Shown: positions 1-64,000 of the stretch, in pieces
Layout of the letters: each line of letters starts with the position of its first letter
Numbering within the stretch: the stretch's first letter is position 1
NCBI RefSeq assembly: GCF_000424465.1
Contig: NZ_AUJY01000002.1
Location: forward strand, 186,001-250,000
Direction of reading: 5' to 3'
DNA from: Butyrivibrio hungatei NK4A153
Lineage (GTDB): Bacteria; Bacillota; Clostridia; Lachnospirales; Lachnospiraceae
DNA length: 64,000 bases
The notes under the pieces: model-generated
The model's input: only the letters and a program-made list of their open reading frames with translations
Told to the model about the DNA's origin: nothing
Database searches by the model: none
Position numbers and translations under genes: made by a program

Positions 1-1221
1 GTTACAGGAATGGGAGTAATCTCCCCTGTTGGAAATGATATTGATACTTTTTGGGAGAGCTTAAAGGCTGGAAAATGTGGCGTTGACAAGATAAAGAGAT
101 TTGATGCTTCAGGACTTAAGGTTAGTCTCGATGCAGAAGTAAAAGAGTTTGAGCCAAAGAAATATTATGACACCGTTCAGGAAATCCGTAAGTCGGATCT
201 TTTCATGCAGTATGCAATGGCAGCTGCAAGACAGGCCGTTGAGCAGAGCGGAATTCTTGAGAGTGAACTTGATAAAGAGCGCTTCGGAGTATATATAGGA
301 TCCGGAATCGGCGGAATAAATACAACAATCCGTGAGACAAGAAAGCTTGATGAAAAGGGACCTGAGATGGTTTCACCTTTCTTCGTTCCCATGATGATCA
401 GCAATATGGCAGCAGGTGCCGTATCGATCAAGTTTGGTGCCAAAGGTCCTACACTTCCTATTGTTACAGCATGTGCAACTTCAACACATACAATAGGTGA
501 AGCTTACAGAGTTATCAAGCATGGCTATGCAGATGCTATCATCGCAGGCGGAAGTGAAGCTTCCATCAATGAACTTGCCATGGCAGGATTCATCAACTGT
601 CAGGCGCTCAATCTTTCAGAAGATCCTTCAGAGGGAAGTATTCCTTTTGATAAGAGAAGAGGCGGCTTCGTGATGGGTGAGGGCGCAGGAATCCTTATCC
701 TTGAAGAATATGAACATGCAAAGAAGCGCGGAGCAAAGATCTACGCTGAGGTTGTAGGATACGGAAACACATCTGACGCTTATCACATCACAGCTCCCGA
801 TCCGGAAGGAGACGGCGCAGTAAGAGCAATCCAGGCTGCTGTAAATGAAGCAAAAGTAAGCGACAGCGACGAGATTTATTTCAATGCACACGGAACAGGA
901 ACACATCTTAACGATGCGATGGAAACAAAGGCAATAAAGAAAGTCTTTGGTAAGAAAGCATATGACATCCACATCAGTTCAACAAAGTCTATGACAGGAC
1001 ACATGATGGGGGCAACAGGTGCGGTTGAAGCGATTGCTTCCGTTCTTGCACTTAATGACGGAATCATACCTCCGACAATCAATTACAAAGAAAAAGATGA
1101 AGAGTGCGATCTTAACTATACGGTAAACAAAGCTGAGAAAGTAGCTGTTGACTATGCTATCAGCACATCACTCGGATTTGGTGGCCACAATGCATGTATA
1201 GCTTTTAAGAAAGTTAATTAA
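1..1221 (+). CDS. fabF: 3-oxoacyl-ACP synthase II (5' end cut by window)
   Basis: Condensing enzyme of fatty acid elongation; joins malonyl-ACP to acyl-ACP in the cytoplasm. The reading frame is open from base 1 (V-T-G-M-G-V-I-S-P), the conserved start of FabF, so only about five residues are missing to the left and the first ATG at base 10 is internal. The catalytic triad is visible: Cys in TACATS near residue 158, His in NAHGTGT and His in GHMMGATG. It ends 12 nt before accB, so it is the upstream member of the fab/acc operon. Family and role are certain; only the true start is outside the window. Confidence 0.96.
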   Translation, partial: VTGMGVISPVGNDIDTFWESLKAGKCGVDKIKRFDASGLKVSLDAEVKEFEPKKYYDTVQEIRKSDLFMQYAMAAARQAVEQSGILESELDKERFGVYIGSGIGGINTTIRETRKLDEKGPEMVSPFFVPMMISNMAAGAVSIKFGAKGPTLPIVTACATSTHTIGEAYRVIKHGYADAIIAGGSEASINELAMAGFINCQALNLSEDPSEGSIPFDKRRGGFVMGEGAGILILEEYEHAKKRGAKIYAEVVGYGNTSDAYHITAPDPEGDGAVRAIQAAVNEAKVSDSDEIYFNAHGTGTHLNDAMETKAIKKVFGKKAYDIHISSTKSMTGHMMGATGAVEAIASVLALNDGIIPPTINYKEKDEECDLNYTVNKAEKVAVDYAISTSLGFGGHNACIAFKKVN

Positions 1222-1233
1222 GAAAGGGCAATT

Positions 1234-1665
1234 ATGAGTTCATTAAAAGAGTACGGTGATCTTTTTTTAAGATTGAATTTAACAGAGCTTTCTGTCGAAG
1301 AAGGAGACTTTAAGATTCAAATGAAAAGAGAGAACTCCTGTAAGACCGAGAGCGTAAAGGTAGTAGAAGCTACGCCGGTACAAAAGGAGAGTGCTCCGGA
1401 CGTTCAAAGCGCGCAGGGAGCGGAAGAAAACATTTCCGGAACTGCGGTAAACGCACCGCTTCTTGGAATCTTCTATGCATCTGTCGGTGAAAAGAAAGCT
1501 CTCAAGGAAGGCGACAAAGTATCCGAAGGAGACGTACTTTGCACCATCGAGGCAATGAAAATGATGAATGAAGTAAAAGCTCCCGTGAGCGGGGTTGTCA
1601 AGAAAGTCTGTGTTACAGACGGCGCGCTTGTTGAGTATAAACAGACACTTTTTGTTATTGAGTAA
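1234..1665 (+). CDS. accB: Acetyl-CoA carboxylase biotin carboxyl carrier protein
   Basis: Carries the biotin that shuttles carboxyl groups from AccC to the AccDA carboxyltransferase to make malonyl-CoA. The C-terminal biotinyl domain (about residues 70-143) contains the biotinylation motif EAMKMM with the acceptor Lys at residue 109. An Ala/Pro/Glu-rich linker (residues 45-70) separates it from the N-terminal part. The 143-residue length is normal. It sits between fabF and fabZ with short gaps (12 and 9 nt), typical of a Firmicutes fatty-acid operon. Confidence 0.97.
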   Translation: MSSLKEYGDLFLRLNLTELSVEEGDFKIQMKRENSCKTESVKVVEATPVQKESAPDVQSAQGAEENISGTAVNAPLLGIFYASVGEKKALKEGDKVSEGDVLCTIEAMKMMNEVKAPVSGVVKKVCVTDGALVEYKQTLFVIE

Positions 1666-1674
1666 GAGGAATTT

Positions 1675-2115
1675 ATGAATAGAGAAGAATTGAAAAAGAT
1701 ACTTCCGCACAGAGAGCCGATGCTTCTTGTTGATGAGGCGTATCTTAATGAGGACGGAACGGCAACAGGTTATTACAACGTGCGCGGCGATGAGTATTTT
1801 TTACAGGGACATTTCCCCGGTAATCCCATCGTGCCCGGAGTAATACAGTGCGAGATAATGGCACAGTCAGCCTGCGTTCTTTTTGCGGATAAGATGGCGA
1901 ATGGCGGAGTTATTCCTGTTTATACGGGACTTGATAAAGTTCGTTTCAGAAACATGGTTAAGCCCGGAGACAGGATCAGAGTCGACACTAAGGTCATAAG
2001 GTCTTTTCACCCCATGTATGTACTTCATGGGGAACTGACTGTAGATGGGAAAAAATGTATGAGCGGAGATTTTTCTTTTGCCATTACGGAAGTTGGAGAA
2101 AGAGAGGAAGCGTGA
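1675..2115 (+). CDS. fabZ: 3-hydroxyacyl-ACP dehydratase
   Basis: Hot-dog fold dehydratase removing water from 3-hydroxyacyl-ACP in fatty acid synthesis. The motif GHFPGNPIVPGVIQCE places the catalytic His at residue 46 and the acidic partner Glu at residue 60. At 146 residues it has the usual family length. Start ATG follows an AAGAGGAA ribosome site. It is separated from accC by a single base, so translation is probably coupled. Confidence 0.96.
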   Translation: MNREELKKILPHREPMLLVDEAYLNEDGTATGYYNVRGDEYFLQGHFPGNPIVPGVIQCEIMAQSACVLFADKMANGGVIPVYTGLDKVRFRNMVKPGDRIRVDTKVIRSFHPMYVLHGELTVDGKKCMSGDFSFAITEVGEREEA

Positions 2116-2116
2116 C

Positions 2117-3445
2117 ATGTTTTCTAAGATTCTTATAGCAAACCGTGGTGAAGTTGCCGTACGTGTTATCAGAGCATGCAAGGAAATGGGAATAGAGACC
2201 GTTGCGGTTTATTCCGATGCAGATAAGGACGCACTTCATGTAGAGATGGCTGATGAGAGCTACTGCATCGGCGGACCTTTAGTAAACGACAGCTATTTGA
2301 ATATTAACGTCATAATTACGTTGGCTCAGGCTGTCGGAGCTGAAGCAATCCACCCCGGATACGGTATGCTTTCCGAGAATCCTGAGTTTGCAAGGAAGTG
2401 TGAAGAAAACGACATTGCGCTTATAGGCCCGGGCTCCGAAGTCATGGAGAAGATGGGACAAAAAGAGATTGCGAGACAGATTGCTGTCAGTACCGGAGTT
2501 CCCGTCACACCCGGAAGCGACATCTTAGAGAGCAACAAGGCTGCGATCAGATGGGCAAAAGAGATAGGATATCCGGTAATACTCAAGGCGAGAGCCGGCG
2601 GTGGCGGAAAGGGAATCCGTGTTGTAAGAGAGGAAAGCGAATTAATACCGGCTTTTGAGCAGGTAAAAAAGGAAGCAAAGAGCTCTTTTGCAGATGATGC
2701 CATCTTTATGGAGAAGTATCTCGAGAACGTAAAGCATGTTGAGGTTCAGATTCTTGCGGACCAGAGAGGAAAAGTAATTGTCCTTGGCGACAGAGACTGC
2801 TCCGTTCAGCGCAAAAACCAGAAACTTATAGAGGAGTGCCCTGCTCCTGTTTTATCTGATGAAACACGTAAAAAGATGTACAAAGCTGCTTCAGATCTTG
2901 CCAAAACGGTTGGCTATGTAACCGTTGGAACCGTGGAGTTTCTTGTTAAAGGGGATTCCTTCTATTTTATGGAAATGAATACCCGTCTTCAGGTTGAGCA
3001 CTCCGTGACTGAGATGGTATGCGGCATAGACATAGTTGAGTGGCAGATAAGGACTGCGGCAGGAATAGATATTCCTTTTAATCAGGAAGATATCGCGCAC
3101 AATAAGCATGCAATTGAATGTAGGATCTGTGCGGAAAATTCAGTAGACTTTAGGCCGTCTACCGGAAAGGTTGAGCTTTTGCATATACCCGGAGGAGTAG
3201 ACGTGAGATTTGATTCGGCGCTCTATCAGAGCTATGAGGTGACTCCGTTCTATGATTCCATGCTTGGTAAACTCATAGTTTGTGCGGATACAAGGGACGG
3301 TGCGATCCGTAAGATGAAAAGTGCACTCTCAGAGTTTGTGCTTGTCGGTGTTGATAACAACAGAGAGATGCATATGAAGTTCATGGACAACAACAAATTT
3401 GTGATCGGCAATTACGACACGGGGATATGTCAGAAGGTTTTGTAA
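2117..3445 (+). CDS. accC: Biotin carboxylase subunit of acetyl-CoA carboxylase
   Basis: ATP-grasp enzyme that carboxylates the biotin on AccB. The start chosen is the ATG at 2117 (MFSKILIANRGEVAVR), one base after the fabZ stop and preceded by AGAGGAAG; an upstream in-frame start would add residues overlapping fabZ. Visible features: N-terminal ANRGEVAVR, the glycine-rich ATP loop KARAGGGGKGIR, the HVEVQ stretch, and the active-site MEMNTRLQVEH. About 442 residues, the usual size. Part of the acc operon. Confidence 0.97.
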   Translation: MFSKILIANRGEVAVRVIRACKEMGIETVAVYSDADKDALHVEMADESYCIGGPLVNDSYLNINVIITLAQAVGAEAIHPGYGMLSENPEFARKCEENDIALIGPGSEVMEKMGQKEIARQIAVSTGVPVTPGSDILESNKAAIRWAKEIGYPVILKARAGGGGKGIRVVREESELIPAFEQVKKEAKSSFADDAIFMEKYLENVKHVEVQILADQRGKVIVLGDRDCSVQRKNQKLIEECPAPVLSDETRKKMYKAASDLAKTVGYVTVGTVEFLVKGDSFYFMEMNTRLQVEHSVTEMVCGIDIVEWQIRTAAGIDIPFNQEDIAHNKHAIECRICAENSVDFRPSTGKVELLHIPGGVDVRFDSALYQSYEVTPFYDSMLGKLIVCADTRDGAIRKMKSALSEFVLVGVDNNREMHMKFMDNNKFVIGNYDTGICQKVL

Positions 3446-3448
3446 ACT

Positions 3449-4282
3449 ATGGAATTAAAAAGTCTTTTTTTAAAAGCAAATAATGAGCTTGAATATGGCG
3501 ATGTTAAGCCGAAAAGCAGAAAAGTAACCTGTAAGAGATGCCAGAAAGAGACAGCCGTAGCCAAGATTAGAAAAAACAATTTCGTATGTCCGAACTGCGG
3601 ACACTACTTTCCCGTAAGAGCAAGGCGCAGAATACTGATGCTCGCGGATAAAAGAAGTTTTGTGGAATTATTCGGAGATCTTGAGTCAAAGAATATTCTT
3701 GATTTCCCCGAGTATGACAGTAAGTTGCAGGCAGCCAGGGAAAAGAGCCGTGAAAATGAAGGCGTTATCTGCGGTGTTGCAACGATTGGCGGCTACAGAA
3801 CATGCATTTTTGCAATGGATGCAAACTTCATGATGGGGTCAATGGGAGCGGTTGTCGGAGAGCGCATTACAAGTCTTTTTGAATATGCTACCGAAAAGAG
3901 CCTTCCCGTTATCGGAGTTACAGTCTCCGGCGGAGCAAGAATGCAGGAAGGAATGCTTTCTCTTATGCAGATGTCTAAGGTTTCCGCGGCGGTTAAAAGA
4001 CATAACAATGCGGGAAATCTGTATATAAATCTTTTGACCAATCCTACGACGGGAGGCGTGGATGCGAGCTTTGCGATGCTTGCGGACATAACGCTTGCAG
4101 AGCCCGGAGCAAGGATAGGATTTGCGGGCCCCCGTGTTATTGAGAAGACTCTTAACAGAGCGCTTCCCAAGGGCTTCCAGAAAGCAGAAAGAGTTCTGGA
4201 ATGCGGATTTATAGATGACATTGTAACAAGAGATAAGCAAAGGGATTACCTTGAAAAGATACTTAAGATTCACAACTGCTAA
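3449..4282 (+). CDS. accD: Acetyl-CoA carboxylase carboxyltransferase beta subunit
   Basis: Beta half of the carboxyltransferase, moving CO2 from biotin to acetyl-CoA. An N-terminal four-cysteine zinc finger is present (Cys28, Cys31, Cys47, Cys50), followed by a crotonase-fold carboxyltransferase domain with SGGARMQEG and TNPTTGGV. At 277 residues it is slightly short but complete. It starts 3 nt after accC and ends 22 nt before the accA start. Confidence 0.96.
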   Translation: MELKSLFLKANNELEYGDVKPKSRKVTCKRCQKETAVAKIRKNNFVCPNCGHYFPVRARRRILMLADKRSFVELFGDLESKNILDFPEYDSKLQAAREKSRENEGVICGVATIGGYRTCIFAMDANFMMGSMGAVVGERITSLFEYATEKSLPVIGVTVSGGARMQEGMLSLMQMSKVSAAVKRHNNAGNLYINLLTNPTTGGVDASFAMLADITLAEPGARIGFAGPRVIEKTLNRALPKGFQKAERVLECGFIDDIVTRDKQRDYLEKILKIHNC

Positions 4283-4304
4283 AGAAGAATACAAGAGGGC
4301 AGAT

Positions 4305-5060
4305 ATGAGAGATTATGATATCGTGCTCGGTGCACGAAGTGACAACCGGTATACGGCGGTTGATTATATGAACGCCGTTATCGGTGATTTTATTGAATTT
4401 CACGGTGACAGATACTTTGGTGATGACGGAGCCGTTATCGCAGGTATAGGAATGATAAAAGACATGCCTGTGACAGTTATCGGAATTGAAAAAGGTAAGA
4501 ATACCGAAGACAGGATAGCTCATAACTTTGGAAGCGCTCATCCCGAAGGCTACAGAAAAGCCTTGAGACTCATGAAGCAGGCGGAAAAGTTTCACAGACC
4601 GATAGTGTGCTTTATAGATACTGCCGGTGCTTTTTGTGGCGTAGATGCGGAAGAACGCGGCCAGGGAAGAGCAATTGCCGAGAATCTGTATGAAATGTCT
4701 GACCTGCGTACACCAATCTTATCGGTAGTTATCGGAGAAGGTGGAAGCGGAGGCGCACTTGCTCTTTCACATGCGGACAGAATATGGATGCTGGAGGATG
4801 CGTATTTTAGCGTGGTATCACCTGAGAGTTGCGCGAATATCTTATGGAAAAGTACGGAAAAAGCAGATGTGGTCGCGGATGCGCTTTATCTTACGGCCGA
4901 GAAGCTGTACAAACTGGGACTTATAGATAAGATTTGTAGCAATGATTCTTTTGAGAACTTAGAAAACGATATATATTCGGAGCTTAAGAAATTGTTGGCT
5001 ACGGATATTGATACACTTACCGATGAAAGATATGAAAAATTCAGAAGAGTCGGATATTAG
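4305..5060 (+). CDS. accA: Acetyl-CoA carboxylase carboxyltransferase alpha subunit
   Basis: Alpha half of the carboxyltransferase. The ATG at 4305 (MRDYDIVLGARS) is preferred because GAGGG lies 7 nt upstream and it avoids overlap with accD; longer in-frame starts exist. Motifs: FHGDRYFGDD, GIEKGKNTEDRI, RPIVCFIDTAGAFCG and GEGGSGGALAL. About 251 residues; many AccA proteins are about 315, the difference being the shorter N-terminal helix region seen in Clostridia. It completes the acc set in this operon. Confidence 0.95.
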   Translation: MRDYDIVLGARSDNRYTAVDYMNAVIGDFIEFHGDRYFGDDGAVIAGIGMIKDMPVTVIGIEKGKNTEDRIAHNFGSAHPEGYRKALRLMKQAEKFHRPIVCFIDTAGAFCGVDAEERGQGRAIAENLYEMSDLRTPILSVVIGEGGSGGALALSHADRIWMLEDAYFSVVSPESCANILWKSTEKADVVADALYLTAEKLYKLGLIDKICSNDSFENLENDIYSELKKLLATDIDTLTDERYEKFRRVGY

Positions 5061-5068
5061 AGGCAAAG

Positions 5069-6727
5069 ATGATTAACATATATCAAAAATACTATAAGGA
5101 AAAATGCGATAAAGACGGAAATATAGTAAGTATTGAAACAAGTTTTGATGACAATTTCAATTTCGCTTATGATGTGATAGACAAATTTGCCGAAGAATGT
5201 CCGGATAAACTTGCTATGGTGCACAGAAGCATGGATGGCAGGGATACGAGATTTACTTTCGGTGATCTTAAAAGACTTACCAATAAAGCTGCAAATGCTC
5301 TTAAATCGCTTGGAATAAAGCGAGGGGATCCTGTAATGCTCCTTCTAAAAAGAAGATATGAGTTCTGGATCAGCATTCTTGCGATTCATAAGCTTGGAGC
5401 AATAGCTATACCTACGTCACATATGGTATCTTCCGAGGATATTAAAGAGAGAATTAATATCTCTGGAGCAAAGGCCGTGATCTGTGTTAATTCAGAGCAG
5501 ATCTGTGATAAAGTGGAACGCGCCGTTTCAGGGCATGATGTCATTCAGATCGTAGTCGGAGACAGATATAAGGATACAATCTCTTTTGCGGGAATCATGG
5601 AAGAAGCTTCTGAGGAACTTGACAGAATAAGTACCGATGTAAATGACAATATGCTTTACTATTTTACGTCAGGTACAAGCGGTGCGCCAAAGGCGGTAAT
5701 ACATGACTTTTCATATCCGATAGCACATATCTACACGGCTAAATGCTGGCACGGTGTGGAATATGACGGACTGCACCTTACGGTTGCCGATTCAGGGTGG
5801 GCTAAGTCTGCATGGGGCAAGCTGTATGGCCAGTGGTTTATAGGAACAGCCATAATGGTCTATGACTATGAGCAGTTCTATGCCGCAGATCTGCTGAAGC
5901 TTATCGCTGAGGAAAAGATATGCACGTTCTGTGCTCCGCCTACTATTTATAAGTATCTTATTCTGGAAGATATTTCCAGGTACGATCTTAGCAATTTAAA
6001 AAATGCGACAACTGCCGGCGAGCCGATGCCTGAAGAAGTAGCGGAAAAGTTTTTTGACATGACGGGAATCCGCATTCGCGAAGGGTTCGGCCAGACTGAA
6101 ACCGCGCTACAGATATGCACACCTGTAGGCAAAGAGCAGATAAAGGGCTCCATCGGTGTATCGTCTCCTTTATATAAGGTGACTTTGGTCGATGAGGATA
6201 ATAAACCTGTTGCTGCAGGTGAAGAGGGCGAGATAGTCATAATTCCCGAAGGGGACAAAAGACCTATAGGCATTTTTAAGGGATACCTCGGTGAGGAGGC
6301 ATTATATAAGGAAGTTTGGCACGGTGGCGTTTATCATACAAAGGATAAAGCTATCATGGATGAAAGCGGACATTTCTTTTTCCTGGGAAGAAATGACGAT
6401 GTCATTAAATCAAGCGGCTACCGTATAGGACCTTCCGAAGTAGAGGACGTTATAATGTGCCACCCTGCGGTATTTGAGTGCGCTGTTACGGGATTTCCTT
6501 CAAAGAACAGAGGCGCCGTTGTAAAAGCGAGCATTATCCTCAAAGATGGCGTTGAAGATACAGGCAAGCTCGGAACTGAGATTCAGGAATTCGTAAAAAA
6601 GCGTGTTGCGATATACAAGTATCCCAGGATAATCAAATTCGTAGACGAATTACCGAGAACAAGTAGCGGAAAGATTAGTAGAGCCCGTATAAGACAGGCG
6701 GATTTAGCCAGACTCAACAAAAAATAA
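5069..6727 (+). CDS. AMP-forming acyl-CoA synthetase
   Basis: Adenylate-forming (ANL) enzyme activating a carboxylic acid to acyl-CoA with ATP. Motifs in order: YYFTSGTSGAPKAVIHD (phosphate loop, about residue 195), GFGQTE (A5), hinge region SSGYRIGPSEVEDV and the C-terminal catalytic Lys in PRTSSGKISR. At 552 residues it matches acetyl/medium-chain acyl-CoA synthetases. It follows accA by 8 nt, so it is probably the last gene of the fatty-acid operon and may recycle free fatty or branched-chain acids. Substrate cannot be read from sequence. Confidence 0.88.
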   Translation: MINIYQKYYKEKCDKDGNIVSIETSFDDNFNFAYDVIDKFAEECPDKLAMVHRSMDGRDTRFTFGDLKRLTNKAANALKSLGIKRGDPVMLLLKRRYEFWISILAIHKLGAIAIPTSHMVSSEDIKERINISGAKAVICVNSEQICDKVERAVSGHDVIQIVVGDRYKDTISFAGIMEEASEELDRISTDVNDNMLYYFTSGTSGAPKAVIHDFSYPIAHIYTAKCWHGVEYDGLHLTVADSGWAKSAWGKLYGQWFIGTAIMVYDYEQFYAADLLKLIAEEKICTFCAPPTIYKYLILEDISRYDLSNLKNATTAGEPMPEEVAEKFFDMTGIRIREGFGQTETALQICTPVGKEQIKGSIGVSSPLYKVTLVDEDNKPVAAGEEGEIVIIPEGDKRPIGIFKGYLGEEALYKEVWHGGVYHTKDKAIMDESGHFFFLGRNDDVIKSSGYRIGPSEVEDVIMCHPAVFECAVTGFPSKNRGAVVKASIILKDGVEDTGKLGTEIQEFVKKRVAIYKYPRIIKFVDELPRTSSGKISRARIRQADLARLNKK

Positions 6728-6863
6728 GCTGAAAAATCGTGCTATATTTATCAATATTTTATTTGAAATATATACGTTTTTGTAGACATAATATATATAT
6801 GATATAGGTGTCAAAAGTCAAATCGTGCCAATTCGTTGATGTTTCAAATAAGGAGACCACGTT

Positions 6864-7235
6864 ATGAAGAAGGTATTGATAGCAGATGATACAGCATTAT
6901 TCAGAGAGATGATAAAGAATGCGCTTAGCTCCGAAGAATATCATATTGTAGGCGAAGCCGTTACCGGGGACGAAGCAGTCGATATGTATAAAGAAAAGAA
7001 TCCCGATCTTATGGTTCTTGACATAAACATGCCTAAGATGAACGGGATAGATGCATTGGTCGCTGTGAGGGAATACGATCCAAAAGCACGTGTTATCATG
7101 TGTTCCGACCAGAAATATGAAGGAATGATAGTCCTGGCAATAAAAAAGGGAGCAAAAGACTTTATCGTTAAGCCGTTTAATACTTCGGATGTTTTGAGAG
7201 CGGTGAACAAAGCTTTTGAAGAGGGCGAAGGTTAA
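6864..7235 (+). CDS. CheY-like single-domain response regulator
   Basis: A stand-alone receiver domain of 123 residues with no output domain. It has the acidic pair after strand 1 (IADDT), the phospho-acceptor Asp53 (VLDINMPKMNG) and the Lys of IVKPFN near residue 105. Preceded by AAGGAGACC. A terminator hairpin follows at once, so it is probably monocistronic. Similar small receivers act in chemotaxis. A microprotein with a FliM-like CheY-docking motif lies 1.7 kb downstream on the other strand, a possible but unproven partner. Confidence 0.9.
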   Translation: MKKVLIADDTALFREMIKNALSSEEYHIVGEAVTGDEAVDMYKEKNPDLMVLDINMPKMNGIDALVAVREYDPKARVIMCSDQKYEGMIVLAIKKGAKDFIVKPFNTSDVLRAVNKAFEEGEG

Positions 7236-7247
7236 TAAATTTACGAT

Positions 7248-7288
7248 AAGCGAGGCTATATAATGCTTGTAGCCTCGCTTTTCTTATT
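7248..7288 (+). terminator. Rho-independent terminator after the CheY-like gene
   Basis: An 11-bp perfect stem AAGCGAGGCTA / TAGCCTCGCTT followed by TTTCTTATT, 13 nt past the response regulator stop. Confidence 0.9.
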
Positions 7289-7407
7289 ATATGATAGCGA
7301 AATGTTTTTTCAGTGAATACGAGGAGTGAAGGAGTTCTTTTACACTGGACAATAATAAAGTGCAATGTTAGAATACATGCATAATCAAGCAGAAGAGGAG
7401 CAATTAT

Positions 7408-7812
7408 ATGTTAAAGCAAATATCTATCTATGCAGAAAATAAAAAAGGATGCTTACAGAATGTTACAGGTATTCTTTGCAGAAACGGAATCAATATTCTT
7501 GGATCGGTAACCAATGATTCTGCAGAATATGGAATAATAAGAATGGTTGTTTCAGATCCCGAAAAGAGCATCGAAGTACTCAGCAGCGCAGGCTACATTT
7601 GCAAGACAACTCCTGTTCTTGCCGTTGAGTGTCAGGATGAAGTCGGATCTTTGGACAAGATTTTGAAGACATTGTTTGACAGCAATATAAATGTAAATTA
7701 CACATATCTTTCTTTCAACCGTGAATCAGGTCTTCCCATCATGGTAATTCATACAGATGATACGGCACAGGTTGAAAACATCCTTATTAATAGAGGCTAT
7801 AATTGCATCTGA
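7408..7812 (+). CDS. ACT-domain protein (tandem ACT)
   Basis: A 134-residue protein made of two ACT ligand-binding repeats (about residues 1-65 and 69-134) and nothing else. The first begins LKQISIYAENKKGCLQNVTGIL, the second LAVECQDEVGSLDKILKTL, both the beta-alpha-beta start typical of amino-acid sensing ACT folds. Such proteins occur beside acyl/aryl-CoA ligases and in amino-acid regulation in Clostridia. No enzymatic domain is attached. Function: probable amino-acid-binding regulator, partner unknown. Confidence 0.8.
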   Translation: MLKQISIYAENKKGCLQNVTGILCRNGINILGSVTNDSAEYGIIRMVVSDPEKSIEVLSSAGYICKTTPVLAVECQDEVGSLDKILKTLFDSNINVNYTYLSFNRESGLPIMVIHTDDTAQVENILINRGYNCI

Positions 7813-7906
7813 TATAAGATATAAATTATAATGGTATTGTAAGTAAATATGGTAATAAGATTTAGGTTGTTTTGTTGTTTGCCGATGGGCTCATAGGAGG
7901 GTACGC

Positions 7907-8545
7907 ATGCAAGGATACAAAAAACTTGAATACACCGGAAATACTGACGTAATTCTTCGTTATACAAAGGGGCATTTCATAACCCCTAATTCCCATGTTA
8001 ATTACTATATTGATCTGTGTGATACCAAAGCAAGAATGAAAGAGGCTCGTGCGGCCGGTGAATCGCTTGCTGAGATGTACATGTCTTCCGATGTTATCGA
8101 TACGATCCTGTGTCTTGACGGAATGGAAGTGGTTGGCTCATACATGGCCAATAAGCTTACCGAGGCAGGAATATTATCCATGAATTCTCATAAATCCATG
8201 TACATTACGGCACCCGAATATAATGTCAACGGTCAGATGATGTTTCGTGAGAATAATCAGCACATGATAAATGAAAAGAAGGTGCTTATCCTTATCGATT
8301 CAGCAACGACCGGAAAGACGTTAAAGAGTGCGCTTGAGTCTATTAGATTTTATAAAGGGGAAATTGTTGGAATATCCGCGATCTTCTCTTTAGCTACTCA
8401 GATTGAAAACATTCCGATCCGTGCGTTGTTCACGGTGCGCGATCTTCCGGATTATTCAACTGCTTCGCAGGATTCATGCCCGTTGTGCAAAAACGGAGTT
8501 CCCGTCGATGCCATCTGCAACGGATTTGGATATTCAACGCTGTAA
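7907..8545 (+). CDS. Phosphoribosyltransferase-family protein
   Basis: A type I phosphoribosyltransferase fold protein of 212 residues. The PRPP loop-like segment KKVLILIDSATTGKTLKSALESIRFY (about residues 124-149) resembles the orotate/xanthine PRTase motif, although the usual acidic pair is reduced (LIDSATTGKT). A C-terminal cysteine pair CPLCKNG suggests a metal site. Strong ribosome site TAGGAGGG. It could be an orotate-PRTase-like regulator or salvage enzyme; no specific substrate can be assigned. Confidence 0.65.
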   Translation: MQGYKKLEYTGNTDVILRYTKGHFITPNSHVNYYIDLCDTKARMKEARAAGESLAEMYMSSDVIDTILCLDGMEVVGSYMANKLTEAGILSMNSHKSMYITAPEYNVNGQMMFRENNQHMINEKKVLILIDSATTGKTLKSALESIRFYKGEIVGISAIFSLATQIENIPIRALFTVRDLPDYSTASQDSCPLCKNGVPVDAICNGFGYSTL

Positions 8546-8552
8546 TAAAACT

Positions 8553-8583
8553 GGCTGTAGCACTATGTGTTGCAGCCTTTTAT
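8553..8583 (+). terminator. Terminator after the phosphoribosyltransferase gene
   Basis: Stem GGCTGTAGCAC / GTGTTGCAGCC (11 bp with G-U pairs) followed by TTTTAT, located 7 nt past the stop codon. Confidence 0.85.
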
Positions 8584-8590
8584 AACGCTC

Positions 8591-8891
8591 GGAATCAAAG
8601 TCATATGTTCGGAAAGTTCTAGGTTTAATTTCATCGTATGGCTATAAGGCGGATTTTCGCAGTATTTGCGTATGTTGCTATATTCAAGAGCAATAAAAAG
8701 ACTAAGCTTTTCATTCTGTTTTCGCTCCAACTGTTTGAGCCCATTCTTGGGCGAGTTTTGGAGCGAAGAATGAAAAACTTAGTTTTTTTTGCCTTGAATA
8801 TCAACATATGCAACAACAAGAAAATCCGCCTTATAGCCATACGATGAAGCCTAAAGCTGTAAAACTTTCCGAACATATGACTTTGATTTCG
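8591..8891. repeat. About 300-bp foldback (giant imperfect inverted repeat)
   Basis: The left arm starting GGAATCAAAGTCATATGTTC is mirrored by a right arm ending GAACATATGACTTTGATTTC, and the similarity runs inwards through CATCGTATGGCTATAAGGCGGATTTTC-like segments to a centre near 8735. Each arm is about 145 bp with a few small indels. Reading frames on both strands are the same frame read through the palindrome and are not considered genes. It lies between a terminator and a convergent microgene, and resembles a MITE or an RNA-forming foldback; no transposase is nearby. Confidence 0.8.
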
Positions 8892-8912
8892 GGCTGGCTA
8901 TGATAACTCTAT

Positions 8913-8943
8913 ATAACACAAAAGGGGCTGAAACAGCCCCTTA
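8913..8943 (-). terminator. Terminator of the microprotein gene
   Basis: On the minus strand the stem AAGGGGCTG / CAGCCCCTT is followed by a TTTTGTG tract, directly after the stop codon at 8946. Confidence 0.85.
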
Positions 8944-8945
8944 TA

Positions 8946-9041
8946 TTATGCGTTATTCTCTTTTTCTTCTTCGAGTTTTTTAATAAGCTTATCTATTTCT
9001 TCTTGTGATAACATAGTAGAACTATTACTTACTTCTGCCAT
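8946..9041 (-). CDS. 31-residue microprotein with FliM-like CheY-binding motif
   Basis: A small frame reading MAEVSNSSTM-LSQEEIDKLI-KKLEEEKENNA. It has its own ribosome site (AGAGGGATTGG before ATG 9041) and a strong intrinsic terminator directly after the stop, which argues for a real gene. The core LSQEEIDKLI matches the N-terminal CheY-P-docking motif of FliM (LSQxEIDALL in the family), while the rest is a charged helix. No FliM body follows. It could be a stand-alone CheY-docking peptide or an unrelated helical peptide; the resemblance is by eye only. Confidence 0.6.
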   Translation of the reverse strand: MAEVSNSSTMLSQEEIDKLIKKLEEEKENNA

Positions 9042-9548
9042 TCCAATCCCTCTTTTCTCAAATTTAAAACAAAAAAACCAATCGATATATTTATATCACA
9101 CGATTAATCATAAAGAAATCGAATTAATAAAACTTTCAATTTTTCCACAAATGAACTAATTAGTTAATGGGATTTGTGATTTCTTTTTGGACAATTTGCT
9201 GATTGGAATGAAATAATATTTCTGAGAATAACTTGAAAAAGAGCAAAGGATAAATATCATTAATAAAGCAGACCTATCAGATCCATCCCATAACTTCTGA
9301 TAGGTCATTTTTTTATTCCTATTTATATCATAGTATTAGCTTATTCTTCAATATACACAACCGGTTTAACGAGGCCTCACGGCTTTTCTTTCATGGTACA
9401 GAAGGCTTCTTTGATTTTGTGAAGCCGTGAAATTTGTAGTTGAGAAGTATGCCAGGGGGATACGACCGTTCTGAATCATTTTGACCATTTCTGCAATACG
9501 CCATATTATTGTTTATAGATGTTTAACGAGCTAGAGATTGGAGTACTG
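9042..9548. other. 507-bp gap between divergent genes
   Basis: AT-rich spacer between the microprotein (minus) and a lipoprotein gene (plus). It holds an orphan terminator at 9271-9315 with no recognisable gene in front of it, and an inverted repeat TCACGGCTT (9377-9385) / AAGCCGTGA (9422-9430) of unknown role. No convincing reading frame was seen. Confidence 0.6.
9271..9315 (+). terminator. Orphan intrinsic terminator, possible small-RNA end
   Basis: Perfect 10-bp stem GACCTATCAG / CTGATAGGTC followed by ATTTTTTT. No coding sequence precedes it on the plus strand within 350 bp, so it may end a small RNA that starts in the AT-rich region upstream. Confidence 0.7.
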
Positions 9549-10430
9549 ATGAATAAGAGAAGAATTTTGGCGCTGATGATTGTTTTGCTCATGGCTTCTG
9601 CAACCGGGTGTGGAAAGGATGAGGTAAATATCGAGTCCGGTGAGGAAAGCACAAGTTCAGAAGCCTCGGTGGAAGTTGTATCCGGTGCTTCTGTCGATTC
9701 GGCAGAAGAGGACAGTGCAAGCGTTTTGGATAGTTCAGAAGATTATTGGTCCAAGCTTTACAGTGAGGCAAAAGAATGCCCTAATGCCGCTAATTTTGAA
9801 GGAAAATGGTATGGCGGAGAGCACTCGTCTTATAGCGGGGAGATTACAATAACAGATCAGAGCGAAAAAGGATTTCACTTTTCGGGTTTCTTTTATTATT
9901 ACCTTCACACAGGGGAGATAGAAGGAGACGCGCTTTTTGTAAAAGATAATGTTGCGGTCTACAAGTATACCGAAGCGGAAGATGAATATCTGAGCTTTGA
10001 AATGGACGGTGATACCGTGCATGTCAAGCAGGTAGGATTACTCGGTTTGGGGATGAACGTGTGGGCCGGCAGAGATTATACACGAGATAAGAAAGCATTT
10101 ATAAATGATGACATACTGAATAAAGCTTATACAGAGTCGCAATTATCTGAGATCAAAAAGCTTATTGGAGACGACGAGTTGTATGAGGATTACTTTAAGT
10201 TTGGAACGGAAATCGGGGCGGTCGGTTATAAGGATACCGAGACTAAATCCGGTGAGAAATGCAGATTTGTAGATTGCCTTGTTCCGACCTATGGTACGGA
10301 GTATACTGCTGTGCTTATGGATAACGGAAAGATATATTTGAAGCTTAAGGTCTATGGCACTTGCGACAAGCTATATACAAACGATTCCGCATATACCGGA
10401 GAAGATGTACCTGAAACGGTTAGTGAGTGA
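9549..10430 (+). CDS. Putative lipoprotein of unknown function
   Basis: The start is taken as ATG 9549 (MNKRRILALMIVLL), preceded by TTGGAG, rather than an in-frame ATG 30 nt upstream that would put acidic residues before the signal peptide. A lipobox ASATGC ends the signal sequence, so the protein is probably anchored to the outer face of the membrane. A Ser/Glu-rich linker (about residues 25-60) precedes a beta-rich body with several Gly/Tyr pairs. No domain was recognised. It lies upstream of a two-component system, with about 90 bp between. Confidence 0.7.
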   Translation: MNKRRILALMIVLLMASATGCGKDEVNIESGEESTSSEASVEVVSGASVDSAEEDSASVLDSSEDYWSKLYSEAKECPNAANFEGKWYGGEHSSYSGEITITDQSEKGFHFSGFFYYYLHTGEIEGDALFVKDNVAVYKYTEAEDEYLSFEMDGDTVHVKQVGLLGLGMNVWAGRDYTRDKKAFINDDILNKAYTESQLSEIKKLIGDDELYEDYFKFGTEIGAVGYKDTETKSGEKCRFVDCLVPTYGTEYTAVLMDNGKIYLKLKVYGTCDKLYTNDSAYTGEDVPETVSE

Positions 10431-10519
10431 TGGCTCGTATCTTTGACCTTTTTCCATTTGCATCATATTATTAATTTATAGATGTTTTAAAGATGTAAAA
10501 ACGTTTAATGAGGGCGTAT

Positions 10520-11197
10520 ATGAGAATCTTGATTGCTGAGGATGAGGTTGCAACGGCGAAAGCGCTTAAACTCCTGATGGAGAAAGCGATGTACTCCGTG
10601 GATATTGTGCATAACGGAGATGCTGCATGGGATTACATACAAGATGGTTCGTATGAAGTGATCGTGCTTGATATTATGATGCCGGGAAAAAGCGGGCTTG
10701 AAGTTCTGTCGCTCATAAGGCAGAACGGAATCAGGACGCCTGTCCTGCTCCTTACATCAAAGGCTGAGATTGAAGACAGAGTGGCAGGGCTTGAAGCGGG
10801 AGCCGATGATTACCTGCCTAAACCATTTGCTACGAGTGAACTGATTGCAAGGGTTAAGGCGCTGGGGCGCCGCAGTGAGAACTACAACGATTCTGTTCAG
10901 AGTATAGGAAACATAATTCTTGACAGTAATAAGTACGAAATAAGTGTAGGCAAAAAGAGTATCAAGCTTACAAACAAGGAGTTTCAACTTATTGAACTTT
11001 TTATTCTTCATCCGGGACAGGTCTTTTCAACGGAGCATTTGATGGAAAAGATATGGGGCTATGATACGGAATCTGACGTAGATGTGGTATGGACTACCAT
11101 AGGATATGTTCGAAAGAAGTTAAGGCAGATCAAGGCAAATGTGGAAATAAAGACAATGCGTGGCATCGGATATGCACTGGAGGTGACCTCATGCTGA
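10520..11197 (+). CDS. OmpR/PhoB-family response regulator
   Basis: Receiver domain (residues 1-115) with phospho-acceptor Asp51 (VLDIMMPGKSG) and Lys in DDYLPKPF, followed by a winged-helix DNA-binding domain (about residues 125-222; LTNKEFQLIELFILHPGQVFS, VWTTIGYVRKKLR). The ATG at 10520 is preferred over one 12 nt upstream because GAGGG is correctly spaced from it. The stop overlaps the kinase start (ATGCTGA), so the pair is translationally coupled. Confidence 0.93.
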   Translation: MRILIAEDEVATAKALKLLMEKAMYSVDIVHNGDAAWDYIQDGSYEVIVLDIMMPGKSGLEVLSLIRQNGIRTPVLLLTSKAEIEDRVAGLEAGADDYLPKPFATSELIARVKALGRRSENYNDSVQSIGNIILDSNKYEISVGKKSIKLTNKEFQLIELFILHPGQVFSTEHLMEKIWGYDTESDVDVVWTTIGYVRKKLRQIKANVEIKTMRGIGYALEVTSC

Positions 11198-12480
11198 AAA
11201 GAATGCGTTACCGCGTGATAATTGCAGCAATGGCTGCTTTTTTTGCAGTAATACTTATGGTTGCCTTTCTTGTTAATCTGATCAATTACACTGTTGTTAC
11301 AAAAAGGCTTGATGAAACAATTTTGGCCATTCATGAATTTGAGGCCGGAAAGCCGCCGGTACCGGATTCCGGAATGAATAACGGGCAACCGGTGCCTGAC
11401 GGAAATCCACCAAGCCCTGATGGGAATCCACCGGGACCGCCGCCGGATGGCCCTTTTAGAGGTTCACCCGATGCGGAAGCCGGTTATATGACGCGTTTTT
11501 TTATTGCGCGACTTGACGGTAACGGCAATGTCATGTCCACATCGCTTGATTTTGTCGCTTCAGTCGATGCTTCGGGAGCAAAGCAGCTTGCAGAACAAGT
11601 CTATTTGGATAAAAAAGAACGTGGATATAAAAATGAATTCAGATTTGGAAAAGTAAAGTATAGAGATTCTACAGTAATCGTTTTTCTTAATTCCACGCGA
11701 GAGCTGCAATTTATGCATACTTTAATGACACTGACGATTGCGGTTTCCGGTGTAAGTCTCTTACTTGTATTTATATTGGTAGTTCTTTTCTCAAACAGGG
11801 CGATACGCCCTATTGCAAACAATATCAGAAGGCAGAAGCAGTTTATTACGGATGCAAGCCATGAACTGAAAACTCCGCTTACGTCCATAAGTACAAGTCT
11901 GGATGTCCTTAGCATGGAACATGAAGGAGATGAGTGGATAGATAATATAAGGAAGCAGACGGGGAGAATGAGTAAGCTTGTGAGCGAACTTGTACAGCTC
12001 TCCAGGCTTGATGAAGATATTCCGCTTCCCGACAAGGAACATCTGTCCTTAAGTTCGGCCGCATGGGAGATAGCTGAGGTGTTTGAAGTTCAGGCCAAGG
12101 CAAGTGAAAAGAATTTTTCTGTGGATATTCAGGATGATGTGAATATTTACGGAGATAAGTCGGCGATTCATCAGATGCTGTCGGTGCTTTTAGATAACGC
12201 GATAAGGTATTCCGATGCAAACGGAGATATTAGGTTAAGTGTTTACAAAAAGAAAAACAGAGCGGTGATCGAGGTTTTTAACACCTGTGAACTTAGTACG
12301 ATACCGGATACTGAAAAACTGTTTGACCGTTTTTACAGACCCGACTCGTCAAGAAGTACTGAGACGGGAGGTACAGGTGTCGGACTTGCGATTGCTAAGG
12401 CGGCGGCAGAAGTTCATGGCGGCACAATAAGTGCAGAGTGTCCGAGCGGCAAAACAATGACAATAAAAGTTATAATCTGA
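11191..12480 (+). CDS. Sensor histidine kinase with proline-rich sensor loop
   Basis: Membrane kinase partner of the preceding regulator. TM1 about residues 9-33; an extracytoplasmic region with a Pro/Gly/Asp-rich stretch (about residues 54-95, repeats of PDGNPP type); TM2 about residues 175-197; H-box DASHELKTPLTSI with His224; then a HATPase domain with N-box LLDNAIRYS and G-box GGTGVGLAIAKAAAE. Start ATG 11191 overlaps the regulator stop. The similar proline/glycine-rich segment in the nearby CotH-like protein hints that both work at the envelope; that is inference. Confidence 0.92.
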   Translation: MLKRMRYRVIIAAMAAFFAVILMVAFLVNLINYTVVTKRLDETILAIHEFEAGKPPVPDSGMNNGQPVPDGNPPSPDGNPPGPPPDGPFRGSPDAEAGYMTRFFIARLDGNGNVMSTSLDFVASVDASGAKQLAEQVYLDKKERGYKNEFRFGKVKYRDSTVIVFLNSTRELQFMHTLMTLTIAVSGVSLLLVFILVVLFSNRAIRPIANNIRRQKQFITDASHELKTPLTSISTSLDVLSMEHEGDEWIDNIRKQTGRMSKLVSELVQLSRLDEDIPLPDKEHLSLSSAAWEIAEVFEVQAKASEKNFSVDIQDDVNIYGDKSAIHQMLSVLLDNAIRYSDANGDIRLSVYKKKNRAVIEVFNTCELSTIPDTEKLFDRFYRPDSSRSTETGGTGVGLAIAKAAAEVHGGTISAECPSGKTMTIKVII

Positions 12481-12488
12481 TCTACTTG

Positions 12489-12525
12489 AAAAAGAGAAGT
12501 CGAAAAGGACTTCTCTTTTTTTATT
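12489..12525 (+). terminator. Terminator after the histidine kinase
   Basis: Stem AAAAAGAGAAGTC / GACTTCTCTTTTT with loop GAAAAG and a T tract, starting 8 nt past the kinase stop; it separates the two-component system from the VTC gene. Confidence 0.85.
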
Positions 12526-12596
12526 GTTTTTCAGGTTCATTTCAGGTTGGGAATTTATTATGGCTTCAATACGATAAGGAAGGGAGAAAAAGGATA

Positions 12597-13283
12597 GTGG
12601 AAAAGCATTACAGACATGAGCTCAAGTACAGTATTTCTTATTCTGAGTACATAGCGATGCGAAACCGTCTCAGAAATATAATGATCTCCGATCCGCATAC
12701 GGATTCAACAGGCCTTTATCAGATAAGGAGCATTTATTTTGATAACAGCGATGACAAAGCGCTGCGGGAGAAGATAGACGGCATACAGAAACGTGAGAAA
12801 TTTCGTATCAGGTATTACAATGATGATTTTTCTTTTATAACACTTGAAAAGAAAATGAAGATTAATGACCTGTGCCTTAAATATGACGCGAGGATTGCTG
12901 AGAGCGAGTGCAGAAAGATACTTGAAGGTGACCTTGAATTTATGAAAGACAGCCCACATGAGCTGGTAAAAGAACTATATGCAAAGATGCGATATCAAAG
13001 GCTCGTTCCGAGGGTTCTGGTGTCATATGTACGTGAACCGTATATATACAAGGCAGGAAATGTCAGGGTTACATTTGATTCGAAGATAAGAACATCTCTA
13101 TATAATCGAGAATTTCTTATAAAGGATGTCAAAGACATAAGTGCGGCGGATAACCCGGAGGATATGATACTGGAAGTAAAATACGATGCGTTCTTGCCGT
13201 CGGTGATACAAGACCTGATACAGGTTAATAACATGACCAGACAGGCATTTTCAAAATACGGCGTATGCCGGAGATTCGGATAA
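12597..13283 (+). CDS. VTC-domain polyphosphate polymerase-like protein
   Basis: VTC domains use ATP to make polyphosphate inside a tunnel of basic residues. The frame reads YRHELKYSIS, RSIYFDN, KREKFRIRYY, ITLEKK and ILEVKYD, the conserved basic/acidic strands of the VTC fold. Start taken as GTG 12597 (VEKHYRHELKY) because AAGGAT lies just upstream; in-frame ATGs further up would overlap the kinase terminator. About 228 residues. It is followed by DUF4956 and CotH genes, a combination conserved in Firmicutes. Catalysis is inferred from family only. Confidence 0.85.
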   Translation: MEKHYRHELKYSISYSEYIAMRNRLRNIMISDPHTDSTGLYQIRSIYFDNSDDKALREKIDGIQKREKFRIRYYNDDFSFITLEKKMKINDLCLKYDARIAESECRKILEGDLEFMKDSPHELVKELYAKMRYQRLVPRVLVSYVREPYIYKAGNVRVTFDSKIRTSLYNREFLIKDVKDISAADNPEDMILEVKYDAFLPSVIQDLIQVNNMTRQAFSKYGVCRRFG

Positions 13284-13328
13284 AAAATTGAGATACAATA
13301 ATCTGTTCATTTGAAGGAGGAAGAAATA

Positions 13329-14000
13329 ATGTCATTTAACGATATTTTTAAATCAAACTTTTTGGAGAGCGTAACACAGTTTTCCGTTGTAGATACATTG
13401 ATGGGAATGGCCTTTGCACTGGCGATTGGATTGTTTATCTTTTTAATCTATAAAAAGACATTTAGCGGAGTTATGTATTCCACGGGCTTTGCAATGACTC
13501 TTGTAGGACTTGCGCTTGTGACCAACCTTGTGATCATGGCGGTTACATCAAATGTTGTTCTTTCACTCGGCATGGTCGGAGCACTTTCAATCGTGCGTTT
13601 CCGTACAGCGATAAAAGAGCCTATGGAGATAGTATTTTTGTTCTGGGCGCTTGCGGCAGGTATCGTAGTCGGAGCGGGAATGATCCCTCTTGCAGTGATC
13701 GGATCCGCGATAATCGGGATAATCCTTGTTTTGTTTGCAAATAAGAAAGTTTCAAACGTGCCATATATTCTTATTGTTGATTGTTACGATGAGAGAGCAG
13801 AGGAGACGGCATGCGGCATTATAAAAAAAGAAGTTGAAAAGTATATCGTTAAATCCAAGACTGTTACTGATGATGGAATCGAGTTTACGGTGGAGATACG
13901 TACCAAAAATGCGGCAACAGGTTTTGTTAATCATATAAATGATGTTGATGGTGTTTCAAGTGCTACACTTGTTGCATTTAACGGCGAGTACATGAGCTAA
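13329..14000 (+). CDS. DUF4956 membrane protein
   Basis: About 223 residues with four to five hydrophobic segments in the first 145 residues (about 20-40, 48-70, 78-95, 103-140) and a soluble C-terminal domain. The segment LSLGMVGALSIVRFRTAIKEP between helices is the family signature. Start ATG 13329 follows GGAGGAAG; an upstream ATG lacks this spacing. Members commonly sit beside VTC polymerase and CotH genes, as here. Molecular role is not established. Confidence 0.85.
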   Translation: MSFNDIFKSNFLESVTQFSVVDTLMGMAFALAIGLFIFLIYKKTFSGVMYSTGFAMTLVGLALVTNLVIMAVTSNVVLSLGMVGALSIVRFRTAIKEPMEIVFLFWALAAGIVVGAGMIPLAVIGSAIIGIILVLFANKKVSNVPYILIVDCYDERAEETACGIIKKEVEKYIVKSKTVTDDGIEFTVEIRTKNAATGFVNHINDVDGVSSATLVAFNGEYMS

Positions 14001-14022
14001 GGTTTAATAGGAGGATCTTGAT

Positions 14023-15774
14023 ATGGTTACAAACAAGCATATTAATAAGATTGTGGTAATCATCATGGCCATGGCTGTAATGATATGTGTGCTTGCCGGA
14101 ATAGTCATGGGACGAAGTGATAAATATACTGCAAATGCAAACATTTTAATGGAATACCCAAGCAAGCTTTTTGATACAAATGAAGTTATAAGCGTAAACA
14201 TCAAGATGGACGAAGAAGAATGGAATGAGATGTTGGAAAATGCAATGTCCGAGGAATATTACTCCTGTGATGTCGAGATATGCGGAACGACATTTAAGAA
14301 TGTTGCTATACGTCCAAAAGGAAATACATCTCTTTCATCGGTAGCAAGGGATCCTGATACCGATAGATACAGTTTTAAGCTGGAATTTGGTCATTTTATG
14401 GAAGGGCAGACATGCTTTGGACTTGATAAGCTTATTCTCAATAATAACTACGCTGACGCCACCAATATGAAAGAGGCGATCGTATATGACATGTTCAACT
14501 TTATCGGAGCGGCATCACCGCTGTACAATTACGCATCGATATCACTAAACGGTGAGTACAAGGGCGTATATCTTGCATTGGAAGCAGTTGAAGAGAGCTT
14601 TTTGCTAAGAAACTACGGAACACGTAACGGAGAGCTATATAAGCCCGAAAGTATGGGAATGGGCGGCGGAAGCGATAATAAACCCAAATCTGAACAGGGA
14701 GCAAAATCGCAGCAAGGTTCGGGAGGCGGAAAGCCACCGTTTGGTGTAGACGGCAAGCCGGATCATGGCGATTTTAATCCGCAGGATAAGCCTGACATGG
14801 AGGGTGATACCCCCGGAGCACCTCCACAAATGCCTGACATGGAAGGCTTTGATCCTGCTAATATGCCATCCTCTCCGGAAGGGATGGAAGGTGATGATTC
14901 CGACAATCATCCAACACCACCTGACGGTATGGAAGGTGGCGGTCCTATGATGGGCAATGGCGGCGCTAATCTGAATTACATTGATGACAATCTTGACAGT
15001 TATTCAACAATATGGGACGGCGAGATAACAGATACGGCAGACAACGATCACAGAAGAGTGGTTAAGGCACTTAAGAATATAAGCGAAGGAAATGACATAG
15101 AGAAATATCTTGATGTAGACAATATCCTTAAATATATGGCTGTGCACACTTTTGTGGTAAATATGGACAGTCTGTCAGGAAATATGGCGCATAACTATTA
15201 TCTTTATGAGCTTGACGGAAAGCTTAATCTTTTCCCGTGGGATTATAATCTATCATTTGGCGGTATGTCATCCATGGGAAGATACGGAGAAGACAGCGAT
15301 AAAGGAACTGAGATGGTAAATGATGCGATAGATACTCCATTTTCGGGAACCGACTTTTTTGATACATTATTGGAAAATGAGGAATATCTTGAAAAGTATC
15401 ACGAGTATCTGAGAAAACTAACAGAAGAATATGTTGACGGAGGAAGATTCGAAGAAACCTATAACAGGATAGGAAGCCAAATAGATGCACTTGTTAAAGA
15501 AGATCCGACAGCGTTTTACAGCTATGATGAGTATAAGACGGCATGTGAAACATTGTATAAAGCGGTGAAGCTAAGAGCTGAAAGTATCAATGGACAGCTT
15601 GACGGAACGATACCGTCTACCGATGAAGAGCAGAAGCAAGATTCAGCTGCACTTATCGACGGTTCTGAAATTGATGTCAGCGCTATGGGAACTCATAGCG
15701 GGGGGAAAAAAGAAGGCAATTCGGAATTTCAGGATAACAATTCCGTGAAGCATTCAAAGAAAAAAAGTGGATAA
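14023..15774 (+). CDS. cotH: CotH-family atypical protein kinase, exported
   Basis: CotH proteins are atypical kinases first known from spore coats; non-sporulation members exist. One N-terminal TM/signal segment (about residues 8-30) precedes the CotH domain: RPKGNTSLSS, YSFKLEFGHF, LILNNNYADATNMKEAIVYD, YKGVYLALEAVEE and the later LFPWDYNLSFGG holding the metal-binding Asp. A Pro/Gly/Met-rich low-complexity insert (about residues 207-315) splits the domain. At 583 residues it is long for the family. Third gene of the VTC-DUF4956-CotH set, with 22 nt from DUF4956. Confidence 0.9.
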   Translation: MVTNKHINKIVVIIMAMAVMICVLAGIVMGRSDKYTANANILMEYPSKLFDTNEVISVNIKMDEEEWNEMLENAMSEEYYSCDVEICGTTFKNVAIRPKGNTSLSSVARDPDTDRYSFKLEFGHFMEGQTCFGLDKLILNNNYADATNMKEAIVYDMFNFIGAASPLYNYASISLNGEYKGVYLALEAVEESFLLRNYGTRNGELYKPESMGMGGGSDNKPKSEQGAKSQQGSGGGKPPFGVDGKPDHGDFNPQDKPDMEGDTPGAPPQMPDMEGFDPANMPSSPEGMEGDDSDNHPTPPDGMEGGGPMMGNGGANLNYIDDNLDSYSTIWDGEITDTADNDHRRVVKALKNISEGNDIEKYLDVDNILKYMAVHTFVVNMDSLSGNMAHNYYLYELDGKLNLFPWDYNLSFGGMSSMGRYGEDSDKGTEMVNDAIDTPFSGTDFFDTLLENEEYLEKYHEYLRKLTEEYVDGGRFEETYNRIGSQIDALVKEDPTAFYSYDEYKTACETLYKAVKLRAESINGQLDGTIPSTDEEQKQDSAALIDGSEIDVSAMGTHSGGKKEGNSEFQDNNSVKHSKKKSG

Positions 15775-15775
15775 T

Positions 15776-15815
15776 AAAAAGGGAAACGTTTCAAAACGGC
15801 GTTTCCCTTTTTACA
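15776..15815. terminator. Bidirectional terminator between cotH and rhomboid gene
   Basis: Stem AAAAAGGGAAACG / CGTTTCCCTTTTT with short loop between the convergent cotH and rhomboid genes; runs of T on both strands. Confidence 0.85.
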
Positions 15816-15830
15816 GTATTGAGCCTTTTT

Positions 15831-16403
15831 TTAATAATAATCGTCTCTGTTAAGATGATATCCGATGATGGCACCGATGACACCACCTATGATATGTGAC
15901 AGGTTTGATATATCGTCCTGAAGAAACAATCCGTCATGAATCTGTTGCCCGAGGAAAACGACAGTAACCAGTATAAATGTCAGCGGAATGTCTCCTTGTC
16001 TGAAATTTGTAAATGACGTAAGGAGGATAAAGGCAAATACAACTCCGCTGGCGCCGCACAAAGCTACATTTTCAAATAGGATGTAGTTTACTATTCCTGT
16101 AAAGAGTGCGGTTATTACAATTATCTGAAGTATTGGCTTAGATCCGTATTTTTCCTCAAGCAAGGGACCGAGCAATAATAGATAGGAGGCGTTACTGATG
16201 TAATGTTCCCAACCGCTGTGTCCAAGTACGTGTGTAAAAAATCTGATGTAAGTAAGCGGATCGGTAAGTGGTGACCTGTAGGTCATAAACAGGAGCTGGT
16301 CAGAAAAGCCGTTTGTAAAGGCGCTCAGCTCCAATACGCCAAAACTTAGCAACATAAATCCCAAAACTACCGGGGAATTAAATGTAATTCTTAATCTTCG
16401 CAT
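15831..16403 (-). CDS. Rhomboid-family intramembrane serine protease
   Basis: A 190-residue protein with six predicted membrane segments. The catalytic dyad is visible: Ser119 in LCGASGVVFA and His170 in LSHIIGGVIGA. An HxxxN-type segment, GWEHYISNASYLLLLGPLLEEKYGS, lies in helix 2. The size matches compact bacterial rhomboids. It cleaves transmembrane substrates in the membrane; its targets are unknown. Stands alone on the minus strand. Confidence 0.88.
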   Translation of the reverse strand: MRRLRITFNSPVVLGFMLLSFGVLELSAFTNGFSDQLLFMTYRSPLTDPLTYIRFFTHVLGHSGWEHYISNASYLLLLGPLLEEKYGSKPILQIIVITALFTGIVNYILFENVALCGASGVVFAFILLTSFTNFRQGDIPLTFILVTVVFLGQQIHDGLFLQDDISNLSHIIGGVIGAIIGYHLNRDDYY

Positions 16404-16547
16404 AGAAACCTCACTTTTTTTCTAATGCCTCTATAATAGCACATTTCCTTAATAACTTTGACCTTTTTAATTTCGCATTTTATTATTGATATATACGTTT
16501 TTGGGGGAAGAGCATTCTACAGGTGCATCTTCCGGAGAGGAGCATAA

Positions 16548-17801
16548 ATGGCAGAACTTAAGTGCCCGCATTGCGGACAGGCTTTTACGGTTGACGATAC
16601 GGAACTTGGTTCCATTATGAAGCAGATAAGAGATAAAGAATTTGAAAAAGATCTTTCGAGCCGAGTTTCCGAGCTTGAAAGACACTATAGAGAAAAGCAT
16701 GAGCTTGAGCTTGCGGCAAAAGAGAACGAGATCATCTTAAAGAGCAAAGCTCAGTATGAGAAGGAAAAAGAGGATCATCAAAAGGAACTTGATGACCTTA
16801 GAGCGCAGCTTAATAAGGCTCTTGAAGAGAAGAGTCTTCTTTCCATGGAAGTAAAAGGCGCTGAGGACAAGACAAAACTTGCCGTTCTTGAAGCCGTAAG
16901 AAAAGTGGAAACAGAGAAGAACGAGCTTGCCAATGCTCTTAACGATGAGAAACATGAACTTGAAAATGCCCTCAATCAGGAAAAAGAAAAGGGCAAGATC
17001 CTTCTTGAGCAGAAAGAGAAAGAAGTTGAGTTCTATAAAGATTTAAAGACCAAGATGTCAACAAAGATGGTCGGCGAGACGCTCGAGCAGCACTGCGAGA
17101 TACAGTTTAACCAGCTTCGTGCGACTGCTTTCAGAAATGCATATTTTGAAAAAGATAATGATGCAAGAAGCGGAAGTAAGGGCGATTATATCTACAGAGA
17201 GTGTGATGAGAACGGCGTTGAGATAATCTCTATAATGTTTGAGATGAAGAACGAGATGGATGAGACCGCGACTAAGCATAAGAACGAGGACTTTTTTAAG
17301 GAACTTGATAAAGACCGCAAGGAGAAAAACTGTGAATATGCCGTGCTTGTCTCACTTCTTGAGAGCGACAGTGAACTCTACAATGCAGGAATTGTCGATG
17401 TTTCCTATAAGTTTGACAAGATGTATGTTGTGAGGCCGCAGTGCTTTATTCCCATCATCACGCTTCTTAGAAATGCTGCATTTACAGCGCTTGAATACAA
17501 GCAGGAACTGCAGCTTGTACGCAATCAGGATATTGATATCTCAAACTTTGAAGACAGTCTGATGAAGTTCAAGAATGATTTTTCAAGGAATTATGAGATA
17601 GCGCACAATCACTTTGACAAGGCTATCGATGAGATAGACAAGACTATTCAGCACCTTGAGAAGGTGAAAAAAGAACTGCTCGGTTCCGACAATCAGCTCA
17701 GGATTGCAAACAGCAAGGTTGATGATGTCAGCGTAAAGAAGCTTACGCGAGGCAATCCGACCATGAAGGCGAAGTTCGAAGAAGCAAAAGGTGTGCTATA
17801 A
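16548..17801 (+). CDS. DUF2130 coiled-coil protein
   Basis: A 417-residue soluble protein. The N-terminus carries a CxxC zinc ribbon half (LKCPHCGQAF), followed by a long Glu/Lys-rich coiled coil (about residues 25-165) and the DUF2130 domain (GSKGDYIYRECDENGVEIISIMFEMKNE, VLVSLLE, YVVRPQCFIPIITLLRNAA). The core has a nuclease-like acidic/Lys pattern (EMKNE). Biological function is unknown. Strong ribosome site GGAGAGGAG. MATE follows 52 nt later, possibly co-transcribed. Confidence 0.85.
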   Translation: MAELKCPHCGQAFTVDDTELGSIMKQIRDKEFEKDLSSRVSELERHYREKHELELAAKENEIILKSKAQYEKEKEDHQKELDDLRAQLNKALEEKSLLSMEVKGAEDKTKLAVLEAVRKVETEKNELANALNDEKHELENALNQEKEKGKILLEQKEKEVEFYKDLKTKMSTKMVGETLEQHCEIQFNQLRATAFRNAYFEKDNDARSGSKGDYIYRECDENGVEIISIMFEMKNEMDETATKHKNEDFFKELDKDRKEKNCEYAVLVSLLESDSELYNAGIVDVSYKFDKMYVVRPQCFIPIITLLRNAAFTALEYKQELQLVRNQDIDISNFEDSLMKFKNDFSRNYEIAHNHFDKAIDEIDKTIQHLEKVKKELLGSDNQLRIANSKVDDVSVKKLTRGNPTMKAKFEEAKGVL

Positions 17802-17853
17802 TGTTTTTTGCTGCACTTATTGCAGGAAATAATTTATATCGGAGCTAATTTAA

Positions 17854-19209
17854 ATGTCTACTCAAAACAGAAGAGAATACTTTACCACAACACCTATACC
17901 GAAGCTTATTATGACATTATCTTTTCCAACCATAATAAGCATGCTGGTTACGGGAATTTATAACACGGCTGATACGTTCTTTGTATCGAGAGTTTCAAGT
18001 AATCCGGAAGTAAATACCGCAGCTACCGCGTCTGTAGGACTTGTTTTTACCGTTATGGCGATTATTCAGGCAGCAGGATTCTTTTGCGGACACGGATCGG
18101 GAAACTATCTGTCAAGAATGCTTGGCGCCGAGAAGTATGAAGAAGCAGATGAGATGGCATCTACAGGTTTTGCACTGTCGATCATTCTCGGAATTGCTTT
18201 TGCTCTTATCGGAAATATTTTTCTGACCGATATTGCCGGTGCGCTTGGTGCAAAGAGTGCGCAGACTTTGACATTTACAAAGCAGTATATGAGGATCATA
18301 TTGCTTGGCGCTCCGTTTATGATGGCGCAGTTTGTTATAAACAATCAGCTCAGATTCCAGGGAAGCGCATATTACGCAATGATCGGTCTTATGAGCGGTG
18401 CTGCGATGAATATGATACTCGATCCGCTTCTTATCATGGTATTTCACATGGAAGTTACGGGAGCTGCGATCGCAACGGTTATGGGACAGATTACAAGCTT
18501 TTTTGTCCTTCTAATCGGAACGACCAAGGGTGAAAATATAAAGCTTAATATTAAGAAGGTCAGACTTAACGGGCATTACCTCTTTGAGATAGCAAACGGA
18601 GGCGGACCTTCACTTGCAAGACAGGGACTTGCGGCTATAGCAACTCTCGTTCTTAACAGAACTGCGGGAAGCATAGGTGCTGATGCGGCAATTGCCGGAA
18701 TGTCTGTTGCAACAAGAATCCTCATGCTTATGGTTTCGGCACTTATAGGATTTGGCCAGGGATATCAGCCCGTATGCTCGTTTAACTACGGCGCAGGACT
18801 TACGGCAAGGGTAAAAGAGGGATTCTTTTTCTGCCTTAAATATGCATCAATCTTCCTTTTGGGACTCGGAGCGGTATGTTTCTATTTTGCACCGAATCTG
18901 ATAGCTCTTTTCTCCAAGGACGCAGCTGCCGTGGAGGTTGGTGTAAAGGCGCTCAGATTCCAGTGCGCGACGCTGTTCTTATCAGGCCCTATTGTAATGA
19001 GTAATATGATGCTTCAGTCTATAGGAAAGGGAGTTAAGGCTTCAATTACGGCATCTGCGAGAAACGGTATCTGTTTCCTTCCAATGATACTGCTTCTTCC
19101 AAGGTTCTTTGGAATCACAGGAGTAGAGATTGCGCAGCCATGTGCCGATGTACTTTCTACGCTTATTGCGGTTCCGTTTGCATATTCGGAACTTAGAAAG
19201 TTTAAGTGA
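17854..19209 (+). CDS. MATE-family multidrug/sodium antiporter
   Basis: Twelve hydrophobic segments over 451 residues, with the family start TTPIPKLIMTLSFPTIISMLVTGIYNTADTFFVSR and internal NNQLRFQGSAYYAMIGLMSG and GFGQGYQPVCSFNYGA. These match NorM/DinF-like MATE exporters, which expel cationic compounds using a cation gradient. Substrate unknown. Confidence 0.93.
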   Translation: MSTQNRREYFTTTPIPKLIMTLSFPTIISMLVTGIYNTADTFFVSRVSSNPEVNTAATASVGLVFTVMAIIQAAGFFCGHGSGNYLSRMLGAEKYEEADEMASTGFALSIILGIAFALIGNIFLTDIAGALGAKSAQTLTFTKQYMRIILLGAPFMMAQFVINNQLRFQGSAYYAMIGLMSGAAMNMILDPLLIMVFHMEVTGAAIATVMGQITSFFVLLIGTTKGENIKLNIKKVRLNGHYLFEIANGGGPSLARQGLAAIATLVLNRTAGSIGADAAIAGMSVATRILMLMVSALIGFGQGYQPVCSFNYGAGLTARVKEGFFFCLKYASIFLLGLGAVCFYFAPNLIALFSKDAAAVEVGVKALRFQCATLFLSGPIVMSNMMLQSIGKGVKASITASARNGICFLPMILLLPRFFGITGVEIAQPCADVLSTLIAVPFAYSELRKFK

Positions 19210-19284
19210 TATAATATAAGGGTATATAAAGGCAAAAATTCAAAACGCCTATATCATAACAATTTCATAGAAGGAGGTATTTTC

Positions 19285-20232
19285 ATGGGTAAACTGTTAC
19301 TTACAGGTGTTGATGGAAATCTTGGCGCTGAGGCAGCGAGAGTGCTGCTGACATTGGAAGATAAGAGTAATCTTATATTCTGCGGCTACAGTGAAGATTC
19401 ACTTAAGGGATTTGCAGCTCAGGGAGTTGAGACACATGTGACGGACTTTAACTATCCGGACGGGCTTGCGGAAGCATTTAAGGGTGCCGATGTTCTTGCT
19501 CTTATCTCTATGCCTTTTGTCGGTGAGAAGAGGCAGAGCGCTCATAAAAATGCTGTCGATGCGGCGAAAAAAGCGGGTGTAAAAAAGATTATCTACACAT
19601 CCCTTGTAAATGCCGGTGATGAGACCAATCCTTCGATTGAAAAGCTTGATCATATCTACACTGAGAACTACATTAAGGGCGAAGGCCTTGATTATATCTT
19701 CCTTCGTAATTCCCAGTACGCAGAGGCTATGATCACCAATTACTTTACATATGTGCATGCGAATGCACCTCTTACAAACAGCCAGGGCGACGGACTTATG
19801 GCATACATTTCAAGAAAAGACTGTGCTAAAGCCGTTGCATACGCACTTCATCGTGCATCCGAATATGACCACGCAACTCTTAACATCAACGGAAAAGAGC
19901 TTATGACTATTACCAAGTTTGTCGAGATCGGTAACAAAGAGACCGGCAACAATATAAGCTACAAGGCGGTTACCGATGAAGAGAATTACAAGATTTTTGA
20001 TGCTATGGGAGTTCCGAGAACTACAGACGGTCTTTTCAAAAAAGGAAGCGAAGCGCCGTTCTCAAGTGACGGTATGGTAACTTTCGCACAGGCGATAAGA
20101 GAAGGCAAGATGGCCGTTCATACCGATGACTTCAAGAAACTTACAGGGGACGATCCCATCACCGTAGATTTCATGTTCGCTCACAGTGATGACTTCCAGA
20201 TCGGTGAGAGACATTCGAAAGATAAGAAATAA
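19285..20232 (+). CDS. NmrA/QorB-like NAD(P)-binding protein
   Basis: Atypical short-chain dehydrogenase fold. The N-terminal Rossmann motif GVDGNLGAEAA and the middle KKIIYTSLVNAG and YIFLRNSQYAEAM segments match NmrA-like quinone reductases (QorB/YtfG type). 315 residues. Preceded by a textbook AGGAGG. A terminator follows within 15 nt. Likely reduces quinones or senses NADP; the exact substrate is not readable. Confidence 0.82.
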   Translation: MGKLLLTGVDGNLGAEAARVLLTLEDKSNLIFCGYSEDSLKGFAAQGVETHVTDFNYPDGLAEAFKGADVLALISMPFVGEKRQSAHKNAVDAAKKAGVKKIIYTSLVNAGDETNPSIEKLDHIYTENYIKGEGLDYIFLRNSQYAEAMITNYFTYVHANAPLTNSQGDGLMAYISRKDCAKAVAYALHRASEYDHATLNINGKELMTITKFVEIGNKETGNNISYKAVTDEENYKIFDAMGVPRTTDGLFKKGSEAPFSSDGMVTFAQAIREGKMAVHTDDFKKLTGDDPITVDFMFAHSDDFQIGERHSKDKK

Positions 20233-20240
20233 TTGAAAAA

Positions 20241-20293
20241 AGAGAGTACTTCTTGATTATGCGATATATTCAAGAAGTACTCTTTGTTTTTGG
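20241..20293. terminator. Strong terminator between convergent genes
   Basis: Stem AGAGTACTTCTTGA / TCAAGAAGTACTCT followed by TTGTTTTT, between the NmrA-like gene (plus) and the CPBP gene (minus). Confidence 0.88.
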
Positions 20294-20298
20294 GAAAC

Positions 20299-21120
20299 TT
20301 AGTTTTCTACTGTCTGATAAACATCTTTCATTTTACTGTCTCTGATGAGGTAAAGTCCAAGCAATACCGATACGATCAGAATCAGAATTGACTTAAGGAT
20401 GATTCCGTTACCAAGCCATTCTCCGATGAGCACATCCATATCTTCTCTGTTAGCGTAGATCATAGGGTATACCATTAAACTGATGTCGAAGAGGTAGTGC
20501 AATACTATATTTCCCCATAGATTTCCTGTTCTTAAATAAAGTGCCGCTAAATAGAAACCGATTCCTACAGCATAAATGATCTGAGCGTATATAGGTGTCG
20601 GATTTGTTGCGCCGTCAAGGTTTGAAATATGAATTGCGCCGAAGACAAGTGATGACAATGACATTGCAGCCAGGCATGATGCTTTGCTGTTACCAAATGC
20701 TTTTTTAAAGAATGAGAGCAACAATCCTCTGGTAAGTAATTCTTCACGAATACCGGCGCCTAAAAAGACTGAGATTAAAAACAGTACAACAGATTTTGTG
20801 TCCATGGCCGGTGTGCCGTAGTCTTTGATTGCCTTATACATATTTGTTATCAAATAGAAAGCAGTAACGGCTGACATGACGCTGCCAATTATAAAAGTAT
20901 CTTTAAAGCTTTTAAATGAAAAATAAAAAACCTTTTTTTCTCCGAAACCAATTATAACTGCTGCAAGAATAGCAATGATCAATAGTAGATAAATTGCGTC
21001 CACAAACGGCAGATTGGAAAGATTTGCATATTGAACGATCATCGCCGGAAGAGTCAGCATCAATGCAAAAGCCAGTACAATACCACCTAAATACTTTATC
21101 AATCTTAAACTTGTTTTCAT
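20299..21120 (-). CDS. CPBP-family intramembrane metalloprotease
   Basis: Eight or so membrane segments in 273 residues. The CAAX-protease/bacteriocin-processing (ABI) motifs are present: EELLTRGLLLSF (motif 1), FGAIHISN (motif 2, His) and NIVLHYLFDISL (motif 3, His). Family members cleave within membranes or confer bacteriocin immunity. It ends an apparent two-gene unit behind a PAP2 phosphatase (4 nt gap). Confidence 0.88.
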   Translation of the reverse strand: MKTSLRLIKYLGGIVLAFALMLTLPAMIVQYANLSNLPFVDAIYLLLIIAILAAVIIGFGEKKVFYFSFKSFKDTFIIGSVMSAVTAFYLITNMYKAIKDYGTPAMDTKSVVLFLISVFLGAGIREELLTRGLLLSFFKKAFGNSKASCLAAMSLSSLVFGAIHISNLDGATNPTPIYAQIIYAVGIGFYLAALYLRTGNLWGNIVLHYLFDISLMVYPMIYANREDMDVLIGEWLGNGIILKSILILIVSVLLGLYLIRDSKMKDVYQTVEN

Positions 21121-21124
21121 ATTA

Positions 21125-21688
21125 TTATTTCTCCGTTAGTATTTTCTTTTTTAAAAATCTAATGAATGCTTCGATTATCAAATAGCTCAGAACACCGCAT
21201 AGAGCACCTGAAAGAATTCCACCCAGAATATCCGTCGGCCAGTGAACAAAAAGATACATACGGCTGAAAGCACCGAGAGAAGCAAAGACAAGAGCCGGAA
21301 TTCCCAATTTCTTATTACTTAAGAATACTGTTGTCGCTAATGTAAAGAACCCGGTTGTATGTCCTGACGGAAAAGAATAACTGTTTGGGCTGTCAACTAA
21401 TAATTTCACGCCCGGTTCCAGCCAGCATGGCCTGCATCTTGTGATAAGATGCTTTAATTCATGGTTTATGAGTATTTGTGAAAGTAAATAAGCAAGAATC
21501 AGTTGAATTCCGATTCGTCTTGTTTTTGGATAGACAATCGATATAAGTATCAAAATCATAATTATGTTGCCTGAATTAGTGAAAAATAGCATAATTGAAT
21601 CTAATATCGGATTATGAATGCTTTGCAAAAAGTGTAGGAACTTAAGTTCCCAATCAAAATAAAAAATTGTACCCAGATCTTGTGGCAT
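21125..21688 (-). CDS. PAP2-family membrane phosphatase (copy 1)
   Basis: Lipid-phosphate phosphatase-like protein, 187 residues, five to six membrane segments. The phosphatase signature is complete: KHLITRCRPCW, FPSGHTTGFF and SRMYLFVHWPTDILGG. Probably acts on undecaprenyl pyrophosphate or a phosphatidyl lipid outside the membrane. Closely similar to the PAP2 gene 236 bp upstream on the same strand, indicating tandem duplication. The upstream spacer carries three operator-like palindromes. Confidence 0.9.
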   Translation of the reverse strand: MPQDLGTIFYFDWELKFLHFLQSIHNPILDSIMLFFTNSGNIIMILILISIVYPKTRRIGIQLILAYLLSQILINHELKHLITRCRPCWLEPGVKLLVDSPNSYSFPSGHTTGFFTLATTVFLSNKKLGIPALVFASLGAFSRMYLFVHWPTDILGGILSGALCGVLSYLIIEAFIRFLKKKILTEK

Positions 21689-21708
21689 ATTAGGTCTCCT
21701 CTCTATAT

Positions 21709-21790
21709 ACTATGACTATCATACTATTATAAACGTACTATGTTAGTCGTAGTTTTGGTTCAGATAACAATATACTATGACAGTCGGAGT
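21709..21790 (-). promoter_or_regulatory. Three operator-like palindromes upstream of PAP2 copy 1
   Basis: Sites at 21709-21725, 21737-21753 and 21774-21790 each fit ACTATG-N5-CRTAGT, with zero to two mismatches in the second arm. They sit 20-100 bp before the PAP2 start codon, where a repressor would cover the promoter. No cognate regulator is adjacent, so the protein is unknown. Confidence 0.55.
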
Positions 21791-21862
21791 ATGTCAACAG
21801 CTATTTTAATCAGTCGCATCCATAGCGGAGCGTTTTTATATCATAGGAAAGCAATTTGATAT

Positions 21863-21903
21863 AAAAAAAGCAAAGGAGCATGGTTGCAGCCTTTGCTTTC
21901 TTT
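21863..21903 (-). terminator. Terminator after PAP2 copy 2
   Basis: On the minus strand the stem AAAGCAAAGG / CCTTTGCTTT is followed by TTTTTTATATC, 20 nt past the stop of the copy 2 gene. Confidence 0.85.
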
Positions 21904-21923
21904 GAGAAAATGGAAATTACAAA

Positions 21924-22490
21924 TTATCTTCTTTTTTTCTTTTTAAATAATCCTGCGAAAGGATTAGTGATCTTATAGCCTATCTTAGCGCTGAGAACAC
22001 CTGTGATCATTCCGCCGATGACATCTGTCGGCCAGTGAACGAACAGGTATAAGCGGCTGAAAGCTACCAGTGCAGCTATTACAAGAGCCGGAGCTCCGAG
22101 TTTCTTATTCTTTAAGTGAACTGCCGTTGCCATTGCAAAAAAAGCATTTGTATGACCGGACGGAAAAGAATAGTCATGTGGAACAGGTATGAGCAGTGGT
22201 ACGCTTTGATCTAACCAACAAGGTCTGCATCTCATAACAGATGGCTTTATTGCTACATTTACTATCAGTACAGATATAACTACGGCAATTGCCATTGGAA
22301 TGCCATATTTTCTGGTCTTTGGAATAATGATAAGAGCAAGTAAAAATAATGCGATAAGTATGGCTTTATCACCCAAACCGGTGAAAAAAAGCATTTTTTT
22401 GTCCAATTCAGGTGTGTGGATAGTTTGTAAATGGTGCAGGAATTCCAATTCCCAATCCATATAAAAAATTTTGCCTAAATTTTCCGGCAT
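21924..22490 (-). CDS. PAP2-family membrane phosphatase (copy 2)
   Basis: Tandem paralogue of the next PAP2 gene: the same N-terminus (MPxxLGxIFYxDWELxFLHxLQxIH), same length (188 residues) and same signature (KPSVMRCRPCW, FPSGHTNAFF, SRLYLFVHWPTDVIGG). The C-terminus is more basic (FKKKKRR). Its own promoter region and terminator separate it from copy 1, so the two copies can be expressed independently. Likely a lipid-phosphate or pyrophosphate phosphatase. Confidence 0.9.
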   Translation of the reverse strand: MPENLGKIFYMDWELEFLHHLQTIHTPELDKKMLFFTGLGDKAILIALFLLALIIIPKTRKYGIPMAIAVVISVLIVNVAIKPSVMRCRPCWLDQSVPLLIPVPHDYSFPSGHTNAFFAMATAVHLKNKKLGAPALVIAALVAFSRLYLFVHWPTDVIGGMITGVLSAKIGYKITNPFAGLFKKKKRR

Positions 22491-22818
22491 AGTCTGTCTT
22501 CCTTTCTAAATGCCATTACAGACATTGTATATAAAACATCTTACTTTAATCGTTAAGTGGGTCAACGGTTATCGGATATTTATAGCATGGTATTTGTTAA
22601 TAAAAATGTAATAACAGATGTGATGTGTTATCCTCCCATATTTGTGAAAAAGAAATTGAGCAATATGATAAAGAAACAGTATAGTTTTTTCCTTGTCAGT
22701 ACAAATAACGTGCGCCTATCATTAAGTTAATATATTCTTGTTTTTCCGTCATTTTAAGGGACTATCGAATGTTTGGAAAAGAAAATTATTAAGATGATGA
22801 GAGGTATAATTAGGCACT
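22491..22818. other. 328-bp divergent promoter spacer
   Basis: AT-rich spacer between the minus-strand PAP2 gene and a plus-strand hypothetical gene. No reading frame, hairpin with U tract, or known RNA motif was recognised. Confidence 0.6.
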
Positions 22819-23223
22819 ATGGGCATGGCAGAAAAGAGCAAGGAAATTATTCACGACACAAGGATTGAAGGGAAGGAGATTCAGACAGACAGTGGAAATA
22901 AGATAACGTTTAACGGCAATTATTTCTGGACAAAGACAAGCGGATTTATTGAACAGCTAAATGTTTACTTTTTTGTGGACATCGATGGACAGAATCAGGT
23001 GATAGAGTGGAATAACGGAGATGCCGGAAAAGGCTGGTTTTTGCGTCGCTGGAAGGAAAGAGGAGATGAGACTTTTTCAGCACGTGACGCCTATGTTTAC
23101 AAGATGATCTTTTCCAAAATGCCGGAGAGAGAAGGGCAGATATCAAAGCCTGAATGGTTATTTTTGGACAGCGAGTCTGAAGAGAGCAGAACCTTCATTG
23201 ATATGTTGGAAAATTTGAAATAA
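22819..23223 (+). CDS. Hypothetical protein, 134 residues
   Basis: No domain recognised. It is soluble, rich in aromatic residues (WTKTSGF, NVYFFVDIDG, GKGWFLRRW) and has a charged C-terminus. Two ATGs, 22819 and 22825, are possible; neither has a well-spaced ribosome site, the nearest being GAGAGG about 14 nt upstream of the first. A strong terminator ends it, supporting transcription. Confidence 0.55.
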   Translation: MGMAEKSKEIIHDTRIEGKEIQTDSGNKITFNGNYFWTKTSGFIEQLNVYFFVDIDGQNQVIEWNNGDAGKGWFLRRWKERGDETFSARDAYVYKMIFSKMPEREGQISKPEWLFLDSESEESRTFIDMLENLK

Positions 23224-23235
23224 ATTTAAGATAGT

Positions 23236-23270
23236 TAAAGCCGGAAATCGTGATGATTTCCGGCTTTAAT
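23236..23270. terminator. Bidirectional terminator (copy A of a repeated hairpin)
   Basis: Stem AAAGCCGGAAATC / GATTTCCGGCTTT between the convergent hypothetical gene and hipA. The 34-bp hairpin recurs at 25041-25074 with one base different. Confidence 0.85.
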
Positions 23271-24468
23271 TGGTTTTGGGAACAGATATTTCATAGATAT
23301 GTTCGCGAAAAGGTATATGTTCTGTATCGCTCTGACTTGGAGTAAGGTATTTAGCCAATGCTTTTGCTTTAAGATTGATTTCATCATAACAAGCGGTGCA
23401 AAATCTCGCGGGTAATCCGGCATCTGATCCGATTTTTACGATATCTTTTTTGGATATATCTCGTCCTTTTCCGTTTACAGATGTCGTATGCTCACCCCAA
23501 TAAGTATCGCTGTATATAAGGTCATATGCTGGGGCTAAATTCCAGCCTTGTAAATCTGTATGTATAAATGAAAAGTTTTTTGTGTGGTCATCTCTATTAT
23601 GTGTGGCAACATTAAAGCACATAATTCTATATAGTTGTTCTTTATCAAGTTCAGCATCTTTTGTAAGTGCTCTTGCTAATTTGAAATAGGTTTCATAATC
23701 GCAAGATGGAGCACGGAAATCCGCTTCCAAGAGGGCTGCAAATGTTATGATGAATACTTTTTCGTTATCTTTTCTATCAAATCTTTCTGTTTTAAAATAT
23801 CCATCACATACCGAGGAAGGAATAAGATCCGTTTCAGTCATAGATATTCCGCAATCTTTTGCACATAGAGAGTAATCATATTCACATTTGCCGCTTGTGT
23901 CGGGATCGTTTTTTGAAGGAAATTTCACTATCCATTCCCTGTTGTCTTCGGAAAGAAGTATTTTTGGGCGGGTTCCTCCGCTTGATCCCCCCATTTTATA
24001 CAGAATATCTAATTGGTCGGAATTTTTGGACGATAGAATATTTGCACATTCCTTTGCTATTGTATCGAAGTCTAAACCTGCATTCTTGTAATCAAAATCG
24101 GCCTCTTTTGACGGCATATATTCAAGGGCGCCCATACCACTTTTTCCGACATATGCAAGTCTTTCCAACGTGGTTATTTCGCCTCTTTTTATGCCAATTG
24201 ATTCCAGGTACCTATCTAAAAGTAAGTGCCCCCAACTATCGGGGAGACTGTCAGCAAAGACACCGAACAGTCCACCAAAACGATCCAGTGATCTTTCATT
24301 GGGTACAAAGACATCATTTCGAAGCGGAAGCGAAAAAGGACTGATGGAAAAGCCATTTTTTTGCCATTCGCTGTCATACTGGAATGCAATTCTTTTATCG
24401 GGAGTTTCGGCAAGAGTGCCAACATGTTGACTATGATAATAAACATCCAGAGTCTTATTTACTTGCAT
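23266..24468 (-). CDS. hipA: HipA-like serine/threonine kinase toxin
   Basis: HipA-family kinase of a type II toxin-antitoxin pair; in E. coli HipA phosphorylates glutamyl-tRNA synthetase and causes persistence. The N-terminal HipA_N domain (VYYHSQHVGTLAE) is followed by the kinase core: glycine-rich loop MGGSSGGTRPKILL containing the regulatory Ser, catalytic loop THNRDDHTKNFSF and metal-binding APAYDLIYS. 400 residues, slightly short of E. coli HipA. The start overlaps the hipB stop by 14 nt. Target is unknown. Confidence 0.88.
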   Translation of the reverse strand: MQVNKTLDVYYHSQHVGTLAETPDKRIAFQYDSEWQKNGFSISPFSLPLRNDVFVPNERSLDRFGGLFGVFADSLPDSWGHLLLDRYLESIGIKRGEITTLERLAYVGKSGMGALEYMPSKEADFDYKNAGLDFDTIAKECANILSSKNSDQLDILYKMGGSSGGTRPKILLSEDNREWIVKFPSKNDPDTSGKCEYDYSLCAKDCGISMTETDLIPSSVCDGYFKTERFDRKDNEKVFIITFAALLEADFRAPSCDYETYFKLARALTKDAELDKEQLYRIMCFNVATHNRDDHTKNFSFIHTDLQGWNLAPAYDLIYSDTYWGEHTTSVNGKGRDISKKDIVKIGSDAGLPARFCTACYDEINLKAKALAKYLTPSQSDTEHIPFREHIYEISVPKTN

Positions 24469-24739
24469 TTATTACCTCCTCAATGCTGGTGTAAACAGGT
24501 TCGGAAAATAAATTGTTTATTTCTTGTATCAGTCCAAGCTCCATAGTCAGTTTTATAAAAGATTCAAGCGAAATCTGTCCGGTTTTCTCAAACTTGCGCA
24601 AAGTGGCATAACTTACATTGCTTCTTCCGGCAAGTTGTTTTTGTGTAATCTTTTTCCTTTTTCTAACGCTTTTGATCTTATTTGCCAATCTAAGGGCAAC
24701 ATCAGACGGCGTATCCCATAAATAATTTGTATAATCCAT
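24455..24739 (-). CDS. hipB: HipB-like XRE antitoxin
   Basis: A 94-residue helix-turn-helix protein (SVRKRKKITQKQLAGRSNVSYATLRKFEKTGQISLESFIKL, about residues 24-65) placed directly upstream of hipA and overlapping it. It would neutralise HipA and repress the operon. The -10 box upstream is overlapped by a perfect palindrome, a likely operator. Confidence 0.86.
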   Translation of the reverse strand: MDYTNYLWDTPSDVALRLANKIKSVRKRKKITQKQLAGRSNVSYATLRKFEKTGQISLESFIKLTMELGLIQEINNLFSEPVYTSIEEVINASK

Positions 24740-24773
24740 AATGGTATCCTCGTTTTATATGACCACACTTTTT

Positions 24774-24809
24774 TGCTATTATTATAGCATTTTATAGCGA
24801 AAATCTCAA
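24774..24809 (-). promoter_or_regulatory. hipBA promoter with overlapping operator
   Basis: On the minus strand: -35 TTGAGA (24804-24809), 17-bp spacer and -10 TATAAT (24781-24786). The -10 lies inside the perfect palindrome GCTATAATAATAGC (24775-24788), so bound HipB would block RNA polymerase. Confidence 0.75.
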
Positions 24810-24837
24810 TAAATTGACATTATAGTAGCAATAATAA

Positions 24838-25038
24838 ATCACACACTCATCATACGCCTCATCATACGCATATAATGGCAGAGAAGTAGAATGGAACTGC
24901 AGTGAAGATTCTATTGTAGAAACTATGAATGAATCTAAGTCTAAGCCCGGAGTGGGTACGTTTATTGTGGCATGCGTCGGCATACTTTCAACGCTCACAG
25001 GCTGCGGTATATATACAATAAAGAAAGTAAGGGAATAA
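24838..25038 (+). pseudogene. C-terminal remnant of a membrane-anchored surface protein
   Basis: An open frame without a good start: imperfect repeats SSYASSYAYN, a short acidic stretch, then one hydrophobic helix (GTFIVACVGILSTLTGCGIY) and a basic tail KKVRE before TAA. This is the layout of the C-terminal anchor of a surface protein. An internal ATG at 24925 would give 37 residues but has no ribosome site. Most simply a decayed gene end left beside the hipBA module. Confidence 0.45.
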
Positions 25039-25040
25039 GA

Positions 25041-25075
25041 TTAAAGCCGGAAATCGCGATGATTTCCGGCTTTAT
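25041..25075. terminator. Bidirectional terminator (copy B of a repeated hairpin)
   Basis: Near-identical to the hairpin at 23236 (33 of 34 bases). It ends the HU gene on the minus strand and the remnant frame on the plus strand. Confidence 0.85.
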
Positions 25076-25087
25076 AAGCATTACTTA

Positions 25088-25363
25088 TTATTCGTTTACA
25101 ATATCCTTCAGAGCTTTACCTGCTTTGAATTTAGGTGCTGTAGAAGCAGGGATATCAATCTTTTCACCTGTCTGGGGGTTCTGTCCAACTCTTGCAGCTC
25201 TTTCTGTTGTCTCAAATGTTCCAAATCCAACGATCTGAACTTTACCTTTGTTTGCAAGCTCATTTGAAACTACTTCGATAAAAGCTTTAACTGCCTTTTC
25301 TGATGCTACTTTTGTAAGATCGGCCTCCGTAGAGATTGCCTCAATAAGTTCTTCTCTGTTCAT
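25088..25363 (-). CDS. hup: HU-family nucleoid protein
   Basis: Small DNA-bending protein, 91 residues from ATG 25363 (MNREELIEAIS), which has AAGGAGG in front; a longer frame exists but is not supported. The HU signature is GFGTFETTERAARVGQNPQTGEKIDIPAS, forming the beta arm. Single gene with its own terminator. Confidence 0.96.
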   Translation of the reverse strand: MNREELIEAISTEADLTKVASEKAVKAFIEVVSNELANKGKVQIVGFGTFETTERAARVGQNPQTGEKIDIPASTAPKFKAGKALKDIVNE

Positions 25364-25610
25364 ACTTTTGAACCTCCTTAATGCTTTTTCCATCACTAAA
25401 ATCACTTAAGAAACGTCGTGACTAAGGAATAATAATACAATTGGCGGGCGTTGTCAATTTTTTTATAACGAGAAACGGCATAAATACTGGGGTTTAAACC
25501 ATTAAGCCAAGATATGTTAATGAAAAAATAAACATGTATACAAATAGACAAAATGCTCACATCAGTATCCATGCGCATCTTGGCTGTTTTTCAATTAGAT
25601 TATGTATTGT
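25364..25610. other. Spacer upstream of the cysK regulatory region
   Basis: Contains the hup promoter on the minus strand and a widely spaced inverted repeat AGCCAAGAT (25505-25513) / ATCTTGGCT (25577-25585) followed by GTTTTTC, which could be a terminator or a structured leader. No reading frame seen. Confidence 0.5.
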
Positions 25611-25678
25611 AATAAGCAAAGTTTATATTCCGCTATAAGTATTCCTTAATTTTCACCTAAGTACCCTTATGCTATGAT
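25611..25678 (+). promoter_or_regulatory. cysK promoter with sulfur-regulon palindrome (site 1)
   Basis: Palindrome TTATA-TTCCGC-TATAA at 25623-25638, an 11-nt gap, weak -35 TTTTCA (25650-25655), 17-bp spacer, -10 TATGAT (25673-25678). The 49-bp block 25611-25659 matches the block at 37663-37711 at 44 positions. The layout suggests an activator, such as a LysR-type protein, helping polymerase at a poor -35 box. Confidence 0.8.
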
Positions 25679-25737
25679 TCAATCATCAAAACAAACACGA
25701 ACCAAAATAAAAATGAAATATAAAGGAGAAATGAATC

Positions 25738-26673
25738 ATGGCAGACATCAAAGAAAGCGCATTGGAACTTATCGGAGGAACACCTCTTCTTAAACTTAAC
25801 GGATATAGCAAGAAGGTTGGAGCAACAAATGCAAATATCCTTGCAAAGCTTGAGTACTTGAATCCCGCAGGATCTGTAAAAGACAGAGTAGCACTTAGCA
25901 TGATCGAAGATGCTGAGAAGAGCGGAAAGATCAAGCCCGGAGCAACAATCATCGAGCCTACAAGCGGAAATACAGGTATCGGACTTGCAGCAGTAGCAGC
26001 AGCTAAGGGATATAAAGCAATCCTTACACTTCCCGACACGATGAGTGTTGAGAGAAGAAATCTTCTTAAGGCATACGGCGCTGAGATCGTTCTTACAGAA
26101 GGCGCAAAGGGTATGAAGGGAGCGATTGCCAAGGCAGAAGAACTTGAAAAAGAGATTGAAGGTTCAGTAATTCTCGGACAGTTCGTTAACCCTGCAAACC
26201 CTGCAATCCACAAAGCAACAACAGGTCCTGAGATCTGGGATCAGACAGACGGAAAGGTTGACATCTTCATCGCAGGTATCGGTACAGGCGGAACAATTAC
26301 AGGTGTAGGCGAGTATCTCAAAGAGCAGAATCCTAACGTTAAGGTTATTGCAGTTGAGCCCGCTACAAGCCCCGTTCTTTCAAAGGGTGAAGCAGGACCT
26401 CACAAGATTCAGGGAATCGGTGCAGGTTTCGTTCCTGAGACACTTAATACAAAAGTTTATGATGAAGTTATCGCAATTGAGAACGATGATGCATTTGCAG
26501 AAGGCAAGAACTTCGCAGTATCAGAGGGTATCCTTGTAGGTATCTCATCAGGTGCAGCTCTTAAGGCAGCTACAATCGTTGCGGCAAGAGAAGAGAACAA
26601 GGGAAAGAACATTGTTGTACTTCTTCCCGATTCAGGTGACAGATACCTTTCAACACCTCTTTTTGCGAACTGA
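25738..26673 (+). CDS. cysK: Cysteine synthase (O-acetylserine sulfhydrylase)
   Basis: PLP enzyme joining sulfide to O-acetylserine to make cysteine. Motifs are canonical: NPAGSVKDR with the PLP Lys, [12 protein letters not shown] substrate loop, [10 protein letters not shown] phosphate loop, and [11 protein letters not shown]. 311 residues, normal. Ribosome site AAGGAGAAA. First gene of the sulfur supercluster; its promoter carries the regulon palindrome. Compare the divergent paralogue inside the nitrogenase-like operon. Confidence 0.96.
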
Positions 26674-26747
26674 ATGATATAGGCGTCATAAGTCAATAAT
26701 GCGTACATGCTTGCATGTTAAGCATTCATTGACTTCGTATATCATTC
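26672..26747. repeat. Small palindromic dispersed repeat, copy 1
   Basis: Outer arms GAATGATAT (26672-26680) / ATATCATTC (26739-26747), inner arms AGTCAATAATGC / GCATTCATTGACT, and an apex of 23 nt beginning GCGTACATGC (26701-26723) that is identical at 48733-48755. It starts at the cysK stop codon; there is no T tract, so it is not a simple terminator. Confidence 0.75.
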
Positions 26748-26837
26748 ACATTATAAAAACAACTACACTAGCAGACCGCCGGTGGTCATTTCCACAAAGC
26801 GATCAACATACAATTATATTATTGAACTGACTAATAT

Positions 26838-26871
26838 GAGACCGCTTGTCATCATACATGATGAGCGGTCT
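26838..26871 (+). promoter_or_regulatory. Hairpin in the PatB-gene leader
   Basis: Perfect 9-bp stem GAGACCGCT / AGCGGTCTC with inner CATCAT/ATGATG pairing, ending about 13 nt before the ribosome site of the next gene. No T tract follows. It may modulate translation or be an operator; role unknown. Confidence 0.45.
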
Positions 26872-26894
26872 CAATTTAAAAAGAGGTAATTATC

Positions 26895-28082
26895 GTGAGT
26901 AAATACGATTTTGATAAAGTGACAGACAGGCATGGAACAAGCAGCCTTAAATATGATTTTGGAATGGAAAGAAGGAGGCGCGACGATCTGCTTCCGCTCT
27001 GGGTTGCGGACATGGACTTCAGGCTCCCTGAAGAGATACTTGATGACATAAGATCAAGAGTGGATCACGGCATTTTCGGATATACAGATCCCAAGGAAGA
27101 CTATCAACAAGCTGTCGCAAACTGGTATGGCCAAAGGCATGGCTTTGAAATAGAAAAAGACTGGAATACTGTTGTACCCGGAATAGTTTATGCAATCGCG
27201 GTTGCTGTAAGAGCTTTTACTAAGCCCGGCGAGAGCGTCATTATTCAGGAGCCTGTTTATTATCCGTTCAGGGAGACAATAGAACTTAACAAAAGAAAAG
27301 TCGTAAACAATCAGCTCGTATATAAAGACGGGCATTACGAGATAGATTTTGAAGATTTTGAGAAAAAAATTGAAGAAGAAAATGTAAAACTGTTTCTTCT
27401 CTGCAGCCCTCATAATCCTGCGGGACGTGTGTGGACAAAAGAGGAACTTATAAAGCTTGGAGATATCTGCGTAAAGCATAACGTTACGATATTTGCGGAT
27501 GAGATACACTCAGATTTTGTGTTCAAGGGATATAAGCACACTTCGTTCATTACACTCGGAGAAAAATATACGGAGAATCTTATTCTCGGAACTTCACCGA
27601 GCAAGACCTTTAATATTGCGGGACTTCAGATTGCAAACATAATCATTCCGAATGAATCTGTAAGACACAGATTTAAGACAGAGAACGACGCAGGAGGCTA
27701 TAGCCAGTGCAATGCAATTGGCCTTACGGCTACCAAAGCCTGCTACGAAAAAGGCGGTCAATGGGTTGATGAGCTACTCACATATCTTGAAGGAAATCTT
27801 GATTACATCAGGTCTTTTATAAAAGAAAAACTTCCCAAGATAAAACTTATAGAACCGGAAGGAACATATCTTATCTGGCTTGATTTTGCGGACGCTTTTG
27901 ATAATTATCGGGAACTTAGGAAGTTTATAGAAGATGAGGCTAAGCTCTGGCTTGACGGCGGAGTTATCTTCGGAAGAGAAACGGCTCTTTTTGAAAGAAT
28001 CAATATAGCTAGCCCCCGAAGCATCATTGAACAGGCAATGGAGCAATTATACGCTGCATACATAAAAAGATTTGGCAATTAA
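26895..28082 (+). CDS. patB: PatB/MalY-type cystathionine beta-lyase (C-S lyase)
   Basis: Class I/II aminotransferase-fold PLP enzyme that cleaves cystathionine or cysteine conjugates to thiol, pyruvate and ammonia. Features: LPLWVADMDFRLPEEI, the CSPHNPAGRVWTKEEL substrate/cofactor segment, FADEIHSDF, and the PLP Lys in GTSPSKTFNIAGLQ. 395 residues, normal. It ends 12 nt before a second PLP enzyme, so the two form an operon. In this sulfur cluster it likely releases sulfide or methanethiol from organic donors. Confidence 0.9.
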   Translation: MSKYDFDKVTDRHGTSSLKYDFGMERRRRDDLLPLWVADMDFRLPEEILDDIRSRVDHGIFGYTDPKEDYQQAVANWYGQRHGFEIEKDWNTVVPGIVYAIAVAVRAFTKPGESVIIQEPVYYPFRETIELNKRKVVNNQLVYKDGHYEIDFEDFEKKIEEENVKLFLLCSPHNPAGRVWTKEELIKLGDICVKHNVTIFADEIHSDFVFKGYKHTSFITLGEKYTENLILGTSPSKTFNIAGLQIANIIIPNESVRHRFKTENDAGGYSQCNAIGLTATKACYEKGGQWVDELLTYLEGNLDYIRSFIKEKLPKIKLIEPEGTYLIWLDFADAFDNYRELRKFIEDEAKLWLDGGVIFGRETALFERINIASPRSIIEQAMEQLYAAYIKRFGN

Positions 28083-28094
28083 GGAGGAGTGAAT

Positions 28095-29285
28095 TTGAGT
28101 ACGGAGATTGACTGTAGACAACAAGAAAAGTACAGCGTGGATACAAAGTGCCAGCTGAATGATCAGAGCCTTAAGGATGTATGGGGAGCTGTCAGTTATC
28201 CGATTTATCAGACGGCTACATTTGCGCATAAGGGACTTGGTGAGAGCACGGGATTTGATTATACGAGAATGCAGAATCCCACAAGGCAGCAGCTTGAAGC
28301 TGTTGTAGCTCTTTTGGAAAACGGAAAAGATGCGATAGCTTTTGCAAGCGGAATGGCTGCGGTTGCGGCTGTGATGGAGCTCTTTTCACCGGGAGATCAT
28401 TTCATAATCGATTCGGATCTCTACGGAGGAAGCGTAAGACTATTTAATGAGATCAGCAAAAAGAACGGTCTGACATACACGACGGCTGATTTAAGCAGCG
28501 AAGATGTGATCCCTCTTATAAAAGAGAACACGAAGGCTGTGTATCTTGAGACACCGACCAATCCTATGATGAATGTCACGGATATAGAGGAGCTGGCGAA
28601 AAAAGTCCATGAGAGAGGACTCATCCTCATTGTGGATAATACTTTTTTGTCACCTTATTATCAGAACCCGCTCGACCTGGGCGCGGACATAGTGCTTCAT
28701 TCGGGAACAAAGTTCCTCGGAGGGCACCACGATACCATAGGCGGTTTCGCAATCGTCAAGGATGATGAGATCGATGAGAGGCTTCGTTTCATTTACAAGA
28801 CGACAGGCGCGGGACTAAGCCCTTTTGACAGCTGGCTTATCCTAAGAGGAATCAGGACGTTGTCGGTAAGACTTAACAAGGCTCAGGAGAATGCTTTTGC
28901 AATCGCGGAGTATCTTAAGAAAAACAAGCATGTAACGAAAGTAATCTATCCGGGGCTTAAAGAGCATCCGGGGTATGAGATCATGAAGAAGCAGGCAAGA
29001 GGCTTTGGCGCGATGCTTACTTTTGAAGTTGATTCTGCCGAGTTTGCAAAAGAGATCCTTGCAAATGTAGATCTTATCTATTTTGCGGAGAGTCTTGGCG
29101 GAACGGAGACACTTATAACGTATCCCATCACGCAGACACATGCGGATGTTCCCGCAGACGTACTTGAAAAAAACGGCATCAACAATCGAATTCTCAGGCT
29201 TTCTGTAGGAATAGAAGGAACGGAAGATCTTATAAGTGAATTTGAAAGAGTATTTGAAGTGTCAGAAAAGAATACTCAAAAATAG
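28095..29285 (+). CDS. Cys/Met-metabolism PLP enzyme (cystathionine lyase/synthase type)
   Basis: Trans-sulfuration family (MetB/MetC/MccB) enzyme. Motifs: YTRMQNPTRQQLE, FASGMAAV, YLETPTNPMMNV, PLP Lys in LHSGTKFLGGHHDTIGG, and SLGGTETLITYP. Start assigned to TTG 28095 (MSTEID) because AGGAGG ends 7 nt upstream; a GTG at 28089 is too close to it. About 396 residues. It could be cystathionine gamma-synthase, gamma-lyase or O-acylhomoserine sulfhydrylase; sequence alone does not decide. Operon partner of the PatB-type lyase. Confidence 0.85.
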   Translation: MSTEIDCRQQEKYSVDTKCQLNDQSLKDVWGAVSYPIYQTATFAHKGLGESTGFDYTRMQNPTRQQLEAVVALLENGKDAIAFASGMAAVAAVMELFSPGDHFIIDSDLYGGSVRLFNEISKKNGLTYTTADLSSEDVIPLIKENTKAVYLETPTNPMMNVTDIEELAKKVHERGLILIVDNTFLSPYYQNPLDLGADIVLHSGTKFLGGHHDTIGGFAIVKDDEIDERLRFIYKTTGAGLSPFDSWLILRGIRTLSVRLNKAQENAFAIAEYLKKNKHVTKVIYPGLKEHPGYEIMKKQARGFGAMLTFEVDSAEFAKEILANVDLIYFAESLGGTETLITYPITQTHADVPADVLEKNGINNRILRLSVGIEGTEDLISEFERVFEVSEKNTQK

Positions 29286-29300
29286 AGGGTTAAGAATTTT

Positions 29301-29356
29301 TTATACCCTGCTATAAATTTTTAGTGTTTTACAACGACGCTATGCTAAAGCATAAT
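29301..29356 (+). promoter_or_regulatory. yezD-nif promoter with sulfur-regulon palindrome (site 3)
   Basis: Palindrome TTATA-CCCTGC-TATAA at 29301-29316, a 10-nt gap, weak -35 TTTTAC (29327-29332), 18-bp spacer, -10 CATAAT (29351-29356). The same order and spacing as the cysK and importer-cooS promoters, although flanking bases differ. Confidence 0.7.
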
Positions 29357-29414
29357 GCTAGTAACACAGATGTGTAAGGCAAAAAACACAGAAACACGGC
29401 GAGGAGATAAACTT

Positions 29415-29576
29415 ATGGCAAAGGTAGAAGTACCCCTGACAAAAGAAGTTGATGCTGCTGTTTTGGAAGGGATAATTGATAGCATCAAAAGTTTACAATA
29501 TGGCACGGTCACGATCACGGTTCATGATGGCAAAGTAACTCAGATTGAGACCAGTCGTAAACAGAGATTCAGTTAA
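29415..29576 (+). CDS. yezD: YezD-family (DUF2292) small protein
   Basis: A 53-residue protein reading MAKVEVPLTKEVDAAVLEG then LQYGTVTITVHDGKVTQIE, the DUF2292 beta-hairpin signature. Start ATG 29415 follows GAGGAG at good spacing; a longer frame beginning at 29355 is unlikely. YezD proteins are often found with sulfur-assimilation genes; their role is unknown. It is the first gene behind the regulon promoter and leads into the nitrogenase-like genes. Confidence 0.82.
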   Translation: MAKVEVPLTKEVDAAVLEGIIDSIKSLQYGTVTITVHDGKVTQIETSRKQRFS

Positions 29577-29678
29577 GAGAAACTACTGCAGTTTTGTCGA
29601 GGTCGGTTTGAATGTCTTTTGGCGAACGAGGTGATAGCGGAAGTTTCGCGTTTTATATTTTTGTAGGAGAAAAAGAGA

Positions 29679-30551
29679 ATGGCTAGAACGTATGAAGAAC
29701 TTGAGAAAAACCATCCGTGCTTTGGTGGTTGCAAGTTCAACGCAGGCAGGATTCATCTTCCGGTAAGCCCCGGATGCAACATTGCGTGCAGATTCTGTGA
29801 CAGAACGATAAACGACGTTGAACAGCGCCCCGGAGTAACGTCTAAGATAATAACCCCGGATGAAGCGAATACATTTATTGATAAAGCACTTGGTTTTGTT
29901 CCAAATATCAAGGTCGCGGGAATAGCAGGACCCGGAGATACTTTGGCAACGGACTACGCGTTTGAGACTTTCAAAAAGATCGGCGAGAGTCATCCTGAGC
30001 TTCTTAAGTGCATGAGCACTAACGGACTTCTTCTTTACGAGAGGGCCGATGAGCTTATAAACATTGGAATAGACACTCTTACAGTTACTGTTAATGCGGT
30101 AGATCCTGAGATTGAAGCAAAACTCAATGAGTATGTTATCTGGCACGGCGAGAAGATATACGGAGAAGAGGGAGCTAAGATCCTTATCGAAAACCAGCTT
30201 AAGGGAATCAAGAAGGTTGCCGATGCAGGTGTTACGGTCAAGATAAATACGGTTCTCGTACCCGGTATAAACGATGAGCATATAGCTACCATCGCGAAGA
30301 CGGTAAGAGAATTGGGAGCGATAATCTACAACATAATTCCGCTCATACCGCAGCATCAGCTTAAAGATATACCAAAGCCCACTTGCGAGCAGATAGAAAA
30401 GGCAAGGAGCGATGCGGAACAGTATATCAAGGTATTCAGACACTGCGCACACTGCAGAGCCGACGCAGTAGGAGTACCGGGTGTTTCGGAGTACAGTAAG
30501 CTCGTATATCAGAGCAGATTAAATGTAAGGAATACTTTTTCACATGGATAA
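29679..30551 (+). CDS. nifB: NifB-type radical SAM cofactor maturase
   Basis: Radical SAM enzyme that builds NifB-co, the [8Fe-9S-C] precursor of nitrogenase cofactors, inserting a carbide from SAM. The N-terminus reads HPCFGG, GRIHLPVSPGCNIACRFCDR with the CX3CX2C cluster ligands, then RPGVTS and the GIAGPGDTLA SAM-binding segment, all hallmarks of NifB. Extra cysteines in RHCAHCRADAVG near the C-terminus fit the additional cluster sites. At 290 residues it is the SAM-only form, with the NifX-like domain encoded by the next gene, overlapping by 8 nt. Presence implies the neighbouring D/K complex carries a NifB-co-like cluster. Confidence 0.93.
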   Translation: MARTYEELEKNHPCFGGCKFNAGRIHLPVSPGCNIACRFCDRTINDVEQRPGVTSKIITPDEANTFIDKALGFVPNIKVAGIAGPGDTLATDYAFETFKKIGESHPELLKCMSTNGLLLYERADELINIGIDTLTVTVNAVDPEIEAKLNEYVIWHGEKIYGEEGAKILIENQLKGIKKVADAGVTVKINTVLVPGINDEHIATIAKTVRELGAIIYNIIPLIPQHQLKDIPKPTCEQIEKARSDAEQYIKVFRHCAHCRADAVGVPGVSEYSKLVYQSRLNVRNTFSHG

Positions 30552-30918
30552 AGCAGTTTACAGAGTCGCGCTCGCATCTACGGACAACAGGTTTGTGGAT
30601 CAGCACTTTGGAAGAGCTGAGAGCTTCCTTATAGTGGATGTGGATGATAACGGCGAATACGAAGAGATTGAACAGCGATTTGTTGACCCTGTGTGTAACG
30701 GAGGGCATCATGACGCTGCTAAATTAAAAAGAGGAGTAGACGGAGTTTCCGATTGCAACTTTGTTCTGGCAGCCAGAATAGGCGATGGAGCAAGAGGAGA
30801 GCTTGAAGAACGCGGTATAGCGGCATTTGAGATGCCGGGGCCTGTTTCGGAGGCGATAAGGAAACTTGACGGATATCTGAAACTACTTCAGGAAATGAAT
30901 AGTGCAAATGGACAGTAA
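30544..30918 (+). CDS. NifX/NifB-C-terminal-type iron-molybdenum cofactor carrier
   Basis: A 124-residue protein of the dinitrogenase iron-molybdenum cofactor family: YRVALASTDNRFVDQHFGRAESFLIVDVD, FVLAARIGDGARGELEERGI. In many clostridia this domain is fused to the C-terminus of NifB; here it is a separate gene overlapping nifB by 8 nt. Likely receives or carries NifB-co. Confidence 0.87.
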   Translation: MDKAVYRVALASTDNRFVDQHFGRAESFLIVDVDDNGEYEEIEQRFVDPVCNGGHHDAAKLKRGVDGVSDCNFVLAARIGDGARGELEERGIAAFEMPGPVSEAIRKLDGYLKLLQEMNSANGQ

Positions 30919-30923
30919 TGAAG

Positions 30924-30944
30924 CTGACCGGACAACCGGAGGTT
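30924..30944 (+). repeat. 21-nt element shared with the amino-acid importer leader (copy 1)
   Basis: A 21-nt block beginning CTGACCGGACAACCGG, identical to 42568-42588. It lies in the 135-nt spacer before nifH, about 110 nt upstream of the start. It holds a small CCGG-ACAA-CCGG hairpin. A weak hairpin TGATC-GTTTG-GATCA followed by TTTTTC comes next. Identity unknown; possibly an RNA regulator. Confidence 0.6.
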
Positions 30945-31038
30945 TTGTGAATTTGATCGTTTGGATCATTTTTCGCATGCCTTTTTTATTTGCGCTTTTT
31001 TGCGCAAGCGAAATTTTAAAAAATAAATCAATAGTTAA

Positions 31039-31902
<864 letters not shown>

Positions 31903-31939
31903 TTGTATTAAGAAGATGCATGACTAAGGAGGAAAACGT

Positions 31940-32935
31940 ATGTCAAACGTATATAAATCAATTACAGAATTGGTAGGAAAAACACCGCTTCTTGAGCTTT
32001 CGGGATTTGAGAAGCATCACGATCTCAAGGCAACCGTTATCGGAAAACTTGAGTATTTTAACCCTAATCAGAGCGTAAAGGACAGAATTGCCCTTTCAAT
32101 GATAGAAGATGCTGAGAAGAGCGGAAAACTTAAGCCCGGCGACACTGTTGTTGAGACAACAAGCGGAAATACAGGTATCGGACTTGCAGCAATAGCGGCT
32201 GCAAAGGGATATCCTTTCAGAGTTTATATTCAGGATCAGGTTAGTAAGGAGAGATTCCAGGTAATCCAGGCATTTGGAGGAAAGACAATTAAACTTGGAG
32301 ATGAACCTGTTATCGCAAAAGTTCTTGATGAGACAGGCGGCGACTTCGTTGCTGCGATCAAGGCGCTTAAGGAAGATGTTCTTGATAAGGAAGAGAATGT
32401 CGTATTCCTCGATCAGTGTTCGAATCCCGCAAACCCTGCGGTACACAAGAGAACAACAGGCCCCGAGATCTGGGAGGATACAGACGGTGAGGTAGATATT
32501 CTTGTTGCCTGCGTAGGAACAGGCGGAACAATCTCAGGAACAGGTGCTTATCTCAAGGAAAAGAATCCTAACGTAAAGGTAGTCGGTGTTCAGCCGGGAC
32601 CTAATTCACTTCCTGACAAGGATAAGAATCAGCCTGAAGAAGAGATCACTGGAGTACATCCTTTTGAAGGTGTTGCTGAAAATCTCATTCCTTCAACACT
32701 CGACAGAAAGATTTATGACGAATATATCGAAGTTGAGGCTCTTGAAGCATTTGAGGCAGCAAGAGAGGTTGCGGCAAACGACGGTATCCTTATCGGTACA
32801 TCATCGGGAGCGGCTCTTTATGCAGCAAAGAAGCTTGCGCAGAGACCTGAGAATGCAGGAAAGAAGATAGTTGCTATATTCCCTGATACAGGACTCAGAT
32901 ATCTTTCAACCAATCTTTTTGCAACACAAGAATAA
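31940..32935 (+). CDS. Divergent cysteine-synthase paralogue inside the nif-like operon
   Basis: CysK/CBS-fold PLP enzyme, 331 residues, 37 nt after nifH and 26 nt before the D gene. It keeps the PLP Lys (NQSVKDR) and GTGGTISGTG phosphate loop, but differs from the upstream CysK at substrate-facing positions: NPNQSVKDR instead of [17 protein letters not shown] instead of EPTSGNTG, and HPFEGVAENLIP instead of the usual GIGAGFVP. It also has an insertion (PNSLPDKDKNQPEEE). Probably uses a different acceptor or sulfur nucleophile, for instance a thiol produced by the reductase; that is inference. Confidence 0.85.
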   Translation: MSNVYKSITELVGKTPLLELSGFEKHHDLKATVIGKLEYFNPNQSVKDRIALSMIEDAEKSGKLKPGDTVVETTSGNTGIGLAAIAAAKGYPFRVYIQDQVSKERFQVIQAFGGKTIKLGDEPVIAKVLDETGGDFVAAIKALKEDVLDKEENVVFLDQCSNPANPAVHKRTTGPEIWEDTDGEVDILVACVGTGGTISGTGAYLKEKNPNVKVVGVQPGPNSLPDKDKNQPEEEITGVHPFEGVAENLIPSTLDRKIYDEYIEVEALEAFEAAREVAANDGILIGTSSGAALYAAKKLAQRPENAGKKIVAIFPDTGLRYLSTNLFATQE

Positions 32936-32961
32936 GAAAAAAGTAGGAGATAAAAGATAAT

Positions 32962-34437
32962 ATGGCAACAAATTTAAATAACTCCAATGTAGCTACAAGA
33001 GAGAACCGAATTGGATCTATCACCGGCTACATCGGTTCTCTCAAAGATCTTGCAAGCCAGAGTGAGTGCGGTACTTTGAAAGGCTGTTCAAGATGTTTTT
33101 CACAGTCAAGTTCATGCCTTTCAAGCTGTGCACTCGGTCAGCTCTCTGCTATAAGAGATATTGCTATTATTCACCACGGCCCTGCGGGATGTTCCGTTGC
33201 GGCAGCAGGCACATATTACCTTGATAAGGTTATGGCCAAAAAACGTGGTGTAACGAATAACACTGTTTATGTCGGAACCGATATGAACGAGAATGATACG
33301 ATATTTGGCTCTACATCTACGCTTCGAAACATCATCGTTGAAGTAAACAAAAGATATAGCCCAAAGGCAATTTTTGTTTCAAGTTCCTGTGCAACGGGTA
33401 TCATCGGTGAAGATATCGACAGCATCGTCGATGAGTTAAAAGAAGAGATTGATGTGCCTATCGTTGCGGTTCACTGCGAAGGATTCAAGTCAAGAATCTG
33501 GGCAACAGGTTTTGATATCGCAGATCACGCGGTACTTCAGTCAATCGTTCAGCCTCCGAGAGAAGGCGTAAAGAGCAACAAGATCAACTTCAAGAATTTC
33601 TATGAGAGTGCAAGACCTGAGATCATCGAGATGTTCAAGAACTTTGATCTCGAGCCTACATTCCTTTACTGTAACTCAACTGTTGAAGAGCTTTCACATA
33701 TTTCGGAAGCTGTTGCCACAACATGTATCTGCGGAACACTCGGAAACTACTTAGGAAACGTTCTTGAAGAAAAGTATGGCGTTCCTTACGTAAGAAGTAT
33801 CAACCAGTGTGGCATCGTCGGTTTTGAGGCATGGCTTCGCGAGATTGGTAAGGTTACGGGAAGAAGCGACAAGATTGAGAAGTATATTGAAGAGCAGCGT
33901 GCAATCTACCTTCCGAAGATTGAAGAAGTTAAAAAAGAGCTCAAAGGACTCAGAGCAGTACTCGGCATGGGACCCGGTTATACTTTCGAAGTATCCCGTG
34001 TTCTTAATGAACTTGGAATTGAGGTTGTATGGGCACTTGCATGGCACTATGACAAGAAGTATGAGAACGGAGACGTTCCGCCTTCAATGAAATATCTTTT
34101 GGATAACAATATTGATTTCGAGGCCAGTGTTGCCGATCAGCAGAATTTCGAGGTTATGAATATCCTCAACAAATATCAGCCCGATCTGTATCTTTCAAGA
34201 CATCCGGGTTCAACCGTATGGGCTATCAAGAACGGAACACCTTCAGTGTATGTTGCCGATGAGTATATGATTTTCGGTTACAAGCACACATTGGAATTTG
34301 CATATTCCATACTCGATAGCATCAGGAACAGAAGCTTTGAAAAAAACCTCGCAAAGAGAACAAAGCTTCCTTACACGGATTGGTGGTACAAGCAGAACGT
34401 AGGAGCTTTCCTTGTGCAGGAAAAGGACAAAAAATGA
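32962..34437 (+). CDS. Nitrogenase-like component 1, D (alpha) subunit
   Basis: Catalytic subunit of a nitrogenase-like reductase, 491 residues. P-cluster-type ligands: Cys52 or Cys56, Cys77 (HHGPAGC) and Cys143 (SSSCATGIIGEDI). The cofactor-binding cysteine is kept: Cys257, 12 residues before EEKYG, aligns with NifD Cys275. The FeMo-co histidine (NifD His442) is not: the aligned stretch at residues 431-434 reads VADE. The N-terminus is cysteine-rich (Cys36, 42, 45, 52, 56). With no nifEN in the window this fits group IV-type enzymes such as methylthio-alkane reductase rather than N2 reduction. Subfamily assignment needs phylogeny. Confidence 0.85.
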   Translation: MATNLNNSNVATRENRIGSITGYIGSLKDLASQSECGTLKGCSRCFSQSSSCLSSCALGQLSAIRDIAIIHHGPAGCSVAAAGTYYLDKVMAKKRGVTNNTVYVGTDMNENDTIFGSTSTLRNIIVEVNKRYSPKAIFVSSSCATGIIGEDIDSIVDELKEEIDVPIVAVHCEGFKSRIWATGFDIADHAVLQSIVQPPREGVKSNKINFKNFYESARPEIIEMFKNFDLEPTFLYCNSTVEELSHISEAVATTCICGTLGNYLGNVLEEKYGVPYVRSINQCGIVGFEAWLREIGKVTGRSDKIEKYIEEQRAIYLPKIEEVKKELKGLRAVLGMGPGYTFEVSRVLNELGIEVVWALAWHYDKKYENGDVPPSMKYLLDNNIDFEASVADQQNFEVMNILNKYQPDLYLSRHPGSTVWAIKNGTPSVYVADEYMIFGYKHTLEFAYSILDSIRNRSFEKNLAKRTKLPYTDWWYKQNVGAFLVQEKDKK

Positions 34438-34456
34438 TTCACGGAGGCTGATATAA

Positions 34457-35755
34457 ATGGCAAAGTTACTTGATAAACAAAGATATAAGTGTGCACTTGG
34501 CGCGATGCAGACAGTGCAGGCAATAGAGAGAGCCATTCCGATCCTTCATTCGGGTCCGGGATGTGCGCAGAAGCTTTCCGACGGAAACGGAAGCAGCGGA
34601 TATTTTTCACCAAATATTTTTCCCTGTACCAGTATCAATGAAAAGGACGTTGTATTCGGCGGTGTAAAAAAGCTTCATTCAACAATCGAGAATTCGCTCA
34701 AGGTCATCGACGCTGACCTCTATGTGGTTCTTACAGGTTGTATTCCTGAAATCGTAGGTGATGATTCGGGTGAAGTCGTATCTGAATTTGCAGATGCGGA
34801 GAAGCCTGTAATCTACGCTCCTACAGCGGGATTTAAGGGAAACAACTATAGAGGTCATGAGCAGATAATTGATGCGATCATAGATCAGTATGTAAAAAAG
34901 ACTGACAAGAAGGAGAAGGGGCTTGTAAATATCTGGGCCGACGTTCCTTATCAGGATCTTTACTGGCTCGGAAATTTAAGAGAGCTTGAGAAGCTGTTAA
35001 AAGAGATCGGGCTTACACCCAACACTATCTTCGGATATCAAAGAGGAATCAAGAATATAGACAAGATTGCTTCGGCTGAGTTTAACCTTCTTATTTCTCC
35101 TTGGGTTTCAGTTAAGAACGTAAAGAAGATGGAGAAAAAGCTCGGTATTCCTTATCTTCACTACAGTACACTTCCTATAGGAGCTTTCGAGACAAGTAAG
35201 TTCTTAAGGGAAGTCGGAAAGTTCGCGGGAGTGGATGAAAAGAAGGTCGAGGACGTAATAACAGAGCATGAAAATTATTACTACTACCTTATCGAGAGAT
35301 TTGCGGATCTTTTCCTTGAGAACCGTGTAATCAACAAGCAGTTCTCTGTTGTGGCGGATGCTCAGTACGCTCTCGGAATTACCAAGTTCCTTACAAACGA
35401 TCTCGGACTTGTTCCCGCAAAGCAGTTCATTACCGATGATACGCCAAAGGAATATAGGGAGGCGATTACCGAAGAATTCAAGAAGCTCAACTACGGACTT
35501 GAAGCTGAAGTTGTATTTGAGACAGACAGCTACAAGGTTCATGAGCAGATAAAGAGTCATGACTATCATGGATATCCGCTGGTTCTCGGTGGTTACTATG
35601 ACAAAGAAGTGACGGAAGACTTAAAGGGTAACTTCCTCAATATCTCATGGCCCGTTAAGGACAAGATTGTTCTTAATGATGCAATTGTTGGATACGAGGG
35701 CGGTATCAGACTTATTGAGGATATCTACACGGTAGCTTCACAGAGATTCAACTAA
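34457..35755 (+). CDS. Nitrogenase-like component 1, K (beta) subunit
   Basis: Partner of the D subunit, 432 residues. Three P-cluster ligands align with NifK: Cys12 (RYKCALGA), Cys36 (HSGPGCAQKL) and Cys95 (VLTGCIPEIVGDD), at the same mutual spacing within one residue as NifK Cys70, Cys95 and Cys153. Typical NPNIFPCTS-like region (SPNIFPCTSINEKDVVFGG) follows. The long N-terminal extension of Mo-NifK is absent. It starts 19 nt after the D gene. Confidence 0.86.
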   Translation: MAKLLDKQRYKCALGAMQTVQAIERAIPILHSGPGCAQKLSDGNGSSGYFSPNIFPCTSINEKDVVFGGVKKLHSTIENSLKVIDADLYVVLTGCIPEIVGDDSGEVVSEFADAEKPVIYAPTAGFKGNNYRGHEQIIDAIIDQYVKKTDKKEKGLVNIWADVPYQDLYWLGNLRELEKLLKEIGLTPNTIFGYQRGIKNIDKIASAEFNLLISPWVSVKNVKKMEKKLGIPYLHYSTLPIGAFETSKFLREVGKFAGVDEKKVEDVITEHENYYYYLIERFADLFLENRVINKQFSVVADAQYALGITKFLTNDLGLVPAKQFITDDTPKEYREAITEEFKKLNYGLEAEVVFETDSYKVHEQIKSHDYHGYPLVLGGYYDKEVTEDLKGNFLNISWPVKDKIVLNDAIVGYEGGIRLIEDIYTVASQRFN

Positions 35756-35870
35756 AGAAATATTGATCCGGTCAGTGTTTCTCCAATAAATAATCACAGC
35801 GACAACACAGCTTTTGATCTAACTAATCTGCCTAAAGTTCGTGTTTATAAATAATAAGAGGAAAAAAGCG

Positions 35871-36383
35871 ATGTCATATTTGATTGCTGTCGCAACATCA
35901 GATGCCAAGGTCGTTGACCTTGGCTTTGGTGCTGCTAAGGGGTTCCATATCTACGAGGTGGAAGGAACCGAATATAAAGAAAAAGAATACAGAGAGTTTG
36001 CGGAAGAAGAGATAAGTTCCGATGTGCAAAGCGGTTGTGGCGGACAGACTTCCGGATGCGGTGACACGAACAATTGTGGAAGTCCGAGTGGAGGTTGCGG
36101 CGATGGCTCACAAGACGGCTGCGGCGGAACCGGTGGTCACGGCGGCTGCGGCGCCGGTTCACAGAGTGGCTGCGGCGGAAGCGACGGAGCTCTCAGAAAA
36201 GTCAATCTCATCGCAGATTGCCGAAGCCTTGTCTGCAAGAAAATCGGTTTTCAGGCTCAGAAGCAACTTGAAAAGAAAGCTATCGCAGGTTTTGATGTAG
36301 AGTGCAGTGTCGATGAAGCTCTCACCAAGATCGCAACTTATTTTGATAAGATCGATAATCACGTGAGCCTTAGAAGAGGATGA
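35871..36383 (+). CDS. NifX-domain protein with Cys/Gly-rich insert
   Basis: A 170-residue protein. The NifX/NifB-C-terminal fold is split: residues 1-45 (YLIAVATSDAKVVDLGFGAAKGFHIYEVEG) and 108-165 (KVNLIADCRSLVCKKIGFQAQKQLEKKAIAGFDV). Between them, residues 55-103 form a Gly/Ser/Cys-rich insert with seven cysteines (56, 63, 69, 76, 84, 93, 101) in repeated GCG units. The insert looks able to hold Fe-S clusters or metals. The start is ATG 35871 with AAGAGGA; a longer frame upstream is unsupported. Last gene of the nif-like operon. Confidence 0.82.
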   Translation: MSYLIAVATSDAKVVDLGFGAAKGFHIYEVEGTEYKEKEYREFAEEEISSDVQSGCGGQTSGCGDTNNCGSPSGGCGDGSQDGCGGTGGHGGCGAGSQSGCGGSDGALRKVNLIADCRSLVCKKIGFQAQKQLEKKAIAGFDVECSVDEALTKIATYFDKIDNHVSLRRG

Positions 36384-36427
36384 TTGACGGATAAGTGAGT
36401 TTAGGAGTCGCTTTCCGAAAGTGAAGA

Positions 36428-37489
36428 TTACTTCTTTCCCATTCGATTTGCGATATCGTGAACATATTCAGAAAATTCCTCGGATCTTGATTCAAGAAGT
36501 CCGTGTGTGGCATTTTTCATAACGTACATTTTCTTATCGGGAGCATTTACCTTTTCAAAATACTCACATGCCATATCGTAATTAGTCTGGTAATCCATGT
36601 CGCCGTTTATATTGTAATACGGCACTTTGTAGTCATATTTTCCGCTAAGCGAGCACTCATAAAGACCATGTGCAAAAAAAGGTATATATGGATCCATCGA
36701 GATTGCAATATTTTTTACATAGCCGATATAGTCTTTTACCATGTAATTTGGATTAAAAAGAATCGTCGCAACTATATTGTAATCTCGACCATCTTTCATC
36801 ATCCCATAACCGTACCTGTCCATTATTTTACTTCTGGCGGCCATGGCTTCAAGGCTATCAGCGTTATCAGGCGACCATTTTTCAAGAAGTGCCTCTCCTT
36901 GCGCATCACCATTCGTCCACTCTTTTGCTGCCGCATAGAGTCTTAATTCATTCTCATAAATGTCTATACATTGTCCTGTTCCGATAAAAGCGTCGTAGTA
37001 CTGCGGATATTCCAATGACAGATTTGCGCCGAACATAGATCCCCATGAATGCCCAAGCAAAGTTATTTTTTCTTTTCCCATATAGGATAAAAGAAACTCA
37101 GTCATTGCCTTGCCATCAGCCATCATAATATCCTTGGTTATCTTATCCGAAATGTTTTTCTTATCAAAGCTCTTTCCGACATTCCTCTGATCCCACGTAA
37201 CGACAGTATATACGTCACTCCACTTTCGGGTAAAAGAATAATCTACGGGACTTGTCGCAGATCCCGGCCCTCCGTGCAGATACAAAAGAACGGGATTGTT
37301 TATGTCTTGTCCATAAATGTTTATCCATTGCCTGCTTCCGTTTATATCAACGTAAAAAGATTCATTTATCCCGCCTTTCGGTGTTCTCTTATTTATTCCC
37401 ATTCCGACAGATCTGATAACAGCTAAGATTATTATCATTGTTGCCAGAACTATCAAAATTTTTTTTGCTGTTTTTAGCGTTGCTTTCAT
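36428..37489 (-). CDS. Alpha/beta hydrolase, proline-iminopeptidase-like, membrane-anchored
   Basis: One N-terminal TM segment (about residues 10-28) then an alpha/beta hydrolase domain: oxyanion motif YLHGGPGSATSP, WDQRNVGKS, nucleophile elbow GHSWGSMFG with Ser, Asp in INGDMDYQ and His in NATHGLLES. Proline iminopeptidase (S33) is the closest family by motif. Start ATG 37489 follows GGAG. It reads against the sulfur genes on either side, so it is probably an unrelated insertion or has its own promoter; a role in releasing sulfur amino acids from peptides cannot be excluded. Confidence 0.82.
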   Translation of the reverse strand: MKATLKTAKKILIVLATMIIILAVIRSVGMGINKRTPKGGINESFYVDINGSRQWINIYGQDINNPVLLYLHGGPGSATSPVDYSFTRKWSDVYTVVTWDQRNVGKSFDKKNISDKITKDIMMADGKAMTEFLLSYMGKEKITLLGHSWGSMFGANLSLEYPQYYDAFIGTGQCIDIYENELRLYAAAKEWTNGDAQGEALLEKWSPDNADSLEAMAARSKIMDRYGYGMMKDGRDYNIVATILFNPNYMVKDYIGYVKNIAISMDPYIPFFAHGLYECSLSGKYDYKVPYYNINGDMDYQTNYDMACEYFEKVNAPDKKMYVMKNATHGLLESRSEEFSEYVHDIANRMGKK

Positions 37490-37662
37490 GCTTTGTTCTC
37501 CCAATAATCGATTATTTTAAAAATGCTTTTTATCTGCATTGGTTATATTTTATTGGGAATCCAAAAGAATTATAATATATCATTTGCACAATCCGGACAC
37601 TATATTTTTTCCGTATTGGAAAATTCATATAATAAAGAACCTATGGGACAGCAGTGCTTGGG

Positions 37663-37730
37663 AATAAGCAAAGTTTATACTCCACTATAAGTGTTTCTTA
37701 ATTTTCACTTATATTTGCGTGTGATATTAT
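37663..37730 (+). promoter_or_regulatory. Importer-cooS promoter with sulfur-regulon palindrome (site 2)
   Basis: Palindrome TTATA-CTCCAC-TATAA at 37675-37690, an 11-nt gap, -35 TTTTCA (37702-37707), 17-bp spacer, -10 TATTAT (37725-37730). The 49-bp block from 37663 matches the cysK promoter block at 44 of 49 positions, including the long stretch outside the palindrome. Confidence 0.82.
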
Positions 37731-37795
37731 TCAATATAATAAAATTACCTATTGACCTAGTGGGTGAAAAGACATTATAGTGGAGGATAGTTATT

Positions 37796-38743
37796 ATGAA
37801 AAAACAATTATTACTGACAATACTGATTGGAGCAGTGCTGACGCTGGCAGGATGCGGAAGTTCCAATGGCGCAAGTGCCAAAGCAGCAGGCAGTGCCAAT
37901 GCCGGAGAAACCGTGAAGATAGCATATCTTCCCATAACACATTCACTCGCTGTATTGGAGGAGGCTGAGGAGCTTGCAAATAATGAAAAAGTGAATGTTG
38001 AGCTTGTTAAGTACGGTTCCTGGCCGGAACTGCTGGATGCTCTTAATTCGGGAAATGTAGACGGAGCATCGGTTCTTATAGAGCTTGCAATGAAGTCAAA
38101 AGCTGAGGGCGTAGGAATAAAAGCTGTTGCACTGGGACATAAGGACGGAAATGTTCTCATCGTTTCAAATGATGTTAAAGACGGCGCCGATCTTAAAGGA
38201 AAGACAATAGCTATTCCTCATCGTCAGTCATCGCATAACATCCTGGTAAATGATGCACTTGCAAAGAATGGACTTACGATCGATGACATAAATGTCGTGG
38301 AACTCGCACCTACAGAGATGCCTTCGGCACTTGTCACAGGAACAATAGACGGTTATTGCGTTGCGGAGCCTTTCGGTGCGGTAGGTGTTTCTACGGGAAA
38401 AGGAAAAGTTCTGTATACCTCCGAAGAATTGTGGGAGGATTCGGTTTGCTGCGCACTTGTTTTGACAGATGATTTTATAGACAAGCATGCGGACACAGCC
38501 AAGGCATTTGTCGAGGGATACAAAACAGCGGGAAATAATCTTGATGCTGAAACAGCCCAAACTGTTGCAGAAAAGTACCTGAAGCAGAAAGATGATGTAC
38601 TTGAAACATCTTTGAAATGGATTTCTTATGATGATCTGGATATCACAGAGGAGCAATATAACAAGCTGACCGAGAAGGTTAAAGAATACGGGCTTTCAGA
38701 CAATCCACCCGCATATGCTGATTTTGTAAAGACTGATTTTTAA
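37796..38743 (+). CDS. SsuA/TauA/NitT-type substrate-binding lipoprotein
   Basis: Extracytoplasmic receptor of an ABC importer. Signal peptide with lipobox LAGC (Cys near residue 20), then VKIAYLPITHSLAV, NSGNVDGASVLIELAMKSK, KTIAIPHRQSSHNILV and TGTIDGYCVAEPFGAV, the pattern of aliphatic sulfonate, taurine, nitrate or thiamine-precursor receptors. 315 residues. Co-transcribed with permease, ATPase and CooS behind the sulfur-regulon promoter, so a sulfur compound is the likely ligand; the anaerobic setting and absence of an SsuD/TauD oxygenase argue against classical sulfonate use. Confidence 0.85.
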   Translation: MKKQLLLTILIGAVLTLAGCGSSNGASAKAAGSANAGETVKIAYLPITHSLAVLEEAEELANNEKVNVELVKYGSWPELLDALNSGNVDGASVLIELAMKSKAEGVGIKAVALGHKDGNVLIVSNDVKDGADLKGKTIAIPHRQSSHNILVNDALAKNGLTIDDINVVELAPTEMPSALVTGTIDGYCVAEPFGAVGVSTGKGKVLYTSEELWEDSVCCALVLTDDFIDKHADTAKAFVEGYKTAGNNLDAETAQTVAEKYLKQKDDVLETSLKWISYDDLDITEEQYNKLTEKVKEYGLSDNPPAYADFVKTDF

Positions 38744-38798
38744 TATAATTACTTATTACTTTCTATATTTGATGACAGTAATAAATTAAGGGGACATG

Positions 38799-39560
38799 AT
38801 GAAAAAAATACTCTCTCTTAAATACGTTATCGTATCAATACTTATCTTACTTGGAATCTGGCAGTTGGCATTTATGATAAGCGACTATAGCCCGGCGTTG
38901 TTTCCGTCTCCTTTAATGGCAATCGAAGCTCTTTTTGAGATGATTGCAGACGGCACGCTATTTGCATCAATAGGCGCAAGTATGTACAGATTTGTAATTG
39001 GATACGGATTATCGGTTCTGATAGCAGTCTTTCTGGGGCTTATCCTCGGAAGTCTTCCAAAGGTGTTTAAATATGTGAATCCTTCACTGCAGCTGCTAAG
39101 ACCGATATCACCGACAGCGTGGATGCCTTTTGTGGTGCTCCTGTTTGGAATTGGGGATCTTCCTGCCATTGTCATAATTTTTATAGCAGCTTTTTTCCCC
39201 GTACTGCTGTCTACAGTATCAGCGGTAAGTAAGATTGATGATATGTATTTCAGAGTTGCAGATAATTTTGGAATCAGACAGCCTCAGCTTATGTGGAAAG
39301 TTATCCTTCCTGCGGCGTTCCCTCAGATCGCCAATGCCGTTCATCTTGCTCTCGGAAGCGCATGGATATTCCTTGTTGCGGGTGAGATGGTAGGAGCACA
39401 GTCGGGACTTGGCTTCCAGATTATTGATGCGAGAAACAATATCAGAGCGGATATTCTTTTGGCAACAATACTTGTGATCGGACTTATAGGACTATTGCTT
39501 GATTTCCTTATCGGATTGTTGGAAAAAAGAATTCTTAAGGCCTGGGGAGGAGAGCAGTAA
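38799..39560 (+). CDS. SsuC-type ABC permease
   Basis: Inner-membrane permease with six hydrophobic segments over about 253 residues. The family EAA-like loop is present near ADNFGIRQPQLMWKVILPAAFPQI. The second of two adjacent ATGs (38799) is preferred because AAGGGG is 5 nt upstream. Its stop overlaps the ATPase start by one base, so coupling is likely. Confidence 0.87.
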   Translation: MKKILSLKYVIVSILILLGIWQLAFMISDYSPALFPSPLMAIEALFEMIADGTLFASIGASMYRFVIGYGLSVLIAVFLGLILGSLPKVFKYVNPSLQLLRPISPTAWMPFVVLLFGIGDLPAIVIIFIAAFFPVLLSTVSAVSKIDDMYFRVADNFGIRQPQLMWKVILPAAFPQIANAVHLALGSAWIFLVAGEMVGAQSGLGFQIIDARNNIRADILLATILVIGLIGLLLDFLIGLLEKRILKAWGGEQ

Positions 39561-40333
39561 TGTCATATATTCATATAGAAAATGCAGGAAAAACCTTCAT
39601 ACAAAATGGCACGCAGTTCACAGCTTTGTCGGATGTAAATCTCGATATTGAAAAAGGTGAGTTTATCTGCCTCCTGGGACCTTCGGGATGCGGAAAAAGT
39701 ACTCTTTTAAATGCTATTGCAGGCTTTGATCCGGTAAATCTAGGAAGCGTTAAGATTGACGGAAACGAGGTAAAGGCGCCAAGCACAAAGAATGTAACTA
39801 TCTTCCAGAACTATGGTCTTCTTCCGTGGCGCACTGTTATCAAGAACGTAGAGCTTGGCCTCGAATCAAAAGGTATTGAGAAAGATAAGAGAAAAGAGAT
39901 TGCAAAAGAGTATCTTAAACTGGTTAAGCTTGAGAATTTTGCAGATAGTTTTCCAAGGCAGCTCTCCGGTGGAATGAAACAGAGAGTTGCGATAGCCAGG
40001 GCACTTGCGGTGGAGCCCGATATCATCTTTATGGATGAGCCTTTCGGAGCACTTGATGCGATTACCAGAATGAAGCTTCAGGATGATATTTTGGATATCT
40101 GCAAAAAGCAAAAGAAAACAATAATCTTTGTAACTCATGACATAGAAGAAGCTGTTTATCTGGCGGACAGGATTGTTGTAATGACACCCAACCCCGGCAA
40201 AGTAAAAGGTGTTATAACAGTTCCGATTCACCATTTCAGAGATAGGACAAGCGGAGACTTTTTGCTTATAAGAGACAAGATCTTCGATCTGCTTCAGATG
40301 AAGATAGAGGAAGATATTGAATATACGATTTAA
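39560..40333 (+). CDS. SsuB-type ABC ATPase
   Basis: Nucleotide-binding subunit, 257 residues: Walker A GPSGCGKST, Q-loop QNYGLLPW, signature LSGGMKQR, Walker B IIFMDEPFGALD and switch His in VTHDIEEA. The LPW after the Q-loop is typical of the nitrate/sulfonate/taurine class. It ends 12 nt before cooS. Confidence 0.92.
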   Translation: MSYIHIENAGKTFIQNGTQFTALSDVNLDIEKGEFICLLGPSGCGKSTLLNAIAGFDPVNLGSVKIDGNEVKAPSTKNVTIFQNYGLLPWRTVIKNVELGLESKGIEKDKRKEIAKEYLKLVKLENFADSFPRQLSGGMKQRVAIARALAVEPDIIFMDEPFGALDAITRMKLQDDILDICKKQKKTIIFVTHDIEEAVYLADRIVVMTPNPGKVKGVITVPIHHFRDRTSGDFLLIRDKIFDLLQMKIEEDIEYTI

Positions 40334-40345
40334 GGTAGGGGAAAA

Positions 40346-42439
40346 ATGAGTCACACACATTCACATGAACATCATCACCATCATGGCAAAAACGGATTAG
40401 AGAATATTCATTCACACAGAAATCTGATCGGTTTTGATGAGCACGGTATTCCGACAGTTACACTTAAGGCAAGCGACCACGGCGGAGAGAGCAGTCCCGA
40501 GGACTTTACTAAAGATTATATGAACGCTGTTGCGGAATACAGAAAGACATTTCCGTCAAAGCAGGACGTAATCGATAATACACCCGATCCGGCCGTAAGA
40601 GAGATGATCCTTAGAATGGAGCAGATTGGAATAGATACGGCTTTTGACAGGTTTGATGCTCAGAAGCCTCAGTGTGCGTTCGGACTTAGCGGAACATGTT
40701 GTAAGATCTGCAACATGGGACCTTGTCATATTACAGCGAAGGCGCAGAGAGGTGTCTGCGGTGCGGATGCGGATCTGATAGTTGCAAGAAATCTTTTGCG
40801 TTCGGCAGCTTCAGGTGCGGCTCAGCACGGTATGCATGCTCGTGAGGTAATGCTTACACTCAAGAAAGTGGCTGAGGGCGAACTTGATATCCCTATCCTT
40901 GGCGAGCAAAAGATAAGGAGCACGGCGGAAGCTTTTGGAATAAAGCAAAAGAACAGACAGCTTAAGAATGTTGCAAAAGATCTTGCGGATGCTTTGCTTG
41001 AAGATATGTCCAGAAGTGTCCCCGATGATTATAAGACAATCAAAGCCTGTGCGCTTCCCGAGAGGCAAAAGGTATGGGAAGAGTTAGATATTCTTCCTAT
41101 CAGTGCATATCACGAGGTCTTTGAAGCATACCATAAGTCGGGATGCGCAACGGACGGCGACTGGAAGAGCATCATGCAGCAGTTCCTTCGCTGCGGTCTT
41201 GCATTTACTTTTTCCGGCGTTGTCGGAGCGGGAATTGCGACCGACGCACTGTTTGGTGTCGGCGACAGAGTTACGTCCAAGGTCAATATCGGTGCGCTTG
41301 AGAAAGGCTATGTGAATGTTGCGGTACACGGACATCTGCCAACACTTGTAAGCCAGATTGTTGCGGCAGGAAAAAGAGAAGATTTGATAGAACTTGCCAA
41401 ATCCAAAGGCGCAAAGGGTATTCGTTTCTACGGTATCTGCTGTTCGGGACTTTCTGCGATGTACAGAGACAGCGGTGTTATTCCGCTTTCAAATGCGGTA
41501 TCCGCGGAACTTGTACTTGCTACCGGAGCGCTTGATCTGTGGGTTGCGGATGTTCAGGATGTATTTCCTTCAATCATGGATGTTGCAAAGTGCTTTAAGA
41601 CTGTTGTGGTTACAACGAGCGATTCTGCGCGCCTTCCCGGTGCCGAGAGATATGAATACGATCATCATCACAGCAATATAGGTCAGACCAAAGAACTTGC
41701 AGAGAAGATAGTAAGACGTGCGATCGAGAGTTTTGAGATCAGAAAGGGAATGCCTGTCTACATTCCTCCGTATGAGGTTGAGGCAGAAGTCGGATTTTCT
41801 GTCGAGTATGTTCACAAGAGATTCGGAAGCATGAAGCCTCTTGCTGAAGCAATTAAATCGGGACAGATTCTCGGTGTTGTAAATATGGTCGGATGTAATA
41901 ATCCTAAGGTCCTTTATGAGAAGTGCATTATTGATGTGGCCGATGAACTTCTTAAGAACAACGTTCTTATTATCACCAACGGATGCGCATCGTTCCCTCT
42001 TATGAAACTAGGATATTGTGCGGTTTCGGGAAAAGAAAAGGCAGGAGAATCCTTAAGAGAATTCCTTGAACCCGACCTTCCGCCCGTATGGCATGTCGGA
42101 GAGTGTATCGATAATACACGTTCTACAGGTATATTTGCGGGAATTGCAGGTGTGCTTGGAAAGAACCTCTATGAGCTTCCGTTTGCATTCTCATCTCCCG
42201 AGTGGGGCAATGAAAAGGGAATCGACGCAGCGTTAGGTTTCAGACTTAACGGTATAAGTTCTTACCACTGTGTTGAAGCTCCTATCTTTGGTTCAAAGAA
42301 TGTAATCGAGTTCCTTAAACACGGCACAAAAGAACTTCTCGGTTCAACAATGAATGTAAACACAGATCCCGTCGCACTTGCAAAACAGATTGTGCAGGAT
42401 ATGAAAGATAAGAGAGCCGCCCTTGGTTGGGATAAATAA
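40346..42439 (+). CDS. cooS: CooS-type Ni-CO dehydrogenase with altered C-cluster
   Basis: Homologue of the catalytic subunit of anaerobic CO dehydrogenase (CO + H2O to CO2, 2e-, 2H+). D/B-cluster cysteines are complete (QCAFGLSGTCCKICNMGPC). C-cluster region: HGH 328-330, Cys365/366 (GICCSG), Cys517 (VGCNNPK), Cys547 (NGCAS), Cys587 (GECIDNTR) and catalytic-type Lys624. However, the ligand equivalent to Cys333 of Carboxydothermus CODH-II is Asp405 (ADVQDVFP instead of xDxQCxxP). An extra N-terminus of about 60 residues is His-rich (THSHEHHHHH). 697 residues against about 636. No cooC or acetyl-CoA synthase genes nearby. It shares an operon with a sulfur-type importer, so an atypical role is likely. 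Confidence 0.9.
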   Translation: MSHTHSHEHHHHHGKNGLENIHSHRNLIGFDEHGIPTVTLKASDHGGESSPEDFTKDYMNAVAEYRKTFPSKQDVIDNTPDPAVREMILRMEQIGIDTAFDRFDAQKPQCAFGLSGTCCKICNMGPCHITAKAQRGVCGADADLIVARNLLRSAASGAAQHGMHAREVMLTLKKVAEGELDIPILGEQKIRSTAEAFGIKQKNRQLKNVAKDLADALLEDMSRSVPDDYKTIKACALPERQKVWEELDILPISAYHEVFEAYHKSGCATDGDWKSIMQQFLRCGLAFTFSGVVGAGIATDALFGVGDRVTSKVNIGALEKGYVNVAVHGHLPTLVSQIVAAGKREDLIELAKSKGAKGIRFYGICCSGLSAMYRDSGVIPLSNAVSAELVLATGALDLWVADVQDVFPSIMDVAKCFKTVVVTTSDSARLPGAERYEYDHHHSNIGQTKELAEKIVRRAIESFEIRKGMPVYIPPYEVEAEVGFSVEYVHKRFGSMKPLAEAIKSGQILGVVNMVGCNNPKVLYEKCIIDVADELLKNNVLIITNGCASFPLMKLGYCAVSGKEKAGESLREFLEPDLPPVWHVGECIDNTRSTGIFAGIAGVLGKNLYELPFAFSSPEWGNEKGIDAALGFRLNGISSYHCVEAPIFGSKNVIEFLKHGTKELLGSTMNVNTDPVALAKQIVQDMKDKRAALGWDK

Positions 42440-42470
42440 AGAAGTAACATTCCGATAATAACTTTTAGTT

Positions 42471-42520
42471 ATAGCCTCCCTAAAGTTTAGCGTAATTGTG
42501 CTAATAGGGAGGCTATTGTA
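42471..42520 (+). terminator. Probable terminator after cooS
   Basis: Perfect 12-bp stem ATAGCCTCCCTA / TAGGGAGGCTAT followed by a weak TGTATATT tract, 31 nt beyond the cooS stop. Confidence 0.65.
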
Positions 42521-42567
42521 TATTAAGTTCAACAAAAGCGAATACATAAAGCAAACTCATTTGTTTA

Positions 42568-42633
42568 CTGACCGGACAACCGGAGGTTAGTGGTTCGTCA
42601 CCATTAGGCGGACCAGTAATCTCCGGTTTTCTC
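42568..42633 (+). promoter_or_regulatory. Structured leader with 21-nt shared element and terminator-like hairpin
   Basis: The 21-nt element (42568-42588) is identical to 30924-30944 before nifH. Its 3' part CCGGAGGTTA (42580-42589) pairs with TAATCTCCGG (42617-42626), and inside it TGGTTCGTC pairs with GGCGGACCA, giving a nearly continuous 19-bp hairpin followed by TTTTCTC. This looks like an attenuator upstream of the amino-acid importer. No known riboswitch class was recognised. Confidence 0.6.
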
Positions 42634-42673
42634 ATGTGAACTTTTGATTTCAGGTTAGCTAGAGGAGACGATT

Positions 42674-43564
42674 ATGAAAAAAAGAACAATTAAAAATATT
42701 CTGTTATCGGGAGTGCTTGTTGGCGCAATGATGTTATCTGCAGTAGGATGCGGAAAGGCATCACAGGGAGCTGATACTGAAGTAAAGGCAGCAGAAGATA
42801 ATATAGAAGGCGAAGCACAGAGCGAAGGAAGCGGGCAGGTGCAGAAGATAGTTATAGGATCGGGAACCAATTACAATCCTTACTGCTATATAGATGAAAA
42901 CGGAGATGCTGTTGGTTATGAGTATGACGTACTAAAGGAAATCGACGAGCTACTTCCTCAGTATGAATTTGAGTATCAGTCAATGGCATTCGATCAGCTG
43001 GTTCTTTCACTTGAATCAGGAAAGATTGATCTTGCAGCACATCAGTATGAGTACACACCTGAGAGGGAAGAGAAATATCTTTTCTCAGGAGAGTCTTACA
43101 CATCATATATCACTTACCTTGCAGTTCTTATAGATGATAACGCTAAAAGCCTTGAAGACCTTACAGGTGAGAAGATCAGAACCGGTGGTTCAACAAGTGC
43201 CACAACTCAGATCCTTACAAAGTGGAACGAGGAGCATCCGGGGCAGGAAGTTGTTCTTGTAACCTCAGAGGGTAGCTCAGATGAAGAAGCAGCTGCTGCA
43301 CTTAAGTCAGGAGCAGCAAGAGCATCCGTACTTAAGAAGAGCGATGTTATCAAGATGAATACTAACTTCAGCGATGACGGAAAAGAATGGCTTAAGTCTG
43401 TAGGCGAACCCATCAACAATTCAAAGACTTATTATCTGTATCGCAAGGATGAGACAGAACTTAGAGATGCGGTAGACGGAGCTCTTAAGACACTTAAGGT
43501 AAACGGAAAGCTTTCTGAGCTTGCAATTAAGTGGGTTGGATACGACGTTACAGAAGAGGAATAA
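42674..43564 (+). CDS. Cystine/polar amino-acid ABC substrate-binding lipoprotein
   Basis: Family 3 solute receptor. Signal peptide with lipobox SAVGC, an acidic linker (about residues 30-58), then IVIGSGTNYNPYCYIDENGDAVGYEYDVLKEI and KIDLAAHQYEYTPEREEKYLFSG; the PEREKKYLFS-like stretch is characteristic of TcyJ/TcyK-type cystine receptors. About 296 residues. Followed by two permeases and an ATPase, the same arrangement as Bacillus TcyJKLMN. Confidence 0.85.
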   Translation: MKKRTIKNILLSGVLVGAMMLSAVGCGKASQGADTEVKAAEDNIEGEAQSEGSGQVQKIVIGSGTNYNPYCYIDENGDAVGYEYDVLKEIDELLPQYEFEYQSMAFDQLVLSLESGKIDLAAHQYEYTPEREEKYLFSGESYTSYITYLAVLIDDNAKSLEDLTGEKIRTGGSTSATTQILTKWNEEHPGQEVVLVTSEGSSDEEAAAALKSGAARASVLKKSDVIKMNTNFSDDGKEWLKSVGEPINNSKTYYLYRKDETELRDAVDGALKTLKVNGKLSELAIKWVGYDVTEEE

Positions 43565-43570
43565 ATAGAT

Positions 43571-44281
43571 ATGGAAAATTATTTTAGTATTGAAAGATTT
43601 ATACATGTCTTTCCTAAAGTGATTTCAAGTTTACCTGTTAATCTTCACATTGTTTTTTGGTCAATGCTTCTTGGCACTTTACTGGCCGTATTTGTAGCAG
43701 TGCTTAGATTACATAGAGTACCTGTGGTAAGCGGTTTACTGGGATTGTATATATCCTTTATGAGGGGTACGCCGCTCCTGGTGCAGATGATGATCGCGTT
43801 TTACGGAATCCCAATAGTACTCGGCACAGTATTTTTAAATCTTTTCGGGATCAATCTAAACAGACTTGAACCCGTGATATTTGTAGAAATAGCGATTATT
43901 CTGAATGAGGGGGCTTTCCTTGGAGAGATATTTAGAGGAGCCATAACATCTGTACCTGCGGTTCAGTCGGAAGCAGGATATTCTATAGGAATGACGGGGG
44001 CACAAACCTTTGTAAGGATTGTGCTCCCGCAAGCTTTTAAGGTGGCAATTCCGCATTATGGCGTTGACCTCATAGGAGTTTTTCAGAATACATCACTTGT
44101 ATTTATGCTTGGAGTCGTAGATCTTTTGGGAAGAGCTAAGACAATTGGTGCGGCGTCCGGCCACACTATTGAAGGGTATGTTGCGGCAGCACTTATATAT
44201 ATTGCGTTTAGCTTACTGTTAAAAGGAACTTTTCTTCTCATAGAAAAGAAACTGAGCGGTGGAGAGGTTAAACTTGTTTAA
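43571..44281 (+). CDS. Amino-acid ABC permease 1 (TcyL/TcyM-like)
   Basis: HisM/GlnP-type permease, 236 residues, five membrane segments, with LYISFMRGTPLLVQMMIAFYG and the EAA loop (AVQSEAGYSIGMTGAQTFVRIVLPQA). Starts 7 nt after the receptor gene. Two different permeases imply a heterodimeric channel. Confidence 0.88.
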   Translation: MENYFSIERFIHVFPKVISSLPVNLHIVFWSMLLGTLLAVFVAVLRLHRVPVVSGLLGLYISFMRGTPLLVQMMIAFYGIPIVLGTVFLNLFGINLNRLEPVIFVEIAIILNEGAFLGEIFRGAITSVPAVQSEAGYSIGMTGAQTFVRIVLPQAFKVAIPHYGVDLIGVFQNTSLVFMLGVVDLLGRAKTIGAASGHTIEGYVAAALIYIAFSLLLKGTFLLIEKKLSGGEVKLV

Positions 44282-44292
44282 GGAGTTGGGAT

Positions 44293-45006
44293 ATGAGTTT
44301 TAGTGTATCAAGTTTTTGGGAGTCTCTTGTGTCAGCACTAGCCTATGCTCCGGTAACCATCAAACTTACTGCGATCACCTTTGTTGTAAGTCTGGTTCTT
44401 GGAACAATCATAGCGACGATAAGGTATTACAAGATACCTGTTCTTTCACAGATCTTTGCGGTGTTTGTGACTGCATATCTGGGACTACCCACTATGGTGG
44501 CAATTCTTTTGTATAACATCATATTTATGACATGCTATGCAGATGTGGCAAATGTACTTCACATTACAGTGCCCATCAGCGAAGTTGATCCGATCATAAT
44601 AGGTTATTTTGTACTTATCCTTGGGACAAGCTGTTCTGTAAGTGAGAGCGTAAGAGGTGCTTTCAGAGGAATAGACAAGGTGCAATTTGAAGCGGGCTAC
44701 AGTATAGGTCTTGGCAAGTTCAAGACACTTACAAGAGTTATCTATCCTCAAATGGTGCCAATATTACTTCCGGGTTTACAGAATTCTCTGATAGGACTAT
44801 TGAAGGCATCCAATCTTGTGAGCGCTATCTCAGTCATTGAGATCATGACAGGAGCTCTTTTGCCAAGCCTTTTGTACTACAGTTATCTTGAAGGATATGT
44901 GGCAGCAGCGCTTGTATACTGGCTTATAGGAATCGGTATAGAGGTGATAGGATACCTGGCTGAGAAAAACAGCGGAAAATATTTAAAGCAAGTGGCGACA
45001 GGCTGA
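44293..45006 (+). CDS. Amino-acid ABC permease 2 (TcyL/TcyM-like)
   Basis: Second HisM/GlnP-type permease, 237 residues, with VFVTAYLGLPTMVAILLYN and an EAA loop (KVQFEAGYSIGLGKFKTLTRVIYPQMVP). AGGAG precedes the start. Forms a pair with permease 1. Confidence 0.88.
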   Translation: MSFSVSSFWESLVSALAYAPVTIKLTAITFVVSLVLGTIIATIRYYKIPVLSQIFAVFVTAYLGLPTMVAILLYNIIFMTCYADVANVLHITVPISEVDPIIIGYFVLILGTSCSVSESVRGAFRGIDKVQFEAGYSIGLGKFKTLTRVIYPQMVPILLPGLQNSLIGLLKASNLVSAISVIEIMTGALLPSLLYYSYLEGYVAAALVYWLIGIGIEVIGYLAEKNSGKYLKQVATG

Positions 45007-45074
45007 AAACATAGGAAATATGAGCATATTAATGCACACAATGACATTGTGTTTGGAACAGAGGAGGTGCGGCG

Positions 45075-45827
45075 ATGATAGAACTTACAGGTGTAAAAAA
45101 ATCCTTTGGGAAACTGGAAGTTCTTAAGGATGTTTCGATAAAAGTAGATGACGGAGAAGTGGTAGTAATACTGGGGCCAAGCGGCTCCGGAAAGACTACG
45201 CTTCTTCGGAGTATAAATTTTCTTGAGAAGGCCGACAGCGGAACCATGAAGTTTTCCGATAAGATCATAAATTTTAAGAACCCCAAGAAAAAAGATATTC
45301 TGTACATGAGAAGACATACAGGCTTTGTGTTCCAGAACTACGGACTGTTTGCTCACAAGACGGTTCTTCAGAATGTAATGGAAGGACTTGTTCAGGTTCA
45401 GAAAAAGAGTAAGCACGAAGCACAGCAGATTGCAGAGGAAGTCCTTCAAAATGTTGGGATGCTTGAAAAGAAAGATTCTTATCCATCACAGCTATCCGGC
45501 GGACAGCAGCAGAGAGTAGGAATAGCAAGGGCTGTGGCTCTAAAGCCTGAAGTGATCCTTTTTGATGAGCCCACATCTGCCCTTGATCCTGAGCTTGTGG
45601 GAGAAACCTTGGAAGTAATAAAGAAGGTTGCAAAGACGGGAATAACCATGATCGTAGTGACCCATGAGATGTCTTTTGCCGAGGATGTGGCTGACAGGGT
45701 TATCTTTATGGATGGCGGAGTTGTAGTGGAAGAAGGAAAGCCCGGAGAAATATTCTATAAACCAAAGGAAGAGCGTACAAGGCAGTTCCTTTCAAGGATC
45801 ATCCCTCAGGATGCATATGTGATCTGA
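45075..45827 (+). CDS. Amino-acid ABC ATPase (TcyN/GlnQ-like)
   Basis: ATPase of the polar amino-acid class, 250 residues: Walker [10 protein letters not shown], signature LSGGQQQR, Walker [15 protein letters not shown], switch His in [10 protein letters not shown]. Strong GAGGAGG ribosome site. Last gene of the four-gene importer; the LysR gene follows 79 nt later. Confidence 0.92.
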
Positions 45828-45906
45828 CAGGGACAGAGTATAAAATATGTACTAAATATATGGCAATGTGTTATTATGTATAAAAATTTATTTGGAGATT
45901 ATACAT

Positions 45907-46803
45907 ATGACAATTTTGCAGCTTAAATATGTAATAGCCATTGACGAGGAATGCTCAATGAGAAAGGCGGCTGACAGGCTTTACGTGTCACAGCCCGGGC
46001 TTTCGAGTGCGGTCAGAGATCTTGAGAATGAGCTTGGAATCCAGATATTCCAGCGTGTACATAACGGCGTTGTGACAACAGTTGCAGGCGGCGCTTTTAT
46101 CGCTTATGCAAGAAGCGCGGTTGAGCAGTTTGAGAAGATTGAGGACAAATATATCAATGCCAAGACTGACAAGCCAACTTTCTCAGTATCGATGCAACAT
46201 TATACAGTAGCTGTAAATGCTTTTATAGAAACAGTCAAGGAATACGACCTTGAAGAGTACCAGTTCTCTATCAGAGAGACTCAGACAAGTGAAGTAATAG
46301 ACGACCTTAAGAGCCTTAGAAGTGAAGTCGGAGTTATTGCTCTTAGCGAGTTTAACAGGAACATGTTCAAAAAGATTTTTGCGGACGCTTCTCTTGAGTT
46401 CCATGAGCTCTTTACAAGAGAGACTTACGTATATCTTAGAAAGGATCACCCTCTTGCAGACAGAGAAGAAATTTCGCTTAAAGATCTGCAGGATTATCCG
46501 TGCATGGTATTCGATCAGGGCGACAACACATCCTTCTATTACAGAGAGGAAGCGCTTGCAACCTATGATTATAAAAAGGTCATAAGCACAAACGAAAGAG
46601 CAACATCCGTAGAGCTTATGCTTGGCCTTAACGGCTACGCTGTAGGTGCGGCAATGCTCGGTGAGAGTCTTAGCACTTCCGAGATTCATAACATCAAACT
46701 CAAGGAAGAAGAGACATTAACGCTTGGCTATATCATTCGAAAAGGCAGTGACCTCAGCGATATGGCTCAGACCTTTATTGAGAAACTTAAACAATATAAT
46801 TAA
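45907..46803 (+). CDS. LysR-type transcriptional regulator
   Basis: N-terminal winged HTH (TILQLKYVIAIDEECSMRKAADRLYVSQPGLSSAVRDLENELG) followed by a periplasmic-binding-like sensor domain. Start ATG 45907 is preceded by TTTGGAG; a longer frame from 45868 is unlikely. About 298 residues. In Bacillus a LysR protein (AscR/YtlI) controls the equivalent cystine-importer operon. It is also the only regulator inside the sulfur cluster, so it is a candidate reader of the TTATA-N6-TATAA palindromes, which have the dyad form LysR proteins like. That link is inference. Confidence 0.9.
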   Translation: MTILQLKYVIAIDEECSMRKAADRLYVSQPGLSSAVRDLENELGIQIFQRVHNGVVTTVAGGAFIAYARSAVEQFEKIEDKYINAKTDKPTFSVSMQHYTVAVNAFIETVKEYDLEEYQFSIRETQTSEVIDDLKSLRSEVGVIALSEFNRNMFKKIFADASLEFHELFTRETYVYLRKDHPLADREEISLKDLQDYPCMVFDQGDNTSFYYREEALATYDYKKVISTNERATSVELMLGLNGYAVGAAMLGESLSTSEIHNIKLKEEETLTLGYIIRKGSDLSDMAQTFIEKLKQYN

Positions 46804-46811
46804 AACAAGAG

Positions 46812-46855
46812 AAGGCGGTACATGTTGATGATTCATCATGTGTCGCCTTTTTCTC
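46812..46855 (+). terminator. Terminator after the LysR gene
   Basis: Stem AAGGCGGTACATG / CATGTGTCGCCTT (with G-U and one mismatch) then TTTTCTC, 9 nt after the stop codon. Confidence 0.85.
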
Positions 46856-46909
46856 GAATAAGAAGCGTATTTAACCCATCAATATCTTTAGCTGAATTTA
46901 ATCTGTGAT

Positions 46910-47572
46910 TTAGCTCATTTTTTTGTACATGTAATTACCAAGCATCTGAATGAACTGAACAAATGCTATAAGTACAACTGAACAAACGACAAGATATTCT
47001 GTCTTGTACTGCTGGTAGCCGTAGCGGATTGCGATGTCGCCGATACCGCCGCCTCCGACAGTTCCTGCCATTGCGGAGTAGCCGATAAGTGAGATGACAA
47101 GAAGTATCACACCGTTTAGCATTCTCGGAATAGATTCTTTTACATAGACACGCATCAGAATCTGGAAGTTTGAAGCTCCGAAAGATCTTGCGGCTTCAAT
47201 GACTCCGGGATTGGTCTCACGAAGGCTTGTCTCAAACACTCTTGCGATATAGGGAATTGCCGATACCGTAAGAGGCACGATAGAAGCTGTTGTTCCGATA
47301 GATTTTCCGACAACCGCTCTTGTAAAAGGGATAAGTATTACAAGAAGGATGATGAACGGAAAGCTTCTGAATACGTTTACCAGAAAGCTAAGAATCTCAT
47401 AAACGATTTTGTTTGGCTTAAGTCCGTCAGGAGCTGTAAGCGTCAGTATTATGGCGGGAATAAATCCTATTATCACTGAAAAAAGTGTTGACCAGAATAC
47501 CATGTATAAAGTTTGTTTAAAGGCAGTCATTATAACAGAGCTCATGCCTGCATCAGATAAAATTCCCGACAT
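46910..47572 (-). CDS. metI: Methionine ABC permease
   Basis: MetI permease, 220 residues, five membrane segments, with the EAA loop VIEAARSFGASNFQILMRVYVKESIP and GYSAMAGTVGGGGIGDIAIRYGYQQY typical of D-methionine permeases. Start overlaps the metN stop by one base (TAATG). Third gene of metQ-metN-metI. Confidence 0.93.
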   Translation of the reverse strand: MSGILSDAGMSSVIMTAFKQTLYMVFWSTLFSVIIGFIPAIILTLTAPDGLKPNKIVYEILSFLVNVFRSFPFIILLVILIPFTRAVVGKSIGTTASIVPLTVSAIPYIARVFETSLRETNPGVIEAARSFGASNFQILMRVYVKESIPRMLNGVILLVISLIGYSAMAGTVGGGGIGDIAIRYGYQQYKTEYLVVCSVVLIAFVQFIQMLGNYMYKKMS

Positions 47573-48543
47573 TATTTGATTACCTCCCAGGTTACGTTTT
47601 TGCTGTCAAGAAAAGCGCATGCTTTCTCAAGATCTTTTTCATCCATATTAAGGACGAGGCTTCCGTAGACGTCCTCTCTGAAGTCTTCAAGCTTGGCCCA
47701 ACAAATGTTGAAGTTTGTTTGAAGCTCCCTTGCCATCTCGGTTACGATAGGGCGCTGATTGCCTTCGCCGAAGAAAAAGAGCTTCAAATTGACTCCCGTT
47801 GAGGGAAGCTTGTCACTTTCTTCGCGGAGGAACTCACGCATTTCTTGTTCCTTGGGCCATACAAAGAGCTGTTCAGGTTTACCTATTGCAAGCACTTTGC
47901 CGCCGCTAAGAAATGCAACCTTCTGGCAGATCTGCTTAACGACTTCCATCTGATGAGTGACGATTATGATGGTAATGCCCATTTCTCTATTTATCTTTTG
48001 TAAAAGAGCCAAGATGCCCTTTGTAATCTCGGGATCGAGTGCGCTTGTTGCTTCGTCGCACAAAAGAAAATCGGGATCGAGTGCAAGTGCCCTTGCAATT
48101 GCGACACGCTGCTTCTGACCGCCTGAGAGTTCCTTTGGCTTTGAATGTACTTTTTCTTCAAGGCCGACGAGCTTTATAAGATTAAGGATTTTTTCTTTTG
48201 CTTCCGGAGTGTTTGTAGGAATTCCCCAGAATTTCATGGGAAGAGCAACGTTTTGATATACGTCGAGTCTTTCAAGGAGGTTAAAGCCCTGAAATATCAT
48301 GCCCATTCTCTTTTGAAGATTTCGAAGAACTTTTTTGTTCTTGATGTCGACGGTTACATCGTCAACAACGATCGCGCCTTCATCATAAGATTCAAGGCCG
48401 TTTATGCAACGAAGAAGAGTGGATTTACCGGCACCGCTTTGTCCGATGATTCCGAATATCTCACCTTTTTCGATGTCGATATTTACTCCTTTAAGTACCT
48501 CGGTTTTGTTGAAAGTTTTTTTGACATTTTTAATTTGTATCAT
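47572..48543 (-). CDS. metN: Methionine ABC ATPase with NIL domain
   Basis: ATPase domain with Walker A GQSGAGKST, signature LSGGQKQR and Walker B LLCDEATSALDPE, then a C-terminal NIL domain (about residues 245-320) that senses methionine for trans-inhibition. Start ATG 48543 (MIQIKNVKK) is chosen over an in-frame GTG 15 nt upstream; AGGTGG precedes both. About 323 residues. Confidence 0.94.
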   Translation of the reverse strand: MIQIKNVKKTFNKTEVLKGVNIDIEKGEIFGIIGQSGAGKSTLLRCINGLESYDEGAIVVDDVTVDIKNKKVLRNLQKRMGMIFQGFNLLERLDVYQNVALPMKFWGIPTNTPEAKEKILNLIKLVGLEEKVHSKPKELSGGQKQRVAIARALALDPDFLLCDEATSALDPEITKGILALLQKINREMGITIIIVTHQMEVVKQICQKVAFLSGGKVLAIGKPEQLFVWPKEQEMREFLREESDKLPSTGVNLKLFFFGEGNQRPIVTEMARELQTNFNICWAKLEDFREDVYGSLVLNMDEKDLEKACAFLDSKNVTWEVIK

Positions 48544-48639
48544 AGATAGTAAGACCACCTGTCTTATTATATTAGGAAAATTATATAAGCGTTCCCGACG
48601 CTAATCTATTATTACATTACTGCTTTTAAATATCAAATA

Positions 48640-48677
48640 TGACACGTCACTGGCAAGGAGACGTGTCATATTTTTTG
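48640..48677. promoter_or_regulatory. Hairpin in the metQ-metN spacer
   Basis: Perfect stem ATGACACGTC / GACGTGTCAT. On the plus strand a TTTTTT tract follows, but the genes here are on the minus strand, where only ATTTGATATTT follows. It could act as a leaky attenuator or 3'-end stabiliser for metQ mRNA. Confidence 0.5.
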
Positions 48678-48706
48678 TAGTATGTAATATGAAAGGTAGG
48701 ATTTGT

Positions 48707-48875
48707 ATGATATGGGGGCGGAAAGTCAAAAAGCGTACATGCTTGCATGTTAAGCTTTTTGACCTAACGGCCCTAACAAACATGAGGAATTAGCAATTTA
48801 CGTAGTAAATTAGCGTTTTCCGAATGCTTGTAGAAGTGCGAGAGTTTCGAAGAAACGGAGCACTTCGTATATCAT
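48707..48875. repeat. Small palindromic dispersed repeat, copy 2
   Basis: Outer arms ATGATAT (48707-48713) / ATATCAT (48869-48875), hairpin GTCAAAAAGC / GCTTTTTGAC with the same 23-nt apex as copy 1 (48733-48755), and a shared ACTTCGTATATCAT at the right end. About 100 bp between hairpin and right arm are extra relative to copy 1 and contain two further hairpins (AATTTAC-GTA-GTAAATT at 48795; nested GAAGTGC/GCACTTC near 48834-48867). Confidence 0.7.
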
Positions 48876-48900
48876 ATACGTTATTGGCTTTTAAAATGGT

Positions 48901-49818
48901 TTACTGTGGATCAATAAATGAAGGAATTACTGCTCCCTTGTATGTCTCTTCAATATATGATTTAACTTCGTCGGACTTAAGTGCTGCAACAAGAGCTTTA
49001 ATCTTCTCTGACTCCTGATTTCCGTCCTTAACTACAAGGAAGTTAGTTCTCTTTACTGTTGTCTCATCGTCAAATTCCTCGATATCAAGTGCGGGATGCT
49101 TAGCCGGAAGGTCTGCTTCAAGTGCATAGTTTCCGTTGATCGCTGCTGCATCAAGATCGGGAAGTGAAAGAGGAAGGTTAGCTGCCTCAAGAGGTGTGAT
49201 CTTATATCCGTGAGGGTTAGCGTCCTTATCTTTTGAAAGAGAATCCTCTGTGTAGCTTGCATCTTCTCCGAAAGAACCTTTTGATGTAAGAAGTCCCTTC
49301 TGAACAAGAAGGTCAAGTGCTCTTGCACCGTTGTCGGGATCGTTTGGAATACCGATCTCTGCACCGTCGGGAATCTCTTCAAGCTTAGTATATTTTTCTG
49401 AATAGATACCCATGGGCTCAATGTGAATTCCTGCTACTGCTGTAAGGTGAAGACCTGCGTCTTTGTTCTGCTGGTCAAGATAACCAAGTGTCTGGAAGTA
49501 GTTGGCATCAATCTCACCTGCTTCAAGTGATGTGTTGGGAAGTACATAATCCTGGAAGACAACTGTCTCAAGTGTCCATCCGTCTTTTGCAAGAACTTCC
49601 TTTACGATATTATCAAGAATCTCAGCGTGAGGAACGGGTGTTGCTCCTACAGTGATCTTCTTGTCTGTGTCAGATGCTGAATCAGCTTCAGCCTGTGTAG
49701 CTTCTTCTGTTGCAGGAGCCTCTGTAGTCTGTGACTCTGCTTTTGATCCGCAGCCTGTAAGTGCTCCGAAAGCAAGTGCTGCTGTTAAGACCAAACTTGT
49801 AATTACTCTCTTTTTCAT
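48901..49818 (-). CDS. metQ: Methionine-binding lipoprotein
   Basis: MetQ/NlpA-family receptor, 305 residues. Signal peptide with lipobox GALTGC, an Ala/Glu/Thr-rich linker (about residues 27-52), then ITVGATPVPHAEILDNI, DANYFQTLGYLDQQN and IPNDPDNGARALDLL, all standard. It leads the metQ-metN-metI unit, transcribed from a promoter near 49960 with a structured leader. Confidence 0.94.
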   Translation of the reverse strand: MKKRVITSLVLTAALAFGALTGCGSKAESQTTEAPATEEATQAEADSASDTDKKITVGATPVPHAEILDNIVKEVLAKDGWTLETVVFQDYVLPNTSLEAGEIDANYFQTLGYLDQQNKDAGLHLTAVAGIHIEPMGIYSEKYTKLEEIPDGAEIGIPNDPDNGARALDLLVQKGLLTSKGSFGEDASYTEDSLSKDKDANPHGYKITPLEAANLPLSLPDLDAAAINGNYALEADLPAKHPALDIEEFDDETTVKRTNFLVVKDGNQESEKIKALVAALKSDEVKSYIEETYKGAVIPSFIDPQ

Positions 49819-49861
49819 AATGCTTCATTTCCTCCTCGATACCATTGTAAACAATGGCTTA

Positions 49862-49962
49862 ATTCATACCGATGCTGCAAGATACTAGTACGCTATACAG
49901 TGTGCTGTATGATCAAGATTCAAGTCTGCAGCAATTTCCTTGAGCGGTATGAATGCATTATA
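49862..49962 (-). promoter_or_regulatory. metQ promoter and structured leader
   Basis: Minus-strand -10 TATAAT at 49957-49962. Directly downstream, ATTCATACCG (49954-49945) is exactly complementary to CGGTATGAAT (49871-49862); between them TGCTGCA pairs with TGCAGCA and ATACAG pairs with CTGTAT around a CACA loop. The nested arms suggest a riboswitch-like leader; the S-box, SMK-box and T-box consensus sequences are absent. An inferred start near 49950 would trim the outer helix, so a DNA operator is an alternative. Confidence 0.5.
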
Positions 49963-50110
49963 CAAGATTAAAACTCGATTTGGGAAATAAATAAAATTTA
50001 TCAGCAGTGAAAAGGGAAAATTATATGAGGATTATTGCCTTTATTGCTTCATATGTGCTGCGGGTAATATGGTTAAAATTTAGCTTTACGTGCAGGTAAG
50101 ATGTTGATTG

Positions 50111-50475
50111 TATGACCTAAATGAAGAATTATGCTGTTTTAGGTCATACAATTCGTGAAGAAAAGTAGCGAACAGAGGGTAAGAGTATGACCTAAATGAA
50201 GAATTATGCTGTTTTAGGTCATACAATTCGTGAAGAAAAGTAGCGAACAGAGAGTAAGAGTATGACCTAAATGAAGAATTATGCTGTTTTAGGTCATACA
50301 ATCCGTGAAGAAAAGTAGCGAACAGAGAGTAAGAGTATGACCTAAATGAAGGATTATGCTGTTTTAGGTCATACAATCCGTGAATAGAAGTAGCGAACAG
50401 AGGGTAAGAGTATGACCTAAACAAAAGTTTTTTCAGCTTTAGGCCATAAAATCCATGGAAGGCGTTTGGCAAGGT
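50111..50475. repeat. Five tandem 75-bp repeats, each with a hairpin
   Basis: Units start at 50111, 50186, 50261, 50336 and 50411, a strict 75-bp period. Each starts with an 11-bp inverted repeat TATGACCTAAA / TTTAGGTCATA (first unit 50111-50121 and 50138-50148) and continues with a conserved CAATTCGTGAAG...GTAGCGAACAGAG spacer. The last unit is degenerate. The array lies between metQ and apbE. A minus-strand frame runs through it only because 75 is divisible by three. Confidence 0.9.
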
Positions 50476-50625
50476 TTCCGCTACCGCGCACAATGACAGT
50501 TTATTTTGCGGATAATGTTGATTGAAAGTTATCGCTACGGTATTTGAATTTGACTGAGATGACAAGATTATTTATGATGTTAACACTAAGCAAGAATAAT
50601 CATAAGAATGGTCGGAAGGATGAGA

Positions 50626-51690
50626 TTGAATACAACAAAGAAAATGATCGTAAAAACTGTAGCGACAGTCTGTGCGGCTTCGCTTTTTATTGTGGGGTGC
50701 GGCGCAAAGAATAAAGAAAATACATCAACGATCTTTGCGATGGATACCGTGATGCAGCTTGAGATAGAGGGAGACGACAAGCTCCTTGCGGAAGCGGAGA
50801 AAAAAATCAGAGATATAGAAGGTACACTTTCCGTGACGGATGAGGACAGTGAAATAGGGAAGATCAACAGTGATAAAAACGGAAAGCTGTCTGAAGACGG
50901 AACTAAGATCCTTCAGGAAGCGCTTAAGATATGTGAAGCTACAGAAGGAAGTCTTGATATATCGGTTTATCCGGTTCTTAAGACATGGGGATTTACTACG
51001 GGCGAGTTCAGGGTGCCTTCGGATGATGAACTGAAAGCCCTTGTTTCAAATGTAGGTTATGACAGGATTGATGTGGAATACGCAGGCGATAAAGAGTGCA
51101 ATGTAAAATTAGAAGACAACATGCAGATTGATCTTGGAAGTGTGGTTAAGGGCTATACGGGATCATATCTTGCGGAATTTTTCAGGGAAAAAGGAGTGAC
51201 ATCGGGGCTTATAAATCTTGGAGGCAATGTTGAGTGCATTGGAACAAAGCCTGACGGAGGGCTGTGGCGTGTTGCGATCAAGAGCCCGTTTGAAGACAGC
51301 AAGAGCGGAGTGCTTGGTGTTATAGAGACAAGCAATATGGCCGTTATAACTTCCGGAGGATATGAGAGATTTTTTGAAGAAAACGGAGAGAAATACTGGC
51401 ATATTCTTGATCCCAAGACAGGAAAGCCTGCAAAGAGCGGTCTTGCTTCGGTTACTGTTGTGGGAAGGAACGGAACTGTATGCGACGGCCTTTCAACAGC
51501 TCTTTTTGTAATGGGAGAAGAAAGAGCCGAGAAATTTTATAAGGAGTATTCGACAGGCGATAAGGGCATAGCGGCATTTGACCTTATCATGGTTACGGAT
51601 GACAGAAAAGTATATGTCACAGAAGGCGTAAATACAATCTTTTCTCTGAGCCCCGAATACTCGGATATGGATATAAACGTTATAAGGTAA
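50626..51690 (+). CDS. apbE: FAD:protein FMN transferase (lipoprotein)
   Basis: Attaches FMN to Thr residues of exported flavoproteins such as Rnf/Nqr subunits. N-terminal signal with lipobox LFIVGC; then TIFAMDTVMQLEIEG, SEIGKIN, DLGSVVKGYTGSYLAE, LINLGGNVECIG, ITSGGYERFFEENGEKYWHILDPKTGKPA and DGLSTALFVMG, the full ApbE set. TTG 50626 is favoured as start since GGAAGG ends 6 nt before it; ATGs at 50608 and 50620 are poorly spaced. Target flavoprotein is not in this window. Confidence 0.92.
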   Translation: MNTTKKMIVKTVATVCAASLFIVGCGAKNKENTSTIFAMDTVMQLEIEGDDKLLAEAEKKIRDIEGTLSVTDEDSEIGKINSDKNGKLSEDGTKILQEALKICEATEGSLDISVYPVLKTWGFTTGEFRVPSDDELKALVSNVGYDRIDVEYAGDKECNVKLEDNMQIDLGSVVKGYTGSYLAEFFREKGVTSGLINLGGNVECIGTKPDGGLWRVAIKSPFEDSKSGVLGVIETSNMAVITSGGYERFFEENGEKYWHILDPKTGKPAKSGLASVTVVGRNGTVCDGLSTALFVMGEERAEKFYKEYSTGDKGIAAFDLIMVTDDRKVYVTEGVNTIFSLSPEYSDMDINVIR

Positions 51691-51765
51691 AATGTTATTG
51701 TTGACGTGCCTCTGCTATCATATTATGTTTATTTGGATGAAGAAAACAAAAAATGGAGGGGCAAC

Positions 51766-52719
51766 ATGGAGAAGTTTAAGGCGTTATTCTATAAGATTCA
51801 CAATGATTACTACAGATGGTATGATTTTCTGCTTATTCTGCCGGTGGTATTCTTTGTTCTTTTGCTTGCGGGCGAGATTGCAGGACAATTATTATTCAAC
51901 TTATTGATCATTCCCAATATGGGACTTGACGATCTGGCGTTTAATACAGCGGTTACGAGATATGGTCAGACTATCGGATCATGGATCGTACTTATTGTTT
52001 TTCTTTTGATAATAAAACCCGACAGACCTGTTCTTAAAACATTTTGGAAAAAATATAAAGGAAATACGGTACTGTTTTTTCTACTGGGACTTCTTGTAGG
52101 CGGCGGAATGAATGTCTTTTGTGCGATAGTAGCTATGCTCAACAAAGATATAGCCGTTTATTTCAACAGATTTCAGTTTTTCAAAGTATTTGTTGTGTTT
52201 GTGATGGTTTTTTTCCAATCAGGAAGCGAAGAAATTCTGTGCAGAGGATTTCTGTATCAGAGGCTTCGAAGGTCGTTTAGATTACCTTGGGTTGCCATTA
52301 TAGGAAATGCGCTGGTTTTCGGTGCTCTGCATCTTCTTAATCCGGACGTATCGTTCCTTGGATTTTTGAATATTGTTTTGTTCGGTGTATTCATGGCTCT
52401 TATGATCTATTATTACGAGAGTATGTGGATGGCGATTGCGGTTCATACCGGATGGAACTACATGCAGAGTATAGTTTTGGGGCTTCCCAACAGCGGACTT
52501 GTCTTTGATTTTTCAATCTTTAAGCTGGACGTAGCTTCCGCAACAAACAGCTTTGCATATAATGTTGGATTCGGAATTGAGGGAACAGTTCTTTCATCGG
52601 TTGTTCTCGCTGTCGGAATAGTTGTGATCGTTTTGCTTGGAAAAAAGAGAAAAGGCGATAACCTCTGGGTTGTCGGAGAGACTGTTTTTCCCAAGGTGAA
52701 AGAACAGATTGCCGAATGA
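51766..52719 (+). CDS. CPBP-family intramembrane metalloprotease
   Basis: About 317 residues with eight membrane segments. Motifs GSEEILCRGFLYQRL, FGALHLLNP and VHTGWNYMQS match the ABI/CAAX-protease-like family. Start ATG 51766 follows GGAGGGG; a longer frame is unsupported. Unrelated in sequence detail to the CPBP gene at 20.3 kb. Function unknown. Confidence 0.86.
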   Translation: MEKFKALFYKIHNDYYRWYDFLLILPVVFFVLLLAGEIAGQLLFNLLIIPNMGLDDLAFNTAVTRYGQTIGSWIVLIVFLLIIKPDRPVLKTFWKKYKGNTVLFFLLGLLVGGGMNVFCAIVAMLNKDIAVYFNRFQFFKVFVVFVMVFFQSGSEEILCRGFLYQRLRRSFRLPWVAIIGNALVFGALHLLNPDVSFLGFLNIVLFGVFMALMIYYYESMWMAIAVHTGWNYMQSIVLGLPNSGLVFDFSIFKLDVASATNSFAYNVGFGIEGTVLSSVVLAVGIVVIVLLGKKRKGDNLWVVGETVFPKVKEQIAE

Positions 52720-52736
52720 TAATATAATAAGATGCA

Positions 52737-52773
52737 GTGCCATAGCCCTGATAAAGGTTATGGCACTTTTTTC
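52737..52773 (+). terminator. Terminator between convergent genes
   Basis: Stem GTGCCATA / TATGGCAC followed by TTTTTTC, after the CPBP gene; it overlaps the 3' end of the convergent CobD-like gene. Confidence 0.85.
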
Positions 52774-53858
52774 AGCGCGTCAATAAGCGCAATGTTTTCG
52801 GCATGATTTCTTACTGCGATGCGGAAATAGGAGTTGTCGAGGCCGCTGAAGTTTGCACAGTTACGTAAAAGGATTCCGTGCTCTTTGGCAAGGCGGTCTG
52901 TAAGAGAACTTCCGACAAGATGTGATTTCGATGTGGTGAGCAATGTTAGCGGGAGTCTTGCTAGGATGAAGTTTGTATCGCTGCCGAAAACGGTAAAGCC
53001 AAGAGAACGGAGCTCTTTTGTGAGAAAAGCTCTTTCTTTTGCAACTAGTTCTATTGTTTCTTGTACGTATTTTTTTTCCGGTATGGACTCTTCCCCTGCA
53101 AGAAGTGCAAGGCTTGATATATTCCATTCCGGTTTAAGTGCGTTCAGCTCCGATAATACGCGCTGGTTTGAGCATATGCAGTAACCAAGCCTAAGTCCCG
53201 GGAGGCAATAAAGCTTGGTGAAAGCATCTATTATTATAAGATGAGGGTGGTCTTTTATAAGCGAGACCGCGCTTGTCTTTTTTTCATCGGGAACAAAGCC
53301 CATAAAGCATTCGTCAATAACAAGGTAGATGCCGAAGCTTTCACAGAAATCGGCGATCTTTTTTACAAAATCGCGGGAGATGAGTGCTCCGGTGGGATTG
53401 TTCGGATTGCAGATAAAGATTGCATCTACGGTACTTGCTCTTTTTACATCTGTAAAAAAATCTTCCGTGAGTCTGAAATCGTTATCGCTTCTTAGAATGT
53501 GTTCGGTTACGCGGCAGTTTCTTGCTGTGAGAGCTTTTTTATACCCTGAAAAAGTTGGAGCGGGAATCATAGCACCACGCGGAATGATAGCCTGTGTAAG
53601 AAGCGTTATTATCTCAGAAGCACCGTTTCCAAGGACAAAGTATTCTTCCGGAAGGTTGTGATATGCGGACAACTTGGCAAGAAGTGCGCAGTCATTCATG
53701 TTGGGATATTTTTCCAAAAGGGATATGTTTTCAGCGATGTCGCGTCTGACTTTCTCAGGCATTCCGAGTGGATTGACGTTCACGCTGAAATCATATTTTA
53801 TCTTATAGCTCTTATCATAAATTCCGCCGTGTTCATATGTGGTGTAGGTCATTTTCAT
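52758..53858 (-). CDS. CobD-like threonine-phosphate decarboxylase
   Basis: Aminotransferase-fold PLP enzyme of the HisC/CobD group, 366 residues: YEHGGIYDKSYKIKYDFSVNVNPLGMPE, NGASEIITLL, CNPNNPTGALIS, PLP Lys in DAFTKLYCLPGLRLGY and RNCANFSGLDNSYFRIAVR. The opening HGG and DFSVNxNPLG are typical of CobD, which makes aminopropanol phosphate for the corrinoid nucleotide loop. It is divergent from cobT with 70 bp between, supporting that role over histidinol-phosphate aminotransferase. Confidence 0.85.
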   Translation of the reverse strand: MKMTYTTYEHGGIYDKSYKIKYDFSVNVNPLGMPEKVRRDIAENISLLEKYPNMNDCALLAKLSAYHNLPEEYFVLGNGASEIITLLTQAIIPRGAMIPAPTFSGYKKALTARNCRVTEHILRSDNDFRLTEDFFTDVKRASTVDAIFICNPNNPTGALISRDFVKKIADFCESFGIYLVIDECFMGFVPDEKKTSAVSLIKDHPHLIIIDAFTKLYCLPGLRLGYCICSNQRVLSELNALKPEWNISSLALLAGEESIPEKKYVQETIELVAKERAFLTKELRSLGFTVFGSDTNFILARLPLTLLTTSKSHLVGSSLTDRLAKEHGILLRNCANFSGLDNSYFRIAVRNHAENIALIDALKKVP

Positions 53859-53893
53859 TCCTCCAAGATTAAGTATAAAGGTTCTTTTGATAC

Positions 53894-53928
53894 TTTTACA
53901 ACATTACTTATGTGTGTAAAATAAACGT
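53894..53928 (+). promoter_or_regulatory. cobT promoter placed for a leaderless transcript
   Basis: -35 TTTTAC (53894-53899), 17-bp spacer, -10 TAAAAT (53917-53922); the expected start point falls on the A of the cobT ATG at 53929. No ribosome site precedes that ATG (ATAAACGT). Confidence 0.5.
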
Positions 53929-55068
53929 ATGACAGGGAATACTGAGAAAATAATAAAAAAATACATAGAAGGTGTCGGAAGAGCTGACGCTGATGCGAAG
54001 ATCAGGGCAAAAGAGTATGACGATGCGCTGATAAAGCCGCCTCGCAGCTTGGGAAAGCTTGAAGATATTGCGGTTAAGCTCGCAGGAATAACAGGACATG
54101 TTAAGAACAGGATCGGATGCAAAAAGATTCTGGTTTTTTGTGCCGACAACGGTGTAACGGCTGAAGGAGTCGCTTCTGCGCCCGTTTCCGTAACGGCAAG
54201 CCAGGCTGTCAACATGACTTCGGGAATAACGGGAATGTCTGCGCTTGCAAAGAATTTCGGCGCGGAAGTTGTGGTTGTTGACGTTGGGGTTGCGACTGAG
54301 TTTCCGCTTACATTTGATGGGAAAAAGGCACCTATAATAGATAAAAAGATCAGAAAAGGTACCGGAAATATCGTATGCGAGCCTGCTATGAGCATGGACG
54401 AGTGTTTGTGCGCCATATTGACGGGAATTGAGATCGCGGTTGGGAATGATGATGGCGCGGAGCCGGGCTATATCGATCTTGTCGGAATCGGTGAGATGGG
54501 AATAGGAAATACCACAACTTCGGCAGCAGTTCTTTCTGCGATCACGGGAGTTTGCAGCGACGGTCTTACGGGGCGAGGAGCGGGAATCTCCGATGAGGCA
54601 TATGACAATAAAAAGAAAGTTATAAACAAGGCTCTTTCTTTGCATGGGCTTACGGATGCGGTCGATAAGTATGTCGATGATTTTGGGGCGGTTACGGATA
54701 TTTTGTCCAAAGTAGGAGGACTTGATATCGCGGCTATGTGCGGAGCGTTTATCGGAGCAGCGTACTCGGGAAAAGGAGCCGTGATAGACGGATATATTTC
54801 GGCAGTGGCGGCTCTTCTTGCGGTAAAGCTGTGTCCTGCGGTGTCGGATTATCTTTTTCCCTCACATGTATCTACGGAACCTGGTTATATGCTTGCGATT
54901 AAAGAGCTGGGACTTAGGCCGTACCTTGACCTTAATATGGGGCTCGGCGAGGGAAGCGGATGCGTTCTTGCGTTTGGTGTTATCGAAGGCGCGTGCGCAA
55001 TGATGAATGATATGGCCACATTTGAAGGCGGCGGAATTGACGATTCGTATCTGGAAGGAATCAGGTAA
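53929..55068 (+). CDS. cobT: Nicotinate-nucleotide-dimethylbenzimidazole phosphoribosyltransferase
   Basis: Activates the lower-ligand base of cobamides as its alpha-ribotide. Motifs: DALIKPPRSLGKLEDIAVKLAGI (family KPPGSLG, here R for G), VFCADNGVTAEGVA, GIGEMGIGNTTTSAA, GRGAGISDE, and the catalytic Glu in SHVSTEPGY. 379 residues, somewhat longer than the common 350. First gene of cobT-cobU-cobS; 2-nt gap to cobU. Confidence 0.95.
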   Translation: MTGNTEKIIKKYIEGVGRADADAKIRAKEYDDALIKPPRSLGKLEDIAVKLAGITGHVKNRIGCKKILVFCADNGVTAEGVASAPVSVTASQAVNMTSGITGMSALAKNFGAEVVVVDVGVATEFPLTFDGKKAPIIDKKIRKGTGNIVCEPAMSMDECLCAILTGIEIAVGNDDGAEPGYIDLVGIGEMGIGNTTTSAAVLSAITGVCSDGLTGRGAGISDEAYDNKKKVINKALSLHGLTDAVDKYVDDFGAVTDILSKVGGLDIAAMCGAFIGAAYSGKGAVIDGYISAVAALLAVKLCPAVSDYLFPSHVSTEPGYMLAIKELGLRPYLDLNMGLGEGSGCVLAFGVIEGACAMMNDMATFEGGGIDDSYLEGIR

Positions 55069-55070
55069 AG

Positions 55071-56093
55071 ATGATAGTTCTCTTGACGGGAGGCTGTAAA
55101 AACGGCAAATCGAATACTGCTCAGGACATTGCCTGCGGTCTTAGGAAAAAGACCGGTGGAGGGCTTTACTACGTTGCGACTATGGAATCCACAGGTATAG
55201 AGGACGATGAGCGTATCAGAAAGCATGTGGAAAACAGAGCAGGGCTTGGCTTTGAGACTATAGAGATCGCAAGGGATATTAAGAGACTCAGCACGGAAAA
55301 AGAGAAGTTTCTTAAAATGGCGGATGAATGCAAAACAAATACATTTCTTGTGGACAGCCTGACAGCGCTTCTTGCAAATGAGATGTTTCGTGTGGACAAA
55401 GACGGAAATTTCACGGAGGATCCCTTTTCGGCAAAGAGGGTTTGCGATGATCTCAGTATCTTATGCAGGGAGAAGGATTATAATCTTATCTTTGTAAGTG
55501 ACGGAATTTACAGCGATGCTGCGGTTTACGATATGAGCACAGAGGCATATCGTGAGGGACTGGCTCTTATTGAGAGAGAAGTTGCGGGATATGCGGATGA
55601 AGTTATTGAGATGTGCGCGGGAGAAGCTGTTTTGCATAAGTTTTTGCATAAGAAGGGAATTGTTGAAATGAGCAACAAGGATAATCGCGGAATTCTTGTA
55701 GTGGGCGGTGCAGGTCAGGGAAAGCTTGAATTTGCAAAGCTGCTTATCAGAGAAAGTGAAGATATCAGCGATAAAGATATTTATACCTTTGAACATAAAG
55801 AATGTGGCATGAATAAGAGCCTTGATGATATAGCCGAGGTTGTTCCCGGTGGCTGCAAGATCTATTACCATGCAGAGCGTCTTGTGCGCGGAACGGATAT
55901 AAGCATAGAGGAGCTTTCGGAGCTTTTTTCCAAAGATGCGATAGTTATATGTGAAGATATCACCTGCGGGATTGTTCCTGTGGATGACACAGACAGGAAA
56001 TGGCGCGAAGATGCGGGAAGATTTATGCAGGCGCTTGCGAAGAACAGGGATGTTTACAGAGTAATCTGTGGAATAGGGGAAAAAATAGGATGA
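55071..56093 (+). CDS. cobU: Adenosylcobinamide kinase/guanylyltransferase with duplicated domain
   Basis: The N-terminal half (residues 1-190) is CobU, with P-loop GGCKNGKS (7-14), YYVATMES and FLVDSLTALLANEM. The C-terminal half (about 206-340) looks like a second, degenerate CobU: a P-loop remnant GGAGQGKL (212-219; Leu where Ser/Thr belongs) and a CobU-type ending, CEDITCGIVPVD then WREDAGRFMQALAKN. 340 residues against about 180 for plain CobU. Overlaps cobS by 4 nt. Confidence 0.9.
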   Translation: MIVLLTGGCKNGKSNTAQDIACGLRKKTGGGLYYVATMESTGIEDDERIRKHVENRAGLGFETIEIARDIKRLSTEKEKFLKMADECKTNTFLVDSLTALLANEMFRVDKDGNFTEDPFSAKRVCDDLSILCREKDYNLIFVSDGIYSDAAVYDMSTEAYREGLALIEREVAGYADEVIEMCAGEAVLHKFLHKKGIVEMSNKDNRGILVVGGAGQGKLEFAKLLIRESEDISDKDIYTFEHKECGMNKSLDDIAEVVPGGCKIYYHAERLVRGTDISIEELSELFSKDAIVICEDITCGIVPVDDTDRKWREDAGRFMQALAKNRDVYRVICGIGEKIG

Positions 56094-56908
56094 AAAGTTT
56101 ATTCAGGTCTTTTGCCATAGCGTTTTCAATGTACTCCAAGATTCCGATGCCTCAGTTTACTTGGGAAAAAGAGGATATGAAGTACAGCATTGTCTTCTTT
56201 CCGTTTATCGGCGCTGTTTTGTTTGCGGTTATAGGCGGGATAAGGTGTCTTGGGGCGATTCTTGACATGGGAAGTATTCCCACGGGGCTTTTTATGATGG
56301 CGGCAATTGTTCTTGTCACAGGCGGAATTCACGTTGACGGGTACATGGATTGCAGCGATGCTTTCTCTTCCTATGCAGACAGGGAGAAAAAACTTGAGAT
56401 CTTAAAGGATCCTCATATAGGTGCGTTTGCGGTTATCAGAGTGCTTGCGCTTTCGGCGGTTTATCTTGCAAGCATTGCTATTATTCTGGATAAAGAGATT
56501 CTTTCGGATGTGTCATTGTTTTTTTCGGGAGAAGCTTCGATTATCCTTGGGTTTGGATTTATCTTATCGAGGGCGCTAAGCGGAATATCTGTTGTGAGTT
56601 TTCCATGTGCAAAGAGTGAAGGAACTCTCTACAGCTTTGCTGAAGGTGCAGACAAGAAGAGATGTCTTTCCATATTGGTAAAAGAAGCGCTGGTGGTTTC
56701 GATAGCGATGATACTGGTAGGGGGTATTTGCGGAGTTTGCGCGGTCTGCGCGGCGCTTTTGGTATTTGCGTATTACAAATATAAGACCGGCAGAGAACTT
56801 GGCGGAATTACCGGTGATGCGGCGGGATGGTTTTTGTGTCTTGCCGAAACTGCAATTGCGGTAGCGATATGTGCATACGTGCTTTTGGGAGGATTTTTGG
56901 GAGTATAG
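56090..56908 (+). CDS. cobS: Adenosylcobinamide-GDP ribazoletransferase (cobalamin synthase)
   Basis: Membrane enzyme joining adenosylcobinamide-GDP to alpha-ribazole(-phosphate). Start ATG 56090 overlaps the cobU stop (ATGA); a longer frame is unlikely. Motifs: MYSKIPMPQF, GGIHVDGYMDCSDAFSSYADREKKLEILKDPHIGAFAV and GRELGGITGDAAGW. 272 residues, seven membrane segments. Confidence 0.95.
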   Translation: MKSLFRSFAIAFSMYSKIPMPQFTWEKEDMKYSIVFFPFIGAVLFAVIGGIRCLGAILDMGSIPTGLFMMAAIVLVTGGIHVDGYMDCSDAFSSYADREKKLEILKDPHIGAFAVIRVLALSAVYLASIAIILDKEILSDVSLFFSGEASIILGFGFILSRALSGISVVSFPCAKSEGTLYSFAEGADKKRCLSILVKEALVVSIAMILVGGICGVCAVCAALLVFAYYKYKTGRELGGITGDAAGWFLCLAETAIAVAICAYVLLGGFLGV

Positions 56909-57077
56909 AGTGATATTTGTATTTGATAAACGTAATTTTGTGAAAATATTTAATCTTTTTTTATATAAAACAGCAGAATAATTGCTTATAATATAGGCAT
57001 ACACCGAATATATGCGTCGTTTTTGTAAGTTGTGGAAATGAAAGCCTTTGAAGAGGACTTTGGAGGAGTGAGGCAGA

Positions 57078-59381
57078 ATGATAAGAAGCGTATTTATCGT
57101 TATATTTGTCTTACTTATTGCCATATTAATGCTATGTGGTATTGCTTCATGGCGCTCTGAAAAGACTATAGGCAGATCTGTAGGTTTGTTCTGTTTTTCT
57201 CTTATTCCTCCGGTTCTCGGAAACATGATAATTGTCGGTGCAACCACTGAAAATATGGCTTCTGTCGGTTGCTATATTTACTACATCGGCATGAATCTTG
57301 TGATGTACACTTTGATAAATTTCACAAATAAATATTGTATCAGGCAAAATGATACGGACAAAAAAGCCGGAATTGTGCCTGATTGGATTAAATACATACT
57401 TGTAATAGATGCGGTACAGGTCTTTATGAACATAGTGTTTAAACACGCTTTTGTCTTGCAGGAAATTGAAGCGTACGGAAAGCCTTATTTTATTATGGAG
57501 GCATTACCCGGTCAGATTGTTCATAGAGTTGTTTGCTACGGCGCTATGGCTATGATAATGATAGTTTTTATCATCAGGAGCATACAGGCTTCAAGGCTCC
57601 ACAGAGAGCGCTATATTGTTATACTCATCAGCATGATGATCGGAACTTTTTGGCAGACATACTATATCTTTTCCCGGACTCCGATCGACAGATCTATGAT
57701 AGGATTTGCTGTATTAGGATTTCTGATATTCTATTTTTCAATCCACTACAGACCGCTTCGCTTGCTGGACAGCATGCTTGCGGATATTGTAAATGATACG
57801 ACGGTAGCGGTTTTTTTGTATGAACCTGAGGGAAAATGTATCTGGATAAATGAGTCTGCGAAAAAGCTTACAGGTATAAAAGGTAATGATCTTGAAGGTG
57901 CATCAATGGCGCTAAGAGATCTTATTGGTGAAACGGCCAATATTTTGGAGATGAATGAGACTGAGACTGAGATAATCCGGCAAATAAATGAAGACGAGTT
58001 GAGTTTTATGATAGCCAGAAACAGCTTTTTTGACGGAAGTGGGAAAAAACTGGGATCATATGTGAGGGTCAGAGATATAACGGAAGAGAAACAACGCATC
58101 GAGGCAGAGATGTTCGCTTCCAATCATGATGAGCTTACCGGCCTGTACAACAAGGAATATACATACAAGAAGATTTCAGATCAGCTTAAACAACATGCAC
58201 TTAATGATTACTATATTGTACGAATTAATGTGTGCGATTTTAAGGTGTTCAATGATGTTTTTGGAAAAGCATTCGGTGATGCGGCTCTTAAGCAGGTTGC
58301 TGACTGGATAAGGAAGTATTCGGATGAAAGATGTATATACGGTCGTATAAGTGGAGACAGCTTTGGATCTTGTCTTCCAAAGAGTGAGTTTATAGAGGAA
58401 GTGCTTGAGAGTGATCTGGCGCGTTTTACCGTACGTCTTGGGGATATTGAACAGAATCTTATGGTACATCTGGGATTTTGCGAGATAGGCGATGACGATC
58501 AGGATGTATCTGTTTTGTTTGACAGAGCAAGTGTGGCTCTTGATTCAATAAAGGATGATTATAAAAAACATGTTGTATTTTTTGACAGGAAGATCAGGGA
58601 TAGGATGGTCTGGAATCAGGAAATATCAGCCCAGCTTGATGATGCCATAGCGCAGGAACAGATAGTTCCTTATCTGCAGCCTATAGCAGACAATACAGGC
58701 AAAATTGTCGGAGCGGAAGCGCTTGCCAGATGGATCCATCCGCTTCATGGATTTATGTCCCCTGCAGATTTTATTCCTCTGTTCGAAGAAAACGGTATCA
58801 TCGTGGATCTGGACAAACATATCTGGAAATTGGCTTGTCGGATATTGAAGGGATGGAAAGAAAAATATCCCGATCTTTTTATTTCCGTTAATGTATCTCC
58901 GAAAGACTTCTATCTGACGGATGTTCTTTCGGATATAGTAGGTTTCGTCAAGGAATATGAGATAGAGCCCAAGAGTCTTCGTATTGAGGTCACAGAGAGC
59001 AGTATGATGAGAGATACTGACGACAGGATGAGGACTCTTGAAGAATTCAGAAAACAGGGATTCATTGTTGAGATGGATGATTTCGGAAGCGGTTATTCAT
59101 CACTTAATATGCTCAAGGATATGCCTGTGGATGTGCTTAAGATTGATATGAAGTTCCTTGGAAAATCAAGCGATGAACAACGTGCGGATATAGTTATAAA
59201 GAATGTTATCAGACTTTCGGAAGATCTTAGTATTGTTTCACTTGCCGAAGGCGTGGAAACTAAGGAAGTATTTAATCAGCTGAACAATCTTGGGTGCAAT
59301 CTTTTCCAAGGGTATTATTTCTCAAAACCTGTGCCGCTTAATGAATTTGAGGCTATGCTGAGTGAAAAGAAGATGATATGA
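57078..59381 (+). CDS. Membrane PAS-GGDEF-EAL cyclic-di-GMP protein
   Basis: 767 residues. N-terminal seven-TM sensor region (about 1-225), PAS-like domain (about 232-345), GGDEF domain (about 350-505) and EAL domain (about 520-760). The GGDEF site is degenerate (SGDSF, residues 425-429), so cyclase activity is doubtful. The EAL domain keeps EAL (547-549), VNVSPKDF, EVTESSMM, MDDFGSGYSSL and the later catalytic K/E residues (DVLKIDMKF, LAEGVE), so it is probably a c-di-GMP phosphodiesterase controlled by the sensor. Located between cobS and cbiB. Confidence 0.9.
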   Translation: MIRSVFIVIFVLLIAILMLCGIASWRSEKTIGRSVGLFCFSLIPPVLGNMIIVGATTENMASVGCYIYYIGMNLVMYTLINFTNKYCIRQNDTDKKAGIVPDWIKYILVIDAVQVFMNIVFKHAFVLQEIEAYGKPYFIMEALPGQIVHRVVCYGAMAMIMIVFIIRSIQASRLHRERYIVILISMMIGTFWQTYYIFSRTPIDRSMIGFAVLGFLIFYFSIHYRPLRLLDSMLADIVNDTTVAVFLYEPEGKCIWINESAKKLTGIKGNDLEGASMALRDLIGETANILEMNETETEIIRQINEDELSFMIARNSFFDGSGKKLGSYVRVRDITEEKQRIEAEMFASNHDELTGLYNKEYTYKKISDQLKQHALNDYYIVRINVCDFKVFNDVFGKAFGDAALKQVADWIRKYSDERCIYGRISGDSFGSCLPKSEFIEEVLESDLARFTVRLGDIEQNLMVHLGFCEIGDDDQDVSVLFDRASVALDSIKDDYKKHVVFFDRKIRDRMVWNQEISAQLDDAIAQEQIVPYLQPIADNTGKIVGAEALARWIHPLHGFMSPADFIPLFEENGIIVDLDKHIWKLACRILKGWKEKYPDLFISVNVSPKDFYLTDVLSDIVGFVKEYEIEPKSLRIEVTESSMMRDTDDRMRTLEEFRKQGFIVEMDDFGSGYSSLNMLKDMPVDVLKIDMKFLGKSSDEQRADIVIKNVIRLSEDLSIVSLAEGVETKEVFNQLNNLGCNLFQGYYFSKPVPLNEFEAMLSEKKMI

Positions 59382-59388
59382 TGCAGAT

Positions 59389-60456
59389 ATGATGGAATTT
59401 TGGGCGGAGTATTGTAAGTACATATCTGTTGCAATTTTAGCAGGGGTCATAATCGATATTATTGTCGGAGACCCTGCTTTTTTGCTGCATCCTGTGCAGA
59501 TTATTGGAAAGCTGATAGAAATCTTGGAGAAACTTTTGCGCGGGAAAAAAGTGACCGAAACAGGCGAAGATGCCGGGGAAAGCGGTAAAGTAGGTAGCGG
59601 TTTAAAAGATTTTGTGCTTGGCGTGATAGAGGTTATGGTTGTTGTAGCGGTTACGGGCGGTGTTTCTTTTGGAATCTGCTATCTTGCATACAGGATACAT
59701 ACATATCTTTTGCTTGCGGTAATGAGTGTGATGTGCTGGCAGTGCATCGCGGCAAGGAGTCTTCGCGATGCGGCAATTGCGGTATATGTTCCGCTTTCAA
59801 AGGGGGATGTCGAAGGCGCAAGAAAAGCGGTATCGATGATTGTCGGAAGAGATACGCAGAGCCTTGATGATAAAGGGATTGCAAAGGCTGCGGTTGAGAC
59901 TGTTGCGGAGAATACGAATGACGGCGTTATCTGTCCTCTTTTTTACCAGATGCTTGGAGGACCTGTACTTTCTTATGTGTATAAAGCGGTAAGTACGATG
60001 GATTCAATGATTGGGTACAAGAATGACAGATATATGTATTTCGGAAGAGCTGCGGCTAAGACAGATGACGTGTTTGCTTATGTACCTGCAAGACTCAGCG
60101 CTGTCTTTATGATTGCGGGAACGGCTCTTTTGGAAGTGTGCGGAGCATTGTTTGGAAAAAATAATTCATTTAATTACAGTACAAAGAATGCAGCCGGGAT
60201 TTTTGTAAGAGACAGGTATAATCATGCCAGTCCCAATTCGGCGCAGTGTGAGAGCGTATGCGCGGGTGCTCTTGGGCTTAAACTTGCGGGACCTGCGAGT
60301 TATTTCGGTAAACTTCATGACAAGAAGTTTATAGGAGATGAGCACAGACCGATTGAGTCTGAAGACATAAAACGCAGCATACTTCTTATGAATATGACGA
60401 CAGCTCTTTTTGTGATAATTTATTTTGTCATATATATTTTCGTGAAGCTGCGATAA
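59389..60456 (+). CDS. cbiB: Adenosylcobinamide-phosphate synthase
   Basis: CbiB/CobD membrane enzyme attaching aminopropanol (phosphate) to adenosylcobyric acid. Motifs: IIDIIVGDPAFLLHPVQIIGKLI, VGRDTQSLDDKGIAKAAVETVAENTNDGVICPLFYQMLGGP, NSAQCESVCAGALGL. 355 residues with a hydrophilic insert (about residues 50-75, KVTETGEDAGESGKVGSG). Starts 8 nt after the GGDEF/EAL gene. Confidence 0.94.
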   Translation: MMEFWAEYCKYISVAILAGVIIDIIVGDPAFLLHPVQIIGKLIEILEKLLRGKKVTETGEDAGESGKVGSGLKDFVLGVIEVMVVVAVTGGVSFGICYLAYRIHTYLLLAVMSVMCWQCIAARSLRDAAIAVYVPLSKGDVEGARKAVSMIVGRDTQSLDDKGIAKAAVETVAENTNDGVICPLFYQMLGGPVLSYVYKAVSTMDSMIGYKNDRYMYFGRAAAKTDDVFAYVPARLSAVFMIAGTALLEVCGALFGKNNSFNYSTKNAAGIFVRDRYNHASPNSAQCESVCAGALGLKLAGPASYFGKLHDKKFIGDEHRPIESEDIKRSILLMNMTTALFVIIYFVIYIFVKLR

Positions 60457-60531
60457 TGGTATACTCCAATACGGATGATAATTTACGAAAATGACGTATT
60501 TTATACAAAACAGAAAAATGGATGTAAGAAA

Positions 60532-62142
60532 ATGGATAAAAAATCAATCTTAAACAACAAAATGTTTTTGTACATGACAGAGTTTTTTGCGGGAATGTCT
60601 GTTATGGCAGTTGAGCTTGGAGCCAGCAGACTTCTTGCTCCTTATTTTAGTTCTTCACAGATTGTGTGGACGATCATAATCGGAACCATAATGATAGCCA
60701 TGGCGCTTGGAAATATCTACGGCGGCAAGGCAGCAGACAAAGACCCCGATCCGGGAAAACTTTATAAGAGAATTCTTATTGCAGCTATCTGGATCGCTGC
60801 GATTCCCGTTCTCGGTAAATACATAATAATTGCAATTTCTGCGGCGGTTATATTTGCGGTTAACAGTAATTTCCTTGTAATAGCGGCATTCGCGACATGT
60901 ATGATCGTGTTCGTGTTCCCTCTTTTTCTTCTGGGAACAGTAACACCTTCACTTGCCAAGTATACGACGGAGTCACTTGATGACAACGGCAAGATAATCG
61001 GAACTCTCGGGGCATTTAACACAGTCGGAAGCATTATAGGCACTTTTGTACCGACATTCGTTACGATCCCTGCGGTAGGAACGACCATAACATTTCTTAT
61101 CTTTGCGGGAATATTGATTGCGCTTTGCATCGCTTTTTTTGTCAGTACGGGTAAAAAAGTGACTGTAAAAGCGGTGTCGGGACTTATCATTTTTATAGTA
61201 TGCTGTTTTTTCGGGCACAGCACCTCATTTGCTTTTTGGGAAAATGACCTGACTTATGAGGGTGAGTCTGTTTATAACTATCTTCAGGTAAAAGAAGATC
61301 CGTACAGCGTGATCTTGTCGACAAACGTTCTGTTCGGAGTTCAGTCTATCCGCATCAAGAGCGGCGAGCTTACCGGAATGTACTATGATTATGCGATGGC
61401 TGCGCCATATATGAGCGGTATAAAAGAAAAAGCCGAAGCGGGAGAAAATGCTGAAGTTCTGATTCTCGGAATGGGAACGGGAACATATGCGACTCAGGTA
61501 CTTAAATACTTTGATAACGTGAATGTTGAAGGCGTTGAGATTGATGATAAGATCACGGATCTTGCGTATAAATATTTTGAACTTCCTGAAAAAGCCAAAG
61601 TTACGACATATGACGGAAGAGCTTATCTTGCGGCAATCGACAAGAAATACGATGTCATTATGGTTGATGCATATCAGGATATTACTATTCCTTTTCAGAT
61701 GTCATCGACTGAGTTTTTTAACATGGTAAAAGAGCACCTTAATCCGGGCGGAGTTATGGTAGTTAATATGAATATGTACAGCGATGATAACGAGTCTACA
61801 ATTAACAGATATCTCGCAGATACCATTTCATCTGTGTTTGACAATGTTGTTACGGTAAAGGTTCAGAATTCTACAAATAAAGAGCTCTTTGCTACGGATA
61901 ATGCGGAGTTTATGAATAGATTTGCCGAAAACAGTAAGCGTGAAGGCGATGAAAAGCTTCGTGAGATGATGGATATTGTTGAAGCAAACTGTGTTCCTTA
62001 CGATGCGGGCAACAACATAATGACAGATGACAAGGCGCCTGTGGAGCTTCTAGGAATGAGGCAGATTGACTCGATAATTAAGGATGAAGTCAAGTATTAT
62101 AAGGAAATATACAAGACTCAGGGACTTGATGGTCTGTTTTAA
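60532..62142 (+). CDS. Fused MFS/spermidine synthase-like protein
   Basis: The N-terminal half (about 1-235) has seven or so membrane segments of the MFS-like type (FFAGMSVMAVELGASRLLAPYFSSSQIVWT). The C-terminal half is a SpeE-like methyltransferase fold with ILGMGTGTYATQVLKYF, VEIDDKI and IMVDAYQD. Start ATG 60532 (MDKKSILNNK) is chosen; upstream in-frame ATGs precede hydrophilic residues without a ribosome site. The aminopropyl-acceptor Asp pattern is partly changed (TTYDGRAYL, VDAYQD). Substrate unknown. Confidence 0.85.
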   Translation: MDKKSILNNKMFLYMTEFFAGMSVMAVELGASRLLAPYFSSSQIVWTIIIGTIMIAMALGNIYGGKAADKDPDPGKLYKRILIAAIWIAAIPVLGKYIIIAISAAVIFAVNSNFLVIAAFATCMIVFVFPLFLLGTVTPSLAKYTTESLDDNGKIIGTLGAFNTVGSIIGTFVPTFVTIPAVGTTITFLIFAGILIALCIAFFVSTGKKVTVKAVSGLIIFIVCCFFGHSTSFAFWENDLTYEGESVYNYLQVKEDPYSVILSTNVLFGVQSIRIKSGELTGMYYDYAMAAPYMSGIKEKAEAGENAEVLILGMGTGTYATQVLKYFDNVNVEGVEIDDKITDLAYKYFELPEKAKVTTYDGRAYLAAIDKKYDVIMVDAYQDITIPFQMSSTEFFNMVKEHLNPGGVMVVNMNMYSDDNESTINRYLADTISSVFDNVVTVKVQNSTNKELFATDNAEFMNRFAENSKREGDEKLREMMDIVEANCVPYDAGNNIMTDDKAPVELLGMRQIDSIIKDEVKYYKEIYKTQGLDGLF

Positions 62143-62211
62143 AAAAAGTATGGCAAAAAATATGTGTTATCATTATAATGTTATTAATAACTTGAAAAGG
62201 TGATAACACAA

Positions 62212-63648
62212 ATGCCTGTTTATACAAAATTATTTGTCGCTTTTTTTCTGGCAATATTCTTTATTAATTATATAAAACACTTATCGATAAGGCTTTCCAA
62301 TGTATTGTTATTATTGGCAAGTCTTATTTTTTATGCGTGGAGCGGAGTTGTATTTGTTCCTGTGATAATAGGCTTTGGGCTTGTGACATACGCTTCAGGT
62401 TTTATAATAGAAAAACTTGGAGCGGATTCAAAATATGATTCTATAAGAAAAGCGGTCATGATTGTCTTTGTGGCTGTTGAACTGTTACCTATCTGCATTG
62501 TAAGAGTGTTTGGGTTAATATTTAGATATTCAAATCACAAAGAAATGCTGATTCCTCTTGGCCTTTCATTTTTTTCTCTACAGATCGTGACTTATACGGT
62601 GGGAGTTTATAAAAAGAAAATTCCCGCAGAAAAAGATATTTTGAATATTCTCTTGTTTGTCTGTTTTTTTCCATGTGTTTCCAGCGGCCCGATTCAAAGG
62701 GCAGAGAATCTTATTCCTCAGATAAAAAAAGAAAAAGCTTTTGATTATGAAAGAGCGGTTAGAGGTCTGATATTGATGGCCTGGGGCTTTATGAAAAAGC
62801 TGGTGCTTGCGGATAATCTGGCATTGTATATCGATTCCGTGAGGGGAGCCGAGGGCGAAAAATATGGAACGGCTCTTTTACTTACGGTAGTTCTATATTC
62901 ATTCAGACTTTACTTTGATTTTTCGGGATACTCAGATATTGTTACAGGTTGTGCAAAGGCTATTGGATACGATCTTGGCAAAAACTTCGATCATCCTTAT
63001 CTTTCGCATTCTGTTGGAGAGTTTTGGCGAAGATGGCATATATCACTTAGCAGTTGGCTAAGAGACTATGTTTACATACCGCTTGGAGGCAGCAGAACAC
63101 AGGAGTGGAAGATTTACAGAAATCTCATTATAACTTTTGCGATAAGCGGAATTTGGCACGGAGCTGGAATTACATGGATCTTGTGGGGATTGTTTCATGG
63201 AATATGTCTATGCTTCGAGAGGGCATTTGGAAGTAAAAACAAAGAAAAGTCTGCATTTTCTGTAGTTACGACATTTATACTTGTGACTTTCGGATGGATT
63301 ATTTTTTCCGTCGATACGCTTGGTGAGGCTGTAAGTATTATTGCATCATTTTCGCGTATTCCCAATGAGCTGTTCGGTGTTATGCCAAAGCTCTTGGGAA
63401 GCGGACTTACGATAAGCATGGCGTTAAGAGAACTGTTAATGGTTCCCGCGAGTTTTAGTATGTCGGTTATGCTTGCCGGAATCGTTATATATATGGTTAT
63501 AAGCGTGATCACATATAAGAGACCGGGAATAGACATTCTCAGGGAAAAGAAATCCGTGGTGAGGTGGAGTGCATATTTTGCCCTGATCCTGATAATTCTT
63601 TTCCTTGGGCAGGCAGGTGTAGAAGAGTTTGTATATAACAGGTTTTAG
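62212..63648 (+). CDS. MBOAT O-acyltransferase (AlgI/DltB-like)
   Basis: Membrane-bound O-acyltransferase with about ten membrane segments, 478 residues. Signature YFDFSGYSDIVTGCAKAIGYDLGKNFDHPYLSHSVGEFWRRWHISLSSWLRDYVYIPLGG and catalytic His in SGIWHGAGITWILWG. Such proteins move acyl groups across the membrane to acetylate exopolysaccharide or cell-wall polymers, with a secreted SGNH partner. Start ATG 62212 preferred over GTG 62200 because AAGGTG is better placed. Overlaps functionally with the next gene, 3 nt downstream. Confidence 0.9.
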   Translation: MPVYTKLFVAFFLAIFFINYIKHLSIRLSNVLLLLASLIFYAWSGVVFVPVIIGFGLVTYASGFIIEKLGADSKYDSIRKAVMIVFVAVELLPICIVRVFGLIFRYSNHKEMLIPLGLSFFSLQIVTYTVGVYKKKIPAEKDILNILLFVCFFPCVSSGPIQRAENLIPQIKKEKAFDYERAVRGLILMAWGFMKKLVLADNLALYIDSVRGAEGEKYGTALLLTVVLYSFRLYFDFSGYSDIVTGCAKAIGYDLGKNFDHPYLSHSVGEFWRRWHISLSSWLRDYVYIPLGGSRTQEWKIYRNLIITFAISGIWHGAGITWILWGLFHGICLCFERAFGSKNKEKSAFSVVTTFILVTFGWIIFSVDTLGEAVSIIASFSRIPNELFGVMPKLLGSGLTISMALRELLMVPASFSMSVMLAGIVIYMVISVITYKRPGIDILREKKSVVRWSAYFALILIILFLGQAGVEEFVYNRF

Positions 63649-63651
63649 GTG

Positions 63652-64000
63652 ATGAGAATGAAAAAGTTGGTGATTCGTCTTTGCTTTTTTATAATTCCGG
63701 TGATGATATATGCCGGCGCATGTGTATTTGTCGATGCGTACAATGTCTTTCATGTGGATAATGTGAGACTGACAGATATTACGCCGAACCAGAATTTTAT
63801 TAAGACAAAGTATCTTTTGCAAAATAAAGGGAAATTTAATGCGCTTTTGCTTGGCTCATCAAGAGTGGCAAATCTTCCGAAAGAAGGACTTCCGGAAAAG
63901 ACGGATGATGGCAGGGAGCTTAACTGGTACAACATGACTTATGCCATGGGGAGCTCTTCAGAAAACTATGATACTGTTAAAACGCTGATTGACGGCGGAG
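63652..64000 (+). CDS. Secreted SGNH-like partner of the MBOAT protein (3' end cut)
   Basis: An open frame from ATG 63652 to the window edge, at least 116 residues. N-terminal signal/TM (LVIRLCFFIIPVMIYAGACVF) followed by FNALLLGSSRVANLP, whose GSSR is the Ser block of DltD/AlgX-type proteins that complete acyl transfer outside the membrane. It begins 3 nt after the MBOAT gene. Remainder lies beyond the window. Confidence 0.75.
   Translation, partial: MRMKKLVIRLCFFIIPVMIYAGACVFVDAYNVFHVDNVRLTDITPNQNFIKTKYLLQNKGKFNALLLGSSRVANLPKEGLPEKTDDGRELNWYNMTYAMGSSSENYDTVKTLIDGG

Follow-up and report, generated by a model that had tools for sequence, protein, structure and literature searches.

Nitrogenase-like systems of sulfur metabolism and the Butyrivibrio locus

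Surveys of nitrogen fixation use the nifH gene as their standard marker. Among the closest described counterparts of the locus studied here is the nitrogenase-like methylthio-alkane reductase (Mar) MarBHDK of Rhodospirillum rubrum (9FMG, PMC12552129), in which MarB is a NifB-type protein. IsrBHDK of Rhodobacter capsulatus combines nitrogenase-like H, D and K components with a radical SAM partner and works with the SsuCAB importer, its product being sulfite (partial text of PMC11423573). At type 1 mlp clusters of anaerobes, mostly Firmicutes, MarHDK-like genes are found beside sulfur genes that include CysK and PatB; these MarHDK-like genes are described together with corrinoid methyltransferases, which by description sets them apart from the present locus (partial text of PMC10418091).

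The locus lies in a window of 64,000 nucleotides from Butyrivibrio, the whole stretch of DNA that was analysed. It shares with MarBHDK the D/K homology, a NifB-type partner and a sulfur context, and differs from it by a NifH-type H component, by a cysteine-synthase-family gene within the operon and by NifB and NifX encoded as separate genes. All the genes listed in the preliminary description were found between 25611 and 49962. On the plus strand, an ordinary-type cysteine synthase, cysK1, in which the GIGAGF loop is present (25738..26673; PF00291), is followed by a PLP C-S lyase of the PatB/MalY type, called PatB by resemblance (26895..28082; PF00155), by a trans-sulfuration PLP enzyme similar to cystathionine gamma-lyase/MccB and denoted cgl (28089..29285; best NCBIfam match NF005810, 429.5 bits, below the cut-off of 594) and by a small YezD-like protein (29415..29576; PF10055 DUF2292, 57.3 bits). 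On the same strand, nifB encodes a radical SAM domain without the NifX tail (29679..30551; 267.3 bits over positions 7-277 of TIGR01290, short of its cut-off, 343.65), and a NifX-like protein corresponds to this absent tail (30544..30918; TIGR01290 positions 330-437; PF02579). The reductase component NifH (31054..31902; TIGR01287, 464 bits, above the cut-off of 394.35) precedes CysK2, a divergent cysteine-synthase-family enzyme that keeps the PLP lysine and has the GIGAGF loop replaced (31940..32935). CysK2 is encoded between nifH and the MarD-type catalytic subunit D (32962..34437), which is followed by the MarK-type subunit K (34457..35755) and a Cys-rich NifX-like protein (35874..36383; PF02579), all on the plus strand. 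Further along are an SsuA/C/B-type (NitT/TauT) importer (37796..40333, plus strand; the binding protein scores 131.5 bits with TIGR01728, whose cut-off is 163.5), the Ni-CODH gene cooS (40346..42439, plus strand; TIGR01702 above cut-off), a polar amino-acid importer (42674-45827), a LysR regulator (45868-46803) and, on the other strand, MetQNI (46910-49818); the names MetI, MetN, permease and ATPase rest on resemblance. A minus-strand alpha/beta hydrolase (36428-37504), absent from the preliminary description, sits between the nif-like genes and the importer-CooS genes.

Comparison of 80 relatives revealed a recurring unit, nifB-nifX-nifH-cysK2-D-K-nifX, together with a cysK1. Neighbours were counted within 9.9 kb of D, the remaining loci ending too early to be scored. 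The cysK1 gene was present at 59 loci and absent from 4, and the Cys-rich nifX was found at 67 and missing from 8. Immediately upstream of D, a CysK-family gene was encoded at 73 of 79 loci and was absent from the other 6. Corresponding counts of presence and absence were 33 and 20 for patB, 35 and 19 for cgl (some copies being only 31-36% identical) and 5 and 43 for the metN-like ATPase, while cooS was found at 4 loci, all from Butyrivibrio, and was absent from 42 covered loci. The survey of the 80 relatives thus confirmed that the D/K pair retains sulfur-gene neighbours. The proposal that the whole 24 kb forms one supercluster was not confirmed, since the flanking patB, cgl, metN-like ATPase and cooS are often absent in relatives, and of the co-occurrences expected with D/K, that of cysK2 was observed, whereas the importer and cooS were not kept with the core.

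D and K are Mar-related and not a nitrogenase

Window D is homologous to R. rubrum MarD along its length (34.2% identity) and belongs to a sister clade of MarD, outside the MarD clade proper. Cys270 and Arg428-His429, the hallmark of Mar, are found in window D and in 80/80 relatives. Trp195 and His375 of MarD are also common to window D, and the P-cluster cysteines are present in both D and K. K scores 373 bits against MarK and 82.8 bits against the best NifK, and the three cysteines that it has in common with MarK occur in 77/77 aligned sequences. The pocket nevertheless differs from that of MarD: His194 is replaced by Ile in 80/80 relatives and Cys73 by Gly or Ser, so that the substrate is probably different. 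The moderate identity and the sister-clade position likewise imply that the function may differ from that of Mar.

The NifD profile gave window D only 137.9 bits, well under its cut-off of 653.55. In the alignment, window D lacks Gln191, His195 and HS(Y/W)DYSGPY (the FeMoco His442 motif) of NifD. Names of NifD residues follow PMC12552129. No NifEN-like pair was found in the genome itself, which contains two D/K pairs with a best nifD-profile score of 140.2. As judged from their sequences, D and K are not a nitrogenase. As had been anticipated, D did not group with NifD in the tree; K is set apart from NifK by scores only. The earlier view of a Mar-related but differently organised, sulfur-linked system is supported, but not the functional link to CooS that came with it.

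NifH and its use in gut and rumen surveys

The H component is NifH-like and not MarH-like, with 477.5 bits to C. pasteurianum NifH versus 290.7 to MarH. Its likeness to clostridial NifHDK resides in an identity of 75-81% to NifH from 11 nitrogenase loci in Lachnospiraceae, from which the window differs in D, K, their ligands and neighbours. In a tree of 52 H rows, window H falls outside the nitrogenase NifH clade (support 98/86). Among 298 genomes of the family, 47 nifH loci exceeded the NCBI cut-off and NifD was adjacent in 11 of them; NifD was detected in 0/11 named relatives. In two strains suspected of nitrogen fixation in PMC4995403 (partial text), the one above-cut-off NifH lies within the D/K cluster and NifD is absent. 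In the human gut, nifH sequences that almost match those of these strains have been taken as a sign of diazotrophy (PMC4995403, partial text), and rumen genomes have been scored as nitrogenase-positive through NifH despite little measured N2 fixation (PMC6776011, partial text). Gut counts that include nifH of this cluster may therefore be misread as nitrogen fixation. If its partner is a sulfur enzyme, nifH-based gut and rumen surveys need correcting, and the cluster would represent a widespread anaerobic organic-sulfur route, possibly hydrocarbon-releasing, that is testable in cultured Butyrivibrio and Lachnospira.

A putative organosulfur reductase feeding cysteine synthesis

We favour, as the probable reading of these sequences, a core that acts as a Mar-type organosulfur reductase system feeding sulfur to CysK2, not as a nitrogenase; the cluster most likely cleaves carbon-sulfur bonds and thereby supplies cysteine synthesis. 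NifB and NifX, identified by sequence, would make the [Fe8S9C] cluster; NifB Cys14, 33, 37, 40, 256 and 259 are kept in 68/68 aligned relatives. NifH would deliver electrons, using ATP, to D2K2, which, judging from its ligands and by analogy with Mar, would carry P-clusters together with an [Fe8S9C] cluster whose ligands are the equivalents of Cys270 and His429. D2K2 would then reductively split the C-S bond of a small organosulfur compound into a thiol or sulfide, and CysK2 would capture the released sulfur on activated serine. The genome's own sulfur pathways were searched for two families: no PF01077 sulfite/nitrite-reductase-type gene was found, making sulfide or a thiol a likelier product than sulfite, and two O-acetylhomoserine sulfhydrylases scored above cut-off. 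CysK may, however, just supply cysteine for FeS clusters.

A tRNA-Cys-like RNA without U73 lies upstream of nifB in 25/62 relatives and is also found at the head of other sulfur operons; it is absent from the window itself. A literature search found no description of such an RNA. No T-box or SAM riboswitch reached the gathering score in the window or in 12 relatives. A regulatory role for this RNA would mean a new form of sulfur control. An unlikely, more ambitious reading is that a separate nitrogenase-like clade frees sulfide directly for a dedicated cysteine synthase (for example, methanethiol to methane and sulfide). Bacteria with this enzyme would then produce methane or other small hydrocarbons in the rumen and the gut, and the enzyme, in place of nitrogenase, would underlie much gut 'cluster III nifH'. 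In relatives, the enzyme would be controlled by an RNA that mimics tRNA-Cys but cannot be charged with cysteine and that stands at the head of several organosulfur operons, a sulfur-sensing RNA of a new kind.

Alternative functions and the neighbouring CooS module

The cluster ligands and Arg-His common to both systems leave some room for Mar itself, acting on dimethyl sulfide and methylthioethanol and releasing methanethiol, which the two O-acetylhomoserine sulfhydrylases could turn into methionine. We consider this rather doubtful given the placement of D outside the MarD clade, the changes at His194 and Cys73, the H component and the presence of CysK2 in the operon. A nitrogenase of group IV type, fixing N2 in the gut and the rumen, has been suggested for these human-faecal nifH and reported for Endomicrobium proavitum; it would agree with the above-cut-off NifH. 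In PMC4995403 (partial text), Igai et al. measured 15N2 uptake in faeces, see nothing excluding these Clostridiales, state that several members retain the NifD histidine and cysteines, and cite E. proavitum, which lacks that histidine, as fixing 15N2. Our alignment does not support their statement on the histidine, and the faecal assay does not identify the active organism, Klebsiella being their other candidate (same text). With the low score of D, its missing NifD residues and the lack of NifEN and NifD noted above, nitrogen fixation appears very unlikely.

The nearby SsuABC-type importer recalls isethionate reductase, for which R. capsulatus IsrBHDK and SsuCAB provide the precedent, the importer bringing in sulfonate and D/K releasing sulfite. 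As described in the partial text of PMC11423573, most of the cluster cysteines are missing from IsrD, which has a single P-cluster Cys and nothing equivalent to Cys275, whereas window D retains all, and IsrB is not NifB-like, whereas window B is. Together with the absence of PF01077 from the genome and an importer not kept with the core, this leaves isethionate reduction barely credible. The importer probably goes with CooS. With its His-rich N-terminal region, the replacement of the second C-cluster Cys by Asp (Asp/Glu in the definition) and the importer beside it, window CooS appears to match clade B group B-1 Ni-CODH, a type already reported beside NitT/TauT-type importers, without visible difference (PMC6344411, partial text, in whose main text the word nitrogenase is absent). 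CooS could be imagined to pass low-potential electrons from CO to NifH, as cooS and D are encoded on one strand, no more than 10 kb apart, in the four Butyrivibrio loci, and another CooS occurs near a D/K cluster elsewhere. This is highly improbable, given the 42 covered loci without cooS, the intervening minus-strand hydrolase, the C-cluster substitution and the importers that accompany clade B CODHs anyway (PMC6344411, partial text). The functional tie of CooS to D/K is thus unsupported, because of the four loci against 42 and the match to group B-1; CooS and its importer are a separate neighbouring module. The other CooS, at locus L125 of genome G121, is of a different type (35% identical, Cys333 kept), and the D/K cluster near it lacks Arg-His.

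D and K resemble methylthio-alkane reductase

The preliminary description took the cluster for a differently organised relative of the methylthio-alkane reductase (Mar) system for sulfur scavenging, linked to CooS and an embedded CysK paralogue. The genes it listed (25611..49962) are present, and the core of that observation stands. Window D scores 296 bits against MarD and 120 against NifD, and window K 373 bits against MarK and 83 against NifK. We built a midpoint-rooted tree of 55 D rows, with some long branches flagged, in which window D and R. rubrum MarD share one clade of 27 rows (100/100), while ten nitrogenase-type rows stand apart (100/100). Among six of these ten that were scanned, three exceed the NCBI NifD cut-off, one the NifE cut-off and one nitrogenase-alpha cut-offs, and one passes none. 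D is thus related to Mar and does not cluster with NifD. Within the shared clade, 17 window-side rows are sister to 10 MarD-side rows.

We found 234 relatives of D and kept 80 loci (D identity 85-100%), which belong to Lachnospiraceae, other Clostridia and Treponema. Cys66, Cys91, Cys158, Cys270, Trp195, Phe199, His375 and Arg428-His429, the last pair described as a possible hallmark of Mar (Lago-Maciel et al., PMC12552129), are kept in all 80 D sequences. In contrast, His194 of MarD is replaced by Ile in 80/80, and its Cys73 by either Gly (63 sequences) or Ser (17). Three K cysteines are common with MarK (77/77 aligned); NifB retains its radical SAM and NifB-type cysteines in 68/68 aligned sequences. 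On sequence grounds D and K are of Mar type; sequence and gene order lend good support to a putative Mar-related system that scavenges sulfur. Of the new points, three are strongest: a sister clade that has a CysK of its own, the consequence for nifH as a marker and a tRNA-Cys-like RNA.

A second D/K pair in the same genome (contig C6, 41166-43321; L085:9041-11880) is about 30% identical to D/K; it keeps Cys270 and lacks the Arg-His pair, and no H or NifB was matched in the 20 kb stretch that contains it. Another D lies less than 10 kb from D in 23/80 loci: a 47% identical Arg-His paralogue in 3 Spirochaetota loci, and a D of about 30% identity in 20, with Arg-His absent in the 19 aligned. D/K pairs of about 30% identity occur near D in L018, L019, L029 and other loci.

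Conservation of the cluster and its CysK

Neighbours were counted as found/missing within 9.9 kb of D, leaving out loci whose sequence ends too early; matches were accepted from 60 bits (small genes from 35 bits), diverged homologues being among them. K (80/0), nifH (73/1), nifB (68/2), nifX1 (68/2), nifX2 (67/8) and cysK1 (59/4) recur in most loci, followed by cgl (35/19), patB (33/20), LysR (28/25), yezD (7/45, diverged copies spotted by eye not being counted) and metN-like genes (5/43). Window NifB lacks the NifX tail, which is matched instead by the gene right after it (profile positions 330-437); NifB is thus divided between two genes. A hydrolase gene (36428-37504, minus strand) lies between the nif-like genes and those for the importer and CooS.

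A CysK-family gene lies immediately 5' of D in 73/79 loci (absent in 6, including L045 and L074), and between nifH and D in 67 of the 73 loci covering both. It falls into two classes, 48 loci being at least 60% identical to CysK2 and 25 below. In the window and 13 aligned relatives, from both classes, the PLP lysine is kept but the GIGAGF loop of ordinary cysteine synthase is replaced, which suggests a different nucleophile or donor. The genome, which is 100% complete, encodes two O-acetylhomoserine sulfhydrylases over cut-off and has no match to the sulfite/nitrite reductase family PF01077, found in 11/14 control genomes; sulfite would thus be of no use, unless some unknown reductase exists.

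Window D is 100% identical (rounded) to D of Butyrivibrio sp. LB2008 and M55. At 64% identity or more, window-type D occurs in 20 of 298 genomes from the same family as the window (assumed to be Lachnospiraceae), plus one fragment; among 299 genomes across the phylum it occurs in the window's own genome only, the next match being at 50%. In eight Treponema/Spirochaetaceae loci (L048, L050, L055, L057, L058, L069, L070, L083), D is 87-88% identical to Butyrivibrio D, which suggests transfer between phyla.

The proposed link of CooS to the sulfur system is not supported as a functional one: cooS was found near D in 4 loci and missing in 42. For cooS and the importer, counts are minimum values (the importer of L007 begins near the end of its sequence). 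We regard the importer and CooS as an adjoining module. CooS of the window and four relatives keeps the C-cluster ligands except for the second Cys, replaced by Asp; by this change and its His-rich N terminus window CooS fits group B-1 of the clade B Ni-CODHs, all groups of which are found with NitT/TauT importers, guessed to import nickel (Inoue et al., PMC6344411). A different type of CooS, in genome G121, also sits close to another kind of D/K cluster, so that a link, though unlikely, may exist.

NifH as a marker of nitrogen fixation

By sequence, window H is a NifH-like protein, scoring 477.5 bits against C. pasteurianum NifH versus 290.7 against MarH. A tree of 52 H sequences unites nitrogenase NifH in one clade (98/86) and leaves window H outside, among H proteins adjoining several non-nitrogenase D types. 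The NifH profile TIGR01287 exceeds its cut-off at 47 loci in 44/298 genomes of the family. The nearest D is of window type at 17 loci, another Arg-His D at 7, a D without Arg-His at 11 and NifD at 11; the remaining locus (G359) ends at a contig break, its window-type D sitting on another contig. The NifD profile matches 11/298 genomes at 628-684 bits (3 pass the curated cut-off), the next matches reaching at most 372 bits. Thus 33 of the 44 genomes lack NifD, which bears on nifH-based surveys such as that of Greening et al. (PMC6776011), which relied on NifH to count nitrogenases and put them in 23% of 501 rumen genomes, at low expression.

Human faecal "cluster III" NifH is 97-98% identical to NifH of Lachnospira multipara, Butyrivibrio and Lachnospiraceae bacterium 3-1, and Igai et al. 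(PMC4995403) saw no reason against N2 fixation by these bacteria. We searched 11 relatives from named loci, including L. multipara ATCC 19207 (L067) and strain 3-1 (L027), for NifH (E up to 1e-60) and NifD (E up to 1e-20); this set and the 298 genomes share some assemblies. In every relative a single NifH exceeds the cut-off. It lies less than 3 kb from window-type D in 10/11, and in Treponema JC4 the two share a contig at a distance of about 25 kb. NifD was found in 0/11. That the enzyme itself reduces N2 is unlikely, even though 15N2 uptake was measured in faeces by Igai et al. and E. proavitum, whose enzyme belongs to group IV, is reported as an N2 fixer; the NifD histidine that Igai et al. 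describe as kept in some members is not borne out by the present alignment.

A tRNA-Cys-like RNA upstream of nifB

ARAGORN and a covariance model detected a tRNA-Cys-like gene 26-147 nt upstream of nifB in 26/80 loci (L027:6674-6743, L017:6758-6828 and 24 further loci), or 25/62 of those having nifB and 350 nt upstream; it is absent from the window. The anticodon is GCA, once ACA. Further copies lie at L161:6847, L162:6976, L163:100 and L164:12839 (minus strand), and a weaker one at L166:3464 (minus strand). Covariance scores across 98 sources are 90-101 bits, then 46, then at most 13. The cloverleaf covaries: both partners have changed in 5 pairs, with 29 cells of this kind versus 9.6 in shuffles.

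U73 is a cysteine identity element of tRNA. The discriminator is A or G in 25/25 aligned tRNA-Cys-like RNAs and T in the 15 ordinary tRNA-Cys counted; a 46-bit candidate behind an importer gene (L012) carries A and was put in neither class. Both kinds occur together in G545, G428 and G441. The RNA may be a working tRNA, differently charged; that it is a decoy or mimic reporting cysteine supply is our guess.

Under strict filters, with 16 candidates per genome scored, the 298 family genomes yielded 12 matches at 89-100 bits, then one at 60.5, then at most 54. Seven of the 12 lie upstream of nifH in window-type clusters, and one (G335) before a nifB-nifH-cysK-D cluster without Arg-His. Four lie elsewhere: after cysK, the genes 3' of the element looking unrelated to sulfur (G579); inside PatB-CGL-element-amidohydrolase-SsuABC (G426); before metK-SsuABC (G309); and before metK-SsuABC-H-D-K, where the cysteines of D follow the pattern described for isethionate reductase (Isr) (G428). 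The 60.5-bit match (G423, discriminator G) precedes genes for a JAMM-type protease and a sulfur-carrier-ThiF-rhodanese protein, behind a SulP transporter. In these contexts, where most genes were named by eye, sulfur is mostly the common theme. L164, from a genome of the window's family, carries metK-SBP-SDR-radical SAM-SsuCB-H-D-K (2936-12909), its D showing the Isr-described cysteine pattern.

Other elements in and near the window

A Clostridiales-1 RNA (RF01699, 104.7 bits) lies at 48708-48874 (plus strand) between metQ and metN, opposite in strand to both. In L024, a NiCo riboswitch (RF02683, 68.8 bits; 18411-18497) lies 3' of a metQNI-like set. A HipA-like protein (PF07804, PF13657) is encoded at 23266-24468 (minus strand), and ApbE at 50608. 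An aminotransferase, CobD-like by eye, beside a CobT-type phosphoribosyltransferase (PF02277) at 52758-55068 may mark where a cobalamin region begins. A repeat array at 50110-50421 comprises 4.2 copies, 97% alike, of a 75-base unit holding the inverted pair GTATGACCTAA / TTAGGTCATAC.
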